Below the pieces are notes generated by a model. It did no database searches, was not told the origin of the DNA, and worked only from the letters and a program-made list of their open reading frames with translations. 64,000 nt of DNA from the NCBI GenBank assembly GCA_963680875.1, contig OY804580.1, forward strand, positions 92,223,353 to 92,287,352, written 5' to 3'. The position numbers and the translations under genes were made by a program. This document shows positions 1 to 64,000 of this stretch, in pieces. Position 1 is the first letter of the stretch. Every line of letters begins with the position of its first letter. The stretch comes from Bathymodiolus brooksi. Taxonomy: Eukaryota; Mollusca; Bivalvia; Mytilida; Modiolidae.

Positions 1-140
1 TCACAGTTCATTTTGTTCAATCTTTAGTTTTTTCTTCGGTAATGTTTTGCCAATCAATGATTGTGTTTTTGTCCTTTTTCTTGTAAGACATTCTTCAATT
101 TACAGGTTCTGATAACCCTTTGGTATTTTCAAACATCTTT
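1..140 (+). repeat. PLE-type 3'-end relic
   Basis: A member of a dispersed family with the pattern 'TCTTTAGTTTT ... TTTGTCCTTTTTCTT ... GATTACCCTTTGGTATCTTCAAACTCTTCTT'. I associate this string with the 3' UTR of molluscan Penelope-like elements; that link is from memory and not searched. Its right-arm partner is 33,480-33,620. Confidence 0.55.
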
Positions 141-1639
141 CATGAGTGTTTAACATCACGTAAAACAATATTTATGTTATCTCGTATCAAGCAAAAATAC
201 CACCCCCCAGAATAATTCCAAATCTAATAAAAGAATAGCAGAAACAGTGGCAACACACACATAACCGCTCAATTTTTCTGGTTTGGTGAAAGAACGTCGA
301 TAAAAAGTGGCGGAATGAAGCAAGCTTAATGTTTTCAAACCTCTTCTTTTTGTTAAATGAAGCTGTCCTGTGAATGTTTTTTTTGTTTGCATCTAAGTAA
401 AATACGATCTTTCACATATCACCGTGGCAGTGATAGCAAGGGTAGATGTTGGTAAAACTAATATTTTCTTACGAACACGACAGTGATAGCCCTTCACCCC
501 TTTTTTCTTTTAACTGTACGAATGTTGATCTAACATATGTGATTACGAAATCTAGATCAAATGCATGCATAATATAATAGAGCCTCAACAGGCGTTCTTG
601 AATGTTGCTGTCATATGATCTCAAGTCGACGAACTCTGACACACGTGTATATTTCATGCAGTGAATCATCAAAATGGTGATCATGGACAGTTAATAACAA
701 CTCCAAGAAAGGCTTTGTTTTTGTATAAGCTGCAATGACACATGTTATAGTAATTACCTATATCGGACAACATGGCGTTGAACCTACAACATGTGATGCG
801 AAAATTAAATCAAACATATAGGAACGAACGTAAAGTTGCAACAGGAATATCACAGATGATGTTGAACTGTCTTATGCTGGGACCTGAAACTGACGAAATA
901 TTTAAAATATTTTCAAACTTCTCTAGTCATAGATCATGAAATGAATCATCAAAATGGCGACAATAGTTTATGGTTGATACATATAATAATAAATCTCAAT
1001 AAGGCTTTGTTTTGATAACAATTGTAGTGATGGATGTCAACGCAGTTCCTTATGTTGGGCATGATGGCGTTGAACCTACGGCATGTCTGATTAACATCAC
1101 CTTCAATGCATGCTACATGTTCAATTAGTCTTATCTACTATTACTAATAGTAACATTGATTCCATAATTTATCAGTATAGAAATTGAGATACATGTGTAA
1201 CATCGCACGTTTCTAGTACCAACAACATTCGTTAAGCCTGTTTATAATAATGAACTCTATGATAATATTTACTACTTTTCTATAACTAGAAAGTGGTGAC
1301 TTGTCTATACTGCCCATTAACATATGGTTGTGATTGGACATTGATTAAATCAATTGTAAGTTTTCGATCGGTCCTTGTCACATGATCATGTGACGTCGAG
1401 TATCGCACATTGCATTGCGACGTATTGTGGTCGCCATTTTGCAATTGAAGTATTTAGGAAGGGGTAGATATATGTTCCCTTTGTATTTAAATAGACTAGC
1501 ATATAATGATATGTAAATGAAAATCTTAGAGCTGCGCATTTACTATACAACAGCTGCATTGTATTGCCACAACCGTACAGAGATTCCACATTTAAGATAA
1601 TAAATACCCATCAAATGAAAAACCAGTTTTATTATTTTG

Positions 1640-1800
1640 AGAAGAGATTGACGATACCAAAGCGGTAATCATAATCCGTATATCGAAGAAGAACATACAA
1701 CATAATGGCCAAAAGAAAAGGTACAAAAGGACAAACAACTATCTACAAAATATACAAATAAAGCTAATGATCGAGAATAACTTATGTGACAAAGACAATA
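1640..1800 (-). repeat. PLE-type 3'-end relic (left arm)
   Basis: Complement orientation of the family: GATACCAAAGCGGTAATCAT, then ATATCGAAGAAGAACATACA and GGACAAACAACTATCTACAA. Right-arm partner about 31,790-31,940. Confidence 0.55.
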
Positions 1801-3721
1801 TTGATGTTTTGTTTTAGAACAGATGTTACAAGTTGTTGCTAACGTGCAGGGATCATGATTTTCTCTATTCATGTATATGGACTACTGTAATAGTTTACAT
1901 GTCATGCAAAGCCATCGTATATCACTCTCTGGTTGCATGAGATCATATTCAAGCTAAAATAAACTATAATTCCTTCCTATTTCTATATCCCGGGTCATAT
2001 TATAAAATCAATTTTAGTAAAATTGTCATCCAGATTTGCTTTTCCACAAACATATTGTAGACATGAATTTAGTGTTAGAAAAATCGTAGATATCAAATTT
2101 AGTGCCCACGTATTTCAGAAATAACCTTCATCTTCACCTTCATCGGGTACGCTCAAAATTGAAAGATTGGAAAGCCAAATAATCTTAAGTCTTGGGAGCA
2201 ATAAAACCAAAGCACATAAGCTGGATAGACAAAATCGGCTAATATCACCTATGCATGTGGGAGTGTGTCATGATAAAACATAATTATGATGAAATATTCA
2301 TTCAGTGACACTGACAGTCTAGACATTATTCCATTTCAGTAGTTCCTTGGCGTGTTTGATAATTATGAAATGCTCTTTTGGGCTTAACGACATATAACTT
2401 TCTGTAATATGATTTTGCTATTGTTTTACAATGCAACCATTGTGTCTTTTTGTCCTGGGTTTGAGGGGTTGGGAGTATGGTGGTGGGATGTTGTGTGGTA
2501 TTGTCGGTCACTTTCAAATTCTAATTACATCATCGAAATCTTCGCACTTTCTTCTTTACTTTCAATGATACCCTTTGGTATCTTCAAGCTCTTCTTACTC
2601 CTTGCTTGAGCTTCTGTTTTTAACATTACACGGCGTTCCGCTAATGTGTGTCCTTCGAGTTCTCCAGTAGATATTTTCATAATTGTTTTATTGATTCCTT
2701 AGACAGATATCAATGTGTCTTGGTGTCATTTGTCATAAGACATATTATGGCTTTCGTTTGTCTTGTCTAAAATCCTATGATGTCGCTCATCCAATTTCGT
2801 AGACGAAATCGGTATCGCAAGTCTATTATTGAACTATTAATGAATCAGTGTATTTGTTAAAAGGCCATAATAGTTTATTATTAACAGACAGCCATCCGAA
2901 GCGTAATGGAAATATCATGGAAACAAAGGCAGTAAATTCGCTACCACTAATTCAGATAGTTCATACATGTATAATTCCGCACCCATAATTCTTTGATAAG
3001 AATGGTGTTGCTGTTTAGCATAACATCTACGCGATAGTAGGCATACTGCTCATCTATTGTGATATCATATAAGTATAATTTACTCCTTTTTAATTCACCT
3101 ATTGTTTTCAACATTATATGAAGTTTCACTAAGATGCTTGTTTCAAGCTCTCCCACAGTAGAATTACTTAAATATAACTAATACGATACAATGAAAACAC
3201 TTCTCCCTGTTGTTGAGGGGGTGGTGGTGCATTTTATCGCCTATACTCCAATGTATGTCTTCTGTATACCCTTTTAGAATCTTCACATTTTCTTGTAAAA
3301 TGTAATGAACTTAAATCATTAAACAAAATCATTTTATGTTCCGTCAAAGGAAAGACACAAGTAATACTGATTTTATCGTAGGCTAGGACGGTATGTTTTT
3401 TTAGAACAGTGAAGCATCTTGACATTTTCAACAGATCAAAGGGCCCCATATCTCTTTGATAAAACATATGCCTATTGTCTAGTATTACGTGGACTCACCA
3501 TGACGCTTACTGCTTACATCATGTAATATCACATTAATATTTTACTCCTTGTTATTGAGCTACTGTTTTTAACATTACATGAAGCTTCATTGATATGTTT
3601 GTTTCAAGTTCCGCAGTATAATTATTTTAATAACTTTAATGTTATTCTTATGGAGACTTCTGTGTCGCCAAGATTAAATATAGTATGTATAATGTTCAAA
3701 ATCATGGCGTTCTTCAAAATA

Positions 3722-3778
3722 ACGTTGTTCGCAGGGCTACATTACATGCGACGTTGTTCGCAGGGCTACATTACATGC
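3722..3778. repeat. 29-bp tandem duplication, left arm only
   Basis: The unit GCGACGTTGTTCGCAGGGCT plus ACATTACAT occurs twice back to back. The right arm at about 29,660-29,690 has a single copy, so the duplication happened after the arms or haplotypes diverged. Confidence 0.85.
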
Positions 3779-6700
3779 GAGGGTTGGAATTTTACTCACA
3801 TGTGGAAAACACCTACATGATCATATCATTTAATTAAGAGGGGAGTTTTTGGTCCTTAGTTTATTATCTAAGCCAGGAAATTGAGTTATCATGTGTTTGT
3901 GTATTAAGGGTATCGATTATTCCTCTTTCTACTATTTTAATATTTGATTTTGAAATTCTTCAGACAGTGAAGTATTTTGTGTTTTTCATTTGATTTCTAA
4001 TTATTTTATTGATTCGGTAGACTGATATACATTTTCCTTGAAGTGATTTGTCATATGACATACTATGGGTTTCTTACTCCTTGCTTGAGCTTCTGTTTTT
4101 AACATTACACGGCGTTCCGTTAATGTGTGTGCTTCGAGTTCTCCAGTAGATATTTTCATAATTGTTTTATTGATTCCTTAGACAGATGCAAATGTGTATT
4201 GGTGTCATTTGTCATAAGACATATCATGGCTTTCTTTTGTCTTGTCCAAAATCCGTTGATGCCGCTCATTCAAATTATGAGGCAAAATCGATATCGCAAG
4301 TCTATTATTCGAAACTTTGTTAATCAATTAGGGTATTTGGTGTAAAGCCATTATATAGTTTATATTTAACTTTCTAGCAAACCATCCTATGTAAACTTAC
4401 TCAAAATTAGTCCATTATTATACAGAAGAAATAATGTGTGACAAGATAGAACAGAAAAAGGTACTAATCAGATTGTATTAAATATAAGATAAAAATGGCG
4501 TTTGCTGTCTGATATCACAGCTATCCGGGATGAATTATACTGTACTCACCCTGTAATATATCATACATATGTTATCCCTTTTTATTAAGCTACTGTTTTC
4601 AACATTATATGAAGTTTCACTAGGGTGTTGGTTTCAAATAATTCAAATACGAAAATCAAATAAAATACTGATCAAAATATTATTAACGGTTAGTTGCGTT
4701 GTTTTCCTCAATGCAAAAATATATGTGCTTGATTTGTACAAAATAGCATTCAATTTTTTAATGTTTAATTTGAAACGTCATCAAAGAGGATTAATCAGTC
4801 CGGGACAGTTGCAATGGTTCCTTCCTGCCATGTAAGTCATTAAGCTTCAGCATCCAACAAAACATTCTCTGTGACGTTCTGATGATGGATTAATTCCCGT
4901 AAAAAGTAAGGCGGAAGTATATTTAGGCAGTATGGAATCGAAGCATACCACGAGATTTATACGAAAAAAGCGTGCACAAAAATAAACCGCTTTGTTTACA
5001 TTGTAACCGATTTTGGCATTGGAAGCCTTGTTATTATTATATATATTGGACACTATGTTCAGCCCATTGCTTATGTTATATTCATATTGACACAGCGTCT
5101 AGTGCCTGTGGCCTGACATACTGAACACATCATGTAATGTCATATATTTTTTTCACTCCTTTTTGTTAGCTACTGTTTTCAACATTACATATAGTTTCAA
5201 TAATATGTTTTTTGCTTAAGTTCCCCAGTAGCATTATTTTAATAACTCTGCTATTATACTTATGGATTAAATATATTAAGTATAATGTTCAAGATTATAA
5301 CGTTCTTTATTAGCCCGCATACATGTGAGGGTTGGCATCTTACTCACATGTGGAAAGTAAGTACATGACCACACCATTTCACTGAAAGGGGAGGTTTAAC
5401 TAGTTTATCCCCGTCATCTTTTCATTGAGGTGATTGTGCCAAGCCAGGAAAGTGATGGAACAAGTATTTGTGCATTTGTCTCTATATACGATTGTCATAT
5501 TTGATCTTAGAATTTCCACTCTAGTTTTAATTTTTTTTTCTTTTTCGTTTTATTTAAGGATTGATGGCAATTTTTGTTCGATTAATGAAAAAATAACCTC
5601 AATCAGGTTGTACACACCGTGTAACCAGCGTAGTAGGTTACACAAGAGCAAGGGTGTGGACAACATGATAGATGTTATTTCGAATGAACTGAACAAACAA
5701 TTTCGATCAATTCTGATAAATTAATTAAATTTTTTTGCTATGATATTGAAAAATATATTAGTTTTTTTCAAATTAAGACAAATAGTCGGAAATAAATTTA
5801 AATAACCCCAAAGGTGCCTCATTTAATGAAAATCGCCTTATGACAATGGCACGTGAGGCCTTGAGAACGTCGTCTATTTTCAGATATAGTACAGATGAAA
5901 ATAACCTCAACTTTATAACCCAATTAAGACAGGTATAAAATGACATGTGACTCTAAAATTAATTTATATCTAATTGTTTTATTGATTCCTAGGCGGATAT
6001 ATATTTTCCTTGACGTGAATTGTCATAAGACATAATATGGCTTTCGTTTGTCTTTTCTATTACCCTCGCATGTCGTTCATTTGATTTCTGAGAATGAATC
6101 GGTATTGCACGCCTATTACATGGATACTTGTTAATCAACTAGTTCAGTGTGGGTAAGATGATTTTAGATTATGTTCACTTGATGACATACCCTTACAAAT
6201 TACTCAAAATTGGTCCTGTGTTTAGCAGAGGATAGAAACGTGCGACGAAATCGAATTACAAGGTTATATTACAAACATTATTGCATCTTTATTTGATATA
6301 ATATCGATGTCAAGCTGTCCCAAGTTTCATTTTTCGTTGAATTCTTAATTTCGTGGATCAGCCTACCCACGAAAACCACGAAAATTGGTACCACACAAAT
6401 AAAAGTGATTTCACACTATTACACACAACTGAATATCGTGCAGTTGTCTGTTCATTATATATTTGCTGACAATCTTGAAGTTTTAACTATTTAATTACAT
6501 AGTTACGTCAATTTGTCCTTTGTATATTTTTAGGTGAGGCTGTCATATGTATTTGTGAATGTTGTTTACTCCATAGACGGATATACATTTTCCTAGACGT
6601 GATTTGTCATAAGACATAATATCATATGGGTTTCGCTGATGGCTTTCTTCCGATTTCTGATCCAAAGTCGGTATCGCAGGTCTATTATTTAACTACTTGT

Positions 6701-7424
6701 TAAGAAACAAGTAGCGCGGTTTGTGTAAAATAATTTTAGCTTTATACGCCCCCTTCGGGGCCTCGGCTCCATTATTTTTAAGGAATGGAGAGTTACTTGG
6801 ACATTCTCCTATACATAATGTATTTGGCCAAAGGGATTAAATACAGAGAGTTCGTCATTGTGTAAAAATGAATATGTGATGCAGTGTACCAATGGAGTAC
6901 GTTCATATTTCGTGGAGGATCAGAGCAAACAAACAAATGTCAACAAACACACTATAGAGGTGAATTTTGAGAAACACAATTGAATCAATTGACAATGACA
7001 AAGTCGCCAGTGACGTTCAATCCTGAAAATGATATAAATGTAAAATTGCAAATCTTTAATTTCACTTTTCTCGTAATAACTTCTATTTCATCAATGCGAA
7101 TATGTCAGCAGCATCAGCGCATAGAGTGTAGATATCACACTCCATTCATTTTTCTAAGACGTGTGGCCAGTACAGTCATGTTTTCCAACAGAGTGCAGCT
7201 GCTGACACATCAGAGCTTCTCAATGTGATTTGTAACAGGACATACGACATACTATGGCTTTCTTTTTTCTTTTTCTAAAATGCACTGATGTCGTTCATTC
7301 AATTTCTGAGAAAAAATCGGTATAGCACTCCTATTATGTGCATACTTGTTAACCAAATAACGCATTGTTGGTAAGATAATTGTTACATATATTCACTTTT
7401 TGACATACCTTCATATCTAAACAA

Positions 7425-7525
7425 GGTACCGGTTGGTTGAATGCGTTAGGTAGATGCATTACCTAACAACTCATGCAAGCATATCACCAATATGGCGTTA
7501 AAACACCAAAAATACAAATAAAATC
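7425..7525 (+). mobile_element. Internally deleted SINE (left arm)
   Basis: A tRNA-like head (GGTTGGTTGAATGCGTTAGG, then ACAACTCATGCAAGC and CACCAATATGGCGT) is joined directly to the tail end GTTAAAACACC. The body is missing. The join lies at a shared 'GGCGT'. The right-arm partner is at about 25,590-25,685. Confidence 0.65.
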
Positions 7526-7670
7526 AAATCATATCTAAACTTAATCAAAATTGGTCGTGTGCTTTTCAGAGGAGAGATACATGCGACAAAATTAAAAGGA
7601 AATGAGATTGTACTACAGACATTAGTGGACATCTCTTTGATATAAATGGATTTCATTTGATTTATTTTGT

Positions 7671-7870
7671 TTAACGCCACTTTCAGCAATATTTCAGCTA
7701 TATCATGGCGACCAGTTTTAGTGGTGGAAGAAGCAGGAGAGCACCATCAACCACGGGCAAGCAACTGCCCAACTGGTAAACTTTATCACTTGCGGCTGCG
7801 AGTCGAGCGCACCCTTTTTGTAATTTACAAAGCCGGACGCGAACCATTGTCGTATTCGCGGTAGGCTTCT
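7671..7870 (-). mobile_element. SINE (left arm)
   Basis: On the plus strand it begins with the complement of the tail (TTTAACGCCACTTTCAGCAA) and continues through the body (CTTTATCACTTGCGGCTGCG) to a partial tRNA-like head ending near 7,870. Its right-arm partner is at 25,225-25,430. Confidence 0.75.
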
Positions 7871-8094
7871 ATGGAGATAAATTGAAGTAATTATGATAAT
7901 CATCAAAATTTCATATCGCTATGGTAACTAGAAATATGAATATGCATGTAAATATTTGTTAAGCATACACACAGTTGGAAAAATTTCAAAGCGTAATCAA
8001 GATATCGTAGAAACAGAGGTAAAATCGAACCTACGAACATAAACATACATGACCGCTTATGTTCCTGACTTGGAATATGTACTTTAATGAAATA

Positions 8095-8260
8095 TATGAC
8101 GGGTGTCACTAGTGGGGCAGGAACTGCATAACCTTTCGGAGAACATGAGTTCACTATCGGTTTTTAAAGGAGTTCATGTTGCTCGATCTTTAGTTTGCTA
8201 TGTAGTGTCTGTTTTTCTTAAATATACCGTTAGCATCTCTAATCTCTTCTTAAGCCTTCT
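8095..8260 (+). repeat. PLE-type 3'-end relic (left arm)
   Basis: It begins with CACTAGTGGGGCAGGAACTG, then CCTTTCGGAGAACATGAG and GTTGCTCGATCTTTAG. This is the longer form of the family with the 'GGAACTG..TA.CCTTTCGGA' start seen in the 12.5-kb PLE relic. Right-arm partner about 24,835-24,995. Confidence 0.6.
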
Positions 8261-8999
8261 CGCTGAGTAAAATGCTAACTCACAGATGGTAATTATGCAA
8301 TCAGAATGTGATGCTAAAGTATAATTTGTTATCTTTACAAAAAATGAATAATTTACTTCTGTAAAAGAATATTTTTTGCTGCATTCATTGTTATGATTTG
8401 TGCTTCCAAGAAACATATTGTAGATACCAATTAAGTGTGTCATGTAATTTCCTTTGGCTTTTTCTCTCAGTATGTTTGGTTTTTGTTTTACAACAAAAAT
8501 TTGGATGTCAGGTCTGTATAAATAAATATAAGACAAAGCCGAAGTATCTATCAAGAAAGGACAATCTAGAGACACAGGTAGCGTTGGACACAAGATAAAG
8601 AAGGGATACAAGCAAGACGGAAAGCTACAATACAAAAAATTACAACGACGATTAGCAAGGACCACACAAAAATAGCTTGAGACGCAGTTGATATATAATT
8701 GAATGTTATGCTGAATTTGAAGACTTGGAACACTCTGTAATTAGACGTGAAATCCCAACGACAAATCCTACATCTATGTATTACATATAGCTGCTAATCA
8801 TGTAGTTGTATGTTCATTATCAGATATATCTGCTGACAATCTTGATGTTTTAACTATTTAATTACATTATTACGTCAATTTGTAATTGGTATATTACTGG
8901 GTGATGGGTGGGACTGTCAAATGTACTTGTACATGGAGATAATCTAAGAACCATTTCATAATTAACTATTTAACGACGTGAGTCACGAGCGAGAGAGAG

Positions 9000-9160
9000 T
9001 GATGATGATTTCGTGTTACTCGATCTTTAGTTTTATGTGCATGTTTTGTAGATCGTTGTTTGTCCCTTTGCACTTGTTCTTTTGGCCAGTGTGTTGTCTG
9101 TTCTTCTTCGATATACTTATTATGATTACCCATTTGATATCTTGAAACTCTTCTTGCATT
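9000..9160 (+). repeat. PLE-type 3'-end relic (left arm)
   Basis: It reads GTTACTCGATCTTTAGTTTT, CTTTTGGCCAGTGTGTTGTC and TTACCCATTTGATATCTTGA. Right-arm partner about 23,905-24,050. Confidence 0.55.
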
Positions 9161-9447
9161 GTTCATTCCATAGACGAATATACATTTTCCTTGACGTGAT
9201 TTGTCATAAGACATAATATCATATGGGTTTCGCTGATGGCTTTTTTTCCGATTTCAGATCCAAAGTCGGTATCGCATGTCTGTTATTTAACTACTTGTTA
9301 AGAAACAAGTAGCGCGGTTTGTGTAAAATCATTTTAGCTTATATTCACTTTACGTCAATTTGTCATTAGTATATTCTTGGGTGATGGGTGGGGCGGTCAA
9401 ATGTATTTGTGAATGGCGATCATCTAATTCCCATGTCATAATTAACC

Positions 9448-9520
9448 GATAAAACTGACCGCCACGATATAACTGAAATATTGTTGAAAGTAGCATCAAA
9501 CACCATCAAACAAACAAACA
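9448..9520 (+). mobile_element. SINE tail remnant (left arm)
   Basis: Only the tail is left (AAAACTGACCGCCACGATAT, then TGAAAGTAGCATC and CAAACAAACAAACA). The right-arm partner at 23,150-23,290 keeps more of the element, so this copy was shortened by the event that removed about 0.4 kb here. Confidence 0.65.
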
Positions 9521-11649
9521 AGCATTTTCATGTTGGAATGTCTTACTGAATAAACATACGTACAGCCAGCTTAGTGATAATGTACAATATCAGAGCTATA
9601 ATATTACGGTAAATTCGGAGTCGTTTTCCTCCAAATCTGTTTTCGATGTATTCTTATACATCTTATAATATCAACCTAACCAGGAAGTGTTAAAACAGGT
9701 ATGTCGTATGAACACATTTGGTGTTCGAGATAAACGGACATGTACATGAATAAATACTACAAATTATAATAAAAGGAGATCATTTACACAATATAAAGAT
9801 CAATTTGTATAAAAAATGAACATGAAAGAGTTAATACACAACATTAAACCACAAATAAAACACTGTCATTGGTAATAACTAATCCATTAGCCCTACAGAG
9901 ACTTGCCGAAATATCGCGAAAACTTATATAACCTCCACATCATTCGAAAACTTTTTAAAAATTTTGAACACCAAAAGACATTTTAGTCAATGCTTTAGCT
10001 GTAAAAAATGAGGTACACAATGTGCATCATAAACATATTAATAAGCCATAAATAATGCGCAAAGATCTACAAATTACAAAAATAAGATGGAGTTATTTAC
10101 AATACAATTTGCACAAAATATTACAAGATAATTTATCCATCGCAGCATATGCAGGTGATGGACCTTATCCGACAGATTCTACCTAGTAGTCAGTTACATA
10201 TGAATATTCATTAACCCTGTTATTGTACTGCCCATCCTCCTGTTGGCATTCATTTTTATAATAGGACGTGTTTTTTTGAGTGGAAGCGAATACGTGCAGA
10301 TTTTTTATCGTTTATATATATATATAACTGTAAATCCAGTTATTAACGGGAGTGTTATCCTAATAAACTGTTTAGCCCCGTCACATTGGTGTATCTGTCC
10401 CAACGTCATATGCAGTGGTCTCTTTTTTATGTTCAGTGAGTTAATATGGCAGGTGGTTGTTCATTTTTATAGATATTGGTGGAATTGTTGACCATCACAC
10501 ATTTCTACAATAAGCCGGGAACGATAAACTTATTGTAGAACATTTTTGTGTAGATATACATTCAGTGGTTTATTTAAGCATGTTTTGATTATACGAGTAA
10601 CATGTCGGGTGCATTATAAGAGACAGGAACTGCTTCTGAGCTCCGTGTTGAGATGCCCGTTACGATGTTCGCATATAAACGATATTCCGTTCGTCTTTAC
10701 CTCCAGTTGTTAATGTCTTATTTACGTTATTTGTGTTTGTGGTGTCCTACCCATATTTTGTTGGGTTTTTTTGTGAGGTTTTTTTCTTCGTCTTATGTTG
10801 CCGTTTTCTCTGGATTGTCCATTTTTGATTTCCTCATCAGTATTCTCTAAGATTTATTTTAAAGCTAACTGTACTGAGAAGAAACGAAAGCATAATGAGT
10901 GGCATAAGGACATACACACAATTGTAAAGTCATGTTGCCATGCAACAAGAATATGTGTTTTTGTTCTCACACAAACTGCAATACATTTAAATTGACACTC
11001 GATGTTTTCGGACTGAAAATGCGTTACATTTTGTTTTTATTATACACCAGGAACAGAAACTTCATATATTTCCTGAATCAGTGTATGGTTATTACTTGGG
11101 TGAGACGAATGCAATATTTATTTTATGTGATTGCGTGTTATGAATAAACATCATATAAGACGTATATTTTAAAATTCGAATTAAGATTGCTGCCCAATTA
11201 ACTGAAAGTAACTAGAATGTATATACTAATGTCATACATTTCAATAAAAGTCTAATATACTCACCTTATGGGATTACGTGACAGAGTATTACATAGACTT
11301 TGAAGCTATGTTTTTATTTTATGGATGTGGCCGATGGGAAATAAGTGGTTCATCAGTATGCTAAAAGAATCAATGCAATTGCGTAACAGCGAAGTATGTC
11401 CATATGTTGCTGAGGACAGAACAAGAATAAAAACATATACCAACTGAAAACACAACTCTGACACTATCAAATAAATAAGCTCACACTGAGCACTGACGAA
11501 ATTGTCAGGGGAGTTCATGCCCTAAAACATAATGTAAAAGCAATATTACAAATTATGAATTGATGTTAGTGTCTGGAAAACTTCTTTGTCGGCACATGTG
11601 ACCAAAATAAAATGAAAACGCAATCCATGCAATATCTTTACTGAGCTCA

Positions 11650-11880
11650 TCCCATATTTTGTTGGTTTCGTGTTACTCTATCTTTAATTTTCAATATAAT
11701 GTTTTGCATGTTATTACCTGGTTTGTCCTTTCTCCTTTGTCCTTGCTTTATCAGTCCTTCCTCGATATACGCATTCTGATTACCCTCTTGGTATTTTCAA
11801 TATTTTCTTGTAGATCATTGTGTGTACTTTGTCCTTTTTATGTTAGTTATTGTTTTGTCTCTCTTTGGTAACTTTCAGCT
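11650..11880 (+). repeat. PLE-type 3'-end relic (left arm), empty PLE site
   Basis: It reads CATATTTTGTTGGTTTCGTG, ACTCTATCTTTAATTTTCAA and CTCTTGGTATTTTCAATATT. At its end, around 11,870-11,885, lies the unoccupied equivalent of the right-arm site carrying PLE copy 1. The right-arm partner (20,812-21,020) is therefore separated from its continuation by that element. Confidence 0.65.
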
Positions 11881-12024
11881 TTTCATACTGTTTTAATATA
11901 CAATTACTATCACGAGACAGCTTTATATTTGCAAGATGCAATGTATGATATCGGATGTTGGATTTTCTTTCCTGTTCATATGGAAATTATTGTAAGTCAA
12001 TTATAATATTGTGTAATTGTTTAG

Positions 12025-12280
12025 TGCCAGTCGACGTGTTTGTATAGTAATTGGACAACTATCAGCAGCAAAAATTACCACTATAGTTGTGAGTTCGAAT
12101 CCTTATCATGGCGAGGTGTTTTAGATACAACATTGTGTGATAAAGTTGTTCAGTGACTTGCGGCAGGATGGTGGTTTTCGTCGGGTACTCTGGTTTGTTT
12201 CCTCCATAAATAAAATTGGCTGCCACGATATTCCTGAAATATTGTTGAGAGTGGCGTTAACAACCATAACCATATACTTG
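12025..12280 (+). mobile_element. SINE, second head type (left arm)
   Basis: A degenerate tRNA-like head with B box GAGTTCGAATCC is followed by GTGATAAAGTTGTTCAGTGACTTG. The common tail comes next (AAATTGGCTGCCACGATATT, then TGAAATATTGTTGAGAGTGG). The head differs from that of the 12,819 SINE, while the tail is shared. Its right-arm partner is at about 17,500-17,755. Confidence 0.75.
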
Positions 12281-12539
12281 CTTACTTTATGTCAATCTTT
12301 ATATAAATTTTGCATTTCATTTATCGTAAGATGGGCGTGATTAAACATACAAATATGCATTTCACTAATATAACGATTCCAAAGTTGATATGTGACATCA
12401 ATGACATACACATATCATTGTAGTATAGTTTGTTGCCACGCTTTCCCAAAAAATTCTGAAAAATTTATTTATTAAAGATCACCGCGTTATTTATAATAAC
12501 GGTTGCCGGTTATATGTGAAGGTCGATATGCTACCAACA

Positions 12540-13420
12540 TGTTGAAAGCATTGCATGATAACATCATTTCACTAACAGGATATGTGTGGGCCCAACATAT
12601 TATTTTAGGTGTTCCGGAAGGGTAAGCAGTTCCTGAATCACTAGTGGCACCCGTTGTGTTAATCTAGTTACAAACCCGGTGATAAGTCATAAATGATGAA
12701 AGGACCGGGAAGTGTTTTCTACAAGTGGAACATATCCAAGATCAACTGTCAAACAAGTCATTCATGGTGGCGACCGTAAAACTTTCAACGTAATTACTTC
12801 AACTTAGCCAAGAGGAACGGGTGATCCGGGTGGCTCAATGAGTTAGGTCGTTGGATCTAACAACTCATACAAGCCTAACACCAATACGGCGTGGGTTCGC
12901 GCCCGGCTTTGTAATTTACAAAAAGGGTGCACTCGACTCGCAGCCGCAAGTGATAAAGTTTACCAGTTGATTTCCCATGGTCGATGGTTCTCTCCGGGTG
13001 CTCCGGATTCCTCCACCACTAAAACTGGTCGCCATGATATAGCTAAAATAGTGTTGAACGTGGCGTCAAAACACCAAAAATTAAAAAATAAATCACCTAG
13101 AGGAACCCTTGGTTCACTAGCTTCCTTGTTAGCAGCAATCCTTAATATAGGAAATCATGATAGGAACCACAAATCGGAGATGCATACTCTATATGCAGTT
13201 GCTGCTTGAATGTTGCTACATATCACAAAAGTTCACAATGGGTGAATTAAAATCTTATCCACCCCTCACTGTCAATTGTCAGGGGTAGGTCAAAGTATGA
13301 AGCTGAATTATCTGTATATGGTATCTTTTATTGCAAGCTCATTGTGATGACCCTGCTTCTCGTCTACAATGTACCTATATTCTGATTGCCCCTTTGGTAT
13401 CTTCAAACTCTTCTTTACAT
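12540..13420 (-). mobile_element. Older Penelope-like element relic, split by a SINE
   Basis: On the minus strand the part 13,420-13,107 reads as a broken RT C-terminus, with recognisable pieces SYFDLPLTIDSEG, CGSYHDFL and GLLLTRKLVNQGFL separated by stops and shifts. The continuation 12,810-12,540 resembles a PLE 3' UTR, with CAGGAACTGCTTACCCTTCCGGA readable in the right-arm copy. A SINE (12,819-13,098) interrupts it. This is a different and older lineage from the 17.9-kb element. Only the UTR part lies inside the inverted repeat (right-arm partner about 16,940-17,215). Family assignment rests on memory of molluscan PLE sequences. Confidence 0.6.
12819..13098 (+). mobile_element. tRNA-derived SINE with 8-bp target duplication
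   Basis: Full-length SINE flanked by AGAGGAAC at 12,811-12,818 and 13,099-13,106. The head has a tRNA-like promoter (GGTGGCTCAATGAG and the B-box-like GGGTTCGCGCCC). The body follows (AATTTACAAA, CGAGTCGAGTGC complement) and the tail reads CACTAAAACTGGTCGCCATG, then GGCGTCAAAACACC. It sits inside an old PLE. The left inverted-repeat arm ends in the middle of it, at 12,972. Confidence 0.85.
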
Positions 13421-13869
13421 TTAATGTTGCTTGTGTTGTTAAACACATATATTTCATTTATCCTTGTATCTATATACAACTTAAAAAATAATAAACTAAT
13501 GAATTAAATCTGTCGTGAATGGATTAATTATTTGCGTAAATTGTTTGGTTTCTAATTCTGGAATTATTGGAAATGTTGTTTATCTTTGAATTATAATTAC
13601 ATAAATAATTATATTTGTCTTTCTGCTTGTGAATATTCATGTTCGATTCGTAATCTGAACTATATAGTAAGTGCATGCATTTGCTGTACTCCTTTAATGT
13701 AGCACATTGTAATTTGGAGAAGACTCCATACGTTTGATTAACTTGTATCTAATCCATTTTGTCTACTTCATTGTCCAATAAAATAAGTTTAAACTAAGCT
13801 AAAGCTAGGTTTGTATTTCATAAATATTTTGCAAGAGTATTATCAAACACCTATAGACTGAAAGGAAAA

Positions 13870-16490
13870 CAATATGGTAAAAATCAGACATGCTGGTCCA
13901 ACGTTAAGTCAGGAGGGGTCGCTATTGGCTTCAAATCAACACTAGACAAATATATCAAATATGTAGAAAGTAAAAGTAAATTGGTATGTTGGATCATTTT
14001 TTTTAATTGGTAATATGAATCTGAAAATTATGCTAAATAGAAATATAAGTGAAACTCAAATGGAAATCTGTGATGTTGTTGATTTGAAAAATATGGTAAA
14101 AAAGCTACATGTTTTACTAAAAGTTCAAAACTTACTCTTGTAGATGTAATTTTAACCAATGAAAACACTATCTAGATGTGGTAAAAATAAGAATTTTGAG
14201 TTAACAAATGTTTTATGTGATCTTGATAATCAGAATTTCAATATATCTGAAGACGCTGATGTAAATGTAGCATGATAATTTTAGTAAATGTTTTAATGAG
14301 GTAGCAAATAAACATGCACCATTTAAGGAGAGAAAAATATTATTTGAACAGGTACCCCACATGAAAAAAACAACTACAAAGTGCTATTTATAGGAAACAG
14401 ATGTCGTTTTTTCAGCAAGTAACATCTAGCAAATATTGGGAAGCAAATAGTAAACAGAGGAATGTTGTTACTAAATTAAAGAACAAATCTGTAAAAATTT
14501 ATTTCATTGACAGGTGTGCTGGTGACCCTAAATCCAACAGTAAAAGATTTTATAATAAAAAAAAAAGTAGCATATGAATAAAAGAAACCATCTTGTCTGA
14601 AAATGATGTATTAATTACAAAACAGGATGAGGTATGTGATATTTTCAATAATTACTTTGTAAATGTTGCCAAAATCATTGGAAATAATTATATTAAGGTT
14701 GACTATTCCATCTTTATATATTAGACAAAAACAAATTCCACTTTTAAAATCAATGAATGTCAAAGATAGTTTTATGTCATTAAACATTATATTTCTATTT
14801 TTAGCAAACCTTCCAACACTATTTTTTTTATTTATTTGAAAAATATTCTTGTTCATATAATATAGATAATATATCTAAAGAAACGCATGATTCAGTTAAC
14901 AAAAACTACTGAAAATGGTGCAAAGTAATTTAAATATAATCGGAAAGTAATCATGATTACAGGGTCAACACCAATGTAACTGATCAAATTACGATTACAT
15001 GTAATCTAAAAATACTGCTTACAGATTACGATTACTGCTGATTACGATTACAGATTACGAATATCCCAAGTCTGCCCTGATTTGGTATTAGAAAGTTTGT
15101 TTTCGGAAATCAATGAGGAATTTGTTGGTAAATGTATCGGTAAGATTAATGTAAAAAAGGCGAATGGAATAGGTGCAATTTCTCCAAAACCTTTACATTT
15201 TGCAAAATCGGTAATAACAAAGCCTCTATCAACAATTGTAAATCTTGCAATAACATTATCAGCCTTTCCTGATAGATAAAAAGCGGCACAGAAAAAAAGT
15301 GTGCTAGAAGCAACCACTTTCTGACCTGTAAGTGCATTCCCGGCTATTTCTAAAATCTTTGAAAATTCACTTGAAATTAATTAGTTAAATAGTTTGATCA
15401 AATCTTCAATCTTTTTTTGCACTCTTTAGATCGGTATTAGGATGTCAGTCAAACCTTTTGAGAATGATAGAAGACTGGGAAAAAAGGGCTTGGAAAAAAT
15501 GATTATCTTGCTGCAATTTTAATGGAGCTATCTTTGATTGCCTCCCACACGACTTGTTATTTCTGAAATTTATCACTTGTCTCAATCAACTCTAGAAATG
15601 CTAAGCAGCAGCTTAATAAATAGGAAATAATGTGTCAAAATATTAGTGAATTATTAGATATTGCTACAGGTGTTCCTCAAGGTTCCATATTAGGTTCGAA
15701 TTTTTTTTAATTGACAATGATCTTCTTCCTTTGTGCACAAATGCGAAGTATACAATTATGCAGATGACAACACCTTGTCATAATCAGACAAATCTTTAGA
15801 AAAAGTTATAACTTCCTTAGAAGATGCAGTAAGGTATTAATTAATTAATTAATTTCTGTCAATAAAATGCAGGCAAATCCTGCAAAATGTCAGGCCATTT
15901 CTGTCAGTCAAAATCTCATGATAAAATGGTATATTTAATATAGATGGAATTTTCATAGTCTGTGATGATGAAGTCAAACTAAATTTCAACAGTCATGTTA
16001 CTAATATTTAATAGAAAGCTGTAATGGAATTGAATGTTTTAAAGCGGATAGGAAAACATTTGGAGAGTTTTGTGAACTTACTTTTATCACTCGTTTATTA
16101 TATTCTGTACTGAACTTTGCTTTTTAAATTGAAAAAATACAAGAACTTGCTCTTCGGTTATTTACAATGATCCAGACTACTCCAAGCATTTTAAATTACC
16201 CTCATTTAAAACCCAGAGAATGAGAACACTTGCTTTGGAGACCTTCAAAGAAAAGTACATTGGTTTTACTAGACCTTGTAACAATTGAAAAGTATTCATA
16301 TAAATTTAAGCTGATATACCCAGACCGGGAACAACAAAGTACGGTAAAAACTCATTAAGGTATGAGACAGCAAGATTATGGAATACACTGCCAAATGAGG
16401 TCAGAAATTTTTCTTTATTTGACCAGATTAAAAATTATACTTTAAATGGTGCAGTGGGGAAAATGTTTATTGTAGTTCCTGTAAATATCA
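13870..16490 (+). pseudogene. Decayed non-LTR retrotransposon (CR1/L2-like)
   Basis: Fragments of an endonuclease plus RT reading frame occur in order on the plus strand, broken by many stops and shifts. Endonuclease pieces are GGVAIGFKSTLDKYIK (about 13,913) and LTLVDVILTNE (about 14,134). A linker piece reads KLKNKSVKIYFIDRCAG (about 14,476). RT pieces are KANGIGAISPKPL (about 15,160), VPQGSILG (from 15,672) and the catalytic YADD (15,757-15,768). A C-terminal piece reads LWNTLPNEVRN (about 16,378). A jockey-superfamily element of the CR1/L2 type is the best guess from motif style; the exact clade cannot be fixed by eye. It occupies most of the palindrome spacer and is absent from both arms. 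No poly-A tail or target duplication was found. Confidence 0.7.
14940..15062. repeat. GATTAC-type degenerate simple repeat
   Basis: Repeated ATTACGATTAC/GATTACAG-like units, for example 14,989-15,060. They interrupt the retrotransposon between its linker and RT parts, so this array expanded or inserted there. Confidence 0.6.
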
Positions 16491-16642
16491 AGCCGTGCTG
16501 TTTCATGCATGAATAGCCTTCCTGCTTTATTTGTGATTTTGTTTGCAATATTGGGATTTTGCTTGCATAATATGTGCTTCCCTTTTACGTGCTCTTATTT
16601 GCTTTATTATGCTCGTATGCTTATTTGTGATTTTTATTGATT

Positions 16643-16707
16643 TATGTGTGCTGTTTTTGTCTATGTGTGCTGTTTTTGTCTATATGTGCTGTTTTTGTCT
16701 ATGTGTG
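16643..16707. repeat. 19-bp tandem repeat, three units
   Basis: The unit TATGTGTGCTGTTTTTGTC occurs at 16,643, 16,662 and (one change) 16,681, followed by a partial fourth. It lies downstream of the dead retrotransposon. Confidence 0.85.
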
Positions 16708-16792
16708 TTTTATTAGCTTAACATTTCATTTTATTTTATCATTTTGTTGTATTGTGCTTGCCTATAAACGAGATAGTGCACGCTTTAAATCT

Positions 16793-16938
16793 GGGTAATC
16801 AACTGGTAACTTTATCACTTGCGCTGCGAGTCGAGTGCACCCATTTTTGTAAATTACAAAGCCGGGCGCGAACCCACGTCGTATTGGTGATAGGCTTGTA
16901 TCAGTTGTTAGATCCAACGACCTAACTCATTGAGCCAC
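16793..16938 (-). mobile_element. Head and body of the junction SINE, right arm
   Basis: Reverse-complement partner of the 5' part of the SINE at 12,819. It contains the body and tRNA-like head but not the tail. Directly at 16,793 it abuts the spacer, so the right-arm junction cuts this SINE at the same point as the left. Confidence 0.8.
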
Positions 16939-17499
16939 CCGGGCCACCGGTTCATCTTGGCTAAGTTGAAGTAATTACGTTGAAAGTTTTACGGTCGCCA
17001 CCATGAATGACTTGTTTGACAGTTGATCTTGGATATGTTCCACTTGTAGAAAACACTTCCCGGTCCTTTCTTCATTTATGACTTATCACCGGGTTTGTAA
17101 CTAGATTAACACATCGGGTACCACTAGTGATTCAGGAACTGCTTACCCTTCCGGAACACCTAAAATAATATGTTGGGCCCACACATATCCTTTTAGTGAA
17201 ATGATGTTATCATGCAATGCTTTCAACATGTTGGTAGCATATCGACATTCACATATAACCGGCAACCGTTATTATAAATAACGCGGTGATCTTTAATACA
17301 TAATTTGTTCAGAATTTTTTGGGAAAGCGTGGCAACAAACTGAACTACAATGATATATGTATGTCATTGATGTCACAGATTAACTTTGGAATCGTTATAT
17401 TAGTGAAATGCATATTTGTATATTTAATCATGCGCATCTTACGATAAATGAAATGCAAAATTTATATAAAGATTGACATAAAGTAAGCAAGTATATGGT

Positions 17500-17755
17500 T
17501 ATGGTTGTTAACGCCTCTCTCAACAATTTTTCAGGAATATCGTGGCAGCCACTTTTATTTATGGAGGAAACAAACCAGAGTACCCGACGAAAACCACCAT
17601 CCTGCCGCAAGTCACTGAACATCTTTATCACACGATGTTGTATCTAAAACACATCGCCATGATAAGGATTCGAACTCACAACTATAATGGTAATTATTGC
17701 TGCTGATAGTTGTCCAATTACTATACAAACACGTCGACTGGCACTAAACAATCAC
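17500..17755 (-). mobile_element. SINE, second head type (right arm copy)
   Basis: Inverted-repeat partner of the SINE at 12,025-12,280, with the tail at 17,510 (GTTAACGCCTCTCTCAACAA) and the tRNA-like B box near 17,670. Confidence 0.75.
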
Positions 17756-17901
17756 ACACTATTATAATTGACTTACAATAATTTCCATATGAACAGCAAA
17801 GAAAATCCAACATCCGATATCATACTTTGCAACTTGCAAATATAAAGCTGTCTCGTGATAGTAATTGTATATTAAAACAGTATGAAAAGCTGAAAGATAC
17901 C

Positions 17902-18388
17902 AAATAAAGGTAATAACAAAATTACCGAACTCCGAACAATCTTATAAAGGGAAAGTCAAAACTCATAATTATATAAACAGACAAAATCAGTCAACAACCG
18001 GAAAACTGTGAAAACCGTAATGACCCTGACTTGGTACAGGCATTTCTAAAGAAATGGTGGGTTGAATCAGATTTTAAGGCGCCAAACCTCCCGCTCTCAT
18101 TACGGTTCAAAGGTTCCGGCTGTCACTGTAACAGTATTTAAATACAGGAACAAAATAGGTAAAATAGTTGTCAAAGCAGTACCATATTCGGTGACGTAAA
18201 TGTCAAAAATATTTTTACGTCACATATTGACGAAAAAATTCTTGACATTTTGGACTTCTTTATCTTTATACATTTTCACTATATGAAAATGCATCGCTTA
18301 TAATTATTTCTGCAGAGACGGAATATATTTCGACAAGATATTGGTATCGGAATATAAACTTTTTAAGAGATCGAATAAGGCGAATCTT
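17902..18388 (-). other. 3' region of PLE copy 1 (lost C-terminus plus UTR)
   Basis: Downstream of the premature RT stop, the first about 120 bases still read as the C-terminus (KIRLIRSLKKF and onward) that copy 2 keeps open. The rest is noncoding UTR. On the plus strand it includes TGACCCTGACTTGGTACAGG (18,019 onward), a string that recurs in copy 2 and at 62,649, with weaker relatives near 35,400 and 47,097. The extreme 3' end is AT-rich with the motif AATTACCGAACTCCGA. Confidence 0.75.
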
Positions 18389-20811
18389 TTAATAGCCCTG
18401 GTCCAGTAGCCTGTTTCTCAGATGAAGATGAAGTTTCAGGAAATCAGAATAATTGCTACTGGCCCTTGCATAGCGAATCAATTGGGAGATGTAAACACCA
18501 TATGCAGGAGAAGCTGGTATATTGCTGCACATGTTTGGAAAATTTATGATTTTAAAATTGAAGTCGTCCCGCTTATCATAAATTTTAGTACTGAGTTGAC
18601 CACTGTCGTCAAATTCGAGGTATAAGTCCAAAAATGATGCGGACGAAGCTGTATCGGTGGTCTCTTTAACTTCCAGCTCTGGAGGATATATCAATGGAAG
18701 AAATTCTGCAAATCTAGAATTATTGATAGATAAAACGTCATCAATATACCTGTTTGTGAAATTAAAGGCTCTAGCCTCATGAATCTTCTTATCTTTTACA
18801 AGCTTTTGAAGAAACTCCGACTCGTATGAGTATAAAAATAAATCGGCTAGAAGAGGGGCACAATTCGTACCCATTGGTATGCCGACGACCTGCTGAAACA
18901 GTGTCCCTCCAAAGGAGACAAATATGTTATCGATGAGGAACTCCAGCATACTGATCACTTGTTCCTCGGAGTAGCATGTTTTACCTTTATGAATTTTGTT
19001 TGAAAAATATGTGGAATTGTAGCCTAACACAACAAATTTTGAGCCATAGTTTCTATGACTAAAAGCTTTATGAATTGTTTCTTTTAAGCGGGTTTTTAAT
19101 TTGTCATGCGATAGGGTGGTATATAGAGTTGAAAAATCAAAAGTTTTGATGGAGGATACCTGAGAGAAAGATCTTGATTTCAGGTTATCCAAAAGATCTT
19201 TAGAGTTTTTCAAAATAAACATGTGATTTATGCCACTACGCGAGTAAACAGTTTCACAATATTTCTGTTGTCCCTCTTTTACTGTAGACAGAATCTTTGT
19301 CAGGTGAATAGACAATTCTTTCGTCGAACAAGTTGATGATCCCGCTATGTACCTTTCTTTGTATGGTGTCTTATGGAGATTAGGCATCCAATATAAATAG
19401 GGTAAATCCTCAGACTCTTTACCAGAGGGAATGTTTAAAGAGGTCATGAATGATCTGTGGTTAGCTAGGATTTCATCTTTGTCGAACGAAGTTGGTTTGT
19501 ATGTGGTATTACTAGAGGTGTTGCTATTTATGCCTAATTCCTTGATTAGACATTCGAAGTAATATGATTTACATACAAACACGATATTGTTGGAAGCCTT
19601 GTCCGCAGGAACGACAACATATTTGTCATGAAGAGAGGAAAGACACTTAACAGCTTCTTGGTCTTTAAATACAGACTTAGGTCGACTATTAACACAATTT
19701 TTTAGTTTGTGAATCCGACCTTGTACTAGAAACCTAATTGTTCTAACCCAGTCTGACAAGGACTCTAACTCAGGATCTTGGTCTACTTCTCTCTTTATCC
19801 ACCTTCTGGCATAATCTTCAACAGCATCCATAATTATCTTGAAATTATGTTTCCAATTGATGTGTTGAGGTTCTCTGAATTTAGGACCATGAGAAATCAC
19901 CTTTCGGAGACTCTCATGTTGAATGATATTCAGATCACCAGTGATTACATGTCCAGATGGGTTGTATTGAAAAGGAGAGTGGGAGCAGTCACAAGTCAGA
20001 GGGTTCTTAATGTACTCATTTATGTTAATATCTTGCAATGCTTCTTTGTAGTTGAAAATTTTACGGCCAATGCTGTTAGTGTAGCTATAGGAGACAATGG
20101 GAACAGATTGATTTTTGAAATATGGTGGAATTTCTTTTATGACCTCTTTTCTATTAAGAATGTTGCTGATGTTAATAGCATCGATTCCTTTATTAGCAAA
20201 CGGAATATGGAGGAATTTTCTGTTGTTATCATGAAGAGGTTCAGATCGAACTGGTTTAAAAAGACGAAAGGACGCCACGTCACATATAATACTAGACAAT
20301 CTGTACTTAGGAGAAAAAGGATCTACGCCTCCTTTGTCAAGTCCAAAATCCCTAAGATCTTTGAGGTAGTTTACAGGTAGTGAAAATAAGATTGTACGAA
20401 TATGATGAATTCCAAGAGGTTTCTGTATATTAGAAAGTAAATCATTAAAAGTATCTTGTAACGTTCTTGGTTTAGAGGACTTTTTAACATTAGGATGTTA
20501 AATTCTTTTATGACCATGGCTACGTTTAGTTCTTGGAATAGTATTAAAAAGGCTCATCACGTTGATTTCGTTGCATCCAGGACTTGACAAATTTCCCACT
20601 CCTTTGATGTTATCATTGCAACCGTAAGGCATAGCAGTGCCTAATTCTTTTATCCAGAACAACTCTCTATCGGTGCGGTAAGGTGTACTAAGAATAGGAC
20701 TGTTTGTATGATGGTAAATCTTCTCGATGATTCGAACTTTCATCGTCAAACAGCGGTCATGACCCGGTTGATTGAAATGATTATACAAAATCCCGTATTT
20801 GGGATCTTTTG
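18389..20811 (-). pseudogene. Penelope-like EN-RT polyprotein, two nonsense codons
   Basis: One continuous frame reads from 20,811 down to 18,389 and is broken by a TAA at 20,500-20,498. Before that stop it encodes the end of a GIY-YIG-like endonuclease, with the typical TPYRTDRELFWIKELGTA signature; the GIY and YIG strands are lost to 5' truncation. After it comes a Penelope-type RT of about 700 codons. Visible RT motifs are FDFSTLYTT (19,140-19,114), GIPMGTNCAPLLADLF (from 18,883) and the catalytic YIDD (18,747-18,736). The frame ends at a second TAA (18,391-18,389). At that position copy 2 has a lysine codon and reads on for about 41 residues, so this stop is a mutation and not the natural end. 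The upstream stop and truncation make the copy inactive. Its product would reverse-transcribe its own RNA at nicked or telomeric DNA. Confidence 0.85.
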
Positions 20812-21020
20812 CAAAACAATAACTAACAGAAAAGGGACAAAGTACACACAATGATCTACAAGAAAATATTGAAAATACCAAGAGGGTAATCAGAATGCGT
20901 ATATCGAGGAAGGACTGATAAAGCAAGGACAAAGGAGAAAGGACAAACCAGGTAATAACATGCAAAACATTATATTGAAAATTAAAGATAGAGTAACACG
21001 AAACCAACAAAATATGGGAT
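20812..21020 (-). repeat. PLE-type 3'-end relic (right arm)
   Basis: Complement partner of 11,650-11,870. PLE copy 1 has inserted at its 20,812 edge, so a PLE sits next to an older PLE-like relic. Confidence 0.6.
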
Positions 21021-23149
21021 GAGCTCAGTAAAGCTATTGCATGGATTGCGTTTTCATTTTATTTTGGTCACATGTGCCGACAAAGAAGTTTTCCAAACAC
21101 TAACATCAATTCATAATTTGTAATATTGCTTTTACATTATGTTTTAGGGCATGAACTCCCCTGACAATTTCGTCAGTGTTCAGTGTGAGCTTATTTATTT
21201 GATAGTGTCAGAGTTGTGTTTTCAGTTGGTATATGTTTTTATTCTTGTTCTGTCCTCAGCAACATATGGACATACCTCGCTGTTACGCAATTGCATTGAT
21301 TCTTTTAGCATACTGATGAACCACTTATTTCCCATCGGTCACATCCATAATATAAAAACATAGCTTCGAAGTCTATGTAATACTCTGTCACGTAATCCCA
21401 TAAGGTGAGTATATTAGACTTTTATTGAAATGTATGACATTAGTATATACATTATAGTTACTTTCAGTTAATTGGGCAGCAATCTTAATTCGAATTTTAA
21501 AATATACGTCTTATATGATGTTTATTCATAACACGCAATCACATAAAATAAATATTGCATTCGTCTCACCCAAGTAATAACCATACACTGATTTAGGAAA
21601 TATATGCAGTTTCTGTTCTTAATGTATAATAAAAACAAAATGTATCGCGTTTTCTGTCCGAAAACATCGAGTATCAATTTAAATGTATTGCAGTTTGTGT
21701 GAGAACAAAAACACATATTATTGTTGCATGGCAACATGACTTTACAATTGTGTGTATGTCATCATGCCACTCATTATGCTTTCGATTCTTCTCAGTTCAG
21801 TTAGCTTTTAAATAAATCTTAGATAATACTGAAGAGGAAATCAAAAATGGACAATCCAGAGAAAACGGCAACATAAGACGAAGAAAAAAACCCACAAAAA
21901 AACCAACAATATATGTGTAGGACACCACAAGTACAACTAACGTAAATAAGACATTAACAACTGGAGGTAAAGACGAACGGAATATCGTTTATATACGAAC
22001 ATCGTAGCGGGCATCTCAACACGGAGCTCAGAAGCAGTTCCTGTCTCTTATAATACACCCGTCATGTTACTCATATAATCAAAACATGCTTAAATAAACC
22101 ACTGAATGTATGTCTACGCAAAAATGTTCTACAATACGTTGTCGCTTTCCCCCGCTTATTGTAGAAATGTGTGATGGTCAACAATTCCACCAATATCTAT
22201 AAAAACGAACAACCACCTGCCATGTTAACTCACTGAACATAAAAAAGAGACCACGACATATGACGTTGGGACAGACACACCAATGTGACGGGGCTAAACA
22301 GTTTATTATGATAACACTCCCGTTGATAACTGGATTTACAGTTATATATATATACAAACGATAAAAAATCTGCACGTATTCGCTTCCACTAAAAAAAACA
22401 CGTCCTATTATAAAAATGAATGCCAACAGGAGGATGTGCAGTACAATAACAGGGTTAATGAATGTTCATATATAACTGACTACTAGGTAGAATATGTCGG
22501 ATAAGGGTCATCTAGGTATCACCTGCATATTCTGCAATGGATAAATTATCTTGTAATATTTTGTGCAAATTGTATTGTAAATAACTCCATCTTATTTTTG
22601 CAATTTGTAGATCTTTGCGCATTATTTATGGCTTATCAATATGTTTATGATGTACATTGTGTACCTCATTTTTTACAGCTAAAGCATTGACTAAAATGTC
22701 GTTTGCTGTTCAAAGTGTGTAAAAAGTTTACGAATGATGTGGAGGCTATATATGTTTTCGCGATATGTCGGCAAGTCTCTGTAGGGCTAATGGATTAGTT
22801 ATTACTAATGGCAGTGTTTTATTTGTGGTTTAATGTTGTGTATTAACTCTTTCATGTCCATTTTTTATACAAATTGATCTTTATATTGTGTAAATGATCT
22901 CCTTTCATTATTATTTGTAGTATTTATTCATGTACATGTCCGTTTATCTCGAACACCAAATGTGTTCATACGAAATACTTGTTTTAAAACTTCCTGGTTA
23001 GATTGATATTGTAAGATGTATAAGAATACATCGAAAACAGATTTGGAGGAAAACGACTCCGAATTTACCGTAGTATTCTAGCTCTGATATTGTACATTAT
23101 CACTAAGCTGGCTGTACGTATGTTTATTCAGTAAGACATTCCAACATGA

Positions 23150-23290
23150 AAATGTCTGTTTGTTTGATCGTGTTTGATGCCACTTTCAACAATATGTCAG
23201 TTATATCGTGGCGGTCAGTTTTATTGGTGGAGGAAAACGGAGTATTCGGAGAAAACCACCGACCTGTCTCAAGACACTGACAAATTTTAG
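23150..23290 (-). mobile_element. SINE tail and body (right arm)
   Basis: On the plus strand: GATGCCACTTTCAACAATAT, then TTTTATTGGTGGAGGAAAAC and ACCGACCTGTCTCAAGACAC. It keeps about 65 bp more of the element than the left-arm partner. Confidence 0.65.
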
Positions 23291-23607
23291 CTTGAAAACC
23301 AACCGCGACGATACCTTGTCACGTAATCACTTAAGATGATGCCACAGGTAAACATTGTACTTGTGAGTAATTTTAACATGAGCTACCAATTAAATATATC
23401 CATTTTCTTCTAAATCTATCATATATTTCATCGCCAAATTTATGAATTACATATGAAAAAAAATGATCAACGTAAATTAAAAGAACACGTAAATCATCTG
23501 CAAGATAGACAAAACAGCACATGTGAAAAATATATGACAGCCAGTTCACTACAATACCACGTGTTTCAAACACAACACTCTTTCATTCCTGGCTCACGTC
23601 GTGAAAT
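23227..23607. repeat. 0.4-kb segment present only in the right arm, copy 1
   Basis: It starts with the inner part of a SINE and continues with a unit beginning CTTGAAAACCAACCGCGACG, containing ACAGCACATGTGAAAAATAT and ending at CGTGAAATAGTTAATTATG. The left arm goes straight from the SINE tail to the TTAATTATG-equivalent at 9,448. It is related to copy 2 at 26,290. Confidence 0.7.
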
Positions 23608-23904
23608 AGTTAATTATGAAATGGGAAGTAGATGATCGCCATTGACAAATACATTTGACAGCCCCACCCATCATCACCCAAGAATATACTAATGACAAAT
23701 TGACGTAAAGTGAATATAAGCTAAAATGATTTTACACAAACCGCGCTACTTGTTTCTTAGCAAGTAGTTAAATAATAGACATGCGATATCGACTTTGGGT
23801 CAGCAATCGGCAAATAGCAATCAGCGAAACCCATATGATATGTCTTATGACAAATCACGTCAAGGAAAATGTATATTCGTCTATGGAGTGAACAATGCAA
23901 GAAG

Positions 23905-24050
23905 AATTTCAAGATATCAAATGGGTAATCATAATAAGCATATCGAAGAAGAACAAACAAGACACTGGCCAAAAGAACAAGTGCAAAGGGTCAAACAACG
24001 ATCTACAAAGCATGCAGGTAAAACAAAAGATCGAGTAACACGAAATCATC
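23905..24050 (-). repeat. PLE-type 3'-end relic (right arm)
   Basis: Complement partner of 9,000-9,160 (TTTCAAGATATCAAATGGGT, AACACTGGCC-like segment, AAAGATCGAGTAACACG). Confidence 0.55.
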
Positions 24051-24834
24051 ATCACTCTCTCTCGCTCGTGACTCACGTCGTTAAATAGTTAATTATGAGA
24101 TGGTTCTTAGATTATCTCCATGTACAAGTACATTTGACAGCCCCAACCATCACCCAGTAATATACCAATTACAAATTGACGTAACAATGTAATTAAATAG
24201 TTAAAACATCAAGATTGTCATCTGATATATCGAATAATGAACATACAACTACATGATTAACAGCTATGTGTAATACATAGATGTAGGATTTGTCGTTGAG
24301 ATTTCAGGTCTAATTACAGAGAGTTCCAAGACTTCAAATTCAGCATAGCATTCAATTATATATCAACTGCGTCTCAAGCTATTTTTGTGTGGTCCTTGCT
24401 AATCGTCGTTGCAATTTTTTTGTGTAGTAGCTTTCAGTCTTGCTTGTATCCCTTCTTTATCTTGTGTCCAACGCTACCTGTGTCTCTAGATTGTCCATTC
24501 TTGATAGCTACTTCGGCTTTGTCTTATATTTATTTATACAGAACTGACATCCGAATTGTTGTTGTAAAACAAAAACAAAGCATACTGAGAGAAAAAGCCA
24601 AAGAACTTACATGACACACTTAATTCGTATCTACAATATGTTTCTTGGAAACACAAAGCATAACAATGAATGCAGCAAAAATTATTCTTGTACAGAAGTA
24701 AATTATTCATTTTTTGTAAAGATAAAAAAATATACGTTAGCGTGACATTTTGATTGCATAATTACCATCTGTGAGTTAGCATTTTACTCAGTGAGAAGGT
24801 TTAAGAAGAGATTAGAGATGCTAACGGAATATTT

Positions 24835-24995
24835 AAGAAAAACAGACACCCTAAAGAAAAGACAAAAGGACAAACAACTATCCACAAACACTACATAGCA
24901 AACTAAAGATCGAGCAACATGAACTCCTCTAAAAACCGATAGTGAACTCATGTGCTCCGAAAGGTTATGCAGTTCCTGCCCCACTAGTGACACCC
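24835..24995 (-). repeat. PLE-type 3'-end relic (right arm)
   Basis: Complement partner of 8,095-8,260, with ATCGAGCAACATGAACTCC and CCGAAAGGTTATGCAGTTCC. Confidence 0.6.
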
Positions 24996-25224
24996 GTCAT
25001 ATATTTCATTAAAGTACATATTCCAAGTCAGGAACATAAGCGGTCATGTATGTTTATATTCGTAGGTTCGATTTTACCTCTGTTTCTACGATATCTTGAT
25101 TACGCTTTGGAATTTTTCCAACAGTGTGTATTCTTAACAAATATTCACATGCATATTCATATTTCTAGTTACCATAGCGATATGAAAGTTTGATGATTAC
25201 CATAATTACTTCAATTTATCTCCA

Positions 25225-25430
25225 TACAAGCCTACCACGAATACGACAATGGTTCGCGTCCGGCTTTGTAAATTACAAAAAGGGTGCGCTCGACTCGCAG
25301 CCGCAAGTGATAAAGTTTACCAGTTTGGCAGTTGCTTGTCCGTGGTTGGTGGTGCTCTCCTGCTTCTTCCACCACTAAAACTGGTCGCCATGATATAGCT
25401 GAAATATTGCTGAAAGTGGCGTTAAACAAA
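25225..25430 (+). mobile_element. SINE (right arm copy)
   Basis: Inverted-repeat partner of 7,671-7,870: head remnant, body (CGACTCGCAGCCGCAAGTG) and tail ending TGAAAGTGGCGTTAAAC. Confidence 0.75.
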
Positions 25431-25589
25431 ATAAATCAAATGAAGTCCATTTATCTCAAAGAGATGTCCACTAGTGTCTGTAGTACAATCTCATTTCCTT
25501 TTAATTTTGTCGCATGTATCTCTCCTCTGAAAAGCACACGACCAATTTTGATTAAGTTTAGATATGATTTTATTTTATTTGTATTTTTG

Positions 25590-25685
25590 GTGTTTTAACG
25601 CCATATTGGTGATATGCTTGCATGAGTTGTTAGGTAATGCATCTACCTAACGGATTCAGCCACCCGGTACCTTTTTTAGATATGA
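25590..25685 (-). mobile_element. Internally deleted SINE (right arm copy)
   Basis: Partner of 7,425-7,525 with the same head-to-tail join (GTGTTTTAACGCCATATTGG), so the deletion is older than the split between the arms. Confidence 0.65.
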
Positions 25686-26289
25686 AGGTATGTCAAAAAG
25701 TGAATATATGTAACAATTATCTTACCAACAATGCGTAATTTGATTAACAAGTATGCACATAATAGGAGTGCTATACCGATTTATTCTCAGAAATTGAATG
25801 AACGACATCAGTGCATTTTAGAAAAGGACAAAATAAAGCCATAGTACGTCGTATGTCCTGTTACAAATCACATTGAGAAGCTCTGCTGTGTCAGCAGCTG
25901 CACTCTGTTGGAAAACATGACTGTACTGGCCACACGTCTTAGAAAAAATGATTGGGGTGTGATATCTACACTCTATGCGCTGATTCTGCTGACATATTCT
26001 CATTGATGAAATAGAAGTTATTACGAGAATAGTGAAATTAAAGATTTGCAATTTTACATTGATATCATTTTCAGGATTAAACTGCACTGGCGACTTTGTC
26101 ATTGTCAATTGATTCAATTGTGTTTCTCAATATTCACCTCTATAGTGTGTTTGTTGACATTTGTTTGTTTGCTCTGACCCTCCACGAAATATGAACGTAC
26201 TCCATTGGTACACTGCATCACATATTCATTTTTACACAATGACGAACTCTCTGTATTTGATCCCTTTGGCCAAATACACTATATATATA

Positions 26290-26715
26290 ATAGCTTCAAA
26301 ACCAACAGCGACGATACCTTGTCACGTAATCACGTAAGATGGTACCACAGGCAAACATTTTACTTGTGAATAATTTTAACATGTGCTCCAATTAAATATA
26401 TACATTGTTGCTTTATCTAAATACAGTATATATTTCTTTCCCTAATATACAAATTATATATGACAGAAAACGATGAAATATAAATTAAAAGAACACATAA
26501 ATCATATACAAGATAGACAAAACAGCACCTGTGAAAAATATCTGACAGCCAGTTCACTACAATACCACATGTTTCAAACATTATCCCATTTCTCTCGTGG
26601 CCCCCGTCGTGAAATAGTTAATTATGACATGGGCAGTAGATGATCTCCATTCACAAATGCATTTGACAGCCTCATCAATCACCCTAGAATATAATAATAA
26701 CACATTTACGTAGAG
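26290..26715. repeat. 0.4-kb segment present only in the right arm, copy 2
   Basis: It shares the same unit as 23,285-23,607: CTTCAAAACCAACAGCGACG, then ACAGCACCTGTGAAAAATAT and CGTGAAATAGTTAATTATG, diverged by clearly more than the arms differ from each other. The left-arm equivalent (about 6,741-6,815) lacks it and instead has about 70 bp of unrelated GC-rich sequence (CGCCCCCTTCGGGGCCTCGG). Confidence 0.7.
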
Positions 26716-29700
26716 TGAATATAGGCTAAAATGATTTTACACAAACCGCGCTACTTGTTTCTTAGCAAGTAGTTAAATGATAGACCTGCGATACCGACTT
26801 TAGGTCTGAAATCGGAAGAAAACCATCAGCGAAGCCCATATGATATTATGTCTTATGACAAATCACGCCTAGGAAAATGTATATCCGTCTATGGAGTAAA
26901 CAACATTCACAAATACATATGACAGCCTCACCTAAAAATATACTAAGGACAAATTGACGTAACTATGTAATGAAATAGTTAAAAGATTGTCAGCAAATAT
27001 ATAATGAACTACACGATCATCAGTTGTGTGTAATAGTGTGAAATCACTTTTATTTGTGTGTTACCAATTTTCGTGGTTTTCGTGGGTAGACTGATCCACG
27101 AAATTAAGAGTTCAACGAACAATGAAACTTGGGAAGCAGTTTGACATCGATATTATATCAAATAAAGATTCAATAGTGTTTGTAATATAACCTTGTAATT
27201 CGATTTCGTCGCACATTTCTATCTTCTGCAAAACACAGGACCAATTTGAGTAATTTGTAAGGGTATGTCATCAAGTGAACATAATCTAAAATCAATCTTA
27301 CCCACAATGAACTAGTTGATTAACAAGTATCCATGTAATAAGCGTTCAATACCGATTCATTCTCAGAAATCAAATGAACGACATGAGAGGGTTTTAGAAA
27401 AGACAAAAGAAAGCCATATTATGTCTTATGACAAGTCACGTCAAAGAAAATGTATATCCGTCTAGGAATCAATAAAACAATTAGATATAAATTAATTTTA
27501 GAGTCACATGTCATTTTATACCTGTCTTGATTGGGTTATAAAGTTGAGGTTATTTTCATCTGTACTGAATCTGAAAATAGACGTCGTTCTCAAGGCCTCA
27601 CGTGCCATTGTCATAAGGCGATTTTCTTCAAATGAGGCACCTTTGGGGTTATTTAAATTTATTTCCGACTATTTGCCTTATTTTGAACAAAATAAATAAA
27701 ATGTTCAATATCATAGCAAAAATTTGAATTAATTTATCAGAATTGATCGAAATTATTTGTTCAGTTCATTCGAAATAACCTCTATCATGTTGTCCACACC
27801 CTTGCTCTTGCGTTACCTACTACGCTGATTACACGGTGTGTACAACCTGATTGAGGTTATTTCTTCATGAACCGAACAAAAATTGCGATCAATCCTTAAA
27901 TAAAACGAAAAAGAAAAACATATCACACTAGAGTGGAAATTCTAAGATCAAATATGACAATCGTATATAGAGGCAAATGCTCAAATACATGTTCCATCAC
28001 TTTCCTAGCTTTGCACAATCACTTCAATGAAAAGATGGTGGGGATAAACTAGTTAAACCTCTCCTTTCAGTGAAATGATGTGGTCATGTACTTACTTTCC
28101 ACATGTGAGTAAGATGCCAACCCTCACATATAAGCGAGCTAATAAAGAACGTTATAATCTTGAACATTATACCTAATATATTTAATCCATAAGTATAATA
28201 GTAGAGTTATTCAAATAATGCTACTGGGGAACTTACACAAAAACATATTATTGAAACTATAAGTAATGTTGAAAACAGTAGCTCAAAAAAAAGGAGTGAA
28301 AAGAATATAAGACATTACATGATGTGATCAGTATGTCAGGCCACAGCCACTAGACGTTGTGTCAATATGAATATAACATAAGCAATGGGCAGAACATAGT
28401 GTCTAATATATATAATAATAACAAGGCTTCCAATGCCAAAATCGGTTACAATGTAAACAAAGCGGTTTATTTGATTTATTCGTGTAAATCTCGTGGTATG
28501 CTTCGATTCCATACTACCCAAATATACTTCCGCCTTACTTGTTACGGAAATTAATCCATCATCAGAGCGTCACAGATAATGTTTTGTTGGATGCTGAAGT
28601 TTAATGACTTACATGGCAGGAAGGAGCCATTGCAACTGTCCCGGACTGAATAATTCCCTTTGATGACGTTTCAAATTAAACATTAACAAATTGAATGCTA
28701 TTTTGTACAAATCAAACACATATATTTTTGCATTGAGGAAAACAACACAACTAACCGTTAATAATATTTTGATCAGTATTTTATTTGATTTTCGTATTTG
28801 AATTATTTGAAACCAACACCCTAGTGAAACTTCATATAATGTTGAAAACAGTAGCTTAATAAAAAGGGATAACATATGTATGATATATTACAGGGTGAGT
28901 ACAGTATGATTCATCCCGGATAGCTGTGATATCAGACAGCAAACGCCATTTTTATCTTATATTTAATACAATCTGATTAGTACCTTTTTCTGTTCTATCT
29001 TGTCACACATTATTTCTTCTGTACAATAGTGGACTAATTTTGAGTAAGTTTACATAGGATGGTCTTCTAGAAAGTTAAATATAAACTATATAATGGCTTT
29101 ACACCAAATACCCTAATTGATTAACAAAGTTTCGAATAATAGACTTGCGATATCGAATTTGCCTCATAATTTGAATGAGCGGCATCAACGGATTTTGGAC
29201 AAGACAAAAGAAAGCCATAGTATGTCGTTTGACAAATGACACCAAGACACATTTATATCTGTCTAAGGAATCAATAAAACAATTATGAAAATATCTACTG
29301 GAGAACTCGAAGCACACACATTAAGGGAACGCCATGCAATGTTAAAACAGAAGCTCAAGCAAGGAGTAAGAAAACCATAGTATGTCATATGACAAATCAC
29401 TTCAAGGAAAATGTATATCAGTCTAACGAATCAATAAAATAATTAGAAATCAAATGAAAAACATAAAATACTTCACTGTCAGAAGAATTTCAAAATCAAA
29501 TATCAAAATAGTAGAAAGAGGAATAATCGATACCCTTAATACACAAACACATGATAACCCAATTTCCTGGCTTAAATAATAAACCAAGGACCAAAAACTC
29601 CCCTCTTAATTAAATGATATGATCATGTAAGTGTTTTCCACATGTGAGTAAAATTCCAACCAACATGTAATGTAGCCCTGCGAACAACGTTATTATGAAG

Positions 29701-30884
29701 AACCCCATGATTTTGAACATTATACATACTATATTTAATCTTGGCGACACAGAAGTCTCCATAAGAATAACATTAAAATTATTAAAATAATTATACTGCG
29801 GAACTTCAAACAAACATCAATGAAGCTTCATGTAATGTTAAAAACAGTAGCTCAATAACAAGGAGTAAAATATTAATGTGATATTACATGATGTAAGCAG
29901 TAAGGGTCATGGCGAGTCCACGAAATACTAGACAGTAAGCATATGTTTTATCAAAGAAATATGGGTCCCTTTGATCTGTTGAAAATGTCAAAATGCTTCA
30001 CTGTTCTAAAAAACATGCCGTCCTAGCCTACGATAAAATCAGTATTACTTGTGTCTTTCCTTTGACGGAACATAAAATGATTGTGTTTAATGATTTAAGT
30101 TCATTACAATTTACAAGAAAATGTGAAGATTCTAAAAGGGTATACAGAAGACATACATTGGGGTATAGGCGATAAAATGCACCACCACCCCCTCAACAGC
30201 AGGGAGAAGTGTTTTCATTGTATCGTATTAGTTCTATTTAAGTAATTCTACTGGGGAGAGCTTGAAACAAGCATCTTAGTGAAACTTCATATAATGTTGA
30301 AATCACTAACTGAATCAAAAAGGAGTACATTATACTTATATCACAATAGATGAGCAGTATACCTACTATCGCGTAGATGTTATGCTAAACAGCAAACACC
30401 ATTCTTATCAAAGAATTATGGGTGCAGATGTCAACATTCTTTTCTATTTTGAATAAAAATGTAATTGTTACTTCTTGTAACGATAAAATATGAGGGAATT
30501 ATACATGTATGAACTATCTGAATTAGTGGTAGCGAATTTACTGCCTTTGTTTCCATGATATTTCCATTACGCTTCAGATGGCTGTCTGTTAATAATAAAC
30601 TATTATGGCCTTTCAACAAATACACTGATTCATTAATAGTTCAATAATAGACTTGCAATACCGATTTCGTCTACGAAATTGGATGAGCGACATCATAGGA
30701 TTTTAGACAAGACAAACGAAAGCCATAATATGTCTTATGACAAATGACACCAAGACACATTGATATCTGTCTAAGGAATCAATAAAACAATTATGAAAAT
30801 ATTTACTGGAGAGCTCGAAGCACACACATTAGCGGAACGCCGTGTAATGTTAAAAACAGAATCTCAAGCAAGGAGTAAGAAGAG

Positions 30885-31015
30885 TTTGAAGATACCAAAT
30901 GGGAATCATAATCCGTAAATCGAAGAACAGACAACACAGTGGCCAACAGAAAAAAGTCAAAAGGACAAACAACGATCTCGAGACATACACATAAAACTAA
31001 AGATAGTGTAAGATA
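30885..31015 (-). repeat. PLE-type 3'-end relic, deleted from the left arm
   Basis: It reads GAAGATACCAAATGGGAATC, GTGGCCAACAGAAAAAAGTC and ACACATAAAACTAAAGATAG. The left arm near 2,565-2,590 lacks about 130 bp of this segment. Confidence 0.55.
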
Positions 31016-31789
31016 TTGAAAGTAATGAAGAAAGCGCGAAGATTTCGATGATGTAATTAGAATTTGAAAGTGACCGACAATACCACACAACATCCCACCA
31101 CCATACTCCCAACCCCTCAAAACCAGGACAAAAATACACACAGTGGTTGCATTGTAAAACAACAGCAAAATCATATTACAGAAAGTTATAGGTCGTTAAG
31201 CCCAAAAGAGCATTTCATAGTTATCAAACACGCCAAGGAACTACTGACATGAAATAATGTTTAGACTGTCAGTGTCACTGAATGAATATTTCATCATAGT
31301 TTCATTTTATCATGACACCCCCTCCCCCCTCCCCACATGCATAAGGGATATTAGCCGATTTTGTCTATCCAGCTTAGGTGCTTTGGTTTTATTGCTCCCA
31401 AGACTTTATTTGGCTTTCCAATCTTTCAATTTTGAGCGTACCCGATGAAGGTTATTCCTGAAATACGTGGGCACTTAATTTGATATCTACGATTTTTCTA
31501 ACACTAAATTCATGTCTACAATATGTTTGTGGAAAAGCAAATCTGGATGACAATTTTACTAAAATTGATTTTACAATATGACCCGGGATATAGAAATAGG
31601 AAGGAATTATAGTTTCCTTTAGTTTGAATAAGATCTCATGCAACCAGAGAGTGATATACGATGGCTTTGCATGACATGTAAACTATTACAGTAGTCCATA
31701 TACATGAATAGAGAAAATCATGATCCCTGCACGTTAGCAACAACTTGTAACATCTGTCCTAAAACAAAATATCAATATTGTCTTTGTCA

Positions 31790-31940
31790 GATCAGTTATT
31801 CTCGATCTTTAGCTTTATGTGTATGTTTGTAGATAGTTGTTTGTCCTTTTGTACCTTTTCTTTTGGCCATTATGTTGTATGTTCTTCTTCGATATACGGA
31901 TTATGATTACCGCTTTGGTATTGTCAATCTCTTTTCAAAA
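31790..31940 (+). repeat. PLE-type 3'-end relic (right arm)
   Basis: Partner of 1,640-1,800: TCTCGATCTTTAGCTTTATG, then TTTTGGCCATTATGTTGTAT and TTACCGCTTTGGTATTGTCA. Confidence 0.55.
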
Positions 31941-33479
31941 TAACAAAACTGGTTTCTCATTTGATGGTAATTTATTATCTTAAATGTGGAATCGCTGTAC
32001 GGTTGTGGCAATACAATGCAGCTGTTGTATAGTAAATGCGCAGCTCTAAGATTTTCATTTATATATCATTATATGCTAGTTCTATTTAAATACAAGGGGA
32101 ACATATATCTATCCCTTCCTAAATACTTCAATTGCAAGATGGCGACCATAATACGTCGCAATGCAATGTGCGATACTCGACGTCACATGATCATGTGACA
32201 AGGACCGAACGAAAACTTACAATTTATTTAATCAATATCCAATCACAACCATATGTTAATGGACAGGATAGACAAGTCACCACATGCTAGTTATAGAGAA
32301 GTAGTTTAATTATGATAAATATTATCATAGAGTTCATTATTATAAACAGGCTTAACGGATGTTGTTGGTACTAGAAACGTGCGTAATTCTATTGATGGAC
32401 AGTAGGCTCTGCATGTGTCCATCGTGCAATGTTACACATGTATCTCAATTTCTATACTGATAAACTATGGAATCAATGTTACTATTAGTAATAGTAGATA
32501 AGACTAATTGAACATGTAGCATGCATTGAAGGTGATGTTAATCAGACATGGCGTAGGTTCAACGCCATCATGCCCAACATAAGGAACTGCGTTGGCATCC
32601 ATCACTACAATTGTTATCAAAACAAAGCCTTATTGAGATATATTATTATATGTATCAACCATAAACTATTGTCGCCATTTTGATGATTCATTTCATGATC
32701 TATGACTAGAGAAGTTTGAAAATATTTCAAATATTTCGTCAATTTCAGGTCCCAACATCGTCTGTGATATTCCTGTTGCAACTTTGTGATCGTTCCTTTA
32801 TGTTTGACTTAATTTTAGCATCACATGTTGTAGGTTCAACGCCATGTTGTCCGATATAGGTAATTACTATAACATGTGTCATTGCAGCTTATACAAAAAC
32901 AAAGCCTTTCTTGGAGTTGTTATTAAATGTCCATGATCACCATTTTGATGATTCACTGCATGAAATATACACGTGTGTCAGAGTTCGTCGACTTGAGATC
33001 ATATGACAGCAACATTCAAGAACGCCTGTTGAGCCTCTATTATCTTCTGCATGCATTTGATCTAGATTTCGTAATCACATATGTTAGATCAACATTCGTA
33101 CAGTTAAAAGAAAAAAGGGGTGAAGGGCTATCACTGTCGTGTTCGTAAGAAAATATTAGTTTTACTAACATCTACCCTTGCTAACACTGCCACGGTGATA
33201 TGTGAAAGATCGTATTTTACTTAGATGCAAACAAAAAAGAACATTCACAGGACAGCTTCATTTTACAAAAAGAAGAGGTTTGAAAACATTAAGCTTGTTT
33301 CATTCCGCCACTTTTTATCGACGTTCTTGCATCAAACCAGAAAAATTGAGCAGTCATGTGTGTGTTGCCACTGTTTCTGCTATTCTTTTATTAGATTTGG
33401 AATTATTCTTGAGAGGGGGGGTATTTTTGCTTGTTACGAGATAGCATAAATATTGTTTTACGTGATGTTAAACACTCAC

Positions 33480-33620
33480 CGAAAATGTTTGAAAATACCA
33501 AAGGGTAATCAGAACCTGTAAATTGAAGAATGTCTTACAAGAAAAAGGACAAAAACACAATCATTGATTGGCAAAACATTACCCAAGAAAAAACTAAAGA
33601 TTGAACAAAATGAATTGTGA
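33480..33620 (-). repeat. PLE-type 3'-end relic at the visible end of the right arm
   Basis: Complement partner of 1-140 (GAAAATACCAAAGGGTAATC, AAAAACTAAAGATTGAAC). The sequence continues to the right with the usual upstream part of this family (33,640-33,680: TCAATTCCTGTTCCACTAGT), whose mirror would lie left of the window. Confidence 0.6.
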
Positions 33621-33720
33621 TGAATTGAGATGCTGCGGAAGTATGATCAATTCCTGTTCCACTAGTGGCACTTCCTGTGTTAACAATCCGGCGCAATTCA
33701 ATCAGGCAACCCCCTGTACA

Positions 33721-33752
33721 ACCATATATATATATATATATGTGTGTGTGCA
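33721..33752. repeat. AT/GT dinucleotide microsatellite
   Basis: Short run of alternating TA followed by TG repeats next to the SINE. Confidence 0.8.
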
Positions 33753-33817
33753 AATATTTCATTTTTGGTCAATATTTTTGTCGGAAATGAAAATTTATTG
33801 ATTTGATGATTTATTGT

Positions 33818-34076
33818 GTTTAACGCCACTTTCAACATTATTTCAGCTATAGCATGGCGACCAGTTTTAGTTGTGGACGAAGCCGGAGTACCCGGAGACA
33901 ACCACCGACCATGGGCATACAACTGGTAAGAGTTATCATTTGCGGCTGCGAGTCGAGTGCACACTTTTTTGTAATCTGCAAAGCCGGGAGCGAACCCACA
34001 CCGTATTGGTGATAGGCTTGTATGAGTTGCTAGGTAATCCAACTAGCTGACTCATTGAGCCACCCGTGCCCTGAAA
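33818..34076 (-). mobile_element. tRNA-derived SINE
   Basis: Near full-length. On the plus strand it begins with GTTTAACGCCACTTTCAACA, has the body TCATTTGCGGCTGCGAGTCG, and ends in the tRNA-like head with CGAACCCACACCGTATTGGT and CTCATTGAGCCACCCG. It lies just outside the visible right-arm end. Confidence 0.8.
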
Positions 34077-34694
34077 TGAAAATTGACAAAGCTGTTGCCA
34101 GTTCTGTTGATAAACACATCTTGACAATCTCTGTAGCTTCTTCGAACAGATAAAAGTAATGATAATAAAATATCTGTCATGTTACAATATTTAAAACCTG
34201 AGTTTGGTCTAATCACTCCAGTGTGTACAAGTTCACATTCATGACAAAACAAGTATTAGTCATATTCAACATGCAAACCCAACAAGCTATCCAATATGCT
34301 TAGAATTCCACTATTCTTCTTATTTTACTTTATATTATTTATACCATAGATTAATAAAGACAACGTTGAAATCTAAATGTTTTGCACGAAGTATTGTTGT
34401 ACTGATGTTATTTGGGCAAATACGAATTGTTTATGAACCGTTTCGGTGATGTAATGATCGATCTCATCGATTACGGTAGATTGTTTGTTCGAACCCAGAT
34501 CTGGTCAAACCAAAAACTGTACTATAAGACTGGTAAATATTGCTCCTCTGGAAAACTTAAAGAGAAAGTACATCGACTTGTTGACTCGGAATAAGGATAC
34601 TGCGCTGGATTGGAGCGACATGTTTAACCAGGACTGTTTTTATTGGTGTTGGTCTAAAGCAAGATGGATATCATTATTTTCTAATCGAAAGTAA

Positions 34695-34755
34695 CTTGTT
34701 CTTGTCATGATATAGCTGAATATATATGTTCACTTGGAGTTAAACAGCAACGATT
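34695..34755 (+). mobile_element. SINE tail remnant
   Basis: The segment TTGTCATGATATAGCTGAAT, then TTGGAGTTAAACAGC matches only the 3' tail of the local SINE family. The rest of 34,080-37,080 is AT-rich with no gene I can support. It includes two weak PLE-3'-end-like stretches (35,335-35,480 minus, 36,590-36,790 plus). Confidence 0.4.
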
Positions 34756-35334
34756 CATTCATTCTGTTCTCTCTGTTGTTGTTGTTTTGTCTAACAGCAA
34801 TGATACATTCGTCTGGAGGATTTATATTGTATTATATCTACTTATACAACCATGATCTATATCCAACACGGTCCGCGGGTATACCATTTTGTTAAGAAGT
34901 AATTACCATTTACATTCTCAGACGTTGTGCACATATCTATTCCACAATTTCAATTTGGACACAAATAATTCATTTATTCGGTGCATTTTATGTATTACTT
35001 TATTTATTTTGGATGTTGTGGCTTCCCTTCATTATAGCAAAAAAAACTAGATCAACAAGATAACAAAACATCGCGAAACTCTAATTTGATACAGATGCAG
35101 CCTACATTTTTGTTGGGTGTCAATTATAGATTTATCTTATTGGTGAGGAAAACACCTTTTATAACGTATTAGACTAATCATTCTGCTATTGAAAATTATA
35201 TTATTTAAAGAAAAATACATCCCATAGCAGTTGATCAAAATAGTGTGACAGTGGCAAATAGGAAATAGATTAAAAAAACATATAACTAGCAAGTTGAAAT
35301 GAAAAAAAAAGTTCTCAAAACTAATAACAAATTT

Positions 35335-35480
35335 GTAGAAACAGAAGCAATATCGATACCCATAAAACACATATAGAGGACCACTCACTATTTTGGCTTG
35401 GTACAGGCACTTAAATGAAAAGCTATGAGATCAAGCTAGTTGTGTTTGCCCAAGCATCACCTCGTAGTGAAATGATGCAG
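35335..35480 (-). repeat. PLE 3'-UTR-like relic
   Basis: It shows GTAGAAACAGAAGCAATATC, TTTGGCTTGGTACAGGCACT and CATCACCTCGTAGTGAAATG. This is the same 'TTGGTACAGG' context as in PLE copy 1 at 18,030, and a diverged form of segments in the arms (for example 5,380-5,500). Confidence 0.45.
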
Positions 35481-36172
35481 GCATGCAAGTTAACAAAAAG
35501 TGCAACATTACTTCACCAACGCTCTAAACTTGTCAATAGACAGAAATGGACGATCACTGCGCAGAATATACACAAAAAGGTCATTGGTAGTAGTAGTAAC
35601 GGTACAAAATGATTAAACTACCGTTGTGTTAACTGTAGCAAATGTAGAACAAACTATTGAAAAAGTATTGAATCGTAACATTAATCACGTATCGTGGCAG
35701 TGTATACATTGATACAGACTTATGCATTTACCTGCCAACAGCTCCGGTGTTTTGTTTATTAATTTGGGCTATCCATTATCACCATTTTGTTTTTACTTTG
35801 CACACAATTCGTATGGATAAAATAGTACGCCAAAACAAATCGTTCGTGCCAAGTTCATGTTGCCTAGTGAGTTCTTATATTGAAGTGACAGATTTGCGGA
35901 TACACGTGATTCCGTATTATGTCCTTAATATTTATTAGCGCTTGAACATGGAACATTAAAACGGAAATATAGGTTGCCTTGGAAGTCACGAGGTCCGCAT
36001 AATGCATAGTAAAACGTGATACATGATGGAGGCGTATCCGAACGTAAATCATCGGAGTTATATAGACATTGTAGGATGTGACATATATCAAACATTATTT
36101 ACGATAAAGCTTTTACATTGTCATCGGTTTTTCTGATGTGGAAAATACACGCTGTGATATATTCTACATCTT

Positions 36173-36389
36173 CTGTCTTGTATAATAGGTCTTCCAGACA
36201 ATCATCCTATGATAGTCGAATCTTCTATCTGTACAATTATAACCTATCATTTCTAAAGTTGTGTTTTCTATTACTGTTCTCCTGTCTTATGAAATAGGTC
36301 GCATAGGCAATGATCCTATGATAGTCGAATTGTCTATCTGTACAATTATAACCTATCATCTCTAAAGTTGTGTTTTCTATTTCCGTCCA
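36173..36389. repeat. 109-bp direct tandem duplication
   Basis: Two head-to-tail units start CTGTCTTRT at 36,173 and 36,282. Both contain ATCCTATGATAGTCGAAT, CTATCTGTACAATTATAACC and TAAAGTTGTGTTTTCTAT, with about a tenth of positions differing. Function unknown. Confidence 0.8.
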
Positions 36390-36589
36390 TAGCTAGATAG
36401 CTAAATTTGTGATAAAGTCTGTCACCAACGTGTGAATTATGGCTTGTTGGTGGTGTTCACCAATTTATTTTGGGCCTCTGGTTCACTTTCCCATAACGAC
36501 TTTTATTTATTTCTCATTATTAGGGCTTTTCCATCTTTTAACTGCGCGGACCTCATGAAGTACATCTATTAAACACGGTTGTATTACTG

Positions 36590-36790
36590 ACTATTTTTCA
36601 ATTACATGATCGCATCATTTCACTAAGAGGGGAGGTTGAGTCCATAATACTAATCAAATCCCGCCTCTTTTTTCTGATATATGCATGCGAAGCAAGGACA
36701 TTGGGAGGTCATGTATTTTGGTGTTATGAGTTTCGATATTGCTTCTTTCTCTTATTTTTCCATTATATTTTGAAATTGTGCTTTTTGATG
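36590..36790 (+). repeat. PLE 3'-UTR-like relic
   Basis: ATCATTTCACTAAGAGGGGA, then GAAGCAAGGACATTGGGAGG and TTTCGATATTGCTTCTTTCT. It matches the pattern of arm segments near 3,825-3,960 and 5,370-5,520, and of 57,180-57,400. Confidence 0.4.
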
Positions 36791-37081
36791 TTTTCCTTTT
36801 TGCAATAAGTTTACTTGGTGAAGCTATTTATCAAAAGATACGTCTGATGTCGGTGTTTTAAAGAATACATGGAAAGAGTACTAATAGAAGATAATCTAGA
36901 ATAAGGAAAGCAAAATTACAATCCACATACCCTTACCGACTAACATAAAACAATGTAAATGACTAAATCAAGTGAGCACAAAGGCAGAAAGCATTACAAC
37001 AAACGATAAACATAATCGTATTCAAACTGTTAAGATGTAGATTTGTTTCAGCGACCGTTGACATCGAAAAGCAATATTATA

Positions 37082-37242
37082 CAGTGAAACCTCTCTAAAC
37101 CGAAAACCTGCCTACAAGAGACATATTTTAAAGCCCCATATACTAAATGTCTATGTAATTTCAACCTGTGTAAACCAAACACCTGTCTAAACTGAACAAA
37201 TTCTTCAGTCCAAGGGGAGATAAATTTAGACAGGTTTTACTG
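37082..37242. mobile_element. pogo/Tigger-like MITE
   Basis: 161 bp bounded by terminal inverted repeats: CAGTGAAACCTCTCTAAACC at the left, and at the right the complement of CAGTAAAACCTGTCTAAATT. It is flanked by TA on both sides (37,080-37,081 and 37,243-37,244), as pogo/Tigger elements require. It is noncoding. CAGTnAAACC termini with a TA duplication are characteristic of the family; the assignment is by inspection. Confidence 0.75.
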
Positions 37243-37545
37243 TATTACAAACATATATCAGCTTTACTGATGCAGTTAAGTCAATATTCGTTCGTGTCCC
37301 AAATAGTTATCAACATATTAGTGAGCGACAGGATGATAGGAAATATAGAGTAACCTGAATGTTTCAATCGATGCAGTATTCTGATTAAGTATGCTACATG
37401 GAGGAGACGTAAATGATTCTACGGTACTCATGTTTTCGCCTCTGATATACATGTCTACCATTATATTATTGAAATATTGATGAGTTCGACCTTAGCTCCA
37501 ATTTTCCGTAATATATGTGTGTAATTCATTTGATTCGAATGTGCT

Positions 37546-37787
37546 TAGCGCCACTTTCAGCAATATTTCAGCTATATCATTGCGACCAGTTGTAGTGGTG
37601 GAAGAAGCCGGAGTCCCCGGAGAAAACCATCGACCATAGGCAAGTAACTGGTAAACTTTATCACTTGCGTTGCGAGTCCAGTGCACCGTAACTTACAAAG
37701 CCGGGCTCGAACCCACGCTGTATTGGTGATAGGCTTGTATGAGGTGTTATTTAATCCAACTACCTAGCTCATTGAGCCTCCCGGGCC
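37546..37787 (-). mobile_element. tRNA-derived SINE
   Basis: Near full-length. The plus strand starts GCGCCACTTTCAGCAATATT, with body TATCACTTGCGTTGCGAGTC, and ends in the head with CTCGAACCCACGCTGTATTG and CTCATTGAGCC. A few body bases are deleted. Confidence 0.8.
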
Positions 37788-37951
37788 ATTATGTGTTTAA
37801 TACAATGCAATGTATATAATCGTGATTATAGGAATTCACTATGTGGTTATATTTGAATCTACTAGAACGTTGTCTGAAATCAATGTAATAAAAATGATTT
37901 AGTTTTTGATTGACAACATATTGGTTAGGCTTAGTGACGTGTTTTCCACAT

Positions 37952-38090
37952 AATGTCGGCATACCTATGGGTACCAACTGTGCCCCTCTTCTCGCTGATT
38001 TATTCATTTCTGTCTTTGTAGGAACAAAGACATATTTCATACTGGGGCATATCACGAAAACTGGAAAGACGCTAGCCAAATAACTAGGTT
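37952..38090 (+). pseudogene. PLE RT fragment (GIPMG motif), first copy
   Basis: The plus strand reads VGIPMGTNCAPLLADLF, the RT motif shared with PLE copy 1. It then runs into sequence (TTCATACTGGGGCATATCAC, TTTGCAACAAAC) that does not match the RT of copy 1. This is a tiny fragment of another PLE with its downstream part. A second copy of the same join lies at 38,322. Confidence 0.65.
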
Positions 38091-38143
38091 TGCAACAAAC
38101 TGTAGTATTTTACATTATTGCTTTTGTTTTGTAGTTTCGTAAG

Positions 38144-38319
38144 TCTACATTATCTGTGTTAAGAGGCAACTATACATTGTTGTTTTATCTACATTATCTG
38201 TGTTAAGAGGCAACTATTCATTGTTGTTTTATCTACATTATCTGTGTTATGAGGCAACTATGCATTGTTGTTTTATCTACATTATCTGTGCTAAGAGGCA
38301 ACTATACATATACATATAC
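38144..38319. repeat. 44-bp minisatellite, four units
   Basis: Units start TCTACATTATCTGTG at 38,144, 38,188, 38,232 and 38,276, exactly 44 bp apart, each with AGAGGCAACTATACATTGTT or a close variant. The array separates two copies of a PLE fragment. The same leader and unit occur again at 40,853. Confidence 0.9.
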
Positions 38320-38321
38320 CA

Positions 38322-38640
38322 ACCGTGCCCCTCTTCTCGCTGATTTATTCATTTCTCTCTTTGTTCCTACAAAGACATATTTCATATTGGGGTATCTCAC
38401 GAAAAATGGAAAGAAGCTAGCCAAATCACTGGGTTTGCAACAAACCAAAAGTAACGCTATGGATGCAGGAACTATCTATCCTTCCGGGGCACCTGAGATC
38501 ACTCCCATTTTTAGTGGGGTTTGTGTTGTGCGATCTGTTGTGTCTAGGTAGTATGTTGTGGATGATGGTTTGACATTTTGTCCTTTTTATTTTAGCAATC
38601 ATGTTGTCTGTCCTAGGTTGCTTTAATGCGTCTATGTTTC
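38322..38640 (+). pseudogene. PLE RT fragment, second copy, with 3'-UTR-like tail
   Basis: It starts TNRAPLLADLF and repeats about 130 bp of the 37,952 fragment. It then continues into the 3'-end family: GCAGGAACTATCTATCCTTC, CGGGGCACCTGAGATCACTC, TTTAGTGGGG and later CAATCATGTTGTCTGTCCTA. This is the clearest link in the window between RT coding sequence and the dispersed 3'-end relics. From 38,640 to about 39,700 I see only AT-rich sequence without features. Confidence 0.6.
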
Positions 38641-39705
38641 AGAAGTATTGTTTTTCTTTAATATGCCGGGATTATGCTCATTTTAATCTGCTATTATGTT
38701 GTACAGTTCAATGATGGTATTTCTTCTCTTTGAAGATTGCAATCCTTGTACTCCCCATTGTAGTTTTACTTAATGGTTGGACGTTAAGCAACGTTGTCTT
38801 TTTATATCCCTATGTTATGATTATTCTACCGTACTAGTAAGGTGATTGCACAGTTCACTGAAATTATGTTTCGTCTCTCTGTATATTGCGATCAGTATGC
38901 TCTCTTTTATAGTGTTATTTCATTCTACACTATATTATCTTTCCTGTGAGCATTCCTCCTTCCCTCCTGGTCTTGTCAATTTACATTAACGTGCATATCA
39001 TCACTATTTATATTATGCCAGATACATTTGGCTACATTTGACTTTCTGTATCCGCTACTACCGTTATCTTGCGTGGTCGTGTGATATACACATATTCGTT
39101 GTTTTGGACACGTTTCTGTTTAAGTAATTAGCAATTCGACATCACGACAGGGAAGCGCCTATTCTTCATTACCACAATATATTGACAATCTGTATATGTT
39201 AATAACCCTTGCCTGTCATTGATCGATAACTCAACGTATTTCGTATCAGAACTATATATGAACGAACATCTAATTTTATAGTTATTAAATTAATATCACA
39301 AGTTCACATTTTACTGATATTAGAAATGGATCAAGCTTAATTAGATGACAATGAGGGTAAGACTATTTTGTATATATTTTAGAAAGGGGAGGGAGAAAAA
39401 AACAATCATGTTATTTTACTCATGATTATATACTTAGTAAAATATATTATGAATAATTATATAGCAATATAACTATTGGCTTCCAAAATTCTGGAAGAAA
39501 AACAAATATAATAAGCTACGTTTGTATAATTTTGTGTTATTTCATGCATGTGCCATTCAATTATCAACGTTTAGCAATTAATAAAATAAAATAAGGTTAT
39601 TTTTATAAATTTGTTGTAGCAGTGCGTCCGTTTGAAGTAATAGCCATTTGAAATTTGCTAGCAATGTACGGTGGTATGTCTTAAGCATGTATCTTAGTTT
39701 GCTCC

Positions 39706-39752
39706 ACCACGATATAACTGAAATGTTGTTAAGCGTGGCGTTAAACACAAGA
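39706..39752 (+). mobile_element. SINE tail remnant
   Basis: CACCACGATATAACTGAAAT followed by AAGCGTGGCGTTAAACAC. Only the tail is kept. Confidence 0.6.
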
Positions 39753-40488
39753 ACCTTAATCCTAGCCCCTGACACCAAACGCCTTTATATTAAATATATG
39801 TTTTTCATTAACTTTTAAGTGTTTTAATGTAATCATTACAAAATAGTGAAATCATTGATAACTGTTTGGTTCTAATAGATCATCCGCTGAATGTACGAGG
39901 GTTCCGCGACGTACAATTGAGATCATAATTAGCAACAGCTTCTAAGGAATGGTGGTACACGACAATAACAATGATATGCAATATACCGAGCTTTGCACGA
40001 CTCCAGTTTGCAGCAAAGAAGAAAACATATAAACACAACAGCTACGACAGCACACACACTTTCGACTCGCACGTGTCTACTTACTTCCGTGACTCTTGTA
40101 AGATAATTTCATTTACTACTGTGAATATCGATATCTTCGTTGGTCATGCCATCTAGCCATTTAATATCTCTTATTTAATAATGTGTATATTATATCGACA
40201 GTATCTTTGATGTTCAGTTTATATGTACATAAATACATATCAAATTACAAATAAAATATCTGATTTTAATCAAATTAAATTTCCGAAACATATCATTAAA
40301 TGATTATTTCCGTAGGAGGATTTGTTCCATAGAATAATTAATCAAACAAAGGTGAATTGTAATTGATTCTTGGTTAATACCTTATCTGGCCTGATGAGTT
40401 TATGTAACAATGTCTGAAATGCATGAAACTGGTGGTGTTTGAGAAAAAATATAACAGCGAATGACATTTGGCGGCATATTTGCTGTGG

Positions 40489-40704
40489 TGATTCATGCTA
40501 TCAAATTATTAAACAACTACGCATTGGATATCTCAGTATATATATGTCTATGTTTATAATAATCAAAATTGAAGCGGTTTGATAAAGCCATAGAAGTATC
40601 TACATCGTATTTACAGATGTCATCAACAATAAGATAGTAAACTTTCCTTGAACCTACTGAGATCTTTAATGTGTAGTTGTTTAATAATTTGATAGCATGA
40701 ATCA
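40489..40704. repeat. 216-bp foldback element
   Basis: Inverted repeats of 50 bp at 40,489-40,538 and 40,655-40,704: the outer 32 bases (starting TGATTCATGCTATCAAATTA) match exactly, the inner ones with a few mismatches. The central about 116 bp is unique. It could be a MITE or a product of template switching. No transposase and no obvious target duplication. Confidence 0.8.
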
Positions 40705-40852
40705 TCATATCTATATCACGTGACCGAACGAATAGTTCTATAAAATGACATTGTAATATCATTCTTTGTATTCATGTGAAGACAGGTATGAAAACCAAAC
40801 ACATTTAACTGTAGTATTATACATTATTGTTTTTGTTTTTTAGTTTCGTAAA

Positions 40853-40940
40853 TCTACAATATCTGTGTTAAGAGGCAACTATTCATTGTTGTTTTATCTA
40901 CATTATCTGTGTTAAGAGACAACTATACATTGTTGTTTTC
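40853..40940. repeat. 44-bp minisatellite, second site, two units
   Basis: Units start at 40,853 and 40,897 with the same 44-bp sequence as at 38,144. The shared leader (GTAGTATTATACATTATTGT ... TTTTAGTTTCGTAA) precedes it. The array plus leader therefore moved or was copied together. Confidence 0.85.
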
Positions 40941-41481
40941 ATTTAGATTAGTTGCGATGATCAGCATTTGACTCTCATGTGGATAACACTCGCGTGACCT
41001 CGTGCTTTCACTCTAACAGGAGGTTTTGGTTCTTAAAGCTAATCTTACCTCGACATTTTTTTGTTTGTATATCTTCCAAACCAGCAGAGTGCGCTGTTAT
41101 GTAAATGAGCCTTTTTTTAATTTCAAACGTGACAGTTGGAAAGTATAGAAAGGCGAATTCATGTAGATGATACCTTTGACCTATGACCTTGTTAATGACT
41201 ATATAATAAGTTATTTATTTTTATGGAACTATTTTTCTGTATTTCTTGCAGAGATTTATGCTAGAAAAACATTCTTCTCTGAGAAATAGTCAATGAAGTC
41301 GGGATTGAAAGGATTTTTATGACAGTTATTCCCAGTCGCCAAAACCGACGTCGATTACTTTAACATTTGAAGATATGCAAGGAACGTCCATAGATCTGTC
41401 TATAGAGATGAGTGAACATGTGCAATTGGTTCAGAAAAGAGGACGGAAATATCAACGGCAGAAAACTGCTTTAGGAGCATA

Positions 41482-41643
41482 ATGGACAAGAAGAAGGGGA
41501 ATGCAGGGAAGAAGAGATTCTCTAACAGCGAGGAAGGAATTAGGTCGTCCTTCGACAGCGATTCGTCCTCCTGCGGAACAAATGGCAACAATCTTAAACT
41601 ACTGTTGTATTCTACATATTTCCTTGCAGATGGAGAGCCGTAA
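41482..41643 (+). CDS. Possible small exon or ORF, unrecognised
   Basis: A 53-codon frame with composition unlike the surrounding chance frames: lysine- and serine-rich and polar (starts MDKKKGNAGKKRFSNSEEG), ending in LADGEP and TAA. It lies 2.7 kb upstream of the RGS exon on the same strand and could be an upstream exon of that gene. I cannot see a convincing donor site, and a PLE lies between the two. It may equally be chance. Confidence 0.2.
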   Translation: MDKKKGNAGKKRFSNSEEGIRSSFDSDSSSCGTNGNNLKLLLYSTYFLADGEP

Positions 41644-41886
41644 AAAGCATATTTCACATTGACATCCGACACTATTCCGAAACATGGATGATAGAAAATT
41701 AAAGGAAGAACGATAAATTATAAAGTCATGTTCCTCTGACGATGCTAAGATGGCCTCTACTGGACTAAGTAGACAACACAATGTAAAACAAAGACACATG
41801 TAAGTAATTATTAAGTACCAAATATGCTCTAAAGAATTCTTAGCCCATACAACCATATTAACTCCATCACTTTTTACAGTGCCTGT

Positions 41887-42880
41887 AAATAAAGGTAATA
41901 ACAAAATTACCGAACTCCGAACAATCTTATAAAGGGAAAGTCAAAACTCATAATTATATAAACAGACAAAATCAGCCAACAACCGGAAAACTGTGAAAAC
42001 CGTAATGACCCTGACTTGGTACAGGCATTTCTAAAGAAATGGTGGGTTGAATCAGATTTTAAGGCGCCAAACCTCCCGCTCTCATTACGGTTCAAAGGTT
42101 CCGGCTGTCACTGTAACAGTATTTAAATACAGGAACAAAATAGGTAAAATAGTTGTCAAAGCAGTACCATATTCGGTGACGTAAATGTCAAAAATATTTT
42201 TACGTCACACATTGACAAAAAAATTCTTGACATTTTGGACTTCTTTATCTTTATACATTTTCACTATATGAAAATGCATCGCTTATAATTATTTCTGCAG
42301 AGACGGAATATATTTCGACAAGATATTGGTATCGGAATATAAACTTTTTAAGAGATCGAATAAGGCGAATCTTTTTATAGCCCTGGTCCAGTAGCCTGTT
42401 TCTCAGATGAAGATGACGTTTCAGGAAATCAGAATAATTGCTACTGCCCCTTGCATAGCGAATCAATTGCGAGATGTAAACACCATATGCAGGAGAAGCT
42501 GGTATATTGCTGCACATGTTTGGAAAATTTATGATTTTAAAATTGAAGTCGTCCCGCTTATCATAAATTTTAGTACTGAGTTGACCACTGTCGTCAAATT
42601 CGAGGTATAAGTCCAAAAATGATGCGGACGAAGCTGTATCGGTGGTCTCTTTAACTTCCAGCTCTGGAGGATATATCAATGGAAGAAATTCTGCAAATCT
42701 AGAATTATTGATAGATAAAACGTCATCAATATACCTGTATGTGAAATTAAAGGCTCTAGCTTCATGAATCTTCTTATCTTTTACAAGCTTTTGAAGAAAC
42801 TCCGACTCGTATGAGTATAAAAATAAATCGGCTAGAAGAGGGGCACAATTCGTACCCATTGGTATGCCGACGACCTGCTG
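41887..42880 (-). mobile_element. Penelope-like retroelement, copy 2, 5'-truncated
   Basis: The sequence matches 17,902-18,895 over 994 bases with no length difference and about ten substitutions seen by eye, roughly 99% identity. It shares the same 3' end and stops abruptly at 42,880, just upstream of the GIPMG motif, as expected when reverse transcription stops early. Its high similarity to copy 1 and location outside the inverted repeat suggest the family has moved recently. No target duplication is evident. Confidence 0.9.
42251..42880 (-). pseudogene. PLE reverse transcriptase C-terminal fragment
   Basis: Open frame holding the RT from the VVGIPMGTNC motif through YIDD to the natural C-terminus ending ...SYSENV at 42,251. 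It lacks the N-terminal endonuclease and most RT fingers, so it cannot be active. It is informative because it shows the true end of the protein, about 41 codons past the stop found in copy 1. The open frame extends upstream of 42,880 into unrelated flanking DNA by chance. Confidence 0.8.
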
Positions 42881-43279
42881 TACCAAGCCAAAAAAGTAGG
42901 TTTTCATATATTTGTCTGTAAGGGGTATCAATTTTGCCTTTTCCTACCAGTTTTTGTTATTGGATTTTGGAACTATTCCGACAATACAATTGTTGTTTGG
43001 TTTTTCGTTGTACTTTAACACACATTATTTCACATGGAGCAACCAATGCATGATCATGGAATTTATAATACATAAATGTAAGTCTCGGTGAAGTTAGCGT
43101 TATAAATTCGATCAAGACTATTGAATACTGGTAAAGTATGGTTATAATTGTTATTTAGATCTGGTGACGTTTCCCCTTGCTGAACCCACAAAACTGGTAA
43201 ATTAATAACATACAAAAATGTAAGGAATATACCATTATAAAAAGAAATACATCATACAAACAACCAACCACCTTTCACA

Positions 43280-43370
43280 CAAAACTTTTTATTTGGCCAT
43301 TGTGTTGTCTTTCTTTCTTCAATTTATGGCTTCTGATTACCGATTTGGTATCTTCAAAATGTTCTTAATA
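43280..43370 (+). repeat. PLE-type 3'-end relic
   Basis: Short piece of the family: TTTATTTGGCCATTGTGTTG, then TTTATGGCTTCTGATTACCG and TTTGGTATCTTCAAA. Confidence 0.5.
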
Positions 43371-43582
43371 CATTTTAAGCAAACATATTTTCATTGTAGA
43401 ACATTCAAGAGTATCAAGAAAAAAATCCCATTTATAAGAAGATGGAACAATGAAGATGCCATTGTACGCAAGAATTACTCACCAGTACAAGTACCGATCA
43501 TTACATGTGATCAAGCTTTACAGTAGAGCAGTATCTTAGTTGACTCTAATCTTTGCAGGATCATTTTTATCGTTTGTTAATA

Positions 43583-43717
43583 CACTGAAACCTGTCTACA
43601 TCGAATCATGACTAAGCAGAAATCCTGCATAAATCGAACTTAAATAAAGTCCCAATACGGGAAATATTTGTTAATTTAATCTGTATAAACCGAAACACGT
43701 TTAAACAGGTTTAACTG
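43583..43717. mobile_element. pogo/Tigger-like MITE, diverged
   Basis: Left end CACTGAAACCTGTCTACATC, right end complement of CAGTTAAACCTGTTTAAACG. TA precedes the left end, but the right flank is TCTA, so one target copy is altered. It is related to the 37,082 element. Confidence 0.6.
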
Positions 43718-44107
43718 TCTATGAATTGTCATTGGAGATCCTACTACCAAGAAAGGCAGGTCGGGATCCTAAGATACAGCCAGAACCTGGATATTAACAG
43801 CCATATATTTTGGCTTGCTTATACTTAATGATTCAAGATGATAGGTAATTGTTCGCCTTGTTGATAACCGTCGTACTGTGACCATGACAGTTTAAACGTC
43901 CTTTTCATATTTATTCTGATATTAAATTATTTGGGGGTGACAATCGATTGTATAAACGGCAACTTTTATGATTATTGTCCGTCTGCTACTTTTACTAATA
44001 CGTGATTCATAACAATTTCACCCTCTCTCCGAAGAAAAATGCTTCATACAACTTGAAATTAAATAGTATATGATAATTTGTAATTGCTGTAATCCTTTCG
44101 GTTAGGC

Positions 44108-44160
44108 TGCCACTATATAACTGAAATATTGTTTAAAGTGGGGTTAAACATCTTAAACCA
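44108..44160 (+). mobile_element. SINE tail remnant
   Basis: GGCTGCCACTATATAACTGA followed by TTTAAAGTGGGGTTAAACA. It lies in the intron just upstream of the RGS exon. Confidence 0.6.
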
Positions 44161-44363
44161 AGCCAACTTTTCGGTTAGAGGTTTCTTGGAATGATACTGT
44201 TCGAGTTTAGTTAGTTGTTTAATGATGTTCGGGATTTATTTCGTTTCTTTTTGTGCGATGCTGCCTGTATCTATAGATTGACCATTCCTGGTTGCCCTTT
44301 CCATATTCTCTAACGTTTTTGATGCAATCAAGATACATTGTAATATTTTTTTTTATATTTCAG

Positions 44364-44527
44364 GTGGATTAGAATTATTCAAGGGATTGCTGAAGTCTGA
44401 GTTCAATGAAGAAAATGTAGAATTTTGGATAACCTGTGAAGAATTCCGTTGTTCGGGTGATGCCAACATGCAAGTTTTCGCACAAAAAATATATGGTGAC
44501 TTCGTAATTTTCAATGGACCTAAAGAG
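44364..44527 (+). CDS. RGS-domain exon (regulator of G-protein signalling)
   Basis: A 164-bp internal exon with a strong acceptor (T-rich tract ending ATATTTCAG at 44,363) and donor GTATGA at 44,528. After a split first codon it encodes 54 residues beginning GLELFKGLLKSEFNEENVEF. They continue through WITCEEF and QKIYGDFV to NGPKE. This is the core of the RGS fold: the SEFxEENxEFW helix and the EEF helix, which together bind switch regions of activated G-alpha and speed GTP hydrolysis. Known small RGS genes have an exon with closely similar limits, starting just before the LxAFxxFLKSE stretch and ending at KE. Neighbouring exons (upstream W..SL..LL, downstream VN.D..TRE) were sought but not found, so introns are long or the flanks lie outside what I can recognise. 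Which RGS subfamily cannot be told from one exon. This is the only well-supported host gene piece in the window. Confidence 0.85.
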
Positions 44528-47500
44528 GTATGAAGTTTATTTAATTGATTGTACAGTATAGTAATCAGAATTATGTATTGCAATATGATTGTAAGTAGAA
44601 TGAATTCGAAATTCCATTACGTCTTTAAATAGTCAATAAAACACGTTTTGTGTTTATGCATACCATTAATGACACATATCATAGAATGGCACATCCTCTA
44701 CTCGTCTTTAGTCGCGATTATAGAATGCATTCACGTGTACCCCAGCTATGTCTACCTCTGCTTGATGGACATGCTTCTGACCGTGAGTGCACACATGCCA
44801 TTCTAAGCACATTGATGATTAAATTGACAGAAACAATAATATATTTCTGTAAAACCAATGTCGGAACACCTTAAGACGACAACTCAAAGGATAATGTTAT
44901 CGATGTCGTATCTCTAGAAAGGGTACACTAAGGATTCGCTTTGGTTATGTTAACACTCTTTGTCATATTTTAACGTACCCTTACGATGATATTAAAGTGT
45001 CTTTTAACGGCACCTTAAGATAAGTTTCTAGTTACCGGACTATGTTCTCTATCCTGCAATCGTTCAGCTTTAGCAGTGAAATTGCATTGACTGCATAAAT
45101 TATTGTGATATATAATCATTGACTCTATCAGTCACCTGGACACTATAAGGCTGTGTAAGGCGAAAGCCGTAATATAAGTACCGGTTTAACGAGTACCATA
45201 ATGGACACACTTTATAAATGTGCTCAGAATGGCTCGAATAATATTTGTTACATTGTTTTGTGTATTTTTCTGTCAGTTTTTAAGAGCGTGAACAATATCT
45301 TACAAAGCATAATTTTGTAATAGCAATATTTTATAACTAAAGCATATCATAACTGGGCTTCCAAAATGTTGTATATTGATTTTGTTAAACTTTTCAAGTG
45401 AAAGTGAAAACTGATTGGGTATGCTATTTTCTCTCTTGTAACAATATTGTGGGAGATTTTAATATCATTTCACATGATAAAGATGATAAACATAATTTGC
45501 TTAATATTCCTATATGTTTACTTATAGTTTTGACATTGTTTTCTATGTTTTATAGATGAAAATGAACACGAGACACATTGTTTTTGTATTAAATTAAAGG
45601 AACAACTTGTAGTAAGAAAGCATAAGGATGCAAACTTGTTTTGAACATTGCGCTTAGACACAAATTAAAGTAAAAAAACATCGCTCGTAGTACGAATTAT
45701 TTTACATTACAAAATCACAACTAGATCTTCAACAATAGCATTATTCATACCATAAATGACTGTGTTGAACTGCTTCTGACGATAAATGCTACATAATTAA
45801 CTATTTATGCTTCTACTGCCCTTAGTCTATGGTTGAGCAATACTATTTTACAATTGCCAATAAAAGTTAGAAATGAACTTGTATATTCCTCAACTAGGTG
45901 ATTTCAGTATATATCGTACAAGTACATGGAATCCAATTGTTGTAGACCTACATCTTAAAAATTGATGAGGGAAACTAGTTATCTAATACATACATGTAGA
46001 AACTTATAAATGATTGATATAATTAACCTACATATACAACTTAGAAATACCATTATAATATACATATACATGATAATAGATACATATATTACTAATGTTG
46101 TTATTAATGTTTAACCCATTGTTGAAACGTTATTGTTGGTATACGTACTCCTAAGGCCTCAAAGAGAAATTTTGCAAGGCGGAACAAGACTGCTCTGGGG
46201 CCCAGAATTCAGAAGTCTAAGTGAATATTACATTATTATATTCTAAATAAATCAAAAATGGTTGAACATACCCCCTCCCTCCCCCAATGAAAAAATATCA
46301 AAATAAAACGTCCATGACTAAGGCTATGATGCCCTTCAGAGATTCACAGGCCCTTTCTTGGCTCCCCGGGCCCCGGACCAATGCATCGGCTGAACCCCCA
46401 TCGCATAGGCACTGCGTACTCCCGAGGATTATACCAGGAAACCAGAACAAATTATATCCCCTATTGACACTGGATTCGATATGTACATTTTTGTTACTTT
46501 CATAAAATTGTATCAAATACACATTTTTTTCTACCAAATACGGACGATTTGAAAATTACGTAACATCATCAAGGGATCGACTTGACATATTATTTGAAAG
46601 ACATTGATTACGTGGTTAGATGTCATTCAGTATGTCATATGATGGTGACCATGACCGCTCTAAATATATAGGATGAGCAATTATATTATGTAATTTTTGT
46701 GCCTTATGTCGATTTGTTTTTCTTTTTTACAATTTCACGAAGAATGTTCACAGCGAATTTCGAATATATTATGATTGACAAAAATGAAATACTTATGTCT
46801 TCCAACAGTGCTCATTTACGAATATTGCAGATATTTTCGTGTAAACGTTCGTGTTATATAACATACTTTTTGCACCGATATTGGAAGAACACTGAGTGAG
46901 ATTATCTGAGTTGGTATACACAAATGTTGTATTTGCAGTCAGTATAGTTATCGGTTTTGCAGAAGTTTTTAGCTAAAAAAAAATAAAAAAATAAAAAAAA
47001 CACATCACACCGTCAGAACGGAGGTATTAATTGGGAAGTCGTAGAAAGTTGATACCATTATCACTCATTATTTTCATCAACTGTTTTCAGAACAACTTGG
47101 TACAGGCTTTTCAAAACAAAGTGGCGAGGTTAAATCAGCTATATAGTCCAAAGTTCAACCCTTAGTATCATGAAACTAAGTAGTGTCATTAAGAGTAAAA
47201 CCTATATGTTGCTGAGGACAACCTCCAATTTTAGTGTTTGAGTGACATTCCGTATAATGTCTGTGATAGAGTTCAGTTAGTTTTATGGACCAACATATCA
47301 TCTATTGATCAAATGAAGCTTATTACTACATATATGTAATTAACCACACAACGCACATGCTGCTACGAGCAATGGTGAGCTCACTTTCATAATTTGAATG
47401 ATACTCGTTTTTGAAAACTTTATGGCGACAGCGGTACAAAGATGAATAAACTACTGATTTCCAAATGAATTCCCATGTCATTCGTGTATATCTATATCCC

Positions 47501-48060
47501 TGAATCGTGGCTTCTGATTTCCCCTTTCTTTTATTCAAGCATGCTATATTGCTCTACCAAAAGATGAGAAATGCATAATATACACTATTCCCCCCCCCCC
47601 CCAAATCCTAATGCCAATCCGTGGCAAAAGGGAGATAATTCCTAGTTGTTTTGTACATGGTAATTCAACATTAGTTATGTATTATCGCTATTTATTTTAT
47701 ATCAGTTCTAAATTCGTTTTTTTTTCATTGACGTAGACATGGTGATGCGTCTTGCATTATCATGTTAATGACCGCTCAAAGATTTAGAGTTGTGTCCCTT
47801 TTTTAAAACGCAACGGAGATCGCGCAGTTGTCAATGTAGACCAACATTTGCTGCTGACGATTGAAGATTTGCAATATTGTTGAGAAAGTCTTATTTCCTT
47901 TAATAAAATAAAACTAATAGTTACTTGTGTATATGGCATTATCGTGATAAATAGACTGTCCCTGGGACATTAGTATTGAATTCAACACTACGGTTCGGTC
48001 ATTATCAATGTTTCGGTCTATACTACTGTTCTTTAGGAAGTCGATAATATAGTATTAATG
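44528..48060. other. AT-rich stretch without recognised genes
   Basis: Probably intronic or intergenic to the RGS gene. It contains a GC-richer island (46,340-46,440, CTCCCCGGGCCCCGG), a 13-C run at 47,590-47,602, a PLE-3'-UTR-like scrap at 47,090-47,170 (CAACTTGGTACAGGCTTTTC) and one isolated CATAATGGAC near 45,197. No downstream RGS exon was recognised. Confidence 0.5.
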
Positions 48061-48223
48061 AATGGGTGTTTTCATATTGGCCCTGTTATATGTTCAAGGT
48101 CTGTAATAATGGCCCGAGGATGGCTGTAATGGCCCAAGGCAACGCCGAGGGCCATTACAGCCATCCGAGGGCCATTATTACAGACCGAGAACATATAACA
48201 GGGCCAATATGAAAACACCCATT
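48061..48223. repeat. Long hairpin with inverted 20-bp-spaced motifs
   Basis: Two 75-bp arms (48,061-48,135 and 48,149-48,223) around a 13-base loop pair almost perfectly, with two 2-base mismatches. Each arm carries ATATTGGCCC, ATAATGGCCC and GTAATGGCCC (left starts 48,074, 48,106, 48,126), mirrored on the right arm. The last two are 20 bp apart. Confidence 0.9.
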
Positions 48224-49189
48224 TATTAAAACTTTTATTAACCAATTAGAATAAGAATTCATGGTAGAATTTTTAAATGTTTTGAACTTTTCAAAAACTT
48301 ACCTGTATTTTTTTTTTAAACCTTAATAGCAATAATGAAAGTAAAAACATTTTGCTAACATTGAATTTTATTACAATTATAACAATAACTCCAAAAACAT
48401 CAATTAATATTGATCAGAAAGGTTTGTTTTATACCAAAACAAAATAAATTTTATTCCTGAGAACTGTCCAACATGTCCAACTTTCTTTTTCCTGAAAAGA
48501 TATTGAGGTTAATAACTCCTCCAGATATTGTCGCCCCACATAGAATACTAAAAGGATTTGTATCTTTTCTACTTGCAATCGAATTTGAATTTGTATTGGA
48601 ATTCAAATTGTTTATAACAGACTGAGAATTTGTAGGATTCTGAATGTCCACTGCAACGTTTTCAATGGCAGGGGTATTATTTTTATGTTCTGTTTGATCA
48701 TTGACTACATCATCAATGTTTGATGTTTCAGGAAGCATTAATTCTGATAATATAGTTGATGCTTTGTTCTGTTGCTTTAGTGATGGAACATTATAATTAG
48801 TCAATGTTGCAACACTTTTCCACCCACCCAGCTGGGCGACCTCAGTGATTTGCCTGTCGCATGTAATAGTGTTGAGGCAAACGTTTTTCTCGTTGAGTGA
48901 TTAACTTTTCTTCCTGTAATTTCAGCAATTGTTGCCATTGACTTCATCATTATGCCTAACTTATTTTTTCCTAGTGGTTGGTGACTGTACCATACGTCAT
49001 CCTTAGGATTGTCCAAAGGACGTAAATAAAATCTGGAATTCATGTCACGCAAATCCTCAGGTTGCTTTTGTATGTATAATTTGTACATGGCAATAGGACA
49101 ATATGGGTTTTCTGGTTGTGCAAACATCTTTGGTGGCACAGCTCTTTGGTCACTACTTTTTGCACCAGTACGAGTTTTAGTAGTTCTCT

Positions 49190-49754
49190 CTGAAATGTAA
49201 GAAAAATAATAAATATTTTATTATGGAAAAATATTGTTCCTTAAATGAAATACATTGTATGTGGTCTATTTCTTGGAAGATAAATTATATATTTAACATA
49301 TAAAAGATATGTACACCTGGCAGAAGTTTGATGACTATTCTAACTGTTTATTATCTATTTTTGAAGTTTAAAAAATAGGGTAGGTCGGGTAACCTTAAAC
49401 AGACATATATTTTTGCTTGGCCTAAATAACAAATTTCAGTGAAATTGAGGGCAAACATTCCCATCTGCCTTTTGTTTGCTTGATGGGGTTTAATGTCAAT
49501 TTCTACATCATATTTCATTTAATTTCATGACGGTCAGTTTTAGTGGTAGAGGAAACCGACCTTCGGCAGGCAACTGATAAACCTTATCACATAGGCATGA
49601 AAATCGAAACTTTATTTTGCGACTGACACATAGAGGTGATATGCTAGCTGTCACGGGTAAAGTACCTTGGCCTTGGACCACAGTGGACCCCTCCCCCTTT
49701 AACAACTGTTTACATTTTCACAGGATGTGATCTAGCTATTGTATGTTTCCTTAC
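49190..49754 (-). other. Intron-like gap of the recombinase gene
   Basis: 565 bp between donor GTAAGG (49,754-49,749) and a TTTATTATTTTTCTTACATTTCAG-type acceptor at about 49,190. It contains a SINE scrap (49,525-49,585) and no trace of the missing middle of the recombinase, on either strand. Confidence 0.6.
49525..49590 (-). mobile_element. SINE fragment within the intron
   Basis: TTCATGACGGTCAGTTTTAG, then TGGTAGAGGAAACCGACC and GATAAACCTTATCAC: part of the SINE tail and body with an internal deletion. Confidence 0.5.
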
Positions 49755-49938
49755 CTAAATAAAATCTTGCAAGTAACATGTCCAACTCTGGGTGTGGTAT
49801 TTCCTCAACTTTTCTCATTTCATCGTTTTCCTGTGCCCAATCGTAGAACAATTTCATGTCAAATTTTGTCTTGTAAATAGTGTTCTTATTTGCATTGTCC
49901 TGTAAGAATTTATCTGTGTCCTGTAAACTTATATCTAC

Positions 49939-50061
49939 CACAGGAGTCGGAAGTTCTATCAATAATAAGGTATAGGGGCACCTCGAAGATCGCGGATAGT
50001 TTTCCAGCGATCTTCGAGGTGCCCCTATACCTTATTATTGATAGAACTTCCGACTCCTGTG
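49939..50061. mobile_element. Perfect-hairpin MITE inside the recombinase exon
   Basis: Arms 49,939-49,993 and 50,007-50,061 are exact reverse complements over 55 of 55 bases (outer end CACAGGAGTCGGAAGTTC), with a 13-base loop. ATCTAC occurs on both sides (49,933-49,938 and 50,063-50,068), consistent with a 6-7-bp target duplication. On the coding strand, removing the hairpin and one duplicate joins ...KRYVD to ISLQDTDKFL in frame. Confidence 0.8.
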
Positions 50062-50561
50062 CATCTACATATCTTTTGTTTCTTTCTTTATCTTCTGGTT
50101 GAGCTCCAGGGTCCTCTGATTCAAACTGGTCATCAACAGCCTGTAGTTCGGGTAACGGTTGCAGTTGTACTTCCTGCAGTTCAAACTCAAAGTCCTCACT
50201 TTCATTTCCCTGTAGGATAGATGCCAAGGCTTTATATTCATCCTGTTCACTGAGCATTTCGTACCGCATAATGTCATGTGCGAGTACATCCATCATATCC
50301 TCGCCACTCTTAACCCTTGCATGCGATTTTCTCGGCGATATCGTACTGAAACTTTCCGACATCTCTGGCTCTGCTCTCGTTGTCGTCTGCTAATTGAAAA
50401 TGGTGCGTCGTCAGATGTAAACAAAACCTATAGTCTGTTCTATAATGTTGTCTGTCTAAATTTTTCTATAGTCTGTTTCTGAAAAAGACTGCAATTTCGC
50501 TTGAAGCGTACTTAACCGCCGCTATCTTTGAAACGTAATTTATGTCTCATACCCGGATGTC

Positions 50562-50630
50562 ATAATGGCCCTGTTTATCCATAATGGACCAGCTAAAAGC
50601 CGTAATGGACCGGCAAAGCCATAATGGACC
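50562..50630 (+). promoter_or_regulatory. Four direct iterons, RTAATGGMCC
   Basis: ATAATGGCCC at 50,562, ATAATGGACC at 50,581, GTAATGGACC at 50,602 and ATAATGGACC at 50,621, with spacing 19, 21 and 19 bp. They lie about 200 bp upstream of the recombinase-like start codon. They match the motifs in the hairpin at the other end. They may be protein-binding sites on one DNA face (about two helical turns apart), possibly for the element's own recombinase. Confidence 0.65.
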
Positions 50631-50640
50631 GGCTGTAATT

Positions 50641-51740
50641 ACCTTATTGTATTGATATAAACCAGTGTGTTTTGCACATATAAATACCTAATGGTTAATA
50701 AATCACGATAATGACCTATACATAAGTAACTATTATATAAATTGAATGTAAGTCAAATGATATGTAGTTGAGAATGGTGATACAAAGTACACAAATGTCT
50801 TCTAAGATCTGATTTAATATAACCGTTAAACATCTGCCTTATGTTTAAGCTTGAGATTTATACAATCTATATACGTATAAAGCATTTTCAATTTACGCCT
50901 GCTTTAATACAGGCATGCAAAATTACTCCCTACAGGGATCCCATTAAAATAATAACTTCAAATAATTTTAGAATTCAGATTAATGAACAGGATCAAAACA
51001 GTAAAAACGTTCGATGAGTCCTATAAAGGGGACATTTATTTATATCAAGCCACATAAATCTCCATTCATTTTAAATATCAAACTTTCTTCTCGAGGGTAC
51101 ATGTACAGAGTATCAATTAACACGTGTAGCTAGAACAGCAGGGTTGATACAGTGGAAGAACATAAATATCATATTATAAAACGTATCAGCGTATGAACAA
51201 AAATATCATATTATAAAACGAGAAATTTATTTTACAGCATTTAAATTTCCTCCCATTTCTACATCGGTCTGCTTACATGTTACTTGGGGCACATATAAAT
51301 CAAATTTTAAAATAAAACTTTAAATTGATGAGCAGAAATGTAACATTATCAACACATCAAGTGTCATAATACTACGGATCACAACTGTAATCTGGCTTTT
51401 GATTGGACAATTTAGCCGGAAGTACGTTTATATTAATGACAACATGGAACATGGTTTACATTCATGTAAGTTTACATGACAGCTTAATCGCTATTTGGTG
51501 CCTCGTAAGTAAACAATTTAATAAAACTTCATATTTATGAGCAAAACTGCAACATTTCAACCATATTACATCATATATTATATTTTACTGAAGTTTGCAC
51601 GACATTCTACATCCTCCCAGCATGGCATGACATAAGTTTTCTTTATAGAAGTTATACATTGCATTCTTACTGAATGCATTACGTCACACAGTGTTTTCTA
51701 TGAAATACTTATAATCTCTATTTCTATATACATCAAAGGG
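50641..51740. other. AT-rich stretch, nothing recognised
   Basis: No coding frame of note, no RNA gene and no recognisable mobile element. A short direct repeat (AACGTATCAG/AACGAGAAAT context, CATAAATATCATATTATAAAACG near 51,160 and AAAATATCATATTATAAAACG near 51,200) is the only structure seen. Confidence 0.5.
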
Positions 51741-51741
51741 G

Positions 51742-51968
51742 CCGTTGTGGTCGTGATCGCATGGTAGTTGGATTTGCAACTACTTATGCAAGCAGTGCCG
51801 ATCACTACGTTCATGGGGATGTGTACTCGATCCAACATTATGTGATACAGTTTTTCAGCGACTTACGACAGGTCGGTTTTCTTCTCCGGGTATTGCGGTT
51901 TCCTCCTCTGACCACCACAATATAACTGAACTATTGTTGAAAGTTGCGATAAACACCATAAACCAACC
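51742..51968 (+). mobile_element. SINE, second head type
   Basis: Head GCCGTTGTGGTCGTGATCGC with TGGTAGTTGG, B-box region near 51,825, body TGTGATACAGTTTTTCAGCG, and tail CACCACAATATAACTGAACT then AAGTTGCGATAAACACC. Confidence 0.75.
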
Positions 51969-52163
51969 AATTATAGACATAAATTATCCTGCAATTGTAG
52001 ATTAATTTATTGTAAATAATTACCTCTGATAGCTACACGTATTCCACCTAGATGTATTTGTAAATTGAATGAGCATACGTGATATATCAATTAATTAATA
52101 GTACACATTATGCTTCTTTGTAAATAGCATCACTCAGGGGCATTTTCGATGTCTACTGACGTT

Positions 52164-52164
<1 letters not shown>

Positions 52165-52213
<49 letters not shown>

Positions 52214-52230
52214 TATCAATCAATCAATCT

Positions 52231-52270
<40 letters not shown>

Positions 52271-52335
52271 GTCAGTCAGTCAGTCAGTCAATCAATCAAT
52301 ATACCACTCAATCAATCAATCAATCAATCAATCAA
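52165..52335. repeat. Long ATCA tetranucleotide microsatellite
   Basis: About 43 units of CAAT with interruptions (CTAT, CAGT) and an internal CAGT-rich block. It creates an artificial open frame of repeated Ile-Asn-Gln-Ser that should not be read as a gene. Confidence 0.95.
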
Positions 52336-52789
52336 GAGCGCATATATTTGTTAAACTCGTCTGGCATATCAAAATGTTATAGAATTATGAAATGCATATG
52401 CAATACTAATAATTGCGTTCTCAGGTAATGTGTCTTAGTTGAGCGGTTGTTGCTTAAGTAGATTCAGTTCTACGTTGCTATATTCAAAACACGACTCGTT
52501 TTCGTTCTGAAAAAGTCCATAAATTGCTAGAATTACTACAACCACTTAGTGAGCAATTTCATTGAGACGCACATCTTATTTCATATCTGATTTTGTTTAT
52601 AAACGAACGAGTTATTGGTAGCGGAAGAAGCATATGTAATCTTAGCGAAATTTACAGAAGGACTGAATATTTGTTTAAAAACGCTCAGAAAACCATCGAG
52701 AGACCTGTTTCAACGGAACGGTTAATACTTGCCCATACTCTATGCATGGTACCCACCTTATTAACTGATGACATTAATACCATTGTGTT

Positions 52790-52870
52790 GGCTATTGCAA
52801 GAACATACCACAGTGGTAATCAGAAACCGTAAATGGTAGAAGAACAGAAAATGCGTAAACAAGAAGAAAA
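52790..52870 (-). repeat. PLE-type 3'-end relic
   Basis: CACAGTGGTAATCAGAAACC, GTAAATGGTAGAAGAACAG and AACAAGAAGAAAAGGGACA. This is a short scrap of the family. 52,870-54,090 holds no supported feature. Confidence 0.4.
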
Positions 52871-54101
52871 GGGACATTTTATATCTGGGCTACTTTGATG
52901 GTCCGACAGTGAATTGTTATTATCGTATACATGGAATGTTTATATTAATTAACGGTCGAGACAGACATTATCGCTAGTATCTTAGAGAGTCATATAGGAC
53001 GAACTATGATAGTACTGATAATGAACGTCGAGAAATTCAAAACCGACGTTATCATTTTTAGCTGTATAAATCTTCATGACATCACGCGAACAGATATTTC
53101 CCAGTATCACAATCAGTCCGTTGATACTGAAAATATCACTCAGTGAGATCAAACGAAACATGTCCAATTTACCGACGAAATTGAATGTTGGGACACACTT
53201 CAATTGTATCTATCACAAATAGTTACCTAATATATGTAATATGTATGGCTGTTTTAAAGATATGATATATTAAACCAGGGTCATTTCTGTCAGTATTGCA
53301 TTGTTGAGGTCTAGGGTTGTGGATCTGTTGTGACCCTATCAACAACATCTTAGCTATCATGTTAACATATGACGACGGTTCTATTGGTCTCTTTTAATTA
53401 GGATACCAATAACGAACCCGGTACGACAAATTTAATCTTCGATGCTGCGCATTAAAACTTGTTCTCGTGTTCACCGTCACCATCCATTCAGTTGTTCCTC
53501 TTTTATCCCCATTGAACAGTTCATTTACATGGAGGATAAACATATTGTTATTAAAATATCTTTCACGAGTTTAATTTTTATAATACATTATCTTGCTATG
53601 CCAAAAAACCCATTCAATTCGTCTTCGAACCTTAACATTTTTTGAGACCATCTGTGTGAAGCCCATCTTCATGTCATAATAAATAAACACAATAGCCATT
53701 CCACCAGGTGGTATGAAATCTAAAATTGCAAACTCTAAATAACGTAAGCAAAGTAAAATATATCCCATGATGTGTTGACGGAAAATACCAATAAATAATT
53801 CACATTGAATATGCTCAGTGTTATATTTGTTTCTTCGTGACACCAAATAAAGTACAAATTTGAAAAGATATGGAGCTATTCTCCTCACATTGCCGTTGAT
53901 GATTTGTGTGTGTGTCAGTAGCAATGACACATATTTCAGCCGTATTAAAGTTGCTGATAAAATGGAAAAAAAACAAAAAAAATACCACACATTCGATACC
54001 CCTTTGCACACAAATACATACATAACCGCTCACTCAATAAATCACTCATGAATAACATAACAGTCTACTTTGACTTGTTTTAAAGCTTACATATATATAT
54101 A

Positions 54102-54240
54102 TGTAGGGAGTGGATGTGGTCGAGTGGTCTAGGGCGCTGGACGTAAGGTTAAGCGAATGGTGCTGCAGTGTATCAATGGTGTGGGTTCAAATCCCGTCGA
54201 GGGAAGAACAAAAATTTGACAGCTATAAAATATAATTCTA
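54102..54240 (+). mobile_element. tRNA-Leu/Ser-like SINE head or tRNA relic
   Basis: A good A box (TGTGGTCGAGTGGTCTAGG, about 54,115) and B box (GGGTTCAAATCCC, 54,183-54,195) occur at tRNA-like spacing. The ends do not form an acceptor stem, so it is a tRNA-derived element or pseudogene and not a working tRNA. It is different from the two other SINE heads in the window. Confidence 0.6.
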
Positions 54241-54599
54241 ACACTGTTTGTTTTAATTTTCATATATATAGAGCAATGTGGCTTTCACCCAGTTTGATTT
54301 GCATCCAATAGCAATTAACTGCCAACCGAAGTGATAACACGAATCGTATAACAGCGGGGTCAGGGGGTGCTCGTATTTAACTCACAACTAAATAAGAAGG
54401 TAAAATGGGCGGGTTAAAGACGACTTCTATTGAAACAAAATAAAATCATAACTGATATTTCTAACATATGAGATATCAAACATTTATATATTTCAATAAG
54501 TAGATACATAATTGGTTGTTATTTAATACTGAATAAAGCAATCAATATGTTTTGAATTAATTGGTAGTAGGACATGCCAGTTCTATCAGAAGATTGTCT

Positions 54600-54810
54600 A
54601 TTTTTTGCAAAGGAAGTAGTGGAGCAGGAATTGCTTATCCTTCCGGACCACCTAATTTGATTTCCCGGTTTTCATTGTTGCGCGATCTTTAGTTTTGTGT
54701 GTATGTTTCTCTTTTTGTCCTTTTTCTTTTGGTCATTGTGTTGTCTGTCCTTCTTTGATTTACGGATTCTGACTACCCTTTGGTATCTTCAAACTCTTCT
54801 TAAAACAGTT
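54600..54810 (+). repeat. PLE-type 3'-end relic, well preserved
   Basis: AGCAGGAATTGCTTATCCTT, CCGGACCACCTAATTTGATT, GCGCGATCTTTAGTTTTGTG, TTTTGGTCATTGTGTTGTCT and TACCCTTTGGTATCTTCAAA. The longest clean copy outside the inverted repeat. Confidence 0.65.
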
Positions 54811-54959
54811 AGGTATGTTCGCTAAATTATAACCTTGATGAAAAATAATTATATGGATTTGATTTATTTGCAATATACTAGGTTTGAACATTTTACCTCT
54901 ATTAGTAACATTGCCAAAGAAAAACGAATGGGAAATACCCCTTTTGATCATATCACATT

Positions 54960-57180
54960 TTTTTTAATTTAATTTTATTACATGTTTTAATAAAAGGTAC
55001 TAAATTTACATTTTTATTAAATATTTCAAAAATGGAAACATAAAATTGCTATTAATTTAAATGTAGGTTGCATTGACGAATCATGATGAATGCATGCTAT
55101 TGGCTTCCAGAGGAAGTATATTAAGTAGGTCTTTTATTACAGGAATAAGTTGAATTTACCCAAGAGTATGTGGAAAATAGATCCAAATGGATTGAACCAA
55201 TGAAGAATTGGTTATTTACAATGCTCATTAAATTTCAGTTTATTTGAAATACAAAAGTACAAAAAAATGGCAAAAAACAGAACATATTATAATAATAACA
55301 ATAAACAAACAACAAACTAACAACCAAGACGATGATACCACGGTAATGTTAATTCAATTTACTTCATGTTTGTGCGGCATTGAACCTTTAGGATAATATT
55401 TCTTTCAATCTATATAAATAAGCTTGATTGACATAAAGAAATTGTACACAAACAAAGCATAATACTTGAAATTCGAATAATTTCTGATGAGATGGAACTT
55501 CATTGTTTACCTCTTTTATTTTTATTCAAAGAGTACACTATTCAATGTTATATACTTATGCAATGTTACTTAATATGTAGCTTAAAAGGTATTGACATGC
55601 CTTGTCAATTTGCACCAAGACATTGTTCAAACTTGTTAGTATACATTTTAGAGTAAACCATAACATAAATAGCAATGTCGATTTTTGCTTCTAAAATCTG
55701 AGTGCTTGCTTTCTGTAGCAAAGGTAAGACTTATACCTTGACGACCTATGTCATGTCTCAACCCATAGCGATTCAACACATAAAACACCTACGACATATC
55801 GCGTAGGAAACGTTTCGATACGAACCATTTTGAATGCAAAAACAATAACAATTGGGTACAGATTTGATATTCACCTTTTTGAATATCAAAAATAGACCCA
55901 GTTCTTGTAATTATTTTACCACAAATAATGAGCGGATAACAATTCCCGCCAATTGAATTAATGATGAGCTATTTCTAACGTATCTGTTACTGGGATAAGG
56001 TATTTTGGCTTTAATTGTAAGTTCCTGAATTAAATGAAATGTTATTAACAGCATTTAATCACGAGTAAATAAACAAACTGCTAAAATTAATATATATTTG
56101 TTTACAATTTCTATTTGTGCATCCAAGTCAATTAACTGGCCATTAAAATGTTGAAATTCGTCACACTGTATTTAAAAGGACGTTCGTATTATAGGCTCAA
56201 TATACAAAATGTATTATGATTAAACGGTGCTCGTGTCAGTTCCGAATATGTCTTTCCTTTTTCTTAAAATGTCCTAAGTGTCAATACTATATAGCGTGCT
56301 GTCTGTTCGTCTTATAGTGTATACATTGATAGTTCCATACGTACTTCATGGAAAGGAAGCTTAAACGATATAGATCCATAATACCACCAATATAAGCAAA
56401 ACGGACAATCACACATTTCACCTCCAATCATTGAACGCTGTGAAATATCGTGACATATGCATTTGAAAATCAAAACAGGGAAACAGCACGTTCGTACTGA
56501 AAACGTTTATACACTCCTACAACCAACTTGAGGTAAAGACGAACCGAACATCGTTGTTATGCGAACCTCGTAGCGGACAAACACAATAAGTTTTCATCAC
56601 GCAGACATAGATGACCATTTCTGATTTGATATATCCTGTTAAGGTCGTTTGATGTTCTTTCTCCCGGAACTGTTACATTGTTTGGTTTTCCAGTCTTCTG
56701 ACTATATATGTAACCGTACCTCATGGGGGTTATCACAAAAACGCGTCGTGTCCACTAAATGAAATATATACCTTTTTATTAATAAACAGATGAATTATTA
56801 TAATTTGAAATACAGTTTGTAGATATATCGTGAACTTCTACTTTTCTGTGATTTATTTCCCACTCGTTCACCCAAGATCATTTTATAGAACGAGATCAGA
56901 TAACCATGTACACAATTCAAAAGAGTAAACATCAGTTTAACACGACATTCAAAGTCACGATTTGTATATACATATGTTTATAATTTATCTGTTAATGTCA
57001 ATTAACACTTGCTAGATCTTGTAACAATAGCAAAGATGGACTTTCAATTTAACCTTAATTGTTGTTTCTTCCTCAGGAAAATACCAATCATACTGATGTT
57101 AGCGAGCCGATTCACTATACAATTTATTTTCAATTATGTGCAACTTCTAGATAGCTCATTGTCTCAAATATTCACTCGTG
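54960..57180. other. AT-rich stretch, little recognised
   Basis: No gene found. Near 56,520-56,580 a minus-strand scrap (TTGAGGTAAAGACGAACCGA, GCGAACCTCGTAGCGG) matches a segment of the inverted repeat at 10,650-10,720 and 21,960-22,020, showing that segment is itself a dispersed repeat. Confidence 0.5.
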
Positions 57181-57450
57181 GGAAACACTGACATGACCCC
57201 ATCATTCAGATTATACGGGATGCTTAATTTTTAGTCCCATCAACTAGTTTCACCCCGCCACCGTTTTGTAGTGAAGTACATGTATTATACCAAGCCAGAA
57301 AAGTAATAATTCGTGTATATGTGTGTTAGAGGAATCGATGTTGCCTCTTTCTATGATATTTTCTTGGATTTAGGAGCGGTTCCGATAGTTTTGTTTTCCA
57401 TTATATTCCGACGGCATGGTAGTTTTTTTTTCTTTATTTTATCAAGATTT
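57180..57450 (+). repeat. PLE 3'-UTR-like relic
   Basis: GGGAAACACTGACATGACCC, then CAACTAGTTTCACCCCGCCA, TATACCAAGCCAGAAAAGTA and ATCGATGTTGCCTCTTTCTA. Same pattern as segments in both arms at about 3,800-3,960 and 5,340-5,530. Confidence 0.5.
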
Positions 57451-57739
57451 ATATTTAAGTTCAAAACCTATTAGTAGTCAAAGTGATCTCATTTTCTTTT
57501 CGTATATGAATTATATATTTTGTTGTGTAAAGAAATATATAACATTTAGAGTAAATGCATGCTCGACAAAATTAAAGTAGCCTGTAATTGATCGTTACTC
57601 TTTACTTCAACTGTGAACACTAAACATGGGCATATAAATCGTTTTGATGTTACTTGTAGGTTTTAGAATAAAATGTCATATTTAATGACGTCCGAGAGCT
57701 GTTCAATGTGTTAATATAATATTTTAGTATCTTAATACG

Positions 57740-57865
57740 ATAGATAAGAGAATCACCAAGGTAATCAGAAGGACAGACAATACAATGACCCAAGGAAAAG
57801 GATCAAAAGGACAAACAACGATCTATAAAACAAGACATAGAAAGCAAAAGATTGAGTTACACGAT
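57740..57865 (-). repeat. PLE-type 3'-end relic
   Basis: TCACCAAGGTAATCAGAAGG, TACAATGACCCAAGGAAAAG and CAACGATCTATAAAACAAG, then AAAAGATTGAGTTACACG. Confidence 0.5.
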
Positions 57866-60185
57866 TTACTATATCTATATTTTAGACAGTTATTTGACAA
57901 TTATTCTATACAGATATGTCAAAAATAAAATATTTTCATCACGGTTCTAGATCATTGATGCTCTACATGTGCAGTACTTGACAGGATACCATTAGTAAAA
58001 CGTGATGCCAGTTTCTACGTGTTTACACGTGTTTTCTGAACTGCTATGTTGTTTGTTTAATTTAGCATTATATTACTTCGTTGTCAGTTGATGCCGGAAA
58101 AATTCACATACGTTGTCATCCTTGTCAAATTGGTAATGTCTTGCATGACATATATCTTTGAATTATGATATAATCTCAAAATATGAACGAAAAGAACTAC
58201 CTAAGCTTTTTCATACTCTCAACTTACAGCATAATGTAATCTTTACATAACCATGCTCGTTCCCAACCACATACATATTTATTTATTATTTGATGACTTA
58301 ACTGGTGACTAATTCCGTAGATGGAGCAGGTTTTGTTACTGAAATTCAATATTATCGACCTGTTTGGCAATTATGATTTCTCCGTCTTTGGAAATAGATA
58401 AGAAGCATGTCGCTTTATATAGAAAATAATAAGTCTCTGCAAAGCGCAATACAAGGAAGATACGTTTCTAGAAATACAGCAATAATATCAGTACATATCT
58501 TCTAGATGTACTATCCTCCTAGGTGATATCAGTGGCATCCCCCCTCAGCTTGGCAAAAAGGCAATGGAAGAGTATTCTCTCATTTTACCTATATTTACTG
58601 TGCTAATTTTGTGGAAGAAAACACATGTCGACATTGGAGCCGAAAAAAAGAACGAAAAATAGGATTCTGAACTTGGCCTATTGCTTTCTCTCTCAGCATC
58701 AACTGAGAAGTGTGCAGGTTATGTCATGGCGAGAAAAAAGCATAATGTTATACAACATGCATGTATCAAGGTGGCATTGGAATGAGTTAATGAGCGGAAG
58801 CTAGGATTCCAACAAGATACATATGATATATATATAATGGCCGGGCTGGGTATTATTTGTTAGTAGCGAATCACTTACGACAATGCATAAATCCATCTGC
58901 ATATTGACCTAACAATCACTATCTTTTTTCTTTTTTTTTATCTCCTGTTGCTTTAGTTATGAGTCCCAGAAGAATGTGATCAAATCCTGCCGTAATAATA
59001 GCACCTTGAACAATAATATTCCTGCAGGTTTTTATTGCTTCCTGTTTTCTTGTTTGAGATTAGCTAAATATTTATTGCTATTAGTTGCATTTGTTATATT
59101 TTATGTATTTAATTGACAATTATTACTTTATAATATGCCGTAGGTAATGTATGGTTATAAATTTTGACCTCACTTATGCTATATATATATATATACATGC
59201 GCTACTTGACAGGATGCCATTAAGCAAACGTGATACGTGCTTCCACGTGTTTTCTGATCTGATGTGTTAAGTTGTTTGTTTATTATACCATTATGTTACC
59301 TCGTTGTTGATCTGCTTTATGAGGACTCCCAGCTTACAAGAATATCTCCTCTGACTTAGGTTTTCTTTGTTAAGCTTAGATAATCTTGGTGACTAATTGA
59401 TGTACCAATTGATGCAACAGAAAAAGCTTAACATAAAATTGGTTAACCCTCTGATGCCGGAAAAGTTCGCATGCGCTGTCATTCTTGTCAAATTAATAAT
59501 GGCTGATATGAATTAAAATACCTTGAGATAAGTATAAATCAATGCAACAAAAATCGTAGCCTTAACAGCCTTTACATAAATGTGGTTAGCCCTCTGATGC
59601 CAGAAAAGACCAGATTCGTTGTCATTGTTGTAAAATTGATAATGTCTGGAGTGACATATATATTTGAATTGAAAAAGCTTAACCTTTACAACCTTTGCAA
59701 AATTGATTATCTCTCTGATGCCGGCAAAGCTCACATACGTTGTCATACTTGTCACATTTACAATGCATGGGATGAATTGTATCTTTGAATTGAAAAATCA
59801 CCCCATATATGAAAGGAAATGAAGTACTTACTAAACTTCTTGTATAACTTCAAATGATATTGCAATTATAACTTTTCTAGGCACGTTCCCATTGACATGC
59901 CTTTATACACATTTATTGATTTGTCGAGGACATGTATGAGTCACGATCTGAATGGAAGAAATCGACCACTTGCGTAGTACAAAAATGTGTATTTCCGAGC
60001 TACAATTGTATACGACACTTCTTTCAATATCCCGGTGCCAAAGAAGGAATATGTTGCTCTGCTCAATTACTTATTCCAAGCCATAATGTATACGATTATT
60101 GGAGGTACTTTGGCTGACCTTGTATAGAGCATCCGTAAGCTTCTAGATCAAGACTCTCTGTTCAATGCATTATACTCCTTGTCTC

Positions 60186-60335
60186 TAGGCCGTCGTGGTC
60201 GTGATCGTATGGTAGTTGAAGCTTACAACTACCCATGCAATCAGTACCTATAACCACCGATGTGGTGAGTTCGAATCCCGATCAGGGTGAGGTGTACAGC
60301 ATTATGTGATAAAGTTTGTCTGTGACTTGGGACAC
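60186..60335 (+). mobile_element. SINE head and body, second head type
   Basis: GGCCGTCGTGGTCGTGATCG, then GTGAGTTCGAATCCCGATCA (B box) and GTGATAAAGTTTGTCTGTGA. The tail is missing. Confidence 0.7.
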
Positions 60336-60825
60336 ACAATTATACGAAACAACATATATTCGCAACGCAAGCGTTTCTGAATTGATAACAGTGCAAATAG
60401 AATAGACTGAAAAAGGAACACTACTCGAATTATGGGAATTGAATTATATATCTGACACATTTTTTCATAATGGACAAATAAGATACAATAGGGGCTGGGG
60501 CGTTGCCAGATGATTATTTCGTAAAGTTGTGATTTATATAATTTTAGGCAATTAGTTGACGAGAATATTGTATTATAATATGTCTTAAATAATACATTTT
60601 AGCCACGGTTCTAGATCATTGATGCTCTAAATGTGCGGTAAGTGACAGGATACCATTAACAAAACGTGATGCCAGCTTCTATGTGCTTCCACGTGTTTGC
60701 TGAGCTGTTATGTTGTTTGTTTATTTTACCATTATGTCACCTTGTTGTTGATATGGCAGTTTAATTAGAATATCTCCTCTGACGTAGGTATTCTGTTAAT
60801 TTTAGCTAAGGTGTGATATGGTGTT

Positions 60826-61012
60826 TAACGCCACTCTCAACATTATTTGAGCCATATCTTGGTGTCAGCTTTATTGGTTGTGGAAACTGGAGTACACGGA
60901 GAAAACAAAAGACCTGTTGCAAGTCACTGACAAGCTAAATCACATAACGTTGTGTCGAGCACAATTCGCCCTGAGCGGGATTCGAACTCACAACATGAGT
61001 GGTGATAGATAA
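60826..61012 (-). mobile_element. SINE, second head type, diverged
   Basis: On the plus strand: TGGTGTTTAACGCCACTCTC, TTGCAAGTCACTGACAAGC and GCGGGATTCGAACTCACAAC. It is inserted within a unit of the distal repeat array. Confidence 0.7.
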
Positions 61013-61837
61013 TCTTGTTGATAAATCACTAATTGATGCAGAAAAAAAAACTAGCCTTTACATATAGATATTTTATTCTATGATACCGGATAAGCTCACA
61101 TATGTTCTTATTCTTGTCAAATTGACAATGTCTGGAATGACTTATATCTGTAAGTCGCAAAATCATAAGATAAGTACAAATTGACGCAACAAAAATAAAA
61201 GCTTAACCTTTACAGCCTTCATATAAAATTGACAAACTCCCTGATGCCAGAAATATTTTGACATATATTTACGTATTTCTCTCCGACAATATTTTGAAGA
61301 TTATGATTCCATAGGCTGAACGAGCATCACGGTTACCACCACAAATAATTCATTAATCATGGTCCTTGTATGTTGTAGGGAAACACAGACTATTGTAATG
61401 TCGAGAATATGTGTCTCAACAGAAAACAGAGCATGGTTGCACATAAAAACATGTACTAGTGTGATAATATTCAGCTGAACCTTGTAGACGTTACAACAAT
61501 CATATGAAGGCGCAAATATTGTTAACGTAAGTGTTTCTGGATTAATATCAGTGACATTATAATCACAGACCTCTAAACAATTATTTGTAGGGATTAGGGT
61601 CAATAGGGAATGGCAATATCACTGAATAAGATAAATAAATACCAGGTATGCAACGGATTCCCCCCAATTTTCAAAGTGCTCTAAACAATTTCCTATTGCT
61701 TATGTTTCTACGCGGTTTGTTGTTTTGTTCACCGGAAATATTTATCTACAGAAATATGTATAGAAATGTACAAACATTGCCTCCATGACTGTCACAACCG
61801 GAAGTGCAGAACTTATTTACATATAGTAAGTGATTAA

Positions 61838-61935
61838 CGATGTTTTTTAAAACGAAAGAACTTTTCTCAGTCATCTCTCATTAAGGGCGATGAGAGATGA
61901 CTGAGAAATGTCCTCTCGTCTTAAAAAAAGCATCG
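61838..61935. repeat. Hairpin, about 44-bp imperfect stem
   Basis: Left arm 61,838-61,881 pairs with 61,890-61,935 around an 8-base loop. The inner 19 bases (TTTCTCAGTCATCTCTCAT) are perfect and the outer part has several mismatches. Possible short MITE. No coding content and no target duplication seen. Confidence 0.75.
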
Positions 61936-62648
61936 AATATAAAGGCCCAGCCCATGTGTAAATTTGCACAACGCTATGCCTGCCATGAATTATTTCTTAA
62001 TTATACAATTCAGATACAATAAAAAAAAAAGAAAATACAACCAAAATATTGTAGATGTTCTAGTAATAATGATAAACAGATTCTAATTTCTTCATACCTT
62101 GGTTACCTGCTTTATATCTAGTCATTAAACGGACAGAAGATTGTGGCAAACTAATGTAACCCCTTTTCACTAACTGATGTGTCTATCATAATCAGAAATC
62201 AAGACTCCAATCAACTACTGTTGCCTTCTTATATGACGATAGGTCTGATGGGAATTCCCACATAATTGTCCTTTATTAGTTGGGATGGAAAATACTATGG
62301 GCAATTAAATGCCAACGTTTTTCCTTTACAAATATGTCATAAATAATATACCGACAGTGGTATTATTTTTTTATAACATAGCATGTTTTCGTCACAGTAT
62401 TAGATAGTAGATGCTATGCATATGTGCTACGTGACATGACGCCATTAAGCAAACGAGATCATAACGTCCACGTGTTTTCTGATCTGATCTGTTTCAGGAG
62501 GTCTCATAGTTTACAAGAGAATATTCTCTCACGTAGATCTTCTATGTTAATCTTAGACAATATTGGTGATTAAGTACTAGTTGATGCATCAGAAAAGCTT
62601 AGTCTTTACAATCTTTACATATAATTGGTTAACCTTCTGATGCCTGAA

Positions 62649-62828
62649 AATGACCCTGACTTGGTACAGGCATTTCTAAAGAAATGGTGGGTTGAATCAG
62701 ATTTTAAAGCGCCAAACCTCCCATTTTCATTACGGCTCAAAGGTTCCGGCTGTCAATATAGCAGTGTTTATTACAATACTGGAACAAAATAGGTAAAATA
62801 GTTGTCAAAGCAGTACCAAATTCAGTGA
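62649..62828 (-). repeat. Fragment of the PLE 3' UTR
   Basis: A 180-bp block matching about 18,019-18,196 of PLE copy 1 (TGACCCTGACTTGGTACAGG at its start, then CAAACCTCCC and ...TTGTCAAAGCAGTACCA). It has visible substitutions and one small insertion. It lacks both the element's 3' end and any coding part. It begins exactly where a copy of the 'CTGATGCC' module of the distal array breaks off. Confidence 0.8.
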
Positions 62829-63589
62829 GGAGGGTGGAACATCTAATATTATGGGTTAATGCCATTTCAATCTTTCCTTCCTTGTGTATGTCCCCATTCA
62901 CATGCAAATATACACATTTGTTGATTATTTGTGGACTGGGGCGGAACAATACATCACGTAAGTAAGCATCAAGAATGGGACATTGGTGGAGGTTTGTATA
63001 TTTCGATATTGAGTGTAATTAATGAAGGTTATTCCAGAAACGGATCATGCGCACTAAGATTGATATATACCTTTCTATTTGGAACAGAAATAATATGACA
63101 TGCCAATATGGTCGGATAATGGTACCTTATTAAGTGCCACCAATGACAACATATAATAAAAATGTAGCAAGTAGGGGGACACTCGTTTACGTACCGTCCT
63201 AACAGTCATCTATGAAAATAAAGTTTACGCAACAGCGATGAACGATTCCAACGTTATCAACAAAACTATCAAGTGTGAGCAAAGGGAAGGAGATCTTGAA
63301 GAGTCATAATCAAAGAATTCAATAATTCTACTCCGAAAACCTCCTTGGATTCGCGCTATAAGAAATGAAATAAGCTAAATACTGCAACATGATTGTCACT
63401 TTTTGATTGATCATTGCCCAATGAATGGACTTGTCACCAAGTTCAATATGATAGATACACTGTGCATATGGAGACATAACGTGTATTTTACAGATCACAG
63501 TACAACTCACCTATACGTTAGCGAAACCAAGAATGTACAGCTTAATATATAAAATAATAGATATTCTCAGATTTTTTTCGGAATAAGAA

Positions 63590-63645
63590 AGGTTTGAAAT
63601 ACCAAAGGGGTATTTAGAAGCCGTAACTCGAACAAGGAACGATCA
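63590..63645 (-). repeat. PLE-type 3'-end relic, very short
   Basis: GGTTTGAAATACCAAAGGGG, then TATTTAGAAGCCGTAACTCG. It abuts a new unit of the distal array at 63,660. Confidence 0.4.
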
Positions 63646-64000
63646 GGCAATGTATATGCAATGTGACAGGACGCCATTAATCAAACGTGATGCTATCTTC
63701 CACGTGGTTTCTGATCTGATGTTTTAAGTTGTTTGATTATTTTACCATTACGTTACCTCGTTGTTGATCTGTTTTATGAAGACTCCCAGTTTACAAGGAT
63801 ATATCATCTGACGTTGGTATTATATGTTTATCTTATTTAATCTTGGTGACTAATTGATGCATCAGAAAAGCTTATCCTTTACAAACAAATTGATAACTCT
63901 CTGATGCCGGACAAATTCGCATGCGCTGTCATTCTTGTCAAATTAATAATGGTTCAATTACTTATATCTTCGAATTGAAAACCCGTACGATAGGTGCTAA

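What the first reader, a model, noticed from the sequence alone, without database searches (positions are those of the whole stretch)
1..33620. Giant inverted repeat with arms of about 13 and 17 kb around a 3.8-kb spacer
Over a dozen anchor pairs in perfect reverse order show that the first half of the window is one palindrome, cut by the window's left edge. Arms differ by a few percent plus indels (2.9 kb, two of about 0.4 kb, about 130 bp, 29 bp). That is too different for a read-level fold-back artefact. It fits either an inverted duplication of moderate age or two haplotypes of a highly heterozygous genome joined head to head. If real, it would be a large palindrome without gene content.
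Basis: partly seen in the sequence, partly recalled or inferred. Interest (0 to 1): 0.8.

Follow-up and report, generated by a model that had tools for sequence, protein, structure and literature searches.

The report
Alternating inverted-repeat array in a bivalve
The mirror-image DNA in this window is one slice of a real, multi-copy array of large repeats that alternate in direction on a bivalve chromosome, and its odd off-centre gap is the scar of a deletion that cut out the middle of an older, fuller palindrome.

Summary
The inverted repeat is real: 12.98 kb of arm aligns at about 96% identity with 48 indels. It is a slice of something larger. In the 2.0-Gb own assembly (no N in the 284 kb read here) the arms run to about -33.4 and +69.7 kb. 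This palindrome (P1) alternates with a second one (P2) in direct units of about 178 kb. P1 and P2 arms both differ by 4.7%; the one pair of adjacent units compared, by 0.6%.

Six P1 centres were found on contig C6. Three carry the window's exact joint. Three are intact: after the window's 3.8-kb spacer comes 1 kb of core, an inverted spacer copy, then the other arm. So the window's asymmetry is a 6.76-kb central deletion at TGGG microhomology, later multiplied. The core also lies in the P2 centre, and contig C1 holds the linear order arm-spacer-core-other arm. P1 and P2 thus look like complementary inverted junctions of one ancestral site.

"Two haplotypes joined head to head" does not explain three identical joints beside three intact versions. 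Reads were not available; false duplication of some units is not excluded. No gene was recognised in the ORFs scanned. Retroelement relatives point to a bivalve, probably a mytilid. New variant of a known kind.

The parts
1..12977 (+). Inner part of the left arm of palindrome P1 (continues upstream of the window to about -33.4 kb)
12811..13106 (+). SINE (12819-13098; tRNA-type by recalled likeness) with 8-bp target-site duplication AGAGGAAC at 12811-12818 and 13099-13106: this side looks like an undisturbed insertion, so 12977 is not a breakpoint
12978..16791 (+). Apparent spacer: one half (S) of the original palindrome centre; its inverted partner S' is missing from this copy. Contains a broken LINE-like element (by recalled resemblance of translated pieces, no profile search)
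16791..16796 (.). Deletion joint: 6.76 kb (end of S, core, S', half of the right SINE) missing relative to the intact copy at C6:91.21 Mb; 4-bp microhomology TGGG (16792-16795), fifth base T as on the left flank
16792..64000 (-). Right arm of P1 (homology to the left arm continues to about +69.7 kb, outside the window), starting with a truncated SINE (16792-16946)
17911..20811 (-). 5'-truncated Penelope-like retroelement, right arm only (2.9-kb indel); its reading frame is interrupted. The matching right-arm stretch of the intact 91.21-Mb copy carries it too
23229..23610 (.). 382 bp absent from the left arm at 9444/9445; a related direct repeat in the right arm (23288-23895 against 26291-26903, 85%) keeps most of this stretch, so the left arm probably lost it
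26288..26724 (.). About 0.4 kb present in the right arm where the left arm has 69 bp of other sequence (6741-6809)
41887..42880 (-). Second fragment of the same Penelope-like family, 99.1% identical to 17902-18895

Best explanation
A real segmental-duplication array. Ancestral linear order: X (P1 arm) - S (spacer) - c (1-kb core) - Y (P2 arm), still seen on contig C1. On C6 the DNA was copied back on itself at c, giving X-S-c-S'-X' (P1) and Y'-c-Y (P2), so the segment between successive c's alternates in direction. The two orientations drifted to 4.7% apart with no clear sign of homogenisation between arms. The P2+P1 pair was later tandemly amplified (0.6% between the two adjacent units compared). 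In one unit the centre of P1 lost 6.76 kb at TGGG microhomology. That removed S' and c, left S alone as an apparent 3.8-kb spacer, and was copied into two more units (0.10-0.20% apart). Shown: alternation in the 284 kb read, two divergence levels, intact and deleted centres, shared core, linear order on C1, microhomology. Inferred: that C1 keeps the ancestral order, that the inversion was a fold-back or template switch at c, that amplification was by unequal exchange, and that all units exist in the animal.
For: Own genome: 6 full-length spacer copies on C6, 91.21-92.41 Mb, at 99-100%. A 1701-bp query across the joint matches full length at 3 places. At 3 others its spacer part stops at the joint and the right-arm part resumes about 6.7 kb on, with an inverted spacer end between. 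Alignment of the six: three have the joint, three continue into other sequence. Intact copy at 91.21 Mb: bases 1-5118 match window 11699-16796 (99.0%), 11873-18761 match window 16792-23725 (98.5%, same strand), and the stretch between holds core and S'. P1 arms 0.0467 substitutions/site over 37.3 kb, P2 arms 0.0466 over 22.9 kb, one pair of adjacent units 0.0059 over 72.3 kb. P1 core matches the P2 centre over 639 bp at 95%, and again one unit on. C1 holds X-S-c-Y in one linear run. Deletion-bearing copies differ by 0.10-0.20%, and from intact copies by 0.55-0.80%. No N in 264 kb and 20 kb more.
Against: No reads or depth, so copy number and order rest on one assembly. The six centres are not evenly spaced (215, 184, 447, 182, 178 kb); the 447-kb interval was not read, so regular alternation is shown only for the 284 kb read. 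Blocks of adjacent units vary: 16.9 kb of the next left arm matches at 97.7% against a mean of 99.1%. One stretch is doubled at 99.95%, perhaps a false duplication. The intact centre still has a 1.0-kb loop and arms 91-96% alike, so cruciform extrusion is not obviously favoured; an ordinary microhomology deletion would do. Any microhomology of the original inversion is no longer readable. The fifth base at the deletion (T against C) leaves 4 or 5 bp.
Confidence: 0.85

Rival explanations
1. Two haplotypes of a highly heterozygous genome were joined head to head by the assembler.
For: Bivalves are very heterozygous: about 3%, and 3.57% in another individual, in Pinctada fucata (passages); 1.73% in Mytilus galloprovincialis (passages); many large indels between haplotypes. 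PacBio palindromic artefacts of 7-17 kb are reported (passages), and fold-back reads in 0.55-0.6% of nanopore genomic reads (passages).
Against: The same joint is present at 3 places and the intact version at 3 others on one contig. No N. Arms are 4.0-4.7% apart while same-direction units are 0.6% apart. In the intact copy the two sides of the joint share only TGGG, too little to mislead an assembler.
Confidence: 0.04
2. The alternating structure is real, but the number of units is inflated by false duplication (both haplotypes of fewer units placed one after another on C6). Compatible with the main explanation apart from copy number.
For: The two units compared differ by 0.6%, inside the range of allelic difference; one stretch is 99.95% doubled.
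Against: Three intact and three deleted centres are interleaved along 1.2 Mb; units differ by indels, for instance about 8 kb of P2 missing from the next unit; no gaps in 284 kb.
Confidence: 0.15
3. The window's joint is itself a primary fold-back with a 3.8-kb loop, and the copies with the longer centre are derived from it.
For: Loop length and 4-bp inverted microhomology resemble human fold-back duplications (spacer median 3,428 bp, 2-8 bp microhomology, passages).
Against: The longer centre holds an inverted copy of the spacer diverged much like the arms (0.033-0.035 substitutions/site), and the C1 relative has c directly after S. A simple insertion would not create these.
Confidence: 0.05
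4. A giant mobile element with long terminal inverted repeats.
For: Long inverted arms and transposon genes inside.
Against: The domains found belong to separate retroelements and a recombinase. Near-identical copies of the spacer and joint were listed only on C6, with one 84-92% relative on C1 and weaker 71-84% pieces elsewhere (candidate lists capped).
Confidence: 0.02

Closest known systems
Fold-back inverted duplications of the human genome (Hermetz et al. 2014, PMC3907307; passages read)
   Same: Inverted copies separated by an unduplicated loop, usually of a few kb, with short inverted microhomology at junctions.
   Different: Here both complementary junctions (X-c-X' and Y'-c-Y) are kept in one array and amplified; not terminal, not a de novo disease allele; original microhomology unreadable.
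Central-deletion revision of palindromes in mice and transgene concatemers (reviewed in PMC8701086; passages, its section 3 read)
   Same: An asymmetric deletion at the centre moves the axis and leaves a longer spacer; intact and revised forms both known.
   Different: Natural chromosome; the intact form already has a 1-kb loop and 91-96% arms; 6.76-kb deletion, apparently one event then copied.
Ampliconic palindromes of mammalian sex chromosomes (PMC3723533 and PMC11168930, seen only as search listings with abstract starts)
   Same: Multi-copy inverted and direct segmental duplications of tens of kilobases.
   Different: Y palindromes exceed 99.9% arm identity through gene conversion (abstract start); these arms stay 4.7% apart, and no gene was recognised.
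ODIRA, template switching giving hairpin-capped extrachromosomal DNA and inverted copy-number variants (PMC10766183, title and abstract start only)
   Same: Would give inverted repeats through a template switch and an extrachromosomal intermediate.
   Different: Only a possible mechanism here; no origin or intermediate tested.

Membership tests
Head-to-head haplotype join (assembly artefact) | Joint unique to one place in the assembly | tested here: not met
   3 full-length matches across the joint
Head-to-head haplotype join (assembly artefact) | Both arms at half read depth | not testable with these tools
   no reads held
Palindromic / ampliconic segmental duplication | Inverted arms over 10 kb at over 90% identity within a multi-copy cluster | tested here: met
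   P1 37.3 kb aligned at 92.6%, P2 22.9 kb at 93.0%, one pair of units 99.1%; 6 centres
Palindromic / ampliconic segmental duplication | Arm-to-arm homogenisation by gene conversion, as on the human Y | tested here: not met
   inner arms 4.0% apart, 250-bp counts near random (variance/mean 1.22; 9.3% of 1000 shuffles reach it); arms 4.7% against units 0.6%
Fold-back inverted duplication | Unduplicated loop between inverted arms | tested here: met
   1,002 bp between the inverted arms in the intact centre
Fold-back inverted duplication | Inverted microhomology at the original junction | not tested
   arms diverged 4-5% since; no pre-event sequence of the same lineage
Asymmetric central deletion of a palindrome | Deletion offset from the axis, joined at microhomology, intact sister form known | tested here: met
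   6.76 kb removed: 0.36 kb left of the original loop, the 1.0-kb loop, and 5.4 kb on its right; TGGG; 3 intact sisters
Asymmetric central deletion of a palindrome | Initiated by cruciform or hairpin cutting | not testable with these tools
   needs experiment

The most novel reading that the evidence does not exclude
P1 and P2 arose together from one event: an excised circle of the roughly 88-kb module (c-Y...X) replicated into an inverted dimer by turning back at c, then reinserted and amplified as a 178-kb unit. That would explain why the same core sits in both kinds of centre and why the module flips at every c. The array would be a preserved natural record of inverted-dimer amplification in an animal germ line, with its palindrome centres now being trimmed.
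Probability: 0.2. Interest if true: 0.72.

Novelty: new variant of a known kind. Interest (0 to 1): 0.5.

Why it matters
Large palindromes are usually seen after gene conversion or assembly collapse has erased their history. Here one genome appears to show the linear order (on C1), both complementary inverted junctions, the intact centre and the centre-deleted form, with divergence levels that put the steps in order. That would let formation, amplification and central trimming of palindromes be studied in an animal outside mammals, and it shows that 4-5% arm divergence in a bivalve assembly need not mean joined haplotypes.

Tried and rejected
Haplotype join, primary fold-back at 16,791 and giant mobile element: see rivals. 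Before the genome could be reached I leaned on indirect signs (uniform divergence, SINE target-site duplication, no repeat of the spacer end elsewhere in the window). They were suggestive only and are superseded.

Led nowhere: RNA families (none); Pfam on the seven window ORFs of 150 aa or more at E 0.001 (none); PDB by sequence for the retroelement ORF (none) and for the 196-aa ORF (none); a viral-contig scan for an arm 29-mer (none). An ORF across the joint searched against proteins gave 92 hits; I did not inspect them one by one, and the SINE half of the query makes them inconclusive. An arm ORF found a 98% relative, a cluster of 30 members on short public contigs; under a simple coalescent this fits both alleles and paralogues (reasoning, not a call), so I drew nothing from it. 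The 196-aa ORF in the P2 arms looked like an exon, but dN 0.074 against dS 0.063 and stops in P1-arm copies give no sign of constraint. Species: inferred only from retroelement relatives.

Full report
1. Observation. The arm alignment has 12,867 aligned sites with 550 mismatches; without one replaced block of about 70 bp, 512 of 12,793 (4.0%). Mismatch counts in 250-bp windows are close to random (variance/mean 1.22; 9.3% of 1000 shuffles reach this), so there are no clear conversion tracts. Of 48 indels, 23 have the left arm shorter (3,965 bp) and 25 the right (113 bp).

2. Where it is. The own-genome search answered on its ninth try: G000 has 2.0 Gb in 136 contigs and the window is C6:92,223,353-92,287,352. 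I read 100 kb on each side: 264 kb without N, and a further 20 kb downstream without N. In window coordinates P1 inverted matches form one chain of 22 blocks (300 bp or more, 85% or more) from -33,402/69,719 to 12,977/16,792: 37.3 kb aligned, mean identity 92.6%, 0.0467 substitutions per site. A second palindrome P2 runs from the edge of what I read (-100.0 kb) to -35.3 kb with its centre between -71.0 and -62.8 kb: 9 blocks, 22.9 kb, 93.0%, 0.0466 per site. The stretch from -100 to -11 kb recurs in direct order at +77.9 to +164 kb: 9 blocks, 72.3 of 89 kb, 99.1%, 0.0059 per site, with gaps such as about 8 kb of P2 missing from the second copy. The next left arm then follows (16.9 kb at 97.7%). 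So in what was read a direct unit of about 178 kb holds P2 then P1, and direction alternates.

3. Six centres. The spacer (window 13,200-16,700) has 6 full-length copies at 99-100%, all on C6, all on the + strand, from 91.208 to 92.414 Mb, spaced 215, 184, 447, 182 and 178 kb; 55 matches were listed, only 40 of 4,434 candidates being scored, so counts are lower bounds. The 447-kb interval was not read. A 1,701-bp query across the joint (window 16,200-17,900) matches full length at 3 places: own, 91.610 and 92.417 Mb. Its right-arm part alone is at 4 more places, its left-arm counterpart (minus strand, 96%) at 6, its spacer part ending at the joint at 3 (91.211, 91.426, 92.058 Mb), and an inverted 91% spacer end at 4 (43 matches listed, 40 of 11,150 candidates scored). 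The last parts of the six spacer loci, aligned together, are nearly identical up to TTTAAATCTGGGT; there three go on into the inverted SINE (the joint) and three continue into other sequence.

4. The intact centre. Three loci (L006, L010, L031) give 20,107 contiguous bases at C6:91,206,727. Bases 1-5118 match window 11,699-16,796 (99.0%). Bases 11,873-18,761 match window 16,792-23,725 on the same strand (98.5%). Between them lie a core and an inverted spacer copy S' (91.6-96.2% to S), with 1,002 bp between the inverted arms. The window copy lacks 6.76 kb of this (11,873 minus 5,114). The other two intact loci match this copy to the ends of what is held of them (98.0-98.8%; one has a break of about 60 bp in the SINE). 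Both deletion ends read TGGG; the following base is T on the left flank and in the window, C on the right flank of the 91.21 copy. The SINE at window 12,819-13,098 has an 8-bp target-site duplication, so the left edge of the spacer is not a break; only 16,791/16,792 is.

5. Order of events. In the spacer region (about 5.1 kb; 3.7 kb for L008) the three deletion-bearing copies differ by 0.10-0.20%, intact copies by 0.70-0.85% from each other and 0.55-0.80% from the deleted ones; the inverted partner of the 91.21 copy is 3.3-3.5% from all six. The inversion is therefore older than the unit amplification, and the deletion is recent and was multiplied. The Penelope-like insertion of the right arm lies in the matching right arm of the intact 91.21-Mb copy too, so it probably predates the amplification.

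6. Origin of the inversion. The P1 core (intact-copy bases 5465-6102) matches the P2 centre (-70,789 to -70,152) at 95%, 639 bp, and again one unit on. On contig C1 the order is arm X (105.934 Mb, 92%), S (105.935-105.943 Mb, 84-91% in pieces), core (85-91%), then P2 arm Y (86-92%), in one linear run. Within the 10 kb of C1 read, the only inverted repeat of 60 bp or more is a self-complementary stretch of about 134 bp, lying where Y begins; its half is also found at the P2 right arm edge. The simplest reading is that C1 shows the state before inversion, and that copying turned back at c. The loop (c, 1.0 kb) fits the fold-back class: human spacers 766-70,466 bp, median 3,428 bp (PMC3907307, passages). 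This step is inferred; a derived origin of the C1 copy is not excluded.

7. Why the centre was lost. In mice and concatemers, palindrome centres are trimmed by asymmetric deletions that stabilise them (PMC8701086, its section 3). The window copy has this anatomy. Because the intact centre still has a 1-kb loop, an ordinary microhomology deletion without cruciform is as possible.

8. Assembly doubt. No reads are held. Bivalve heterozygosity of 1.7 to 3.6% (PMC7653742, PMC9646362; passages) is below the 4.0-4.7% arm divergence but above the 0.6% unit divergence, so some units might be haplotype copies. One 8.25-kb stretch at 91.24 Mb is 99.95% identical to one 21.4 kb before it. Neither affects the inversion itself, the deletion, or the shared core.

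9. Content. 35 Pfam queries covered 31 distinct ORFs, not all of the 98 ORFs of 110 aa or more in the 264 kb. Above curated cut-offs: DUF3504 at 48.8-49.2 kb, reverse transcriptase (two ORFs) and GIY-YIG, RVT_3. Below cut-offs: reverse transcriptase for the window's Penelope-like ORFs (relatives with GIY-YIG ahead of it), phage-integrase type in two P2 ORFs, and stray weak hits (PAM2, Peptidase_S49, DUF726, Semenogelin, DUF2172, KH). The P2-centre element is DIRS-like (name recalled). Spliced genes with short exons could be missed.

10. Organism. Named relatives of the retroelement ORF are Pinctada imbricata and a MAG of a Lucinoma symbiont, and contigs of two symbiont-type MAGs, one from Bathymodiolus septemdierum, with 96% DNA identity over 519 bp to the latter. 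A bivalve, probably a mytilid: inference.

11. Novelty. A search for the terms segmental duplication, palindromes, bivalve and ampliconic (at least 3 of 4) gave 32 papers; none of the 8 listed holds the word bivalve. That is no proof of absence in print.

Noticed in passing
window 49939-50061: Perfect 55-nt inverted repeat with a 13-nt loop next to a DUF3504 (tyrosine-recombinase type, recalled) coding remnant at about 48.5-50.4 kb; looks like a small recent fold-back.
   Followed up: partly
window 48051-48233: Inverted repeat with 90-nt arms, 91% complementary, 3-nt loop.
   Followed up: no
window 17911-20811 and 41887-42880: Penelope-like elements of a young family: 99.1% identical fragments; relatives carry GIY-YIG ahead of the reverse transcriptase; a 98% relative stands for a cluster of 3,599 member sequences.
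   Followed up: partly
L014 1546-5778 (window coordinate about -68.5 to -64.2 kb): DIRS-like retroelement (reverse transcriptase, RVT_3 and weak integrase-type pieces; name recalled) in the P2 centre, in tandem duplicate one unit on.
   Followed up: partly
C6:91,218,582-91,226,833 and 91,240,000-91,248,252: 99.95% identical direct copies 21.4 kb apart: very recent duplication or assembly duplication.
   Followed up: no
L034 2722-2855 (C1:105,944,722-105,944,855): Self-complementary stretch of about 134 bp at the point where arm Y begins in the linear copy; half of it lies at the P2 right arm edge. A candidate turning point.
   Followed up: partly
L011 4835-5422 (window coordinate -95.2 kb): 196-aa open frame kept in the four P2 arms read, dN/dS about 1.2 between the two orientations, broken in P1 arms; no family found.
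   Followed up: partly
L001, L002: Bivalve-type retroelement sequence inside two public bacterial symbiont-type genome bins: probably host contamination of the bins.
   Followed up: no
window 52165-52335: CAAT tetranucleotide array, 42.8 copies.
   Followed up: no
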